A stretch of 55,366 nt of DNA from positions 1 to 55,366 of the forward strand of contig JAIYDN010000114.1 in assembly GCA_027487485.1 (NCBI GenBank), in the 5' to 3' direction. Numbering within the stretch: the stretch's first letter is position 1; every line of letters begins with the position of its first letter. This DNA comes from Planctomycetaceae bacterium (GTDB taxonomy: Bacteria > Planctomycetota > Planctomycetia > Pirellulales > Pirellulaceae). Below are positions 1 to 55,366 of the stretch, in pieces. The notes beneath the pieces were generated by a model. The model searched no databases. It was not told where the DNA came from and was given only the letters and a program-made list of their open reading frames with translations. A program made the translations under genes and the position numbers.

Positions 1-1685
1 GCTGCAATGGCAATCGCTCCGGCATCCGCGTTCAGCGTAACGGTACCTGAACCATGAGCTGTAACAACCGAGTTCACGGTCAAGGCGCCAGCATCGACGT
101 CGATGTTGATATTTCCGTTACCAGCAAGAGTGCGAACACCCGTCCCTGCAATGATCAAGCCGTTGGTTTCCTGAATGAGGATATTTCCACGGGTGCTATT
201 CGTTGCAACGAGAGTGCTCACATTGGTTCTAAGAGCGACATTTGCAAATGTTCCCGCATCACCAACACTATCGCCTACCCCGTCGTTGGCGACGATTTCA
301 AGGCGACTTGAAGAAACAGAGATTACCGCAGCGGCTGCATTGGTAATGGAGCCACGATCTAGATCTGCGGCACCTTCGGCGTCCGCGTTCAGAAATACAG
401 TGTGACTTCTACCCACTTCTGTTGCGACAATGCTGCCGGTATCGAAGACGATGTCGTCTCCTGCATTGAAAGTGAGAGATGCGTCGGCCGCGGTTCCTGT
501 CAGCTCGATGACCGCGTTATTGTTGATAAGAATATTGTCGCCAATGACGGCACTGTTGCCAGCAGTAAAAACCGTTGAAGCGCCGACGGTGATGTTGGCA
601 CTAATTGTCAGCGGGCTGTTGGCCAAAAGGAAACCTCCGTCACCGGCCGTGGAAGTGGTATCAACGTTGATGCCTCCTGCGAGATCGGTAAGGCCGATTG
701 CGCCTGTTGTATTAAAGCCAAGCCGGAGTGCGTTGATATCGACGTCATCTGCTGCCCCGATGCCACCGTTTCCCGCTGTCAGTTCAATGCGTCCATTGGT
801 AGCAGATAAGTTTGCAATCGTGTCGAGGGTGGTTCCGTCGATTATGGATCCGGTAGCAGCAATGTTGATCGCAGTGCCCGTGTTCGTATTTGCAGCGAGC
901 GTTCCTAAGGTAATGTCGCCACCAAACGCTCTTTCGGCATTGAGAGAAATTGTCCCTGTGCCAACTTGGATGGTAGTCGTGTTGGTCATACGGATCTCGT
1001 CTAGTCCATTTCCGTTTGCCCCATCAGTGTTTGCTGTAATGGAAATGTTGCCAGCGCCACTTGCAGTGGCCGAGCCCGATGCGCCAAACAAGATGCTGTC
1101 TGCGGCTGAAAGCGTTAGGTTGCCAGAGCTTGTTTGTAAGGCATTACTAACTTGAATATCGCCATCGACTCCTGTTGCCGAAGCAGTGATCGAAGCTGCC
1201 GTAAAGGCACCGTTCAGTGCGATTGATGACGCGGCGGATAATGTTGCACTTCCGGTTAAACTTGCAGTGGCGTCAATCGTGATCGAGCTAAGGTTTTGAG
1301 CTTGGATCGATTGCAGGGATGAGCCGAATGCTCCTTCCCATATGAAGGAACCGACGCCCGCGAGTCCATTAACCCTGACCTCCTGCAAGCTCGCAATGGT
1401 TCCAGACTCTTCAGTACCATCGAGGGTGCGGCTACCATTTTCATCTAGAAAAAAATTTACGCCATCTTGTAGCAAGGCTGCTTCTGTCGAGCCAATATTG
1501 TCCGTAAAATTCACAGTCAATACGCCCGAAACCAGGTCGGCGCTGACTGACAGAACTCGTCGAGGCTCTAAAAGGCAAAAAGTGTGAGAAATGTTGGCGG
1601 AAAGCGCTCTACGACGTAGCATTTGTCTTTGACGATGCAGAAAGTTCCTTATAGCGCTTGCAAGACGTCGGACGATTTTCTTCAT
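1..1685 (-). CDS. Giant beta-repeat exoprotein, N-terminal part (partial at left edge)
   Basis: The minus-strand frame is open from an ATG at 1685 to the window edge (561 codons) with no stop, so the gene continues to the left. The first ~48 residues are strongly basic (MKKIVRRLASAIRN, then RRRALS) and end in LEPRRVLS, the LEPR-XLL leader motif of large planctomycete exoproteins. A degenerate beta-helix-like sequence follows, rich in Gly, Ala, Thr, Asn and Ser. Its short strands have the pattern GxIxLTAxNGxI (for example SGNLTLSAADSI, NGRIELTAGNGG, GTVTLNADAGAI) and recur every 20-30 residues, as in filamentous-hemagglutinin or autotransporter passenger domains. No catalytic motif is visible. 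The role is inferred to be surface or extracellular structure or adhesion. It is divergent from the FHA gene at 1961, with 275 bp between them. Plus-strand frames over this region are antisense shadows. Confidence 0.85.
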   Translation of the reverse strand, partial: MKKIVRRLASAIRNFLHRQRQMLRRRALSANISHTFCLLEPRRVLSVSADLVSGVLTVNFTDNIGSTEAALLQDGVNFFLDENGSRTLDGTEESGTIASLQEVRVNGLAGVGSFIWEGAFGSSLQSIQAQNLSSITIDATASLTGSATLSAASSIALNGAFTAASITASATGVDGDIQVSNALQTSSGNLTLSAADSILFGASGSATASGAGNISITANTDGANGNGLDEIRMTNTTTIQVGTGTISLNAERAFGGDITLGTLAANTNTGTAINIAATGSIIDGTTLDTIANLSATNGRIELTAGNGGIGAADDVDINALRLGFNTTGAIGLTDLAGGINVDTTSTAGDGGFLLANSPLTISANITVGASTVFTAGNSAVIGDNILINNNAVIELTGTAADASLTFNAGDDIVFDTGSIVATEVGRSHTVFLNADAEGAADLDRGSITNAAAAVISVSSSRLEIVANDGVGDSVGDAGTFANVALRTNVSTLVATNSTRGNILIQETNGLIIAGTGVRTLAGNGNINIDVDAGALTVNSVVTAHGSGTVTLNADAGAIAIA

Positions 1686-1960
1686 TGTTCTTACTACTTG
1701 GAATTCAGTTTTTTCGTAGCTGGCGCGATTGAACCTCGCAACACCTAAGATGATGAATGGGGCTTAGGGAATTTTCCAGTGTAAATGTGACGAATTTGCT
1801 ATTGGATTGTGAACCCGACAAGCTGCCATGAGACGCAAAAATGTCAAAATTCTACAGATTGTCGGATTTTTCCGAGCAACTTTTGGAATCTCCGGACGAT
1901 AAACCAAGATGAGTCGCTATCTATAGAGTCAGATCGGAAACCAATCTTCGTGCCAATTCA
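1686..1960. other. Divergent intergenic region
   Basis: These 275 bp separate the starts of the left giant exoprotein (minus) and the FHA gene (plus), so promoters for both genes must lie here. I see no convincing sigma-70 hexamer pair and no Shine-Dalgarno sequence in front of either start. Confidence 0.4.
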
Positions 1961-3007
1961 ATGATTTGTGTCCTCGACGTGATCGAAGGCCCTGCGAGCG
2001 GCAAACGTATCTGGCTCAGAGAGAATCAAGTTCTCGAACTGGGACGTATTTCGACGGCTGATTTGTCAATCCCAGCGGACTCCCATATGTCCAGGCGTCA
2101 TTTGATGTTGGAATCTTCGCCAGGTGGATTCCGAGTGCGAGATGTCGGCAGCTCCAACGGCACATTCGTTAATAACGCGAGGGTTTCGGTTGTCGAACTG
2201 AAGACCGGGGATATGATTCGAGCCGGAATGACGGTCCTGTCTGTTTCGATCAAGAATAATGGAGACAACCCACATGATGGAGATGGATTGTCGTTCAGCC
2301 ATTCCGCGTCAAACCAATCACCTGTCTCTAATGCACTGGAACGCCCAGAACGCAGCGGTACCATTCGCAGTTTAGAAGGGTTGGAGAAACATGACTCCGA
2401 GACGTTCGACTCCGAGGCAACCGTGCGACTTCAAGCAAAGGAGCTTGCGACAAGCGCCGCTTCTTCTGAAGACTTAATGCAGTCGACCACAGTGATACTG
2501 CAAGGGCGGCCAGTCTGGTGGAAGAGCCATTTTCAGCAAACGTCCGTTATGGGCGTTTTCGATCAAAACAAATTATTTGAGGTCGAAGAGGGAAACTTTG
2601 TTGGTTTGGTTCTTGAGTTTTCCAAGGAAATCCAGATCGTTGCCATCGTGAATCAGGGCCAATTGGAACCTGACGGGGTCGCATTCCTAAAGAATTTGTA
2701 CGACCAAGGGTACATCGAATCGTTTTCGTGGTCGTTGTGCATGGTCAAATCCAACGATCGGACGGTTTTGATCGAACTTGTTAAGCACTGCCAAGGTAAA
2801 GATGCGTTGATTGTTGTTGGCAGCCATGTCAGACAAGGGGTTGCGGGGTTAAAGCCGTTTGCCAACTCGCTTAGCTACCCGTCCATGTTCAAAAAGCACA
2901 TCAATGATCAAGAAGCTTCTTTGCGGCGAGCTTTGCTGAAAATGGGTGTCATGGCTTTGTTTGAAGTCGATCAGGACGGAAAGATTGGGCTGTTGATCAA
3001 CGGCTAA
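1961..3007 (+). CDS. FHA-domain protein with unrecognised C-terminal domain
   Basis: This 348-residue protein has no signal peptide or membrane segment and is predicted cytoplasmic. Residues 1-97 are a canonical FHA domain, a phosphothreonine-peptide reader: the Gly-Arg pair is at 28-29, SRRH at 44-47 and GSSNGTFVN at 63-71, so the phosphopeptide-binding residues are intact. Residues ~100-180 are a polar, low-complexity linker. Residues ~185-348 form a mixed alpha/beta domain (starting RPVWWKSHFQQ, ending GKIGLLING) that I do not recognise. The ATG at 1961 places the FHA domain at the extreme N-terminus, as usual, so this start is preferred although no clear ribosome site precedes it. The next gene in the same direction (3646) is 638 bp away, so an operon is uncertain. 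The partner kinase is unknown; the Ser/Thr kinase at 15874-19365 is one candidate, by inference only. Confidence 0.88.
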   Translation: MICVLDVIEGPASGKRIWLRENQVLELGRISTADLSIPADSHMSRRHLMLESSPGGFRVRDVGSSNGTFVNNARVSVVELKTGDMIRAGMTVLSVSIKNNGDNPHDGDGLSFSHSASNQSPVSNALERPERSGTIRSLEGLEKHDSETFDSEATVRLQAKELATSAASSEDLMQSTTVILQGRPVWWKSHFQQTSVMGVFDQNKLFEVEEGNFVGLVLEFSKEIQIVAIVNQGQLEPDGVAFLKNLYDQGYIESFSWSLCMVKSNDRTVLIELVKHCQGKDALIVVGSHVRQGVAGLKPFANSLSYPSMFKKHINDQEASLRRALLKMGVMALFEVDQDGKIGLLING

Positions 3008-3645
3008 AAGTCGCTGCTGAAATGCACTTAAGCGAGAGTCGCTAGCTGCATCGATTAGCTCCAATCACTCTTTGGGACGTCGGACTTGAACCTTCGATGC
3101 ACGGCAAATGGTACCGATGCTTGCAGAGTATGCTATTCGTCTCTTCGATGATGACTGTCTGAACAGCAACTTTCACGACGGATGGAATATGTTGCTTTGT
3201 GCTAGATTTTGCGGGCGGCGACATCGAAACCTCTGGGGCTGTCCAATTAAGAATGCGTGAGCGAGCCAGAGCCTATAAAACAATTCAGCGAATTGCAAAC
3301 AATCTAAAAGTGTTACGATGACTCGTCTTCTTTCGTTTTGAGCTGTTTCAGAAAGGTCGAACGAAAATCGCGAAATTGTACGAAACTTTCGTTGCCTCAT
3401 TGCGAGAATGGTAGTGTCGGACAACCGAGTCGCAAACCAAATCAACCGGGTAAGGTTTCATACCACTGCTGTTCCGGTGAAGCAGTGGGAACCTACGCAA
3501 AAACGCTCATGTTGTTCGCTCAAGAGTGTGAAGATGCGGGCTTCCGGCGCTTATGCCAATGCTGCTCAAGCACCTGTTTCGTTCCGCAATCGTCTTCCAT
3601 TCCATCCCAATAATCCATTAACAAAAACGCCACTGAGCGGAGCGC
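3008..3645. other. 638 bp without a supported gene
   Basis: Short frames on both strands here lack domain logic, have unusual Cys/Ser/Arg-rich composition and no ribosome site, so I call none of them. A T-loop-like string on the minus strand near 3080-3100 resembles part of a tRNA 3' half but has no matching stem or cloverleaf. The promoter of the gene at 3646 probably lies near the right end. Confidence 0.5.
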
Positions 3646-4479
3646 ATGATCATGGCTGAAGATACAATTCGTGAAGTGGTAAAGGCAGGGTCGCGGAACG
3701 AGGCGGACATCAAGGTGGTGCAGCGTTTGCTGAACGCTAACTTGTCGAAAATTACCCCCCTGAGTTCTCTCATCGTGGACGGGAAGATCGGTGATAAAAC
3801 GATCAACGCAATTTTGGAGTTCCAGAAACGTGTTGTCGGAATGTCAGAGCCGGATGGACGAGTCGATCCAAGTGGAAAGACGATCGCTGCGTTGCGAAAC
3901 GTTAGCCATGCAGCTCCTTCTATAAATCAATCGCCACAATCCTTTAGCAGCCTGACAGAAGTGTCGATTGTTTTCAAGCACTACAATCGAATACCCAAGA
4001 ACACGAAGGGAATGAAGTCCAATTTTGATTCCATCTACGAATCGGACGTCTCGATCAGCGGCGGTTTGTCAGGTTCCTTCAAGGGGTCAGTATGGCCAGA
4101 TGATATGGTCAGCCATAAACGAATTGCAGACGGAGTTTATCCGGTCCATATCGGTTTCCATCAGGGTTCTGGGATCACTCCCACACTGGCTCATCTGGTT
4201 GTTGAGACTCGGAAGAAGCCGCGAGCTGCTTTGCTCGTGAACTGTAGAAATCCTATCAGCGCAACGAACAGCAAGAAGGAAAAGCTGACAGCTGCCGGTG
4301 TCAATATTCACAATGGTTGGAACACGGAAAGAGGCTCCGAGGCATGCTTGACTATTCCCCCTGGTGAATGGTCGGCGTTCATATCGCTCTTCCTGAACGC
4401 ATATCCCAATCTGTCTGATTGGACCAAAGTCGGTGATCGAACAGGCATTAAGATTGGCACGGTGGAAATCAAGCCGTAA
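3646..4479 (+). CDS. Peptidoglycan-binding protein with YkuD/DUF5675-like C-terminal region
   Basis: The protein has 277 residues from the ATG at 3646. A second ATG at 3652 (MAEDTIRE) lies 9 nt after a GGAG and may be the true start, giving 275 residues. Residues ~20-85 match a peptidoglycan-binding-1 fold: DIKVVQRLLN, then a VDGKIGDKTINAILEFQ core with the typical D-G-x-x-G-x-x-T turn. Residues ~105-277 contain IHNGWNTERGSEACLTIPP at 221-239. Its His222 and Cys234 are arranged as in L,D-transpeptidase (YkuD) or DUF5675-type proteins, where a His and an SHGC-like Cys form the active site; here the motif is SEAC, so the match is loose. No signal peptide is seen, which is odd for a cell-wall enzyme and could mean non-classical export or delivery by a secretion apparatus. 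Function is inferred as peptidoglycan binding and possibly modification; activity is not established. Confidence 0.8.
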   Translation: MIMAEDTIREVVKAGSRNEADIKVVQRLLNANLSKITPLSSLIVDGKIGDKTINAILEFQKRVVGMSEPDGRVDPSGKTIAALRNVSHAAPSINQSPQSFSSLTEVSIVFKHYNRIPKNTKGMKSNFDSIYESDVSISGGLSGSFKGSVWPDDMVSHKRIADGVYPVHIGFHQGSGITPTLAHLVVETRKKPRAALLVNCRNPISATNSKKEKLTAAGVNIHNGWNTERGSEACLTIPPGEWSAFISLFLNAYPNLSDWTKVGDRTGIKIGTVEIKP

Positions 4480-5165
4480 TCTGCTCTTCTGCTTGTGAAT
4501 AGTTGGCTACTGAATATCAGGAAGATAAAACAGAGACCTCTAGGTGATTGCAGGTCTATTCTTAACGAATCCCTAATGACATCGGAACTCGACGCAGGGG
4601 TAAAGCGAGCCTTCACTGGCGGACGATTACTGCATAAACTTTTGCCCGCCGGTACTGAGCTGTACAAGTTTACTGATCGGACGATTTCATTTTCCTAGGA
4701 CCATATACCTCCATGGTGGTCCGCTGTGGAGCCTATCGCTTCAGGCCATACCGGTTTAGCTGAACTCAGTGTCAGGGCCGAGCGACTGAATGTGCTACCC
4801 AAAGATTTCGCTAGAGCACGAAGTGCGGTAACCAAGCAATGGAACCAAATGTCCCAGCTGGTTTTGATACGTATTACCGCTCCTGCATTTTGCTTTATCG
4901 GTCGCTGCTCTTTCCAGCTTGTCGATCAAGACGCCAGTCACCTTCAGAACGTTGTCTACATGGGTGGGGCGTGGCAAATCTACCTTCCCAGTTTGAATCG
5001 AAGCAGTTTTCAGAACCTGTAAACAGCCAAAGCGGCTTATTCAGTTTTCCTGAGCCGCAGGCGCTAGCCGCGATATTAACTTTCGCGATTAAAGAAGGCG
5101 GTCGGTGCCAGGCACCGTGGAACTCGTTCGGAAACGAAAGCAGCAAAAGGCCCAAGTGTCGCATA
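4480..5165. other. 686 bp convergent intergenic region with hairpins
   Basis: This region lies between the convergent ends of the peptidoglycan-binding gene (plus) and the HTH-SnoaL gene (minus). I see no supported gene. It contains an inverted repeat with GGACCA at 4698-4703 and TGGTCC at 4717-4722, a GCAGGCGCTAGCC string near 5058-5070, and the interrupted palindrome at 5103-5117 listed separately. These could act as bidirectional transcription ends, but none is followed by a T-run. Confidence 0.45.
5103..5117. repeat. Interrupted palindrome, REP-like extragenic element
   Basis: CGGTGC and GCACCG form perfect 6-bp arms around a 3-nt CAG centre, giving a compact hairpin 48 bp beyond the end of the HTH-SnoaL gene. 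From memory, similar GGTGCCAGGCACC strings recur in extragenic DNA of some planctomycetes, but only one copy is visible here, so calling it a repeat family member is inference. Confidence 0.4.
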
Positions 5166-5843
5166 TTAGACCTTCAACTCACCAATGCGTTTCGCAAACT
5201 CGAGCGTGTCAAACTGGTAATCAAAGGCGGTCAATCGTGCGTCCTTAAAGTTCATTCGGATTGCAAACTTAAGAGGTCTCGAATCGTCCGTCCCTGCGGT
5301 GTTCGCCAACGTCTCACCCCACACCAGCACACCGTGATCGCCTTGACTGCCATCGCGAGTACCAAGGAACTGGACTTTTTCTATTTCATGGCGGTGATCG
5401 AATGGCTGAATCGCTTCGAAGAATTTCGCGAAGGCTTTTTTAGCTGCATCGATTCCCACGTGCTTCCCTGCAAACGAAAACACTTTGGGGTCCCCAGAAA
5501 ACTGAACAACGAGATCATCGGTCAGCAAGTTCGTATTGAGTTCCGAAGAAAGGTGACCGAATTGGCAGATGGAACAAAAGAACGATTTTGCCAATACCGT
5601 CGGGTCCGCCGATAGATCTTGAGAAGTGACATCAATGCCTGCCTCATTCAGCGCTTGTGCGATTATTTGAAGTGTCGCCGCCGCGACATTTTGGCTCGCT
5701 TCTGCTTTAACGATAAGCCGCTCTGTAAAGCCAGTTTTGTTAGCAAGTTCACTTTGCGTCCATCCAACTCGTTTGCGCAACATCGAAATCAGATCGCCAT
5801 TGCATCGTATCGAGCGGCCAGATTGAAATTCGGGGGATGACAT
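5166..5843 (-). CDS. HTH (XRE-like) regulator with SnoaL/NTF2-like domain, copy A
   Basis: The protein has 225 residues. Residues ~14-68 form an XRE/Cro-type helix-turn-helix: GWTQSELANKTGFTERLIVKAE contains the Q-x-x-L-A recognition pattern, followed by TLQIIAQALN. Residues ~85-218 form an alpha+beta domain of SnoaL/NTF2-like type (FAGKHVGIDAAKKAFAKFFE, then strand-rich IRMNFKDARLTAFDYQF), a fold that usually binds a small ligand or dimerises. The architecture suggests a DNA-binding regulator with a sensory or dimerisation domain; the ligand is unknown. It lies downstream of, and in the same direction as, the ECF sigma factor and FHA-like gene (164 bp gap), so it may be co-transcribed. It is paralogous to the gene at 20174-20845, which also sits beside an ECF sigma gene. 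The ATG at 5843 keeps the HTH complete. Confidence 0.85.
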   Translation of the reverse strand: MSSPEFQSGRSIRCNGDLISMLRKRVGWTQSELANKTGFTERLIVKAEASQNVAAATLQIIAQALNEAGIDVTSQDLSADPTVLAKSFFCSICQFGHLSSELNTNLLTDDLVVQFSGDPKVFSFAGKHVGIDAAKKAFAKFFEAIQPFDHRHEIEKVQFLGTRDGSQGDHGVLVWGETLANTAGTDDSRPLKFAIRMNFKDARLTAFDYQFDTLEFAKRIGELKV

Positions 5844-6007
5844 GGATTGGAAAGCAAGGAGTTTCAGGCCAGTTCTGAATGACGAAATGCATCAGGTGGA
5901 AACTCGGCCGCATTCTTCATAATGGAAAAGCGGCTCATGGACACGACAACGATCGTGAAAAAATTCTTAGAATGGGATGCAAAAGAACATGGCGATGAAC
6001 TATTGCA

Positions 6008-6724
6008 TCATGCTGACGCAGCAATTGCCGAAATTGTCAGGCTGTTGAATCTGAATACAAACGGCAGGAAAACGCTCATTGTTCCCCCAGGCGCAATCTC
6101 GTAGATGTCAATTTTCAAGGCCCTTCTCTCCGAGAAATTTACGAGTTCGATTTCTTCGACGCGAACACGACGGATTCCAAGCTGCTTTCTGGATATGTTA
6201 CGTTGTTGAATATCTGCCACCACAAGCCGGCGTGCATCCGGAATCCAAGCAGGCGAAGGTGGTTCCCATAGATTCTGCCGACCTAGCGTTAGTTCTTGAG
6301 GAACGGTGAATTCAAGTACGTTTTTCGAGTTGTGCCCTACAATCAGTTTCATCAGAACGACTTGGTCGAGCTTTTCCCAGAGGCTGCCACACTGGGATTC
6401 TGAAAGCTGATGATGAGCTATAAAATGGTCGATATGCGGTTTGTCGCCCCAAGCGCTTCGAGCAAGCCACTCGGCATCGATCACCAGTTGTCTGCAAGCT
6501 GGCAAATCCCAAGTGTCACCTAAAAGGGCTTCGTAAGCGATAGCTGGCCAAGCTGTGTCCGGGCTTCGTTCCGGACTTCGCCAACGCCATTCAAGATCGG
6601 CAGCGCAGATCTCTGCGCACCCCACTGGATCGTGACAATCGGCCAAAAATTCCCCAAGGTTAGGAGCAACCCCGTCTTTCCAAAGGGAATCGAGCCGATC
6701 AAGAAGTACCTCAGTCGCTGTCAT
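6008..6724 (-). CDS. Sigma-factor partner with divergent FHA-like C-terminal domain
   Basis: The start is set at the ATG at 6724 (MTATEVLLDR): an AAGGA lies 9 nt upstream and the sigma stop is at 6748, leaving 23 nt. The frame continues upstream but would then overlap the sigma gene. The protein has 238 residues. Residues 1-110 (LDRLDSLWKDG, then ADLEWRWRSPERS) resemble the helical leader found in front of the kinase domain of planctomycete ECF-linked Ser/Thr kinases. No kinase motifs follow. Residues ~135-238 instead look like a weak FHA domain: LTLGRQ at 145-150, SRKQ at 178-181 in place of SRRH, LVNFSE near 194-199, and a closing strand pair GTMSVFLPFVF. The phospho-binding His is replaced by Gln, so phosphothreonine binding is doubtful. 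Inferred role: a partner or regulator of the adjacent ECF factor. Confidence 0.72.
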   Translation of the reverse strand: MTATEVLLDRLDSLWKDGVAPNLGEFLADCHDPVGCAEICAADLEWRWRSPERSPDTAWPAIAYEALLGDTWDLPACRQLVIDAEWLARSAWGDKPHIDHFIAHHQLSESQCGSLWEKLDQVVLMKLIVGHNSKNVLEFTVPQELTLGRQNLWEPPSPAWIPDARRLVVADIQQRNISRKQLGIRRVRVEEIELVNFSERRALKIDIYEIAPGGTMSVFLPFVFRFNSLTISAIAASA

Positions 6725-6747
6725 TCTCTTGCATCCTTCAGAATCGA

Positions 6748-7350
6748 TTAAGAGTCTTCGAGAAGTACTGATTGCCAGCGTTCCTCGATTTTCTTTAGGA
6801 TACGCTGGATGGTACGCGTGGTTGTGTTCAGGCATTCCGCAATGGTTGCAACCGAAGCTCCTTGAAGTTTCAGCAAAATAACATCCCGGTGCCTATCGTC
6901 TGGAAGACTCTGCAGTAAGGAGTTCAGAAGGTCGGCAACTTCCACGGGTTCAGAAGGTTCGCCATTCTTGTCAGATGCCAAATTAATACCCTGAAAAAGG
7001 CCCGATTCATCGGAGAAATCAGACTGGCCTACAACCGTCGCGCCACCTCCTCGCTTCTGTGCCAATAGGTTTTTTCGAACATCGCTTGTTTTCCGAATCG
7101 CGATTCGCTTCACTAATCTCCACATTTCATCCTGGTCTACCAAGTTTGGGAATTTCCCATTTCGAGCATGCTGGATAAAGCTATTGAAAGCGCTAAGGGC
7201 AATCCCGCTCTCATCGGCAACCGGTCTGCGAATCGCTCGAACTCGGCCCAATACCGCTAACTTCATGCGTGGATAAAATGCGTCCCAAAGTTGTTCGATA
7301 AAAGCTGGATCGTCGAAATCAAACGGTTCGATGGGCATTTGGTTCTTCAT
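6748..7350 (-). CDS. ECF-family RNA polymerase sigma factor (locus A)
   Basis: The preferred start is the ATG at 7350 (MKNQMPIEPF), giving 200 residues. A TTG further upstream at 7431 would add 27 residues that do not look like sigma factor. Residues ~15-90 fit a divergent sigma-2 region (FIEQLWDAFYPRMK, MWRLVKRIAIRKTSDVRK). Residues ~145-195 fit sigma-4: LQSLPDDRHRDVILLKLQG, then the helix-turn-helix ATIAECLNTTTRTIQRILKK, which recognises the -35 element. Sigma-3 is absent, as expected for ECF factors, and no anti-sigma membrane protein is adjacent. The downstream gene encodes the FHA-like partner and the next one the HTH-SnoaL regulator, all in one direction. Many planctomycete ECF groups are paired with Ser/Thr kinases; here the kinase domain is missing from the partner. 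Confidence 0.85.
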   Translation of the reverse strand: MKNQMPIEPFDFDDPAFIEQLWDAFYPRMKLAVLGRVRAIRRPVADESGIALSAFNSFIQHARNGKFPNLVDQDEMWRLVKRIAIRKTSDVRKNLLAQKRGGGATVVGQSDFSDESGLFQGINLASDKNGEPSEPVEVADLLNSLLQSLPDDRHRDVILLKLQGASVATIAECLNTTTRTIQRILKKIEERWQSVLLEDS

Positions 7351-7712
7351 AGGGTTGAGCGTCAAGTCCTTCGTGAGCTTCAAAATTCTATGGCAGATCG
7401 ATGAAGGAAGGAAGCGTGCCCGCAAAACCAAAAAATGCCATCCAATTATCGAATTCAGCGGGCAAAAGTAGAATGCACGCTCCGCTGCGTTGTCAGAAAT
7501 TTAGCTTATGCTGAAGCTTCCGATGGACGGCAATCGCCACTTTCTACATTCTCTTGAAAAGAATTTTTTGGGAACAGGTGTCCATTTGCCTTAGGAATGG
7601 GAAGCTCTCTCCAGGACAGGATCGGTGATTCCGACGAATTCCGACATCTTGATTTGTGGCTTCCACCAGATTCCGGACGACCGTGGAACTTGATGGGGCG
7701 TGGCCCATGCGT
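7351..7712. other. 362 bp intergenic region
   Basis: This separates the ECF sigma start from the end of the DUF1501 gene, both on the minus strand. It should contain the promoter of the sigma operon and the terminator of the DUF1549/DUF1501 operon. I see no strong hairpin with a T-run and no clear promoter hexamers. Confidence 0.4.
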
Positions 7713-9197
7713 CTAACCTCCTAACAACAACTGCGGAACCACTTTTCCATGGACATCGGTAAGGCGAAAATCACGTCCCTGATAACGGTAGGTTAATCGT
7801 TCGTGATCAAAGCCTAAGCAGTGTAGCAGCGTAGCGTGCAAGTCATGGATATGAACTGGATCGGAAACAATGTTGTAGCCGAATTCATCAGTCTCGCCTA
7901 AAACGGTTCCTGGTTTTGTCCCCCCTCCGGCCATCCACATGCTAAAGCAACGTCCATGATGATCGCGGCCATAGTCATCTTGCAATGAGCCTTGGCTGTA
8001 GACAGTACGTCCGAACTCGCCGCCCCAAACAACCAGCGTGTCTTCCAACAAGCCGCGTTGCTTCAAGTCGGAAACTAGTGCGGCCTGCGGTTGGTCGATA
8101 TCGTCGCACTGTTTTGGGATATTCGATGGTAGATTGCCGTGGTTGTCCCAGCCTCGATGATACAGCTGAATGAATCGCACCCCACGCTCCACCATGCGTC
8201 TTGCCATCAAGCAATTGGCCGCAAAAGTTCCTGGTATCTTCGAGTTCGGGCCGTACAGATCAAATGTTGATTGAGGTTCGTTGCTGAAGTCGGTCAATTC
8301 CGGCACCGATGCTTGCATTCGAAATGCCATTTCGTACTGCTCCATCCTGGTTGCAATTTCCGAGTCGCCGTCTTGAGCCTGCTGAATCTCGTTCAACTTA
8401 GCAAGCCCATCCAGCATGGAACGGCGTAGCTTGCGGTCGATGCCGTTGGGATCATTGAGGAAAAGCACGGGATCCTTTCCACTTCGAAACTTCACCCCTT
8501 GGTGGCTTGAAGGCAGGAATCCGCTCCCCCACAGTCGGTCGAGAAGTCCTTGGTTTGCATCTTTGCCAGTACCATGAGAAATCATAACAACGAACGCAGG
8601 TAGATCCTCGGCCTCACTTCCCAGTCCGTAACTGAGCCAAGAGCCCATGGAGGGGCGACCGGGCTGCTGCGATCCGGTTTGCATGAAGGTGATCGCTGGA
8701 TCATGGTTAATCGCTTCTGTGTGCATGGATTTCACGATGCACAAATCGTCTACTACTTTACCGGTGAACGGTAATAGTTCGCTGAGCCAAGTTCCATTGG
8801 CCCCAACCTGTTTGAAGTTGAACTTCGGCGCAACGACGGGAAAGCTCTTTTGCCCAGAAGTCATGCCCGTCAAACGTTGACCCTGTCGAATGCTATCTGG
8901 AAGTTCGGTCCCATGTAGTTCCTTAAGCCTAGGCTTGTAATCCATCATTTCTAGTTGCGATGGACCACCTGACTGAAACAAGGAAATGACTCGTTTGGCC
9001 TTCGGAGCAAAATGAGGCTTCAGCTCATTCGGTCGCTTGCTGTCTTGGTCGATTCGGTCGGAAACTTCTGTGCCGAATAAAGAGCTTCGAGCGAGATCGC
9101 TTCCTACCAGCGTCGCGAGTGCCGCTGAGCCTGTGATGGATTTGCGCAAGAACTGACGACGAGCCCGTTGAGCGTATTGTTGTTGTGGAGCTTGCAT
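7713..9197 (-). CDS. DUF1501 family secreted protein (sulfatase-like fold)
   Basis: The 494-residue protein begins with a Tat-like signal: RRQFLRKS at 13-20 followed by the hydrophobic [12 protein letters not shown]. This implies export of a folded protein. The body is typical DUF1501: [17 protein letters not shown] near 73-89, [31 protein letters not shown], and the C-terminal [15 protein letters not shown] and [19 protein letters not shown], which supply His/Asp/Glu residues at positions like those of the alkaline-phosphatase/sulfatase metal site. DUF1501 genes are almost always paired with DUF1549/DUF1553 genes in Planctomycetes, as here: the upstream gene stops at 9205, 7 nt before this start, so the two form an operon. 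The biochemical role is not established; a periplasmic hydrolytic or redox role is inferred. Length is normal for the family. Confidence 0.93.
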
Positions 9198-9204
9198 GAT
9201 CTGT

Positions 9205-12200
9205 TTATCGTTTTGTTATGGTTTCGTCTAGATTGAGCAGGGTACTTGCAACGATCGTCCAAGAAGCGAGTTCGATGGGGTTCAACGTGGGGTCAGAAAC
9301 GTAAGGCCCGGTACTGTTTAGTGAATGTGCGTCGGCAGGGTTCGTAGCAAATCCAGATCGTGCTTCCTCCAGTATCGATCCAAGAATTTGCTTTTCCGTA
9401 GAAGTTGCTTTCCTTGCGACACATCTTTCGTAACCAAGATCGATTCGATCTTCCGTCTTGGGGCCAGCGCCCATGATCATCTTTTGCGCTAATATTCTTG
9501 CTGCTTCAACGTAAGTAGGATCATTCAGCAGGACCAGTGCTTGCAAAGGCGTGTTGGTTCTGGCGCGTCTTGCCAAGCAAACTTCGCGGTTGGGAGCATC
9601 AAAGCTCATCATCGACGGGGGCGGACAGGTTCGTTTCCAAAAGGTATAAAGGCTTCTTCGGTATCGTCCTTCGCCCACATCAGGAACATACTTCCCGCGT
9701 CGCTCGACAGTAACATCTTCCCAGAGCCCGTCTGGTTGATAAGGCTTTACGCTCGGGCCGCCAACTCGGTTTTGAAGTAGACCTCCGATGGCTAGAGCGT
9801 TGTCACGAATGGTTTCGGCAGAAAGTCGGAAACGTGGCCCCCGAGCCAGAAATCGATTCTCGGGATCGCGTTCTTGAAGTTCTGGCGGTATGCGTGACTC
9901 TTGCTGGTACGTTTCCGACGTCACAACCATCCGATGAAACGCCTTCACATCCCAGCCACTTTGCATGAAAGTACGAGCTAGATAATCCAATAGTTCGGGA
10001 TGAGATGGTGTGTCACCAGTTAACCCAAAGTCCTCGACTGATTTCACAATTCCAGATCCAAAGTAGTTTTGCCACCATCGATTGACCGTCACTCGAGCTG
10101 TCAATGGATTCGTGTCTTGCGTTAACCATTTCGCCAACGACAGGCGATCTTTTGGTGTTTCCGAAGTTGGATCCGCTAGAATCGCGGGGATGCTCGACGT
10201 TACTCGATCGCCCGGCTGATCGTACTGACCGCGTTTAAGCACAAAGGTTTCGCGTGCTGGGGACATTTCTTTCAGCACCATGACTGCGGCAGCGGTCTCT
10301 TCGACGGTCTCCTTTTGCCGCTTCCACTCGGCTATTTGCTTCTGCAGTGTCGAGTAGCTTTCATGGATCCGATTCAGGTAAAATTCGCGGATCTGCTTTC
10401 TCTGGACTTCTGTTCTTAGCTCAGCCGGGACTTGAATCCAATCGGGAAAGCTTGTTACCTTTTGTAATGCATAGAGTTGCTGAATACTGGATTCATCTAA
10501 AACGCTATTGAAAATCTGGAGCTCGTCGACAAGTCCTTGAAAAGGCAAAGACTTCTGACGCAAGCCAATTCGAAATGGTATCGATGTGTCAAAGGAGTCT
10601 CGTAAGGAATCTTGAACAATATCAACGGGCTCTAGCTTGGAATCAACGTAGAACTTCAGTCCTGATGCTCGCATCGATCCATCGTACGATGCGACGACAT
10701 GATGCCATTGATCAGGTGCCATTGCCTGTTTGGACGAAATCTTGATCGCGTTGTCCGGCCAATGATGCACGAGATGCATTTCCAATTTTCCGCCAGAGAG
10801 CAGGAGATCGAAGCCTAAAAAATCTTTCGTTTCATCCATCTTGGATAAAATCGCCATGGCACCTTGGTTGTTTGTTTTGACCCAAACACTTAAGGTGAAC
10901 GGTTCGTGCTGACCAAAATTGTCAACCTCAGGCAACTCGTAGTGCGATGTTCCATTCAAAGCGAGTGCCATATTCGACTTTCCTTTCGTCCACTCGACAG
11001 AACGTGAGGTTGAGCTGGCATCGATCGTGGAGCTGTCCTTGGTGGGCAAAACTACCGCCGTTGGGACGTTGGGGTCCGTCGGTTCCAGTGGAAAATGATG
11101 CCGCAGATTGGTTCCAAATTGCTGGGCGAGAACGGTGGGCGAGGTAGACGCTAGGTAGGTTGCAAGACTGGAGTCCGCTTCCGATTCGATCGTCTGAATC
11201 TTGCTTTCCGCATCTGCGATGTTGCTCGTTAAACTTTGGATTTGAGCTGCTTGTTCGGGATTGGGAACTCGAATGAATGGTTCGGCACCAACAAACTTGC
11301 TATAGCCAGCTTGCTTTTCGTCGAGCGAGTTAAAGAAAGAAAAGAACTGATAGTATTCGGCTTGTGAAATGGGATCAAACTTATGATCGTGGCATCGGGC
11401 ACATTGAAGCGACAGTCCCAAGAAGACAGTTGCGACTGTGTGGACGCGGTCTGCAACGTATTCGACTCGATACTCTTCCTGAATGATGCCACCTTCCGTA
11501 TTGTGGCCTTGATTTCGAAGAAAGCCTGTCGCGATCAATTGGTCCTGTCTTGGACTCGGGAGCAAATCGCCTGCCAGTTGCTCTGTCACAAACTGATCGA
11601 AGGGCATATTGCGATCAAAGGCATCAATGACCCAGTCTCGCCACGGCCACATTGTTCGATCTTCATCATTATTATAGCCATTGGTGTCGGCATAACGCGA
11701 CAGGTCTAACCAATCCATTGCCATGCGTTCAGCATAAGCCTTCGAGGCAAGCAATCGATCCACGGCGCTTTCGTACGCGTCGTTCGACGTATCAGAAAGG
11801 TAAGCGTGTAGTTCGTCGACCGTCGGTGGTAATCCCGTCAGATCCAAGGTGACACGACGAAGTAATGTAGCACGATCCGCTTTGGGGGATGGCTTCAGAT
11901 GCTCTTGGATCAATTTGGCTTCGATAAATCGATCGATTGGATTGCTTCCCCATATTGGATTTGAATGTTCGGGAACGACGGGGATGATGGGTGGAGTAAA
12001 GGCCCAGTGATCCTGGTAATTTGCACCCTCTGATATCCACTGTTGTAAAATGGATTTCTGAGTGTCCGAAAGAGGGCGTTTCGCCGATGGTGGAGGCATC
12101 TGGTTCGATGGATCATCAGAGAGGATTCGCTTGACGAGTTCGCTCGCGTTGGAATCGTTTGGTACAAAAGCGAAGCTGTCCAGGGCTTCCTTACGGCGGT

Positions 12201-12402
12201 CCAGTCGTAGATTTCCAGCTCGGGATTCTTCATCCGGTCCATGACAGCTCCAGCAATGACTAGCCAAAATGGGCCGCACTTCCCTAGAGAAGTCAATTGT
12301 TCTTTTTGATTCTTGTGCAACCACGCGCAGGTTCAAGAAATTTGCAATCAAGACAATTGCGAATGCGCAGCGAAAGGCTGACGAGCAAAAAGTGGATTTC
12401 AT
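9205..12402 (-). CDS. Planctomycete cytochrome c-like protein: PSCyt1-DUF1549-LamG-DUF1553
   Basis: The 1065-residue protein has an N-terminal signal peptide (hydrophobic [13 protein letters not shown] at ~13-25, cleavage near VVAQ). Residues ~33-130 are a planctomycete cytochrome c-like (PSCyt1) domain with the heme motif CWSCH at 50-54 and a QMPPPS stretch at 101-106 that can supply the distal Met ligand. Residues ~150-360 are DUF1549 ([27 protein letters not shown]) with a second CxxCH motif, CARCH, at 334-338. Residues ~475-650 are a LamG/concanavalin-like beta sandwich ([41 protein letters not shown]), which usually binds carbohydrate. Residues ~735-1030 are DUF1553 ([43 protein letters not shown]). 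It is first in the operon with the DUF1501 gene. Predicted to be periplasmic or extracellular; the substrate is unknown. Confidence 0.95.
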
Positions 12403-12643
12403 CGTGTTGCTGCGGGATTGGTGGGAGAGGAATGATTCGCTTGCATTTTGGGAACGCGAGCTGAAAGGCGGGGAAAAGCGACAGATGCTTCTGGCTATTC
12501 AGTTTAAACAAAGTTTGCATGGAATGCGACCAACGATTGAATCGATCGTGAATCCGTCGTTCGCGGAACCTTGCCGAGTGAGGTTTAGAAACCGAAGGTT
12601 CAGAAGCTTTTGCTTCGCTATCGTTACGGACGGCTGAGTGGGA

Positions 12644-14332
12644 TTAACCGGGAACGGTAGGCGTCGCTTCGGAGTTTGGACCAATTTGGGGCGAAACTCG
12701 AGGCAGTATGAATTCGAACGCAGTTCCCGAGCCGATCTCCGAACGGACTTCAATCGTTCCGCCGTGTTCTTTAGCGATTTTGAGACTCACGGGCAGCCCT
12801 AGTCCCGTTCCCCGACTCCCCTTGCTTGATTCAAACATGGAAAAGATCCGGGCCAGGTCCTCCGCTGCGATTCCAACCCCGTTGTCCTGCACTCGAATCA
12901 AGACGCATTTGGAATTGGATTCCAGTTGGATGTTAACGTGGGCTTCCGGCTTATCGGCACATGCGTCGATCGCGTTGCACACCAGGTTCAGGATCGCTCG
13001 ATGAATGGCTTCGCTTTCAACGGGTAGCTCGATTGGATTTTCGGGTGCGAGCCAATGAAGAGCAACCGATTTCTCGATGGCTCGACTGTTGGATAATTCC
13101 ACGACCTCGGCAATAACAGATCGAAGATCGGTTAAGACCAAGTTTGGCCTTCGATCTTTGCTCATGGTGAGCATGTCCATTACCAAGGTCTCGATGCGTT
13201 CGTGGTTGCGATGGCAGATGCCCCAACCTTTGGCTGCGACATTCCAATCTTGATTTTGGATTGCTTGGTTCACCAAGTAGCCACCTCCTTTTAAGCCTTG
13301 CACGATATTCTTGATGTGGTGTGAAAGTGTCGCAATCGTCTGTCCCATGACCGCCAAGCGTTCCGCGTGCACAAGGCTCTGGTAGTAATTGGTATCTTCG
13401 ATGGCTAAGGCGGCTTGGTGTCCAATGGCAACCAGCATTTTTAGATGTTCTTCAGTGAAAATACGAGAGTTCTCATTGGCAAATCGACCGGCAGAAACCG
13501 AGGTATCGATGTAAATCACTCCGACGTTTCCATAGCGCCCTTTCATTGGAACGCAGATCGCTTCGCGAATTCCGCTTGATGAAATACTTGCACTGTCATT
13601 CCAGCGGTCGTCCTCGCATGCATCGTTGGTAAGGACCCCTTCTTCTTTCTTGCAAACGTAATCGAGAATGGTACGGCTGATGGTGATCCGGTTGGACGAG
13701 CCGCGAGAGCTGCGGTTGCGCCGCGCTTTGGGACGAAGCTCACCGGATTCTTGGTCCGATAACATGATGCATCCACGGTCGCATTGAACCCACTGAAAAA
13801 TGAGTTCAAGAATTTGATGCAAGAGCTGATCGATGTCGAGCGTTCGGCTTACCGCCAACGAGGTTCGATACATGATCTCCCAATGACTCTTGGCTTGCGC
13901 AGCGTTCTCGGACCTAATGTAGGAGGTCCAATCGTCGGTCTCTTCCAGTAACTGCCGTTCTAAGCCAACTCTACCCACGATTTGCGAGGAATCTGCGTTC
14001 GAAGCGTTGACGATATCCACACCTTCTTCTTTTGCGGTAGGGTGAATCGCTGATTTGAATAGCATCAACTGGCGACCAATTTGAATTCGATCTCCAACGG
14101 CGAGCTGGTGCTCTACAATACGAGTTCCGTTGACAAACGTTCCATTGCTACTGTCCAGATCTCGCAGAGTGTATCGCCCGTCCACGAAATGGAGCTCTGC
14201 ATGTGTGCGCGAGGTTTCGGTGTCATCGAGACAAATTTCGCAATGAACGTCTCGTCCGATTCGTTGCTTCGTCTGTCGGATTAGATAATGCGTACCTACG
14301 TTCGCACCGCGGACAACCAAAAGAGAGGCCAT
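12644..14332 (-). CDS. FHA-GAF sensor histidine kinase
   Basis: The 562-residue protein has no membrane segment and is a predicted soluble sensor. Residues 1-95 are a canonical FHA domain (IGR at 25-27, SRTH at 41-44, SSNGTFVNGTR at 61-71). Residues ~155-315 are a GAF domain (LDIDQLLHQILELIFQWV, CVPMKGRYGNVGVIYIDT). Residues ~323-395 are the dimerisation/phosphoacceptor region: MGQTIATLSHHIKN with His338 as the likely phosphorylated residue. Residues ~436-545 are the HATPase domain with N box NLVCNAIDA, G1 DNGVGI, F box FSMFESSKG and G2 GTGLGLP. All catalytic boxes are intact, with resemblance to NtrB-like kinases. No response regulator is adjacent, so it is an orphan. The FHA domain suggests input from a Ser/Thr kinase pathway. 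The start at 14332 places FHA at the N-terminus. It is 241 bp from the DUF1549 gene and probably transcribed separately. Confidence 0.94.
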   Translation of the reverse strand: MASLLVVRGANVGTHYLIRQTKQRIGRDVHCEICLDDTETSRTHAELHFVDGRYTLRDLDSSNGTFVNGTRIVEHQLAVGDRIQIGRQLMLFKSAIHPTAKEEGVDIVNASNADSSQIVGRVGLERQLLEETDDWTSYIRSENAAQAKSHWEIMYRTSLAVSRTLDIDQLLHQILELIFQWVQCDRGCIMLSDQESGELRPKARRNRSSRGSSNRITISRTILDYVCKKEEGVLTNDACEDDRWNDSASISSSGIREAICVPMKGRYGNVGVIYIDTSVSAGRFANENSRIFTEEHLKMLVAIGHQAALAIEDTNYYQSLVHAERLAVMGQTIATLSHHIKNIVQGLKGGGYLVNQAIQNQDWNVAAKGWGICHRNHERIETLVMDMLTMSKDRRPNLVLTDLRSVIAEVVELSNSRAIEKSVALHWLAPENPIELPVESEAIHRAILNLVCNAIDACADKPEAHVNIQLESNSKCVLIRVQDNGVGIAAEDLARIFSMFESSKGSRGTGLGLPVSLKIAKEHGGTIEVRSEIGSGTAFEFILPRVSPQIGPNSEATPTVPG

Positions 14333-14506
14333 TCAATCGACTCAAGCAAAACGTGGAATGGAGAGGTCCATAAATGAATTCGTAAGGGATTATAGCCACT
14401 ATGCGTAGAACCGCACTACGGTCGGCATGGGACGTTTCAGGAATCGCTAGTTGCTGATCAAAAACTGGTGGATGTCTCAAATACCGAATTTTTGAAAGGC
14501 ATCGCA

Positions 14507-14695
14507 GTAATCGCCACCAACTTCACCCTCCCCAAACACCGTTTGGGGAGGGTCAGCCCGCGCTAGCGAGGCTGGGGAGGGGCGTCCGCATCGATACCGG
14601 TCGAATGGCCGCGCTCAGCCCTCCCCGTCAATCTCACAGTAGGCTCGATTGCCGACCCTCCCAAGTCGCTTCGCTGGGAGGGTAAAGATTGAACG
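14507..14695. repeat. Hairpin-rich extragenic repeat, unit 1
   Basis: This unit is nearly identical to 14735-14923, offset by exactly 228 nt. It opens with a perfect hairpin at 14525-14553 (13-bp arms ACCCTCCCCAAAC / GTTTGGGGAGGGT, 3-nt loop). It closes with a second hairpin at 14655-14683 whose outer arms are ACCCTCCCA / TGGGAGGGT. Between them are GGGGAGGG and CCCTCCCC blocks that can pair with each other. Weaker similarity extends left to about 14486. It looks like a REP- or MITE-like extragenic element; no coding capacity is evident. Confidence 0.85.
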
Positions 14696-14734
14696 CACGA
14701 AATGTAGTGCACAATGAATTTGCGAAACATCTCG

Positions 14735-14923
14735 GTGATCGCCACCAGCGTCACCCTCCCCAAACACCGTTTGGGGAGGGTCAGCCCGCGCCAGCGAGGC
14801 TGGGGAGGGGCGTCCGCATCGTTACCGGTCGAATGGCCGCGCTCAGCCCTCCCCGTGAATCTCATAGTAGGCTCGATTGCCGACCCTCCCAAGTCGCTTC
14901 GCTGGGAGGGTGAAGACGGAACG
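14735..14923. repeat. Hairpin-rich extragenic repeat, unit 2
   Basis: This is the second copy of the 189-bp element, separated from unit 1 by 39 bp. Hairpins lie at 14753-14781 (13-bp arms) and 14883-14911. Only scattered substitutions distinguish the copies, for example CTAGCG versus CCAGCG after the first hairpin, so duplication is recent or sequence is conserved. Differences fall mostly outside the hairpin arms. Confidence 0.85.
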
Positions 14924-15622
14924 TTGTGGCGTGGGAGACAGTGGTATCAAAGACGTTTTCTGAAGCATCGACGCATAGAAAAGTGCCTATCACGAGTAGC
15001 GAGAATACGTTGGGTTATCTTTTTTCGGACTTTCTCGCCCCCAACGAACACATTGGCGGCGTCCTTAGTTGCATTGTCCAGTCTTTCGACGGAATATGGA
15101 GGACCGCAGATTTTATTCTATTGATCGATAGGGTAGCTGCCTTGGCTTGGACGGTTGGACGATGCTGACTTATTGAAACTGATATTGTGTCTAGTAACAA
15201 GTTCGATTACCGGTAACGTTGGATTCGCATCAATCCCTCGGTGAACAGCATTGCGGACATTACCAAGAACGGACCGGTTTAGAATTCTGACCTCAACGCG
15301 ATACGCAGTAGCGTAAGAGTTCGATAATTGCATCTGATTACGATCCCAGCAGCAGGTTCCGGCGATCAGGGAACCGGCAAGAGCGCTGAATCAACCAATA
15401 TCGAAACAGTCGATTGACTTAGGTATTCAAAAATGGTGATGACAGTATGGCATCTTCTAGTGCTTTGGAAGTGAGGTCAATTGACGACTTTTTGCGAGCC
15501 TTAGTTCGTTCGAATAAAAGGAGGCTTCTCCAATTTTGGTGGCTCGAAACATTGGAGGGTATATTCCAGCCTTCCGGCAGAAGTACAGGTTAGTTGGTCG
15601 GCAGTTTTTGATAGTTTCTGAA

Positions 15623-15641
15623 GCCGCTTGCGGCGTTTTTT
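15623..15641 (+). terminator. Weak terminator-like hairpin
   Basis: GCCGC and GCGGC arms with a 2-nt centre are followed by G and six Ts on the plus strand. The stem is short and no plus-strand gene lies upstream, so this may be chance or the end of an unrecognised transcript. Confidence 0.22.
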
Positions 15642-15873
15642 CATCGTTCAGGTTCGGTCTTTATTGAGATTCTTTTTGGAGGGAAAGGAGCGCAGCGATC
15701 CGTAAGGAGGTGTTCCAAAGAGTATAGCCATAAATGGCGGGTCTCTTTAGAGTATCATTCCAATCTTCAAGGTTTGTTTGATCCTTGATGTCGAACGCTG
15801 CCCACTGATTCACCGAGATTCTTGCTCAAGTGAGATTTTTCGAGGACGAATTGCGTTCGTCTGCCGATGCCTC

Positions 15874-18800
15874 TCAACGAGCTTCGTAACTTCTCTCGCT
15901 GAAGCCTCCTAGGGCAGCAACATCCCACTTGCGCCACTGTGGTCCTGTTTCCCCCCTCAGAATACATTCTAAAGATGATTCGTCGTCGGCGAGATGGATG
16001 GCTTGACGTACGCTCAGCTTACGTTTCCTGTCTCGCTTTGGCGGAACCAGGAACCCAATCAGCTCACCATTTGAAACTTCCCAAACCGCGACCCCATCCG
16101 TCTTGTCGACGCTGAATCCTAGTCGTTCCTCCCGGTCGAAGCAAAACCCGATGATTTCGTTCCGATGTAAAGCAAATGTTTTAACTTCACCTGTTTTAAG
16201 GTTGGTCGCGTTGATTTTCCCATTGGAATGCGCGGAATAAACGATTCTTCGGTCCCGACTGTACTGAACTGCAATCGAACCATGCGATGTTTTGCAGAGA
16301 CGCTTCAAGCTATCGTTACCAAAGTCGTATTCATAAACCGTCTCAACATCACCCACAATTGCGATCCTGTTTTCTTGTTCGTGCCAGTCCATTGACAAGC
16401 CGTGTCCTTCAAGCTTCACTGTCCTAAGGATTCTCGGCGATGAAGTGAGCGAAACTAAATATAGGACATAGTTCTCAGCACTAACAACAGCCATAGTTCC
16501 ATCTGGAGAAACTCCGATCACACCCTTTGGTTTTGAGAAAGGAAAGTCGAGGAAGCGAATTCCCATGTCGGAGAGCAATGCTATCTGACCTTTCGAATCT
16601 AGCCATGCAATTTGACTTCCATTTTTATCCGTTTCATAGCTTGCGGTTAAAGATTCGCGACGATGAACTTCGCCAACGACCTTTCCGTGTCGCAGTTCTG
16701 CAGCAGAAACCTGCCCGACGTTAAACATGCTATTTTTCCAACTGGAAAAGGGCTTGCTTAACATGCCGTCTTCTAAAGGGGTTGCACGTAGAATGCGACC
16801 TTTGTTGTCCCCCAATAAAGCGCATGGGGAGTCCTCGGGCCAAATCGTCTTCCAATCGAAATCATGGTACCCCGGATTCGATTCGTTCTCGATATCATCA
16901 GCAAAAGACTTTGACTTGAATCCAAATTCGTCCAAGCTCATTACTGCAAGCTTCCCATTCGCGGTACCGCAACACACTTTGCCGCCTGCGATGCAAAGGG
17001 AAGAAATGGATTCGTCCGAAACAACATAGCTTGCAGCTTGCACCGAAGGCATTTCCCGATTCAATCCGTTGACTGCAGCGTGAGAAGGAAGCGGAAGTGA
17101 GTCGATCGCTCTATTGATCCGGTTGTGCCACCAAGATTCATTGGATAAATCCCAAATGCATACATTGCCACTTCCCGACCCTGCCGCAACAAACTTGCCG
17201 TCATTGCTAACTACTAAACAATCGATTGAAGCCCCTGCCATTACGGACCGTAGTTGCGCCACACATTCCCAACTGACGGTATCCACGACCAATAGACTGT
17301 CAGAGTTGGTGATAGTCATGATCAACAAGGAACGGTCAGGAACTGCCGCCAACCGTCGAAGAAAGGTATCTCCAACAAGCGAGACCTCCGACTGTTCATA
17401 CCATGGCAGATAACGAACCACCCCAAGAGTGTTGCTGTTTTTGATGTAAAAGAATTGCTTTTGTGATTCGAGAACTGATAAACAATCATTTTTCATGCGG
17501 CTTGGAAAACTAGCCCGCTTTCCAGTTTCGCGATCTAGTAGCACCAAGTCTTCGTTCCGTGAGCCCGCAAAAACATAACGTCCAGATTGCGAGGTTACAA
17601 TGCTATCGATCGTTGTGGGAAAAAACAACTTGCAGGACTCGAGTCTGTTTTTGCTCCAATCATACTCACTGACCCGAGACTGAAACATATTCCAATATGT
17701 ACGCCCGCCAAAAAGGACTTTACTGTCCGGCATCACAGCCAATGCATTGAGACCACGCTCTTTCGCCACGTAGTTGTGTTCTGTTTCAAGAGTCGAAGTG
17801 TTGACAACGCCAAAATGACCATCCGCCGTTACGTACGCAAGTCCACCGTTGTTTGGAACCTCTGAAACCTGCTCAATCGTACTGTCTTCAAGCTTTCCTT
17901 CACGATACTCTTCGTCCAGTTGACAGGCCAACAACTTCCATTCCAAACGGGATGCTTTCTCGCCATGAGATTGGCGCATAGCCATAAGCCCACTCTTAAG
18001 GCCCGCGAGATCACCAGCCTCCCAACACCTATAAGCTTCCCTCATTTCGGATCGCCATGCCAGTTCCGAGAAACGCTCTCGATCTAAATCCGACACTCGG
18101 CGCAACTCGTTGGAAGTTGTCGTGAGTTGGTTTGCGACTTCAATTCTTTCCTCCAGCTGACTGTTCATCGATTGGAGTTGATTCTGTTGGTTCGCAATCA
18201 CATCGTTAGATCGTTGTAAAAATACAACAAAACCTGCAAGGCATAGAATTATGATAGCAAGCATGACCGACAGAGTTGGGTTGGCGCTTGCCAGACGCAT
18301 CACTCGTTCTATGAAACTTTGACGACGGGCTGAGACTGGTAATCCATGAAGATAGGAATCAAGGTCGCTTGCAAAGCAGTCTGCGGATTGATACCGCAAG
18401 TGCAAATCTCTCTCGAGCGCTTTGGCGCAAATCCTCTCCAAGTCGCGATCGATACGCGGAGAAAAGCGACGCACGGATGGAACTGGCTCCTGGCTTTTCG
18501 CGATACGCTGACTGAGTGTTGAAGCTCCAGCGAATGGGTTCTTACCGGACAGACATTCATAGAGTAGCATCCCAAGCGCGTATACATCACATCTTCGATA
18601 GTCGATGTTACTCCCACTTTCGAATTGTTCAGGTGCCATATACTGCATCGTGCCCACGATCACTCCGCACTGGCTTTCTTCCATTTGCTCCTCAAGAAAC
18701 TTTGCCAACCCAAAATCAGTGAGATAGGCACTCGATTCTTGGATGCTTTCACGGCATTCGCAATCGATCAGAACATTATCAGGCTTGATATCGCGGTGGG

Positions 18801-19365
18801 CGATTCCGTGTTCATGGGCACATGCAACTGCCGTCGCTATGCGATGTGTCAATCGTACGGAAACGGTCGCAGACAGCGGCCCTTGCCTAAAGATGGCTGC
18901 AAGGCTAGTACCTCGCACAAGATCACAGACTTGCCATGCAATCGATTCATTTTCGTCTGCCTCCAAGACTCGAACGATAGCTGAGTGGTTGAGTCGGCAT
19001 GCCGCCCTTGATTCTCGAAGAAACCTGTGCTTGGTAGACGAGTGCAGAGCCCATTCTTGCCGAAGGACCTTAATAGCTACGGAGCGTTGTAAGCGTGTGT
19101 CCACCGCCCGATAGACGATCCCAAATGTCCCCTGCCCCAATACACTTTCCACTTGGAAGCGTTCGGGCAAAAGCTTCGCCAAATCCATTGCCAACGTTGT
19201 CGTTGTCGCAGGTAATGGATGGGAATGTCTCCCTGTATCCGAAGATTCGTCCAAATCACCCAATGCATACCGAAGGAGCTGATCAATGGGACGAATTCGT
19301 GGCTCGATGGGCTCCTCGTTATCTTCTAACTGAGGACTCGCCTTCACATTTTCGTTTTCTTCCAT
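15874..19365 (-). CDS. Ser/Thr protein kinase with transmembrane segment and C-terminal WD40-like propeller
   Basis: The protein has 1163 residues. The kinase domain spans ~70-340: glycine loop VLGQGTFGIVY at 76-86, catalytic Lys99 in VAIKV, HRDIKPDN at 190-197 with Asp192, DFG at 217-219, APE at 244-246. All catalytic residues are present, so it should be active. A single membrane segment (~365-384, MLAIIILCLAGFVVFL) is followed by a coiled-coil-like stretch rich in Gln/Asn/Leu (~390-425). The remaining ~700 residues carry irregular WD40/quinoprotein-like repeats (SNDGKFVAAGSGSGNVCIWDL, SPDGTMAVVSAENYVLYLV, YSRDRRIVYSAHSNGKINAT), probably one or two beta-propellers. This matches the known planctomycete kinase class linked to ECF sigma factors. 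The sigma gene stops at 19384, 18 nt upstream, so the pair is an operon. Inferred role: membrane sensor kinase that phosphorylates or controls the adjacent sigma factor. Confidence 0.95.
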   Translation of the reverse strand: MEENENVKASPQLEDNEEPIEPRIRPIDQLLRYALGDLDESSDTGRHSHPLPATTTTLAMDLAKLLPERFQVESVLGQGTFGIVYRAVDTRLQRSVAIKVLRQEWALHSSTKHRFLRESRAACRLNHSAIVRVLEADENESIAWQVCDLVRGTSLAAIFRQGPLSATVSVRLTHRIATAVACAHEHGIAHRDIKPDNVLIDCECRESIQESSAYLTDFGLAKFLEEQMEESQCGVIVGTMQYMAPEQFESGSNIDYRRCDVYALGMLLYECLSGKNPFAGASTLSQRIAKSQEPVPSVRRFSPRIDRDLERICAKALERDLHLRYQSADCFASDLDSYLHGLPVSARRQSFIERVMRLASANPTLSVMLAIIILCLAGFVVFLQRSNDVIANQQNQLQSMNSQLEERIEVANQLTTTSNELRRVSDLDRERFSELAWRSEMREAYRCWEAGDLAGLKSGLMAMRQSHGEKASRLEWKLLACQLDEEYREGKLEDSTIEQVSEVPNNGGLAYVTADGHFGVVNTSTLETEHNYVAKERGLNALAVMPDSKVLFGGRTYWNMFQSRVSEYDWSKNRLESCKLFFPTTIDSIVTSQSGRYVFAGSRNEDLVLLDRETGKRASFPSRMKNDCLSVLESQKQFFYIKNSNTLGVVRYLPWYEQSEVSLVGDTFLRRLAAVPDRSLLIMTITNSDSLLVVDTVSWECVAQLRSVMAGASIDCLVVSNDGKFVAAGSGSGNVCIWDLSNESWWHNRINRAIDSLPLPSHAAVNGLNREMPSVQAASYVVSDESISSLCIAGGKVCCGTANGKLAVMSLDEFGFKSKSFADDIENESNPGYHDFDWKTIWPEDSPCALLGDNKGRILRATPLEDGMLSKPFSSWKNSMFNVGQVSAAELRHGKVVGEVHRRESLTASYETDKNGSQIAWLDSKGQIALLSDMGIRFLDFPFSKPKGVIGVSPDGTMAVVSAENYVLYLVSLTSSPRILRTVKLEGHGLSMDWHEQENRIAIVGDVETVYEYDFGNDSLKRLCKTSHGSIAVQYSRDRRIVYSAHSNGKINATNLKTGEVKTFALHRNEIIGFCFDREERLGFSVDKTDGVAVWEVSNGELIGFLVPPKRDRKRKLSVRQAIHLADDESSLECILRGETGPQWRKWDVAALGGFSERSYEAR

Positions 19366-19383
19366 AGAAGTCGCTATCAGAAC

Positions 19384-19944
19384 TCAGGTCAGAATCATGG
19401 GTCGTAGTCGAACACGAAGAAGTTCGCAGGCCTCAAGCCACTTTCGCCGACAAGTCGTTACCGGGATTTTCAATTCCTCAGCGATGGCTGGAAACGTCAT
19501 TCCGCGGCGGTATCGTAGCAACAGAATTTGCTGATAGTCGAGAGGCAGATCGTCAATCGCTTGGATGAGCAGCTCCGCTTGTTCTTCTTCCGGGAGAGCC
19601 TCGCTTGGGCAGGATGCAGCCAAATCGATCAAACTACTGCCTTGAAGCTCACCCACTTCAGCGGAAGAGCGAAACTTTCGAATACCATCGATCATGCGGT
19701 TTCGAGCGATCCGCAACACCCAGCCGCGATACTGTTCTTCCGCAGTTCCAAGAAATTGCGTTCGGTTCTTCACAATGCGGAACACCACACTTTGAACGAT
19801 GTCGGAAACGCCGAGAAAACGCTGAAGTGTCATTGGCATTCGATCGCTAACGAATCGGTAAAGAAAACCGCTGGTACGCAGTAAATCTGTATCCATCCCC
19901 GGTTGAGGCACTGAAGTTTGGGGTGCTGGATCGGTTTCTCTCAT
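19384..19944 (-). CDS. ECF-family RNA polymerase sigma factor (locus B)
   Basis: The protein has 186 residues. Residues ~25-95 are sigma-2 (FLYRFVSDRMPMTLQRFLGVSDIVQSVVFRIVKN, then the -10-binding helix YRGWVLRIARNRMIDGIRKF). Residues ~125-178 are sigma-4 (IDDLPLDYQQILLLRYRRGMTFPAIAEELKIPVTTCRRKWLEA) with a clear helix-turn-helix. The linker is short and sigma-3 is absent. It is first in the operon with the Ser/Thr kinase at 15874-19365, the arrangement known for planctomycete ECF groups in which a kinase replaces the anti-sigma factor. No anti-sigma gene is present. It is divergent from the HTH-SnoaL gene at 20174 across 229 bp. The target regulon is unknown; the giant exoprotein gene at 21002 is a plausible but unproven target. 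It is only distantly similar to the sigma factor at 6748-7350. Confidence 0.93.
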   Translation of the reverse strand: MRETDPAPQTSVPQPGMDTDLLRTSGFLYRFVSDRMPMTLQRFLGVSDIVQSVVFRIVKNRTQFLGTAEEQYRGWVLRIARNRMIDGIRKFRSSAEVGELQGSSLIDLAASCPSEALPEEEQAELLIQAIDDLPLDYQQILLLRYRRGMTFPAIAEELKIPVTTCRRKWLEACELLRVRLRPMILT

Positions 19945-20173
19945 CGATTCTCGTTCGAAATCTAATTAGCAAAGTGAAAAAATGTGGTTTTGTTGGTTTT
20001 CTCTGCATTCAAGAACGTCACCTACAGGGTGGGGTCCATGGATGCGAATTTTTCCTTGCGAATTTCAATCAAAGTCTAATGACTTCGAGTGCAAAAGCAA
20101 GGCATTGCGTTTTCGGACCGGTCCAAACCCATAAAAGCAAGAACCTACAATCGCAACCGCCAAGTCTATTGGA
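19945..20173. promoter_or_regulatory. Divergent promoter region, ECF sigma / HTH-SnoaL
   Basis: These 229 bp separate the divergent sigma and HTH-SnoaL starts and must hold promoters for both. I see no clear inverted repeat that would serve as an operator and no confident -35/-10 pair. The regulatory role is inferred from position only. Confidence 0.4.
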
Positions 20174-20845
20174 ATGGATTTTTTTACTAGCAATAACCAG
20201 TCACCTAAACGTTTCTGTGCAGTCAATGCCGTTCGGATGAGGGAGCTGCGTTTGTCGTTTGGATGGTCGCAAGCCGAACTAGCACGTAAGTCGGGCTACA
20301 CATCGCGATTGATCCGCAAAGCGGAATCCGGTGGTTCGCTTAATTACGAGACGATTGCGGACCTCGCTGAAACGTTTACGTCTTTTGGAACTGCTGTATA
20401 CGCGGAAGAGCTTCTGTTTGACCCGGTTGCGATAGTGAGAAAGTTTATCGAGGCTTACGAATGCGAGGGAGCAGGTTGCATACATAGACTGACTCACCAT
20501 TTATCATCGAGCGTCCAACTGGAGTGTTTAGTAGATCCTGTGGTGTTTCCATTCGCAGGTACATGGAGAGGACATGAACAGCTGCTCGATTTCTTCCAGA
20601 CATTCTGCCGGCAGTATGGTCGTGTTCCAGAAAGACTCTTAGTCGTTTACTTATTGGGAAGTGAGTGTGCTTCGGCAAGATTCGAAGACAGACTTGTATC
20701 CGAGGGAGTGGAGTTGCCGGCGATTCGTTTCAACTGGCATTTTCAATTCCAAGCGGGCATGATTGCTCGCATCGACTTTGAGTTCGATCACTTCACCGCT
20801 AGCCAGCATCGGCTCACAGGAATGCCTCCAGACCGAAAGCCGTGA
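20174..20845 (+). CDS. HTH (XRE-like) regulator with SnoaL/NTF2-like domain, copy B
   Basis: The protein has 223 residues from the ATG at 20174; an internal ATG at 20237 (MRELRLSFGW) would give a shorter protein, but copy A has a similar N-terminal extension, so the longer form is kept. Residues ~22-75 are an XRE-type HTH (GWSQAELARKSGYTSRLIRKAE, ETIADLAETF). Residues ~82-215 are SnoaL/NTF2-like (DPVAIVRKFIEAYE, FPFAGTWRGHEQLLDFFQTF, IRFNWHFQFQAGMIARIDFEFDHF). The best alignment is to the protein at 5166-5843: both share GW(S/T)Q-x-ELA-x-K-(S/T)-G-(Y/F)-T-x-RLI-x-KAE and F-x-FAG in the second domain. It is divergent from the ECF sigma gene and 156 bp upstream of the giant gene, in the same direction. 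Inferred role: transcription regulator responding to a small ligand or to dimerisation. Confidence 0.87.
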   Translation: MDFFTSNNQSPKRFCAVNAVRMRELRLSFGWSQAELARKSGYTSRLIRKAESGGSLNYETIADLAETFTSFGTAVYAEELLFDPVAIVRKFIEAYECEGAGCIHRLTHHLSSSVQLECLVDPVVFPFAGTWRGHEQLLDFFQTFCRQYGRVPERLLVVYLLGSECASARFEDRLVSEGVELPAIRFNWHFQFQAGMIARIDFEFDHFTASQHRLTGMPPDRKP

Positions 20846-21001
20846 TTGGCAAGTCGTCCATCGGAGTAGGCTTCAGAGCATAGCGTGACGCTAGCGTTCC
20901 TATCGGAAAGCTTGTAGTAACGTGAAAGCGAGCTTTCAATGTGTTCGCCACCGACTGTTGTTGATCGGCAAGTACATTTCGCACGATTGCAGAAGCCTAT
21001 T

Positions 21002-24000
21002 ATGAAGTCTAATCCATTTCGCTCTAACGCCCGCTTACATCAAACTGCAACCAACCGACGACGCAAGAATCTGCGACGTCAATTGCAAATGGAGATCCTT
21101 GAGTCACGGGAGCTGATGGCCGTGACCCCGATACAGAACTACTCTGATATTATTGCGGGAATGTCTTTGGACTCGGTCACGATTGTTACGCACGGCTTTC
21201 AGCCACACGTCGCAGGGTCGCCCGAATCATTAATGCCTTTGGCCTCAGCAATTCGGGACCGTTCAGATGCTGAGAATGGTTTGTCAAAGAGTGCGTGGTT
21301 ATTGGACTACGATGCATACGGGCAAACCGTTCCAGGTATCGATCCACAACAGTCTGTTGTGCCTGGTTCGCGAGAGAATGTTGATTCAATCGTCTTGCTT
21401 TTTGATTGGTTCGATGGATCAAATGAAAAGACTGCAGGGTGGGGAGAGTCAGCAGGCGATTCGCTTTTCAACTTGATGGTTGGACTCAATCTCGTTTCGC
21501 CCGGTAGGGCGACATCGCCAAAAATTCATCTAATCGGTCATAGTTTCGGAACCGCAGTTACCAGCGAAGCAACGGAACGACTACTTGCAAGTGGAATTCC
21601 CGTAGATCAAGTTACCTATCTCGACCCGCATGACTTTAACCAGGAACTTGGAGGGTTCGACACATCTCAAAAACTTTCCGAGTTGGGTAAACCGAAAGGA
21701 TATGGCGTTGTCGCGTGGGCAGGGGTTGGTTTTACGGATGCCTACTACCAAATTCGAAACGTTAATGGGATTGTCATTCCGAATGCCGTTGTCCCCGCCG
21801 GAAGGCCGATCCCAGGTGCATACAACGTGTTCCTCGACTCGGAGCTTCCGAATCAAAGCACTAATCCATACGGTCCCTTTGACTTTGCCGGAGACCACTC
21901 TTATGTATGGGATGGGTATTATTTATCAACGGTGAACGGGATCGCTCCCAATTTGCCACCAACCAGTCCGGTAATTTATTCGACAACAGGCTACTCTTTT
22001 AGCTATGTCGCGGGAAAGAACACCGCCGTTGGCAGTGCGAATGGCCCGTCCGCTCAACGACCCCAGGAAGATGACAGGTACAATTTCAATAGCCCCAATC
22101 AAGACAATCGATATGGCGTTACGAACCTTCCCTTGACGCCCGCTGAAATCGCTCGCTTTGCCGGGATTCCAGAGTGGACGACGCTCGATATTCATAATGG
22201 AGACTTCCGGTATCTGGGTGAGTACCTTGAAACCGTTTCTCAGACGGAGCACCCCGGTTGGAGTTTCCACGGAGGCGGCGGAAGTGGGAATATCTCAAGT
22301 ATTGATGGAGGCGAGGTGTTACAGCTTAATGTCTTCGATGACTGGCGACGTAGCAACCTAAAGTATATTCCTGAACAAGCCTCCTACCTATCGTATTCCC
22401 TACGTCGTACAGATACGAGTACTAACGACGTCTTCGAAGTTCTTATTGGTGATGCTGTTGTCGATTCGATTTCGATGTCCGCTATTGACGCATCACTGTC
22501 TTCTCGTCACGTCTTGATATCGAATTCACTTCGAAAGTCGGTTCAGTCAATTTCATTCCGTATCCGCGACACTGGTGGCTTCTTTAGTGTCGTCGATAGC
22601 GAAGCTCTGATTGATGACGTCCATTTCTCAACTTCGAATCTAACCAATCCAAAAGACCTCTTAGGGATTAGGCTCATCGCTGAATCGGGGCTCGCAGCCA
22701 AGCCCGAGATTACTGGCAAAGCTGCATTTGTCAATTCGTCGGCTACGGGACTACGGCTTTTCTTCGAAGCAAACGAAGATGGATCTAGTTCGCTAATGTA
22801 TCAAATTGGTTTTGGACCTGCAGCCACGACCGGATCTCTAGGGCGGATGATACCTGCTCGCAAATTTGTTGATGGCCGAACTGATTTGGATTTTTTCTTC
22901 GCACCAAGCGCGGAACATCATCCCGACCTGCGTGCTTTAGGACTTGATGAGTCTTCTTCACAAGGATTTCAGGGGAAAATTGCTGTTCAATTTAGTTTTG
23001 CGGGCGAGTTATACGATGTCATTTTGGACTCGACCACCTCCGTGAGTTCAAGTGCTACTGTGCTTGGATCTGCTTCGCGAGAACAAATCGCGGCCGTACA
23101 GCATCGATTAAACTATCTTGGTTTCAGCGATTCTGACGGGGTTCCTCTTTCTATTGATGGAATCGTGGGCCCCAAGACCACCTATGCATTGAAGCACTTC
23201 AAGTCGATTGTTGATCCTGAGGGCACAAGTAGTATCGGTGCAGAAAATGCAACGATTGATATTGAAACAGTTCGTTGGCTCAATGCGGTTGATGCGCCCC
23301 GCTGGAGAAGCCAGTCGGGTGTTCCGCTTTCCGTAGTCAATCGCTTCACAACAAATTGGGTTGGAAACAGTCTTGCTGCTACAGGGATCAATTCAAGTGT
23401 GATCGGCTCCCTAAGCAGTGAATCACCCACAGCTGCTAGCAAGCCCATGGTCGCTTTGCTTTCACTTGCTGGCGCCGCTGCTGCCAATATCGCGATTACC
23501 GATCTCAAGGCGGTTGCGCCTAATACTGCTTCTGCCCGAGCTAGAGCGATCAAGTTCTATACGAATGATGGAAGGACCGTTTCGGGAACTGCGACTACAG
23601 CCGACAATACTCTGACAGCTAGCCAAGTGCGTGTTGAATTTGCTGCACCTCAACGTGCGGTTGTGACCGCCAACGAGCGTAAAGCGTTTGCCAGTGGCAT
23701 TCGTCAATCCGCTTCCCAGCTCAAACCCAGCACGATCTCATCTGCAGGCCAAATGAGACTGCAACAGCCTCTTCCGCTTGTGGGGAACTCGCCTAACGAA
23801 GTGAAGGGATACTCTGAACGCCCCACAGGCGACTCAGGGCTTTCCTTGGCTTCGGCCACGGAAATCGATAGCGTCGTCAACGATCGTGTCATGATGTCGA
23901 TGGCTGACTACGTGGAATCGACAGAAGAACCCAACCAATCCGGCTTCCAGGCATTCTTGGTTAGCAGTGGTAATGCAGATATCAGCGTCACAACCTTCGA

Positions 24001-27000
24001 TCGAGTTAACGATCCCGCTGGACGCTTGGTCTACAATCTACAATTCACTCGCGGTCGCTCCATCCCAAACCAGTTGATCGATCTTGGAAAACAGGTTAGC
24101 GACAAAGGGCTTGCATTGACAGATCCGTTGAACGTGACTGTCAACACGCAACTCTCCGGCAACATCAACGTTGGTATCAACACCAACGATCCGACAGGCC
24201 CTAACTCTTACTTCATCAAGATTAACAACCTAACAGCTGGGATTAGCGGAATCGTTCTTCCAAACGAGATCAAAATTGATGGCAAGTTTTTGGATCTGAA
24301 CGTAACGAGCAATACATTAAGTTTGACCGCGTCGGCTCAGATGTCGAGCGGTGAAATCACGCTTGCGTCTCTTCTGAGCGGCACGTATCGAAATGCGATC
24401 GCGCTCTCTACACCTACAGCTCAGGTTAGTGGCGGATTTACCGTGGGCGGCTCACTAGGTGGCTCCCAGTTTAATGGAACCATTGGTCTATCGGATCCAA
24501 ACATATTCGATAGCACAGGCATCGATGTCACGTTAAGTAGCGGTTTTACCCCAGCGATTGAGCAGTTGCTCAATATGGATGCGAGCTCATTCAAAGATGC
24601 ACTCGGCAAGCTTGGAAATGCGTTCGATAATTTACGCACTTCCGATTTGTTCAATGGCAAAATCGGGGGTACCGACGAGATCAGTACCAGCGATGCGATC
24701 GATTTCAAAGAGGCTTGGGATAAGGCCATCAGTTCTGCGTTCGAGGGTGTTGACCCAGTTCGCGATTTGCAATCGTTACTTACTCGCATCGGAGCCACGA
24801 ACGTAACGCTTGGTAATGCTGGGCACATTACCTTCGATGTGAATATCGAACGGTCGCTTGCCGATCGAACTGTGAAAGTCGGCTTCGATAAGGGGCTTGG
24901 GCCGGTTGGATCGTTCGAATCGTCAACGTTGGCGACTGTGAAGGCCAATGCGGGGATGAAGTTTACGCTTGGCCTCAATCTCAATGGTGCCATTGGAAGC
25001 GGATTTACCCTGAGCCCGGCAACGAACCTGACCTCGCTATACACGGCTGACGGAACTTCACAAGCAGAACCGGTCGACCACGACAACGACCCCAACACAC
25101 CCAAGTTACAACCTTGGAGCTCTCTTGCCGATCGACCGGGTCAAGTCGACTCAATTCGAATTACACTCTCCAATGGTCAGTCATTCGATGTCAATCTCGA
25201 CAACAAAACGACAATAGGCGATACACTTGCGGCAATCAACGGTGCTGCGAGCATAGCCTTGACTCCGAATCGTTACAATGAACTGTATCCAAGCGGTGCT
25301 GCGAATCAGTTTGCCAGACTCAATTCCTCGCGGAAGTCGATCGATCTTGTGGATCGCACTCGCGGCGACGTTGGGCCACTCAAAGTAGAACCTATTGGCA
25401 GCACCAACATCGGCATGCCCGGCATTGGGCTTGGACTTTACGGAACAGCGCCAACACCGGACGACCAAGGTGTGTATACCTTGACAGGTGGCGTATTGCA
25501 CAACGATGGGTTATCGAAACGGGTATATCTGGTTGCTTCAGGATCGAACGTTCCGACTTTATCTGGGAGTGTTGACGTTCAAGCGAACAATATCCAAGCC
25601 TCGCTGAAACTCAACGGGTTGGCAGAGGCAACAGCTAGTAACGGCAACCTTAGGGCTCAGGCGAGCGCAACGGTCAAGTTGGATGGAAGCGACTTAACCG
25701 ATGATGGGAAAATCTTCATCGATGAAATCGTCGATGCGATCACCTTACTTGTTTCCGCCGATGGTGTCGCGGACTACAACGCCAAGCTGCCTCGTGTTAG
25801 CACGGGGCTGACGCTCAACAGTTCCGCAAATGGTGCGATTACTGTATCGGCGACTACTCCATGGAGTTCTTCACCAACGACTGGTGACTTCAGCTTCTCA
25901 TGGAGTGATGTTCGAAACTTTGACTCGCTGGTTGTATCGTCATCGAACTTGAATTTGAAGGAGCTTGTCGACTTCTCTGACATGAACGTAGCCGACATTG
26001 TAGCGGCCCTTAAGAGTGTTCTGAATTATCTGCGAAGCAACGAAAGTAACAGCGCCCTCAACAAGAAATTGCCAATCGTCGGCGATTCTCTCGGCAAACT
26101 CATCTCCGTTGGTGACAAATTCGAGAAGATGATTGCCGAGTATGAAAAGACGCCCGCCGATACGCTCAATGCACTCAAATCGCGGTTGCTCGAAGCCCTC
26201 GGAACCACCAACACCAACGCTGTCTCGTTCACGATCGACAGTTCCGTAGCCAATCGCAAAGCTCTCAAGATCAGTTTTGACTTTGATAGTGTTTACAACG
26301 AACAACTGAACCTAAATCTCGATTTGAAGGCTCTCGGGGTCAACAACCTCGATGGCATCGCTGATGTCAAGGGTAGTGCGAAAGTGCGACTCTATGCAGA
26401 CACCAAGGTCAATGTCGATATCGGTATCGACATGTCCAATCCTGCATCGCCACGCCCATTCGTTTACAACACGTCCAACGCAATCATCGGCCTGAAGGCT
26501 TGGTCGCCTGATATCGATTTCTCTGCCAGTGTTCTCTCCCTCGGGGTCAAGATCGAGAACGGCTTTCTAGCAATAGACAGCGACGGAATTGCCGAACCCG
26601 TGTTCGATGTGAATGACAAAGTCACCTTCACTCTTGGATTGGCCGATACGGATCCGAACAATGACGGTCGGATCTATATCGATACGTTGAGTGCCACGAA
26701 CATTCGAGAGAGTCGTTCTGCGATTGATCTTCGTGTCAATTTGCCGATGTTCACCACACACAACAATGCTTCCATTGGCAATCTGGAATTGCGTCGACAA
26801 GTTGCTGCCTCATCGACTTCCTTGACCTCGTTCGATTGGGGTACCAACCCTAGTGTCGTTTCAACGCCTGACTTCAATGCTCTTGTGAGCAGTCTTGATC
26901 TTACGACCACCTTTGATGGTTTCTCTGGTGGTATGTCCGATTTCATGACGATCTTCGATACCGCGATCAAGAACCAAGCCTTGATTGCTAAGATCCCAGT

Positions 27001-30000
27001 GATCGGCGACAAGTTGAAAGATGCGGTTCGCGTTGTGGGTGACTTTAAGGAGAAGATCGTTGACAACTTGACCTTCTTCGGTGGCAAGTCACCCATCATC
27101 GTCCAGCAAAAGATCTATGAAGCTCTTGGTCCCGGTGGACTCAACTGGCTGGTCGACAATTCCGATGCGAATTCCACTGTTGATGTTAACGATGTGGTCC
27201 TAGCCCAGAACACCTCCAGCGATGTGCGCTATTCAGTTCGTCTCAAACAGTCCCTCGCTCGCGTGGTCGTTCCAGTCGACTTTGATCTGGGGCTTCCCAT
27301 CCTGGGACTAGACGTTAACGGACAAGTCCAGCTCGATGTCGGCTTTGATTGGGATTTGACATTCGGCCTCGATAAAAGAGGCGGATTCTATTTGGGAACA
27401 GGAGTCTCGGATGAATTGAAACTAGCTTTCGAAGCTAGCACCCCGGGACTTTCGGCAACAGCCGAGCTCGGTTTCTTGACAGCCACGGCTACCGACGGAG
27501 CCAAGGTGAATGGCCCGAACAGCCCAACCGAATACACGCTAGTTAAGGGAGCAATACACGTCGATCTGCGAGACCCGGGTGTCGGATCGGCCAACGATGG
27601 AAAACTGTTCCTCACCGAGATCGTTTCCGCCCCATTGCCGCAAGTGGTTGCCGCTTACTTCCCAGCTACCGACGCGCAAGGTAATGCAACCAACAATGCG
27701 CAAGTACGACTTCACTTGATCGGCAGCATCAATGGTAACGAAGATTTCCCACAAATTCATACCGACCTTACCGTTGATTGGAGCTTTGCGAACGCCAGCA
27801 CATCAACTGGTTCGGGTTCGTTTGGGACCGTTCCTGTGGTCGCTTTCCGCAACGTACAGATCGACGTGGGCCAAGTGCTCACCAGCTTTGCAAAACCGAT
27901 TCTAGAGCGTGTCAACGCAACGCTCGCTCCTGTCCAACCAGTGCTGGCGATTCTTCAAACGGCGTTACCGATCCTATCCCAATTGTCGGGTAGACCCTAC
28001 ACAATTCTAGACCTGGCAGAACAGTTCGGTCCGCTCTTTGGCGGATCGGTAGGCAAGGAAACCAAGAACTTCATCAAGGCAGTAGCTGATTTGAAGAACT
28101 TGATCGATACGGTCAATGCGGTGAGTTCGACTGGCCTCGTGAACCTCGGGGACTTTGTACTCACGGGAGGTTCCTCCTCCTCAACCGTCGACCCACGTAA
28201 ACAGCCTCTTAAGGATGTGAACCTGGCAACAGTTCCTGGTTCGCAAAATGCAATTCCCGTTAGCGACTCAAAAGCTCAGGAGTTTATGTCTAAGGCGTCT
28301 GCCGTTCCAGCTTCCAAGGATGCCAATGGCACTGGAGCGGGATTCAGCTTCCCGATTTTGAAGAACCCAATGGGGATCTTGCAAATTCTGACCGGCCAAG
28401 GAAATGTCGATCTGTTCAAGTACGACATGCCTGAATTGAAAGTTTGGGCTCCCATCAAAGAAATTCCAATACCAATCCTTCCGCCGGTCTTGATGGGCTT
28501 CTTCGGTGGAGGAATCGGCGCGTCGGCGGACTTCAATTTCGGATTTGACACCAGTGGTTTCAAGTCAGGCAATCCTTTCAACGGCTTCTATATTGAAGAC
28601 CGAATCGGCGGGATTGCTTCTGGCAAAGACGTTCGGGAAGCAGTGCTTTTCGGCCGTATCGAAGTCGGTGCACAAGTTGGCGGTGATTGGGGGCCGGCAA
28701 GTATCAAGGCTGGTGCCGCTGGCGGAATTGAAGCGACCGTGGGGCTTAATTTGAATGATCCGAACAATGATGGTCGAGTCCATCTCAACGAATTGCGCGA
28801 AAATCTACGAAGAGGTATTGAATGGGTGTTCGATGTCCAAGGCTCGGTGGATGCCTACTTGAGAGCCTTTATCGATATCAGCGTTAACGCTTTTGGCAAA
28901 CGCGTCACTCTTTACGAAGCAGAAATGGAACTCGCTCGTATCCAGTTGATCGATTTCTCGATTCCGAAACGTGGTGCGATAAGCGAAGAACCCTTAGGAT
29001 CGCAATCCAATGGTGTTCTAACGCTTGCTCTGAACGCCAACGAAGACGACAACTTTAGCATCGCACAAGAATCTTCTGGAACCATCGTAGTCACGGCACG
29101 TGGTCGCACCCAATCATTTGCTTCTATCACCAAGATCGTTGGCAACGCAGGTAAGGGGAACGACAACATCGCTTTCGATGCCTCGGTAACAAGAGAAGTG
29201 GAAATTGACGGCGGCGATGGCGATGACCGAGTAACCTACTCGGGTACTGGCAAAGCAACTTTGCGAGGCGGCGCAGGCAACGATCGACTTACCAGCTCCT
29301 CAGGCGCTGACTTGATTGAAGGAGGCGACGGAGATGACATTGTCAACGCTGGTGCTGGGATCGATACAATCAGAGGTGGATCAGGCAACGATGATATCCT
29401 CGGTGGCGCGGGCGATGACACAATCTATGGCGATGCTGGCAACGACACTGTTGATGGAGAGCTTGGAAACGACACGATCTACGGCAACGAAGGAAACGAC
29501 AAACTACGCGGTGGTCTTGATAACGACGTCATTAATGCAGGCATTGGAGACGATAGTGTCTACGGCGATGACGGCAGCGATCAACTTTACGGCGAATCTG
29601 GCGACGACCGTATCGACGGAGGACTCGGTAACGACTTTATCTTCGGCGGGGATGGAAACGACTATCTCGACGGTGGGAAGAACAACGATACTGTCTACGG
29701 CGGTATCGGCAATGACAACCTCTATGGCAATGGTGGTTCCGACAGCTTGTATGGCGAGGATGGTAATGACCTGATTGTTGCCGGTGTTTCGAAAACGGGT
29801 GGCGATGAGGGGGCAGTTCACTTCCTGTATGGCGGATCAGGCGACGATGAGATCTACGGTGATGCGGGACAGGACGTCGTCTATGCCGGAGCAGGTAACG
29901 ATCGCATTGAGTCACTTGCCGGGAACGATGATGTTCGCGGTGAGGATGGTGACGACTTCATTATCGCTGGTATAGGAAGCGATTTGATCATCGGTGGCTG

Positions 30001-33000
30001 GGGACGCGATACGATCTACGCAGGTTTATCGACCATTGGCGGTGGCCGGGCAACCGAAACGAATCTTGTCTTTGGTGATTTGGAGAGTATCGATCGAGAC
30101 TCTCATGTTCTCGCTCTTTCCGGCACTTTTAATCCGCAATCGCACGCTGACACCATCTACGGCGATATCGGGGACGACGGTATCTACGCTTCGTATGGTG
30201 ACGATGTTATCTACGGTCTCGCTGGAAGCGACATCATCGAAGGTGGCTGGCAATCCGACACGATCTATGCAGCCGCGAACGAAAATGGCGTCAATGGATC
30301 GACAGATCGCAACACGATCTATGGTGATTCCAGCATTCCGGGTGCGAATCAAAATCCGCCGACTGGCGCGCATGCTGATCGTGTTTACGGAGACCAGGGG
30401 GACGATATCGTCTACGCTGGCCAGAGTGCCGACGTCGTCTTGACCCTTTCTGGGAACGACGTTGTTTACGGTGGTTCCGGAGATGACTTTATCAACACGG
30501 ATATTGGCGATGACCTCATCTATGGCGAAGATGGCGAAGACTCGATTATTGCGGGTGTCGAGACCGGCACAGGTTCCGACAAAGACATCGTCTATGCAGG
30601 AGCGGGCAACGACATTGTTTACAGCTATCGTGACGAAGACTTCTTGGTCGGTGGCACTGGGGATGATGAGCTCGTAGGCGGAATTGGTCGAGACATCATT
30701 TGGGGTGGCAATCAAGCGATCGAAGTGTCCGCCTTTAACCGTGATGCGCTGAATGAATTCGACTATCCAACCAACTTCCCAGGTCAAGAATGGTCTGCGA
30801 TTGCTTCGCAGGCCGATACTCGTGTCGTACCGCAAGTTCTAGTCGGTCAATCGGTTGATGGCACCTTCGACGACGGCAATGATATTCTGCGAGGCGGAGA
30901 CGAGAGCGATTGGCTATTCGGTGGTGGCGGTAACGACCTGATTGAAGCGGGTACGGGGGTCGACTACGCTGACGGTGGAGCAGGCAGCGATCGCATCGAA
31001 GGAGGCGACGGCAATGACGTCCTTCGCGGAGGTGGCAACGATGACGTCCTCTTAGGCGGCTTCGGAATCGATCAACTCTTTGGTGATGCAGGTGCCGACC
31101 GTTTGTTCGCGGATGGCAACAATACAAGCGTTTCATCGCTCGCAGGCCAACGTTTGTTTGGTGGTGATGGAATCGACTACCTTTATGGCTTCTCGTACAG
31201 TTCCAACCTAAGTGAAACAACGCAAGTCGGAGAGGAGTTTCACGGTGGAGCGGGTGGCGACTGGATGTATGGAAGTCTGCGTCGAGATACGTTCCATGGC
31301 GGTAGCGGAAACGACACCATTCAAGGGGACGCCCTCGCGAGTGAATTCTATGCCGAGAGTGGCACGCGTTCTGTCGATGGTGGTGATGACACGATTTACG
31401 GTGGAACCGGTGAAGATCGACTCTACGGCGGTGGCGGAAGCGATACGATTTGGGGCGGGGCTGACAGCGATTGGCTCGAAGGGCAAAACGGAACCGACCG
31501 ACTTTACGGCGGAACCGGTATCGACATGATCTTGCTCGATACGGCAACGAACTACACGGCCAATCCCGTTGGACAATTCGAAGTCTTTGACGGTCACTTC
31601 GGGAACAATGTCGCCGGGGATACTGCCGATGACAATGCCACCGATATTTTGCTTATCGAAGGAACCACGTCTGACGATACAATCTCCATCGGTCAGACCA
31701 GCTATTCGATTCCTAATAGCAATCGCACGGGAACTCGATTGACGGTTGTGCATAACGGTCTCACCATTATCGGCGAGTGGCGGTCGTTTAACGATCCTGC
31801 TGATCTGAATGGGCGCCCTCTTGTCGAGCAGATCCGTGTCTCGGGTTTAACTGGCAATGACAACCTCTCGTTTATTGCAACACCGAGTGCGGGGATGAAT
31901 CCGCTGGATGTATCCGACCTTACCGAGCGCAGCGATGACTGGGTCGGTGTTCTGGATGGTGGACCAGGCAACGATACTTTACGGGGCTCTGGGGCACGCG
32001 ATCGCGTCGACGGTGGGTCAGGCAGTGACACCATCTATGGCTATGCTGGTAACGATCAACTTTGGGGCGACGGTGGACCTGGCATCGGAAACTCAGGCGA
32101 CCACGATACCATCTTCGGTGGCCAAGGTGACGACGATATCCTTGGCGGGCAAGGGACCAACACCCTATACGCTTGGAGCCAATTCCCTGGCTTGCCGAAT
32201 ACCATTCCATTTGGAGTATTCGTTGGCGACGACGGACTACTCTATCCCGACAATGGTGATGCAAACAATGACGGAAAGCTCGACAGCGATCCTCTGAAAC
32301 CTGCTCGCGTCCTTGAAGACACCGGCCTCAATCGCATGCTCGGTGGTCCTAAGAATGACGCGCTCTATGGTGGTACCGGTCTGGACTTTATGTATGGATA
32401 TGGCTCGACCACTAGCACAGCCGACGTATTGTATGATCGAACAGGCAAGACATTTGACGCACGCGGTGTGTTGGCCGGTGAAGAGTGGAAAGCCTACGCA
32501 AAATCGACTGACAAAGTCTGGTACTACGGAGCCACCAATCGCGATGATGTGATCAATGTCGATTACGTTACCGAACCTGGCGTGCTCACGGGACGGCACT
32601 TGATCACCCGATTGACCAGCAATAACGGCAATTTCACATTCGACGCTCAAGTCCAACTCGACTTCAGTCAATGGTCACCCAACGACTCTTACTATGGGCT
32701 TGCATTAACCAGCACTACCGCCATTTCCGGCGATGGACGATTGGGCAGCGATGCTACCCTATCGATCAGCGTCGATGGCGGTGAGATTGTACCTGTTACG
32801 GTACTCGCATCTAATACCTTCACGAACAGCACGATTCGTGATCTTGTCTCCGATTTCAATGCATCGATCAATGCATCGCCTCTAGCTGGTAAGCTTGTTG
32901 CACGCGTTAATGGCGACCGACTGAGCTTCACTCGGACGCAATCCGTCGATGATCCCGGTGCATCCATCGTCGTCACCTACGCAAGTGCAGCCGCCATTGA

Positions 33001-36000
33001 TGAACTCGGCTTTGCCGCTGGCCAGACGGCTGCGCGTAGCTACGTGGGTTCCAATGGACTATCCAGTCTGTTGCCACCCGAAGGGGATTTCCAGGCCATC
33101 ATTATCGATGCATTGGACGGCAATGATCAAGTGAACGTCGGCCCAACGGTTCTCAAGAGCGTTTGGACCGATGGTGGTCGTGGTGATGACATCGTCAAGT
33201 ACCAAGCAGGAAAGCCAATTCTGATCGACGTAGCCGACCAACAATTCGGCGGCGTTCGCAATGACAACCCAGTGAATGCCTACGATTTTGGCACACTCAG
33301 CTCGACGAAGTTAGTGACCGGTTTGACCATCGACAACCCGATCGACGTCGACTGGTTCAAGTTCACGACGCCGGGAACGGCCTACGGAGCCAATGACGTG
33401 CTAAGCATTACGACCATCTCGCCGAACGATCGGCTCAAGTTCGGTATTTACGCAATGTCCGGATCGGTTGCGACACTGGTTCCCGGAAAGGAATTCAATT
33501 CGACCAATGGCGGTGCGCCCGAGGTTTCTTTGAGCGGGCTAACTCTCGGCACGGAGTATCGGATCAAGATCGAAACAGATCGAATTCCGACCGTTTACGA
33601 AATGAGCTTTGCAATCGGTGCTACTAGCGGCACTGTGACGACCCCTGTTTCGTTAGATAATCTCTTGGTAGATGGCACTGTGCGAAAGTTCCGGGAGATG
33701 GGTTCGATTGTGGCCCAGCCTCTTAAGCCGAGTACCGACTTCTACTACTCCTTCACATTGCAGGCCGACGCTCGGGCCGAAGATAGCATTCTGCTCAACG
33801 CCTACGAAGCCGCTTCGCCAGTGACATTCACCTTGCTCGATGCAAACAACCTTGCGATCGACGCATCCAGTTCGCTCGGTCCGGATAGTCCAGCTCGAGT
33901 CAGCCTTCAAGGCCTTAAAGCCAGCGTTACTTACAAGCTAAAGGTCAGCAGTCCATCGGCGACTCGCTACGAGCTGGTTCCACAGATTGTAGAACAGTTA
34001 TCCTCAACTGTTCCACCTCCTGCTCTACCCCTTACTTCCTCTCCCAAATATGGCACTCTAGCCATCGATTTCAACGCTGGAACGGAAATGTTCCTCGGTA
34101 ATGCATTGACCGATCCACTCAGCAGTACCTATCGCGTTCGCAAGGACGTCCTGATAGGCGGTCAGGGCAATGACATTCTTCAAGGCGGTTCGTTTGAAGA
34201 TTGGGTCTTCGGCGGAGCGGGCAACGACGTTTTGTCGGGCGGTTTTGATCGTGGTGCAGGGGACTTGCTATGGGGTGAAAACGGGGACGACATCTATCAA
34301 GTTGTCACCGATGCATTGCCTTTGATCAAAGCCGCTCAACGTCGAGTCGGCGAAGCTGGTAACGAAACCTTTATCCCAACCTATACCGATCGTTTCGATG
34401 GTGGTGCCGGCGATGATCAGGTTCTTTACCAAGGTGGAGACTTGGACGCTAACGGTCGCGTTGTCCCTGACAATGTCGCCATTCGTTGGAACAGCATCCT
34501 GCATCGCTACGAAGTCACTAGCCAGGTTTGGAACTTCCAAAAGCAAGCTTGGGAAGTGGACGCCCTGGATTCTTCCGCCACAGTCATCGGAAACAAGCAG
34601 GTCAGTACATCGGACGTGCCCAATAGCCTGTCCAACGGAGTCCTTGCGAGCGACTTTACGTTTAGCGTGTCTGTCAATGGCGGAGCCGTGGTTCCCGTCA
34701 CGATTTCGGCCGCATCCAGTGCGCAGTTCACGCGGTTCGAACAATTTGTGTATCTGGTAAACGAAGCTCTGCAAGCCAAGGGGCTCAAGGGCCAGATCTA
34801 CGCTACGAACAGCGGAAACGCCTTGGCGTTGAGTACGGTAGGGCGTGGCGAGAATGTCTCTTTCATCATCAGTAATAGCAACACGGCCATTTTGCCTAAT
34901 GGTACCTTTAATGGTAGCCGTGACGGTCTTTCCCCCAAACAGCATTACTCCTTCTACACAGTCTTTGACACCGAAGGTACAACCGAAACGGTAATCGATA
35001 CCCGTCGAGGCGATGACGAGGTTCATGCCGATCCCGAATACCTCATCCGTGGCAGCGAATGGGGCATTGATCCAGAGGATCGTTCGCAACGTGCCAAGCC
35101 GGATTTGATCATTCGTGGCGGAGATGGCAACGACCGATTATTCGGTGGGGCTGGCAATGATCGCATTGAAGGTGGTGCCGGAGCCGACGTTATTCGAGGC
35201 GGTGGCGGCAACGATTCCATCGATGGTGGAGCTGGGGACGATTGGATCGCCGGTGGTCCATCGCAAGTGATGCCGGACCGTTATGAATTCATCGCGGGGG
35301 CCGCTAACAATGTTCCTTCAGCGGCCGCACTGTTAGGCGAAGATTTCTCAGTCCTTCTCAAGCCGAACGATGTGGAGGTCAAGAATCTCAACTTCAGTGC
35401 GGGCGATCGGGAAGATTGGTTTATCTTACGAACACCGCAAGCGATTCAATCCTACGGCAGCGTCAAAGCCGCTCAACTGCTCAAGGATTCGATCAGTATT
35501 AGTTTCAAGGCGCCCGAAGCAACCGTTGGCCCAACCAACCCATCGGCTCTCTACACCGCACTACAAAACAACGGCTACGTTCACAATCAACCATTCGGCT
35601 TTAATGGTGGTCAGCTTGTGAAGCTGTATGCGGCGAAAGACAACGATCCGGGGGACGGACTAGCCATTGTCGCGGTTGATGAGTTTGCGGGCTTACCGGA
35701 ATATTATCTCATCAAAGTAGTGAATCCGTTAGCCGTGGGACTCCTTGCGAACGCTGACGTTCCAGCCGCCGGTCCTTACGGGCTACGATTCCAATCCGCT
35801 ATCTTGGGCAAGACCATCGCCCTCTCGGCAGGGAAAGATGCTGCGGCTCATTTGGAGACGAACAACGTCGATGATCGCCCGGTTACAATTGCGCTGGGTG
35901 ATATTAACGGCGACGGTTACGGCGACTTCGTCGGTGCCACCGGTTCGATCACGTCAGGCTCAGAGACAAAACACTACGCTCGCATCTATTTCGGAGCACC

Positions 36001-39000
36001 GCTCGAGTCGATCGATGCATCCCAAACTACAGCGTCTTCGTCGGTGAGTGCAAATCAAGCGGCACTCGGTCGCTTTGCAATGACCATTGAATTGCCGTCA
36101 GAACTGAAGACGACGGTAGCTCCACCGGGCGCGACCTATTCAATCATCTCCTCGGGGGACTTCAACGGCGATGGTCTTTCGGACATAGTTGTCAATTCAA
36201 TAGACACTCGCCATTTTCTCTTTAACGCTAATCCTGGTCTGAACGTGGTGCTAGGGCGGCGCGATGCATTCGCAGTGATTGGTTCTGCGCCCATGACTGG
36301 CGTTTCGAGTATTCCATCTGGCAGCTTTGCCATTCGTCTGGAGAGTGGAGCGTGGCATACTGTTACCTATGCATCAAGCAACGGCGCAACGATCATCGCG
36401 GCAATCAATGCTGCCTTGGCAACGACCTCAACTGCAGGCTCAGCAACGCCAGTCAATCTGACCAATCGAGTCATAGCCGATCTCAGTTCGAACGCCACCG
36501 GTACGGCTATCGCCGACAAAATTCGATTGCGATTGCTAAGTGGCAAGTCGATCGAGATATCGGTGGATCCAACTTCGTCGGCTGCGACGATACTAGGCTT
36601 CACCGATGGCATCACGAATGCGTGGCAAAGCGGTGATGTGAACGGCAATGCCCTAAAAATTGTTGACCGATACGACGTGAAGCTTTTCAACGGCGCCGTG
36701 CATAGTTCGGCAGCAACGGGCAACTTTGTGGGTAGCACTGGCTCGGCTAGAGTCGACGATATCGCGATTGGTTCACCTGGGTTAGTACATGTCCATTCTG
36801 GCAACTCCACCTATCGTGATTCACGAACGCTATGGTCGAGCGACTTTGTCAATGCACTTGGTATCGCAACTGACGAGAACATCGACGTTCCTGTTTCGCG
36901 AGCGACGACCGACCTGTGGCATCGCACGACCCGATTGACGCCTGCGAACATACCGGCCAACCCAGCCTACTACTTTGGTAATGAATCGACTGGTAACTAT
37001 GACTCTGGGAACGTGACTGGTCGATTGGTGACCCAGGACATCAACTTGGCAAGCGAGTTAGGTACATTGACTCAGAACGGACTCGATCTTGGCTTCCGAT
37101 ACATCTTGCAAACAGAGAACGCCGCTCTGACTTCTCTGTACGACAAGGCTCAGGTCATTGTGGAGGAACAAGTAGGTGGTACCTGGAACGAAAATACCCT
37201 CATTCGAACGACTTTAGCCAGCAATTTTGTCGATGCCAATTCAACGCTTGTTGGGCAGAAGGAATTGCAACGGAAGGATCCAAGCGAAACCATTTCTGCA
37301 GCTACAGAGTGGTCCAAGATTAATCTTGATTTGAGTGCATATCGCAACAAGACCATCCGTCTCGTCTTTGACTTCGCAGCCGGTGACAACCTCGCGAACA
37401 ACTATGCGGGCTGGTACATCGACGACATCGCAATCAAGAGAACTCAGATTGAAGGCCTACCCCCGTCACTGACATACAATATTGGTGGGAACGGTGACAA
37501 CAAGACGATCGCCGCGCTGCGCAATTCAAGCGCGTCCATGAATGATTCACTAGCGGTTCAGACTCTTGGTACGATCAGTTATTTAACGGGTGGAACGACG
37601 GGGATGACCATCAGCCCGCATACCGTTGCGATTACCCCTGTTCCGTTTGAATTCACCTATTCCGTTGAATCCGCGCAAGGTAACGCAATCGGTTCCACTT
37701 CACCCGATTTGTTGCTTGTGTCCGATAGCGGTCTATCGTTCGTCATCGACAGCGAGCAATCCATGGCGATTGACCTACCGGCCTTAACCACCATCAACGT
37801 TGACACCCCTTCGTTCAAACGGCTTCTCGGTGGACGTCTGGTAGCGCTAGGTGATATTACCGGCGATGGTCTCGTTGATTTTGCTTCCAGTATTAATGCT
37901 GCTACGGATTCGACCGTGTCAGAAAACGCAATCAAGAATCATGCTATTGGTGTGGTTTATTCAGGGGCATCCGTTCGAGACAATGGGTTCGTTAGACCCA
38001 CGATGACTATTGAGACCGACAAGCCGCTGTATACATCATCCACATCGTCGCCGATTGTGATCGGTACAGTTGGAAACGTCGATAATATGGGAACCCCAGA
38101 ATTCGCCATCGGCGACTCGCTGGTTGCCAAACGACTGCACGTATTCAAGGGGGAATCTCTGTCGGCCAACGCCTATGTTCCGCCGTCATATACGGAATCG
38201 GCAGAACTCTTTACGGTCGGCATGGCGGCACCTCTGATACCCGGACATACGTCGTCCGCCACCAAGAAGTCGATCCCAGGTGCAGGCGCAACGAGTATTG
38301 CAAACGCAGCTAGCCTTGACGGACCAGTGTCCGCAGGTCGCAGCCTGGGCGATATCAACGGTGACCGTTTCGTAGACTATTTCTTTGAAGGTGCAACATC
38401 CAGCTATATCCTGCTTGGGCCTGTTGACCTAGCTGGTACCAGCAACATTGCTGATCGTGCCGATGTCCTTGTTCCTAACTCGTTCGGTACATTGGTTGAT
38501 GGAATTGCTGATGTCAACGGCGATGGAATCGACGATATGGTCTTCATTAGCAGTACAGGCCAATCTGGAGTCTTTGGAGCGAGAGTTCTGCCTCGAGTTC
38601 TAGGCCCTCAGTGGTCGTACTCCTTCGGAGATACCCTCAATAATTTAGCGGCTGATTTTGTTGAATGGAACGGCGACAAAAAATCAGAACTACTATTGAA
38701 CTACACAATCGGGGCAAGTCGGTATGCTCAGGTCTATACATTCAATGCTTCAGGCGAAATTCAAGGCCCGATCGCAAACTTCTACGGTCCTTCCACCACT
38801 CCATCGCTCACGCCCCTTCCCCTCGACACGGCAATTCGATCGATTGGAGACCTCAATGGTGACGGTCGAACCGATGTTCGAATAGAGCGACTTGCCGGCT
38901 TTGCCGACGTCACAACTTACGTTCACCTGGGCGGTGAATCCGCCTATAACATCGGATTCCATAGCCCTTCTTCGGTTCTTGCCGCTGATATTCGATATTT

Positions 39001-42000
39001 TGTCCTCGGAGATCTTCAAACCAAGCTTGATGGGCTCGCTGACTATGCCGAAGTGTTTAGGAACGGAACGATCGATCGTTTTGTTCAGTTGCCTCGCACG
39101 GGTGGCTTCACCAAGATTACTCGAACTGGTATCGAATCCGGACGCACGGTTCGATTGACGCCTACCACCGGTGACTTCAATGGCGATGGAAGTGCCGATC
39201 TAGCGATTTTGGAATCGGTATGGCTAGGTACCGAACCAATCGCAAGCAACAACACGCTCATCGCGGGGAACGTTTACATCTTCTCCAACATCGGATCCAA
39301 GCTCGATCAAAACGAGCTCTCACTTAGCGATGCTAACATCACGATCACTTCCGATGCGTCAACCGGCTTGATCGATTCGATCAGCAGGTCGCTCAGCAAC
39401 GATCTGGATACGGATGGGCTGAGCGATCTGATCGTAGGTGCTGGCGGACGCACTTACGTATTGAATGGCATGCGACGTCAAGTCACACTGCCTTCCAATC
39501 CTGAAATGCTCGCCAACCGAACCGTTACCGGTAGCGGGGACTATCTTGTCGACCGAGCTACCGGTCAACCAGACACTTTTAAAGGTACGCTGAAGGCTAC
39601 CGATTCTGAGCAATGGTTCAAGTTCACAACGCTTGGCGATGGGCTAGCAGGAAACAGTTTTGGATTATCGACAACAACATCGGGAACGCCGGTTGCAATT
39701 GCAGCACAAGCCGCACGTAATGTTCAACCGTTCGGTGTGAATGGCTTGATTAAAACATCCGTTGGCAATTATGACGAACCCGGTGCGGGAATTGCAATTC
39801 AAAATGACGGCAAGATACTTGTTGCAGGTTTTACTGGCACCGTCATCGGCAACATCCATACGGAGGCCATGATCGTTCGATATAATGCTGATGCAACGCT
39901 CGATACAGCATTTGGAAATAATGGGATTGTAACGCAAGAAATTGGAGGGACACGAGCTAACGCGATGGGCCTAGCCGTGCAACAAGACGGAAAAATCTTG
40001 CTCGGAGGTGGCGCGGGGTCTGTTCCATTTCTTGCGAGATACAACCAAGACGGATCTTTCGACAGGTCGTTCGGCGATTCTAGCCAGGGACCGAATTATC
40101 AGCTTTATCCAATTCGAGACCATTCTCATGGCCTCACCGAACAATACAACGCAATTACTTTGCAACCAGATGGAAAGATTCTAGCTCTCGGGCAGAGTTA
40201 TACACCTTCTCGCAATCGATATGACCTGGCTCTTGTTCGCTATCTGAGTGACGGTAAAACGTTGGATAGCTCATTCAGCGGTGGAGAAATCATCTTAGAA
40301 AGCGGAGAAGGTGTTTATCCATCGACAGTAGTCGTCCTTCAAGACGGACGAATTCTCGTTGGCGGCGCAAGCGGCGGAAGTATTGCTTTGTGGCAGTTTC
40401 TACCCAATGGATCGTTAGACGGGTCATTTGGTTCTACTTCCAGTGGATTTTCCAAGTTTTTATTGAATGGAGGTACTTCGTATATTAAGAAGGTTGCGAT
40501 TGATAGTTCAGGCTATATCTTCGCCAGCGGAACCCGTGACTCACTCACTGTACCTTTTGTTGCGAGATTCACACCAAATGGACAAATGGATACAGGCTAT
40601 CGCAATGCTGGATTCGCTGATTTGCCAACAGGTTTGACGCTGGGCTCATACCCTGACTTGGTCGTTCAACCAAACGGTGGTCTCATTGTCGCTGGCAGTA
40701 AGACGTTGAGTGCAGGTGAGTCTGAATCATTCGTCTACCGACTGACTAAGTCGGGAGAAGTAGATCTTGCATTTGGCGAGAATGGAATGAAAGTATTTCG
40801 CGTAGGTCTCATTGCGAACACACATAATATCGGTTTGCAACGGGACGGAAAGTTAGTTGTGTCGCAAGGTTCTACTCTTGATAGCAGTGGAAATGTCGAT
40901 TTAGTTCTTGCAAGGTTAGATGTCGACGGTCAATTCAATGAAGCCTTCGCTGGCGTCTACGAATTCGACCTCTCAGGCATCCAGAGCATGCTCGGTGGAG
41001 ACAATCCAGAGACCAACACGATTGTCGAACGTCTGATCAATGACGCAACAACGAAGTTGCAACTGAGCTATACCTCAGCAAATCTCAATTTCCCAACAAA
41101 TATCAGCCTCACTCAGCGAGCCGTCGTTGGAAACATCCTGTACTTCGTCGCGCAATCACCTGCAGAGACAGGTTTAAGCCTGTGGCGTACTGATGGAACG
41201 GTTGTTGGAACGTATCAGGTTCGAACCGCAACCTCCGGCGGAAACACCATCGCAATGACTACAAGCGATGTACTTGCTTCCAATGGAAGCGAAGTCTTTT
41301 TCTCGGCAAGTAATCGATTGTGGAAAACTTCACCAACGACAGTGAGGGCGCTTGTTTCAGTTGGTGTGAACCTTACTGACATATCGCAGCTCACGTTTGT
41401 CGGCACAACAACATTCTTTGCTGCGAGGGAGTCAGGTGACGGAAGACTATTTCAAGTATCCCCTACCGGCGTGCTGTCCCAGGTTCTTGCACGCACAATC
41501 CCATCGTCGGCATCAATAGCGAATCCAGTATCACTTACGCCATTTAATGTCGGAGGTGTTCCATATCTCGCTTTTGTAGGAAGTGAAATAGGCGGTGCCA
41601 ATCCCGGCGTATGGGTCTACCAACCTGGGGCTCCAAATGCGAATAGTCGGTTTAGTAGCGCTGGCATGCCTGCCTCAGACATCGGTAAATTAGTTGCGGG
41701 TGTTGGGTATGTTACGTTCACTCGCACCAAAACAAGCAGCTCAGAATATGAGATACGACGAGTCACACCAACTACAAGTACGTTGCTTACAAGCTTTGGT
41801 TTTGGATCAACGTCACTCCCCTATGGAATTACGACTATTGGGCAATCAATTTATTTTGTTGCTGAATTAAGGCTTCAGAAGTTTGATATCAGTACCTCCA
41901 ACCTGACATCTATTCTGCAAGTAGAGAGTCCGACGCAGGGCACGACTTTCTCCTTCCCGCTCGGGCCATCTGAACCGATATGGTCAGTAGTCAGATTCAG

Positions 42001-45000
42001 AGACAAGTTGTACTTCACCGCCAAAGGAACCAACGATATCGGGGCAGAACTTTGGACGCTGAACGCCACCGAAGACAAGGCTCAGCTAGTCGGAAATATC
42101 AACCCCAATCGAAATCAAGGATCAGCTCCTGGCCAGTTAACGGTTGTTGGAGGATCTACGGTTTCTACCAGTGACGACTACTTGTATTTGGTCGCGAACA
42201 ATGGTTCTTTTGGCACTGAACTGTGGCGAACGGATGGATTGAACATTGACGGTGTCGTAAGCCGAACTCAATTGGTATCGGACATCTCCACGGGAAGTGC
42301 TGGTTCCGATCCTGCTTCCATGGTAGAAGTTGGAGGCAAAGTCTATTTCCTAGCAAACGACAGCAGCGGCCTGGCGCTCTGGCGAAGCGATATCGAAGTA
42401 CCAGCGACCGAAACGGCATCTTCCAGAACCGTTCGTGTCGACAAGACTCTTGGTGCAGAAATGAAGGTCAGCATTCTTCGCGATGAGGGAGATGGACGAA
42501 TCACGGCAGAAGATATCAACTTGAGCAGCACTTCCAATCCGGTTGCATATTCGGCTAGAACGGCTCGAATTGATTCTATTCATGGCTTAATCGACGATCC
42601 GTCGTTCAATACGCAAATTCAAAACGCAGTCAAGGACGCGATTCTTGCCGGCAAGAATCGCATCACGGCTCGGTTAGAACTGCCTGATAGAATCAATGGC
42701 GACAAGCAGAACAACATCCGATTTGATGTTGATACTGATCTCGCCGAAGGAGCGTCTCGATTCTCCGTTCCGAGCCCTGCTGACGCTGTTAATCAGATAT
42801 CCGGGCAAAGCACGACCATTGACCGAACAACCCGACTTGTCGTTACACCGAACAACCGAAGCAGCGTTGTGTTTGATTTGGTCGATAGCCGCGGCGGTGT
42901 GATCGCCACGAAACTAACCAATACCGACATTCGAAATCTGGACGCGGGAACGTACTATGTACGAGCCTACCGGCCCGATGCACCCACTACGGTAGGGTCC
43001 GAACGTAACTTTACTTTCTTGGTTAGTGCACCTGCGGCGGGGCAGACGCGAGCGACCTTCTCCGATCCGGACCGAGATACGATCCATGGTGGTGATGGCA
43101 ACGATTTCATCATCGGCAACGGCGATATCGATGAGCTCTTTGGTGGTGCTGGCAAAGACACATTTACCAGCGATACAACCACGACAGCTCTGAACGGTCC
43201 TGAGATCCGTGATTGGAACTTCGGCGCCACCGGCGAATCGGTCTTCCAAGTCTCGGCAACGGAATCGATTTCAGCTTTCAAGACAGCACAGCTTGATCGC
43301 ATCGTCAATATCCCAGACAAGGGGCTGCGCTTGGTTCTAGCCGATGCGTTGGGAATCACAGTCTTCGACCGCAACGGTCTACCACAATTGGCGCGTGAAA
43401 TCCGAGCCAGCGAGCTCGCTTCACTTACCCATCTGGACGCCAGCAACCGAGGCATCATCGATTTGACGGGCCTCGAGAACGCCATCAACTTGCGTTCGCT
43501 CAACTTGTCGAATAATAAGATCGGCAGCCTCGCCGCGTTGACTCCCAAGACCTCCACACGCCCTGAAGATGCTGGCTCACCGATCGGACTTGCCAAGCTG
43601 GAGTATTTGGCTTTCGATAACAATACCAATGAGAGCTTCTATGGTAGCGGAGTGATGGACTATGGGCCTGTCGCATATTATCGGCTCAATGAAACGAGCG
43701 GATCGATCATCCGAGACAGCTCCGGTCGAAACAACCACGGTACCCTCGTGGGCAATGCGATTCAAGGCGTCCCAGGCGCAGACCCGAACGACAAAGCTAT
43801 CGATTTCAACGGTACCGGAAGTGTGCAATTGAATGTGCCGCAGATTAACACGGCAGCCGGCGGAAAGAATACGGTTTCGTTCTGGTGGAAGACGGACGGG
43901 AATGGCAACCAAGATATGCCCTTCGCCTTCAATCAAGGACTCTATCTATATCAATACAATCCTGCTGACTTCGGTTTCGTTAGTGGCGAAGGCGCTGGCC
44001 ACGCGGCTCGCGTCGTAAACATCAGCCAATACTTTGGTCAGTGGATGCAAGTGACGGCAGTCTTTGAAAATGGGAACTTGGATGGCTGCGAACTCTACAT
44101 TAACGGAGCAAAGCAGACTCTTGCGAGAGTCGGTGCGCAAAGTCCGAGTTCATCGCAAACGGCAATTACGAATCCCACAATCTCAAGTTGGTTTACGGGT
44201 GGCGACACTTTGGTCACCGGAGAAATCGATGATCTAGCGATCTACAATCGCGCGTTGACGGAATCCGAGATCACTAACCTTGCGACCTCACGACGCGAAC
44301 TAAGTGGACTCGCTCAGCTTCAAAACCTACGATCGTTATCGATGGACAACACCACCGTCGGTTCGCTTCAATCGCTAAGCCGATTAAGCAATTTGGAACG
44401 ATTGAGTGTTGACCGGCTCGACAAAGAGAAGGAACGTGGGCAGATTCAAACTTGGGATTTTTCGAATGATGAAAATCTTTCCGTATGGTCTACCAACGCA
44501 CCCGGTGGAGTCAGGCGCGTCGCTATTCCCAATACAACAGAACTATTTTTAGGCCGAGATGCTAATTACGGATTCGGCAACGAAACCGTTACTTTAGATT
44601 TAGGAGATCGCGAACCTGGGCAGTACAGCATCGGATATGACCTTTATCTCATCAACTCTTGGGATGGCAATCATCCTACAGTAGGTGATCGTTGGCAGCT
44701 TTGGTATCGAGGGCAAAGTGGAACACTTCTCGATGCATCGTTTTCCCAGTTTGCTCAGATTGGACAATCCTATCCACTCAATTTTGGATCAGCTAACTTG
44801 CCGGCCGGTACTGGGCGAGCGGCATTCTATTCCAGCTATGCTTATGGGATTTCTGTCTATCAGCTCAAGCATGTCATCAACCATACGGGAGGGAGTCTTA
44901 AGCTAGACTTCAATGGGCTCCCCAGCGAAACTATCGATAATGAAAGCTGGGGGCTGGACAATGTTGTATTCCAGTCAGTTGCTCCCTCAGCGGCAATGGA

Positions 45001-48000
45001 CATTTCCTCGTTGGCATCGCTTTCGCTAACGACGCTTAGCCTTCAGAATCAGAGCATTGTCGATGCTCGTTCTTTGGCAATGCACGACAACCTGCAGCAA
45101 CTGAATTTGCGGGGTAACGACATCTCGGACGTCGCCGTATTGTCGGGGATCCGACTGGCCGATGACATCGGTCCTGGTTTTGCGACGACCGAAATTGTGG
45201 GTTCGGTTTATCAAGAGTTCAAGAAGACTGGTAGCAACTGGGACACGACTCCAGCAACGCCGGAAACGACCCCTTGGCGAACTAACATCAGTGCCAATGA
45301 GTCTGCCTTCCACGGCGACTATCGCGTAGCTCCTGCAGCAACCGTTGCGACGGCCAAGGCAATTTGGACGTTCAATGAACTGGTTCCTGATGAATACGAT
45401 GTTTACGTCTCTTGGACCGCTAGCCAAGCCAACGCCAGCAACGCTACCTATTCGATCAGCGTTACCAACCATGCACCTGCCACAACGATTGGAAACGTCG
45501 TTGTTAATCAGAAGTTCGCCGCCGATAACACCAGCAACTCCGTCAAGTGGCACAAGCTCGGTCGATACCAAGTCGAAGCCTCCAGCCCAACGGCCAACCT
45601 AGGGCAGTTCATCCTTGAACTGACCAACGGCAACACCGACGGGATCGTCATCGCGGATGGAGTCAAGTTGGTACGCAAGACCGAACCGCTCAACAAACTG
45701 CAATCGCTCGATCTGCGTGGCAACCGTTTCAACAATGATGGCTATGACATCCACTCAAGTGTCATGCAATCAAACACCATCAACAACTCCGCTACCAGCT
45801 ATGTCCTGATGGACCCAGCACCGGCTACATTGTTGTTCCCGCAAGAGCCTATGTATAGTTTGGTCCAGTCCGACGTTAGCCGTACGATCGATCTAGGGTT
45901 TGGAATCGATGGTATTGTCATGACTACCGAAACGGCGAATTCGGTGAATTTGGAACTTCAAGACTCCGCGGTTCAGGCCGATGGCAAGATCGTTGCTGCA
46001 GGATACCGTGACGTAGGTGGCTTTCGAGAGATAATCGTTGCTCGTTACCATGTGAATGGAATGCTCGACAACAGCTTTGGCGAAGGTGGTATCGTTAGTC
46101 TCAATATCACAAACAGCCATGACGAAGCTTTTGCCGTGGATATCCAGCCAAACGGGAAGATTGTAATAGCGGGACGGATTGTCACTGCACAGCAGAGTCG
46201 CATCTTTACCGCACGATTGACGAAGGAAGGACAACTGGATTCAACCTATGGTGCGGGACTGAATACACCAGACAATGTTATCGCGGTTGGAGTGGCTGGT
46301 GTGCGTGACAACTACTTTCCACACGATGCTCAGACAGCTTATGACATTACCATCGCGCCCGATGGACGCATCGTGACGGTCGGTGGCGTCGCTAGTCCAG
46401 TACCAGGGAACGCAAGCAATTATTCATCAATCACTGTGGACGACGAAGATGGAAATCCAGTCATCGCCTTCGGGACAAATGGAATCCTAACGATTGCATC
46501 TCCCTCGACTTCGACCAATGATACGCTTCGAGGGGCACCCTTAGTCGGCGTAGCCGTAGACCCAACCAACAATTCAATCATCGCTATATCGAACATCGTT
46601 CTCGCAGATGGTAGTGAGCATTCGTTCGATCCCTACTTAGTCCGAGTTGACGCAACGGGTGGAATCCTATCATCATCGGTGGTGGTTACACCGATTTACA
46701 ACGAATTCGTAGGCAAAATAACAGTCTTACCGGGCGGAAAAATCTCGACTAATGGCGTTGTCGCATTTGCCGTTCCTGGGCAACCAGGGGAATGGGATTC
46801 GGCTGTGTACCAATTCAACCCAGATTTTACCTACGATGCCAACTTCGGAAGCACAACCGGAAGCTTGCAGTTTGCTACGGTGAACGGATCAGCAAGCCCA
46901 ACTCACCCTGGAATGGCATTGCTGGTGAACGATGGATACAACCAGTTTGCTGGTCAAGTACTTCGTCAGCCCGATGGAAAGTTGGTGACGGTTGGTTTTT
47001 GGGAAGTCAATGGTCAGAATCTCGCCCGAATCGTTCGATTCAATGGTGATGGAACACTTGATCTCTCGTTTGGCGGAAGTGGAACAGGCTTCAATATCAC
47101 GTCCTTCCCAAGCTCGGCCATTCCATCTTCCTTAATCGCCTTACCGGACGGAACAATGGTTCTAGCGGGCGAGTCGCTTAGAAACGGCGCCGGACACTTT
47201 TCACTTGCTCACTACACTGCCGACGGACAAATCATCCCAACAGTTGGTGAATACACTGTCAGCAATGATCATTCATCACAAATCGCGACCACCCTTTCAG
47301 GCGATCAATTGACGATCACGCCGCAGTTTGCGACTCAAAGTTTGATCTACGATGAGAATTTTGAATCTTTGACGCTCGGTAGCCTCGGTGGTCAAGCAGG
47401 GTGGGTCAACACAGTACCGAACACGACAGTTACCGTAGCCGATCTCAACATCGGGGGACGATCAAGTCGAGGAATAGACCAGTCAGTGCCTGAGTTTCAA
47501 GGTGCTATTCGTTCTATTCCAAATCTCGAACAATACGCTCGTGTCCGTTTTCAATTCGAAGCATTCGCTTCAAACTCTAACTCGCTTTCTCGTACGTCGT
47601 ATATAGGTTTCTTGCCGACACAGATCGATCCACTTCCAGTGAACAGTGGATTTCCAAAAATTGGTTGGTATACGATCACGAATGCCGCGACTCCAAAATG
47701 GGTCTTCACGATTGCCTCTGGCTCCGACGATTTCGTATTGGAAACACCTAGTGGATTCAATTCATGGATCACGATGGAGATTGTGGCTGATCGACTTGCC
47801 AACCAAGTCTACGGCAGATATAAGCTTGCTGACGTCTGGCAAGAAACACCGCGCTTTGCTATTAGCGAATCCGACATGGCTGCTATCAACGGAATAGCGA
47901 TCAAGAATGTTAATGTACCAGGTAGCTACTATGACAATTTAAAAGTCTTCGGCGAGCGATGGTACTCCGGCCCGGCTCGCGTGACCGTGACTTCAACAGA

Positions 48001-51000
48001 GATTGTTAATGGCGTTGCAACGGGGCGAACGAACGAACGGCCAATTGATGTTGTAATTGATAACGCAATCGGCGGAAGTGATTTTGTAAGAGTAAACCCA
48101 ACGGACCCAACTCTTTCGCAAACTTTTAGTCCTACAGTTGCGCGCAGCGCCAACGGCACTTCCGTGGTGGCTTGGGCGAGCTTGAATTCCCTTAGTGCAA
48201 CAGACACCTGGGAAATCTTCGCGATTCGATATGATGCGCAGGGCAACCCGCTGCCTAGGCCATCCAATGCTATCGTAGGCTCTGGACTCTATGACTTCAG
48301 AGTCAACACGGTGACGACGAACACACAAATAAGCCCCTCGGTCGCAATGAACGACAGCGGACAGTTCGTGATCGCCTGGCAAGATCAGCAAGTTGGAAAC
48401 AACGCCAACTTGGCAGTTCGTCTGCAACGTTTCGACTCAAGCGGCAATCCAGTTGATGGTGAGATTCTTGTGGACGCGACCCCTGGGGCGAACGGTCCTG
48501 CTGTCGCAATCGATAATGCCGGAAAAGTGACAATAGTGTGGGATTCCAAGTACGCCGCAGAAGTCGACGTTGATGTGGTCATGAATCAAATTGCATGGGG
48601 GCAAACCAACTTAGCCAATGCAAGCCGTATTAGAGTCAATGACTTTGTGGCTGCGGGCGGAGTCAGGCACCTTCCGCAAATCGGAATGGATTTGATGTCA
48701 GGCGATTTCACGATCGTTTGGTACAGCTACAACCAAATATCCGCGTCAAGCCAATGGGATATTTTTGGAAAACGCTATGACAGTACCGGAACCGCTTTAT
48801 CTAGGCCAATCGGCGTTGCACCAGGCTTCGGAGATTTTGAGTTCCAGATAAATACCACGCAGACGACGGGTGCTCAAATTACTCCACGGATCGCTCGCGA
48901 TGGCTCGACTTTTGTTGTAACTTGGTATGACGAGGCAAACAGTGCAAACGTTTATGCAAGACGCTACAACAACTCAGGTGTATCACTCGACAGCGCCGAG
49001 TTCAAAGTAAATAGTTCTGCTTCCGGTCTTCAAGTGAATCCATCTGTATCAATGACCAGCGGTGGCGGATATACAGTGCTTTGGGAAGATCGTGTGACCA
49101 ATAGTTCTTCTTCCACTTGGAAACTGGTTTCGCAAGAATTCGATCGAGATAACAACCGAGTTGGCGGAGAGCGAATTGTTGCTCCATCCCTGTCCGGAAA
49201 TCAATACCAGTCGGCGATTGCTAGCGATCGACTCGGCAGCACAACGATTGTTTGGTCGGATCCCGCGAACCCTCCGTATCCAATTTTTGCTCAGACGATG
49301 TTGGTTGCTAGAAGCCAGGGCATAATTTCTGGCACTGCTTACTTAGATTCGAATGCAAGTGGCTCGTTCGATTCAGGTGACGCGTCATTGCCAGGGCGTA
49401 TCATCGAGCTTGTAGCAAATAATTCCATAATCCAAACGACGACAACCGATCCGAACGGTGACTATGCGTTTATCGGCGTAAACTATGGTTCCTATTCAAT
49501 TCGGGAAAGAATGCCATCCAATTCGATCGTACAAGCTTCTAGGACGGTTACCGTTGGAATTGCAAAGCCAATTCAAACAAGTATCGATCTTTCTAGCCGA
49601 CGGGTACTGACCTTAGGTGATGATCTCCAGATCACGGAGGGAACACTTCGGACGTTTACTGTTTCGACAAATGCATTTAGTGCTGGCGCCACCTACTCCT
49701 GGACTGTCAACGGCGTTGCTGCAGGCACAGGGAACTCGATTACGCGAAACTTTTCTAATGGAGGCATATTGCCAACTAAGAACACCGTCTCAGTGACGGT
49801 TGTTGGCACACCAATAGGCGAAACTTCGCAGGGGACCTATACCGATTCGGTAGATATCTTCGTCCGCAACATAAATCCGAACCTAACCGTTTCCAAATCA
49901 GGTGCGGAAGTGGAGGGTGGTGCAATCACGATTGTCGCCGCGGGTGTCGACGTTACCGCAGATTCAGGTGGTTTGAAGTACTTCTTTAGCACCAGCGAGG
50001 CGGGGCGGAATGGGTCGACCTATGCATCTGCACAGACGACGAATAGCATGCAATTCGTTTTCGACGCGGAAGGCTCAAAGACCGTTTTTGTCCGCGTTTT
50101 CGATGCCGATGGCGGCTTTGCCGACGATCAGATTTCGTTGACGATCGCGAATGCAGCCCCAGTGGTATCGATTTTGGGAGCTCCGTACTCCATTGTTGCG
50201 GGACAATCGACGATCAATCTAAATGCTACTGTCGTAGATCCAAATCCAACCGACATCATCTCCAGTTACGTTTGGCAACTGGAGCGGGCAACAAATGACT
50301 GGGTAACGATAAGCAGCTCCAACACCACAGCGAATCAAACGATCAACTACAGTACTCTTGTGGATGCTGGAATCGCATTGGGATCGCAGCTTTACAAGCT
50401 CAGACTAAAAGCCACCGATTTCCAGAATGCCGAAGGTGTGTCTGCAACGACGGACCTTACGATCGTCAATAACAACCCTGTTGCCAACGCAGGTGGTCCA
50501 TATTCTATTGTCGAGGGGCAATCGCTAACGCTCAACGCAACTAGTTCGACGGATGCCGATGGTCATGCCCTGCAATACACTTGGGACTTTGACAGCAACG
50601 GCAATGGGCTTTTCGATGACGCGAACGCCAGCCGTGTCGGCTCGAACCTGGTCCTTTCTTGGCCTGATCTGGTCGCGTTGGGACTCAGCAACGGACCGCT
50701 CGTTCGCAATGTTCGCTTGACAGCCTCCGATAGCTTTGGAGGTTCCAACACCTCCATGGTTGCCATCAACATTGCAAATGCAAATCCGACGGCATCGTTT
50801 ATTGTTCCACTGTCTGCGGACGAAAACACCAACACGATCATCTCGTTCGCAGATGTGGTGGATGCAGGTGATGCATTGTCGACGCTGCGCTACAGTCTCG
50901 ACCTGAACAATGATGGCGACTTCACCGACCCAGGTGAATCAATCGGCGTGATCGCATCGTCTTTTACCGTCATATTCCCAGATAATGGATCGCGAACGAT

Positions 51001-54000
51001 TCGAGGTCGGGTTACTGACGGTGATGGTGGCTTTACTGACTATCTTGCTACGCTCAATGTGGCAAACGTCGCACCCAAGGGTACGTTGCTGATTGGTGCT
51101 ACCGCCGTCAATGAAGGGACCAGCTTTACCTTTGGCTTGACGAACGTGATTGATGCCGCTGGAGATCTTGCGACTCTGGCGTATTCGTTCGATTTGGATG
51201 GTGACGGTGTTTATGAAGTGACTAACTCGGCGTCTGCCACTCAGAACAAGATCCTGTTCGAAAACGGTGATTTCTTGCTACGTGTGAAAGTCACCGACAA
51301 GGACGAGTCTAGTGCTGAATACTCGCAAGTACTGCGAATCAATAATGTACAGCCGACGGTAAGCAGCCTATCAACCTCGACGCCGACCATCGCTCAAGGG
51401 GGTGTGTCAACGTTGACGGGTTCGTTTACCGATCCGGGAGCGGACGCGGACAAATCGAAGTGGACCGGTGTTGCCTTTATTCGCCAAGCAGGCAATCTGG
51501 TAGATACAATCCCACTTTCGATCGACCCGAATACGAAAACATTCACGTTGAGCCAAGCTTTGAATCGCTCCGGTTTGTTCACTGTAACAACTGCGATAAC
51601 TGACGGCGAAAGCGTGCCTGTTGAAAGCTCCTCTGTTGCGATCACTGTTCAGAACGTGGCTGCGACGATCGATGATCAAACGATCAGCGGTGCGGTGGCA
51701 GGACGACTCGTCACTCGACGATTCAGCTTCGTTGATCCGGGGAACGATACATGGACCTATTCGGTCAACTATGGAAGCGATTCGATGGTATCGAATATCT
51801 CGAATGCCTCTGTTAACGCGTCGGTCCTAGGAAAGGCGATCGATATCCCAATCCGCTACTCAACGCCCGGAACCAGAACCTTGACGTTGACGATCAACGA
51901 TGGGGGGCAATCCGTAAGCAAGTCATTCGCGGTTGTGGTTGCAGTCAACCAAGCACCGACTGTGGTTAGCCAGATTCCTAATCTGCTGGTATTGCCAACG
52001 ACTACCGATCGACCGTTTTATGCGGATTTGCGACAAGTTTTTGCTGACGCTGATCATCCTGGCATTTACCGATGGATCATGTCTGTTCCGAGTGTTGGTG
52101 CATCAGCAGGTGGAATAGAGGATGCGCAGACATTCGAAGTCTCTTATCTTGGTGTGACGAGCACGTTCGAATTTGACAGCAACGGTTCCGTCAATGCTGG
52201 AAATCGCCCGATTCCATTCACGGCTGGCCAGACTTCAGTACAGATTCAGTCGGCGATCATAACTGCTCTGAATTCTGTTTCCAACGCAGGGCTACAGCTT
52301 GAGGCCAAGCCAGGAATCGGCTCTTCGATTCTTCTTGGGAATGTCGCGAACCACTCCATAACTCACGGTACGTCCAATCTTACGATTACATCTTCGGCGA
52401 CGATTGAGAGCGAGCTCAGTTTCTCGTTCACCAATTCAAACCTTCAGTTGGTTACGCCAAACATTGACGCGAACGGAATGTTGCACTTGGACTTAGCGGA
52501 CAATCCAAATGGAGCGTCAGTGATCACGATTCGCGCTACCGATCCGTTAAACAGTTTTGGTGAGCTCTCGTTCACCGTATCCGTCGCGTCCACGCCGATA
52601 CTGAGCCTACGAGTCAATGGATTCAGCACCACCAATACGGGAGCCAGGGTCGCTTTCGATGCAGCCCCAGAGCTATCGACTATTAATCTCTTTGATGGGG
52701 TCGATGCAAGTGTTGATCTGCCCGATGTTACTTTGGTCGGTGCTATTACAGGCGTAGTACCAGGATCGATCGTTTGGAATGCAAACATTAATACCTTTGA
52801 GTTCATCAAGACGGGTGGACCGTTGGTTCCCGATACATACACACTTACACTCCACAGCCGAGCAGACGGATGGCGTCTTCCAAACGGTAGCCTGCTTGAT
52901 GGCGACAGCGACGGTACCGCGGGTGGAAACTACGTGCAGACTTTCCAAGTGGCAAACTCGACTTCTCGTCTCGTTTCCATTCCGGACTTTGCCCGTGGAG
53001 CGACAAGCACGGCGGGGCAGAATGTCAACTTGTCATTCGATAACGGTAATCCCGGAGTTCCAGTGACCATTAGCGATGGTGCCGGGGTATTGGCCATTGA
53101 TTTCGATGTTGCCTACAACCCATCCATGCTGAACTTCTCTAGTTCGTTCTTTGGAGTTTTGCCTGCAGGCTGGACTACCACCGTGAATCTCATTTCGTCG
53201 GGACGCATGCGGTTGTCCTTGTCTGGTACGACACCACTGCCTGCTGGACCGCAAGTCGTGACTCGTTTGTTGGCAAGCGTTCCCGCGAATACTCCGTATG
53301 GTGCATCCGACTTAGTTCGCATCGAGAACCTGAACGTCTTCACTCAGACGGGTGGCAATGTACCGGTTCCGTCGATTGCTGATGCTGGTTTGCATAAAGC
53401 AATTTTCGTCGGTGATACTAATGGTGATGGTCTGTACACGGCTCAAGATGCCGGTTGGGTCGCGGGTGTTGTCGTTGGTTCTTTCACTGGCTTCGATGCT
53501 TATAGTTGGACCGATCCGGTGATCGTGGCGAATGTCAACCAGAATGCTGGATTAGATGGCCTCGATTCTTCGTGGATCGCTAGGAAAGGACTGTCACCAA
53601 GTTTGCAGCCAGAGATCCCGAATTTACCAGCAGGTGGCTTGACCATCCCCGCAGGAATTGATCCAACCATTGCGGCTGATTCGCTTGTACCAGGCGCACG
53701 CGGATCGACTGTCAATGTGCCGATTCGAATCACCGACAATGCAGCGGGCTTATTTGGTGTCGATGTCTTTATCGATTACAACACCAACATCTTGGATCTG
53801 GTTGATGGTTTGAATGCGGCCGGTGTGAATACCGCCGGAATGTTTGCGACCGAGGGTGGATGGACCATTGATTCGTTTGTGGATGACTCCAACGGTAAGT
53901 TGCGAATTGCGATGTATCGCGCTTCGGCATCCACTTCAGGGGCAGGCATCATCGCTAACGTTCCATTTGCGATCAAGTCAACTGCACCCGTCGGAGTGAC

Positions 54001-55366: not shown

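Follow-up and report, generated by a model that had tools for sequence, protein, structure and literature searches.

Is a bacterial reading frame that stays open over 34.4 kb, and is still open where the assembled DNA stops, a single gene, and what might its product do? The question is raised by the window analysed here (the whole stretch of 55,366 nucleotides). The window is the entire contig G000:C67 of a 7.49 Mb genome in 114 contigs, so its edge is an assembly break and the frame cannot be extended inside it. The frame runs on the plus strand from an ATG at 20939 to the last base, 55366 (11,476 codons); counted from the ATG at 21002 it has 11,455 codons. The initial annotation had described it as uninterrupted up to the window edge, covering 62% of the window and encoding well over 1 MDa. 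All of this was borne out: there are 0 stops from 20939 or 21002 to 55366, the frame occupies 34,365 of the 55,366 bases, and the partial protein has a computed mass of 1.205 MDa, with a pI of 4.46 and a single cysteine. The five positions at which the phase had been checked are all congruent with 21002 modulo 3. The other five frames across the same DNA contain 325-655 stops each. The open length thus exceeds 20 kb, and the gene neighbours (DUF1501, PSCyt) are planctomycete ones. Near absence of cysteine is common to the giants: eleven frames of >4,000 aa from this genome have 0-7 cysteines and the frames of genomes G032 and G375 have 6 and 1, though that of G030 has 22, versus a content of 0.7-2.7% in nine other genes of the window. 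The features of the frame are as follows.

21002..55366, plus strand: giant open frame, truncated at its 3' end where the contig stops; ATG 20939 is an alternative start upstream
21074..21130, plus strand: Arg-rich N-terminus with LESRELMA, planctomycete extracellular signal (PF07595-like), 20.7 bits
21176..22066, plus strand: lipase-like alpha/beta-hydrolase; Ser181, Asp208, His299 (numbered from ATG 21002)
23078..23200, plus strand: PG_binding_1, 27.1 bits alone (cut-off 23), 20.9 in the whole slice
24116..29128 (approximate), plus strand: conserved region of ~1,670 residues, no Pfam/NCBIfam match at E 0.01
29162..35308 (approximate), plus strand: RTX calcium-binding repeats, two blocks with spacers; PF00353, 374.7 bits, 24 stretches
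35816..39538 (approximate), plus strand: FG-GAP / FG-GAP-like repeats, profile scan
39716..41008 (approximate), plus strand: delta-60 repeats, first block; TIGR02608, 294.5 bits for both blocks together
41036..42448 (approximate), plus strand: ELWxxDGT repeats; TIGR04534, 92.9 bits (cut-off 65)
43421..45676, plus strand: leucine-rich repeats, LamG, Golvesin_C, profile scan
45866..47248 (approximate), plus strand: delta-60 repeats, second block; TIGR02608
49337..50593, plus strand: SdrD_B-like and PKD domains, profile scan
53045..53353, plus strand: cohesin 1, 25.4 bits in the genome search, 25.9 alone (cut-off 24.1)
53693..54025, plus strand: cohesin 2, 44.1 bits in the genome search, 44.6 alone (cut-off 24.1)
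54614..54835, plus strand: YDG domain, in the common 3' cassette
54866..55366, plus strand: beta domain and first 13 dockerin residues, cut by the contig end

Near the N-terminus an Arg-rich stretch is followed by a form of LExRxLLA (RRQLQMEILESRELMA), with Met replacing one Leu. The motif RRLxxExLExRxLLA is described as a planctomycete signal in the available text of PMC8567305. The window N-terminus misses the cut-off of the Planc_extracel profile (PF07595; 20.7 versus 25.5 bits), the G032 homologue scores 29.2 bits, and an NCBIfam scan of the giant's N-terminus gave no LEPR-XLL match. In this genome, G005 and G032, another set of giants, of ~5,000 residues, carries 'GP(Q/R)LIG' right after the signal motif (L118-L120, L116-L117, L078, L086, L104). 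The domain behind the window's signal has an alpha/beta-hydrolase fold with the conserved Ser-Asp-His residues of a catalytic triad; Foldseek returned modest TM-scores, at most about 0.48 among the matches listed. This hydrolase is patchily distributed: among 392 other planctomycete genomes, 5 have it (frame lengths 660, 2,257, 10,631, 1,283 and 8,640 aa), and a separate draw that used a longer query found it in 3 of 59 relatives.

Downstream of the hydrolase, scans with Pfam and NCBIfam profiles at curated cut-offs identified RTX, FG-GAP, delta-60, ELWxxDGT, LRR, LamG, Golvesin_C, SdrD_B, PKD and YDG. PG_binding_1 and both cohesins exceed their cut-offs when scanned alone; the cohesins are absent from whole-slice scans and appear in the genome search as well. 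The hydrolase, RTX, FG-GAP, delta-60, LRR and cohesin modules of the initial annotation are thus all present, the cohesins being two in number, but just 13 residues of its dockerin lie inside the window. GGxGxDxx motifs number 38 in the entire chain. The stretch between the cohesins was considered as a dockerin and ruled out, no Pfam dockerin being found when it was scanned alone. Searched against PDB sequences, cohesin 2 returned nothing beyond one weak and unrelated match (E 0.23). The region at 24116-29128 is conserved among giants of several groups. A 960-residue model of this core, covering its second part, is strand-rich but of low confidence (pLDDT 63.2, pTM 0.49), and the best PDB match had an E-value of 0.008 and a TM-score of about 0.1; because the model is poor and this match weak, we claim no fold for the core.

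Where does the frame end? The contig breaks inside a 3' cassette that is common to over a dozen other exoprotein frames and whose product consists of a YDG domain, a beta domain and a type I dockerin, followed by a variable Gly-rich tail. Elsewhere in the genome the last 2 kb have 21 matches, of which 17 lie no more than four bases from where a contig ends. Twelve contig ends, the window's included, enter the cassette from the left; its right part was found at eight contig starts or ends at E 1e-15, or nine with a weak match on C12. Both parts stand together in three close copies (an ORF of ~4,471 aa on C49, one of 1,863 aa on C102 and a 5'-open C102 frame) and in a more distant copy on C33. 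This common 3' cassette explains why the present draft assembly is broken within such genes. Six contigs (C82, C75, C36, C48, C49, C63) begin in the cassette, overlap the window end and continue its frame. All six reach a stop 190-279 residues from the contig start, which after subtraction of the overlap is 170-209 codons beyond the window end. Right parts on C92, C31 and C12 start past the window end, in frames of 173, 159 and 131 residues. Among the eight contig starts compared, C82 alone overlaps the window end exactly (79/79 nt). The rightward extension proposed by the initial annotation therefore arrives at a stop, but its path is not proven, C82 being the best right-hand partner. The predicted total, from the window frame and the six continuations, is ~11,625-11,664 aa from ATG 21002. 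At the other end of the window, a second exoprotein lies on the minus strand (3-1685), with LEPRRVLS near its N-terminus; it starts at 1685 and is cut after 561 residues by the left contig end, so that both contig ends break in exoprotein-type frames.

The domain order was compared with other giant frames (window residues are counted here from ATG 20939, and other frames are measured between stops unless stated). The one-contig genome G375, which belongs to the same class but to a different order and family, has a frame of 10,631 aa with stops on both sides; a single collinear BLASTP chain that begins in the hydrolase and runs to the first cohesin aligns 8,943 of the window's 11,476 residues with it, at 23-36% identity. 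A frame of 10,282 aa in the one-contig genome G032, which represents another genus of the family, shows collinearity over 6,274 residues. In a protein database (~5,500-17,500 aa) the N-terminal part was found in 18 proteins and the core in 4 (467 candidates scored for the core). Five of the database proteins (P0001, P0003, P0008, P0009, P0010), of 6,697-7,988 aa and with names that carry no function, are collinear over 4,827-5,978 of the 11,476 window residues: the chains cover 5,978 residues in P0008, 5,568 in P0003, 5,050 in P0010 and 4,881 in P0009, an Accumulibacter-labelled PKD domain protein on a 5.19 Mb contig. In P0019, labelled Pirellula sp., the chain covers 4,563 residues, with 47% identity in the main block. 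Within the genome itself, the C41 giant is a paralogue, with blocks between residues 1,059 and 11,322 that match in unchanged order, and a C50 giant that shares the cassette (10,679+ aa) matches outside it mainly in the RTX repeats. G030 is a partial homologue (2,807 residues in one chain); G250 was rejected as a full homologue, being collinear over 218 residues only.

Judged by the recurrence of its domain order in two one-contig genomes, the giant frame is no chimera. It codes for a single predicted protein of ~11,600 aa, belonging to an apparently undescribed, collinear hydrolase-headed family, the recognition of which is new. The view that the combination of domains is unusual was not borne out: the same order is found in another planctomycete genus, in another order and in the Accumulibacter-labelled protein. 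That different planctomycete orders have retained this domain order over ~9,000 residues suggests that selection acts on the chain as a whole, and the function is therefore open to study by comparison.

Since giants were located by cassette and dockerin matches, those carrying neither may be missed in the following census. Besides the window frame, the genome has giants on C41 (11,829+ aa, the N-terminus also alpha/beta-hydrolase-like, with all scores below cut-off), C50 (10,679+, 5,339 and 5,172 aa), C49 (7,928+ aa, with a 119 nt exact overlap with C52, and ~4,472 aa), C8 (5,218 aa), C15 (4,802 aa), C59 (4,710+ aa), C63 (4,289+ aa) and C3 (5,840 aa). Cohesin matches occur in three frames of the genome only (window, C41, C33), two in each, five of the six being over the cut-off, versus 42 PF00404 dockerin matches in 36 frames. 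These numbers suggest a testable wiring of the cell surface. To our knowledge, which cohesin pairs with which dockerin cannot be deduced from sequence. The 14 cassette copies of this genome differ from each other at 11-26% of fourfold sites, depending on segment and copy set, and from five copies of three same-genus genomes at 64-70%; the own cassettes are therefore recent copies or have been homogenised by conversion. The restriction of cohesins to three frames and the homogenised cassette are new findings. Among 14 other same-genus genomes with the cassette, many of them incomplete, nine have no detectable cohesin, so that docking to an own cohesin is not the only use of the cassette; a cohesin was found in one of 12 same-genus genomes without it. 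Giants also occur in tandem, the 3' cassette of one ending shortly before the start of the next frame (L009, L015, L007, L008), a setting favourable to gene conversion and unequal crossing over.

Within the last 45 residues of cassette proteins (e.g. L040-L070) a motif hD..[FY]..h was observed. Of 25 closed tails from cassette-type homologues (32 loci less two own and L068, then less one duplicate and three open ends), 16 have it, versus 7 of 295 background ORFs, a difference whose P value is optimistic because the expression was drawn after the tails were seen. Five of nine own tails carry the motif, and all nine do when a [DN][DN] variant is allowed. As a general partner of the N-terminal signal it was rejected, because among the 18 closed ORFs of G005 and G032 that bear the signal only 3 have it. 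It is possibly a sorting or partner-binding tail.

Three genes adjoin the giant frame upstream.

15874..19365, minus strand: Ser/Thr kinase with WD40 repeats, divergent
19384..19944, minus strand: ECF sigma factor, divergent, upstream of the giant gene
20174..20845, plus strand: small HTH_3 (helix-turn-helix) protein, immediately before the giant gene

Twelve giant frames with 4,200 codons or more were sampled, and in 11 of them the 5' end lies inside the contig. Six of these 11 (window, C41, C50, C49, C63, C8) have a Ser/Thr kinase gene at most 2 kb upstream, which is a new observation, and four of the six have an ECF gene beside them too, that of C50 being weak. The five without an upstream kinase are those of C15 and C3, both C50 tandem giants and the first C49 giant, whose upstream sequence is limited to 985 bases and contains the end of another giant. 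The probability of such adjacency by chance is ~1e-8 under a uniform model (69 kinase matches in 7.49 Mb) that ignores gene clustering and the choice of 2 kb. In G005 and G032 a kinase lies at most 2 kb upstream of 2 of 22 signal-bearing ORFs (L077, L103), which makes the adjacency mostly local to this genome; in two further ORFs (L081, L096) one lies at most 2 kb downstream. The adjoining ECF sigma factor and Ser/Thr kinase probably control the giant gene.

The best explanation, toward which the domain content inclines us slightly, is an exported surface scaffold with a lipase-like head that docks dockerin-tailed sister giants. The planctomycete-specific N-terminal signal would direct export, followed by display on the cell surface, and the megadalton, calcium-binding, nearly cysteine-free chain would form a calcium-stiffened fibre. 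The alpha/beta-hydrolase head would stand at its N-terminal end, the middle (RTX rolls, beta-propellers, LRR, LamG, PKD) would serve as a long spacer and binding array, and the C-terminal end would present two cohesins and a dockerin. The cohesins would then most likely dock sister exoproteins bearing the common, homogenised C-terminal dockerin cassette, building up a surface matrix. Several observations speak against this explanation: the sub-threshold PF07595 score, the truncated dockerin copy of the window, the nine cassette-bearing genomes without a detectable cohesin, the five of 11 giants that lack an upstream kinase, and the two T. immobilis genes of over 30 and 40 kb that were not seen to be expressed (PMC8567305). 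A joint reading, tentative and as a whole rather doubtful, is that of a self-assembling matrix with two lipase-headed scaffolds (window and C41), about a dozen dockerin-docked giants, a gene-converted cassette, separate ECF/STK switches and an old family extending beyond the phylum.

Other explanations concern either the chain itself or its role. Fusion of several genes through repeat misassembly might be suspected from the multi-copy repeat at the contig end and the 114 contigs, but is very improbable indeed: the two one-contig genomes, P0003, P0008 and others have the same domain order, and a misjoin rarely keeps the frame. It is also distinctly improbable that internal starts or processing yield several separate proteins instead of one chain. 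The uninterrupted frame is kept in homologues at 22-36% identity from two one-contig genomes, which argues against this; in its favour, two genes of similar length went undetected in the Tuwongella immobilis proteome, genes of over 30 and 40 kb being reported there as not detected as expressed (available text of PMC8567305).

As to the role, the RTX block of 24 stretches, which is above its cut-off, the repetitive beta modules and the low pI are consistent with a giant RTX adhesin of the LapA/SiiE type, secreted by a type I system, retained at the surface and serving attachment only, the cohesins and dockerin being further Ig-like modules. The five giant genes of strain NH11 were likewise read as adhesion and carbohydrate binding (PMC5177795, in the text available). 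We nevertheless regard an adhesin as unlikely. A genome search for the HlyD-type adaptor gave 18 weak matches, the best with 57.9 versus a cut-off of 208.65 bits, and none was found among ten neighbouring window proteins scanned; since no HlyD homologue exceeds the cut-off in this adaptor search, the classical type I route is less likely. In addition, the N-terminus bears the planctomycete signal motif, and attachment does not need a conserved hydrolase triad. A predation role of giant genes has been proposed in other bacteria. The hydrolase with its triad, followed by PG_binding_1, would suit a contact or predation device, a surface-tethered filament bringing a lipase and a peptidoglycan-binding module to the envelopes of other cells; this is quite unlikely, in view of the patchy presence (5 of 392 other planctomycete genomes) and of the ten neighbouring proteins scanned, among which no immunity or delivery gene was recognised. 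The scaffold with docked sister giants remains our preferred reading.

How does such a scaffold compare with known systems? Giant RTX adhesins of the LapA/SiiE type have calcium-binding RTX repeats in a megadalton, beta-rich chain. The window giant is like them in both respects, but differs in having an N-terminal signal of another kind and a hydrolase head, and its genome has no HlyD over the cut-off. Genes of this length were considered rare by the initial annotation, which holds for bacteria generally but not for planctomycetes, where they are known and already published. In the available text of PMC5177795, genes of >5 kb are reported in 29 of 29 Planctomycetes genomes examined and genes of >30 kb only in Fuerstia marisgermanicae NH11 (largest gene 36,239 bp) and G. 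maris; planctomycete giant genes have been catalogued for years, mostly by length (Reva and Tummler 2008, cited in PMC5177795). Among the 10 longest T. immobilis proteins, which reach 10,566 aa and 1.1 MDa, 8 have the signal motif; of 52 proteins with that motif, 20 were detected (PMC8567305). The NH11 and T. immobilis giants are of the same phylum and size class as the window giant and are read as surface proteins, and those of T. immobilis have the N-terminal signal motif in common with it; in the portions of these papers available, neither a collinear hydrolase-headed family nor cohesins are mentioned for them. No description of such a family was found in the literature searched, a coverage outside which most subscription journals lie. 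Dockerin_1 is reported to be proportionally more frequent in huge Planctomycetota proteins (PMC11573180). The 'planctosome' is a hypothetical cohesin/dockerin complex of Nemodlikiaceae (PMC6461901). It resembles the present system in being planctomycete, in the presence of cohesin and dockerin on surface proteins and in that no link to cellulose degradation was found, as far as the available text goes. It differs in its 2,210-aa anchor with a signal peptide and in its peptidase clients, whereas in the present system megadalton giants headed by a lipase-like domain carry the cohesins and would also have giants as their clients.
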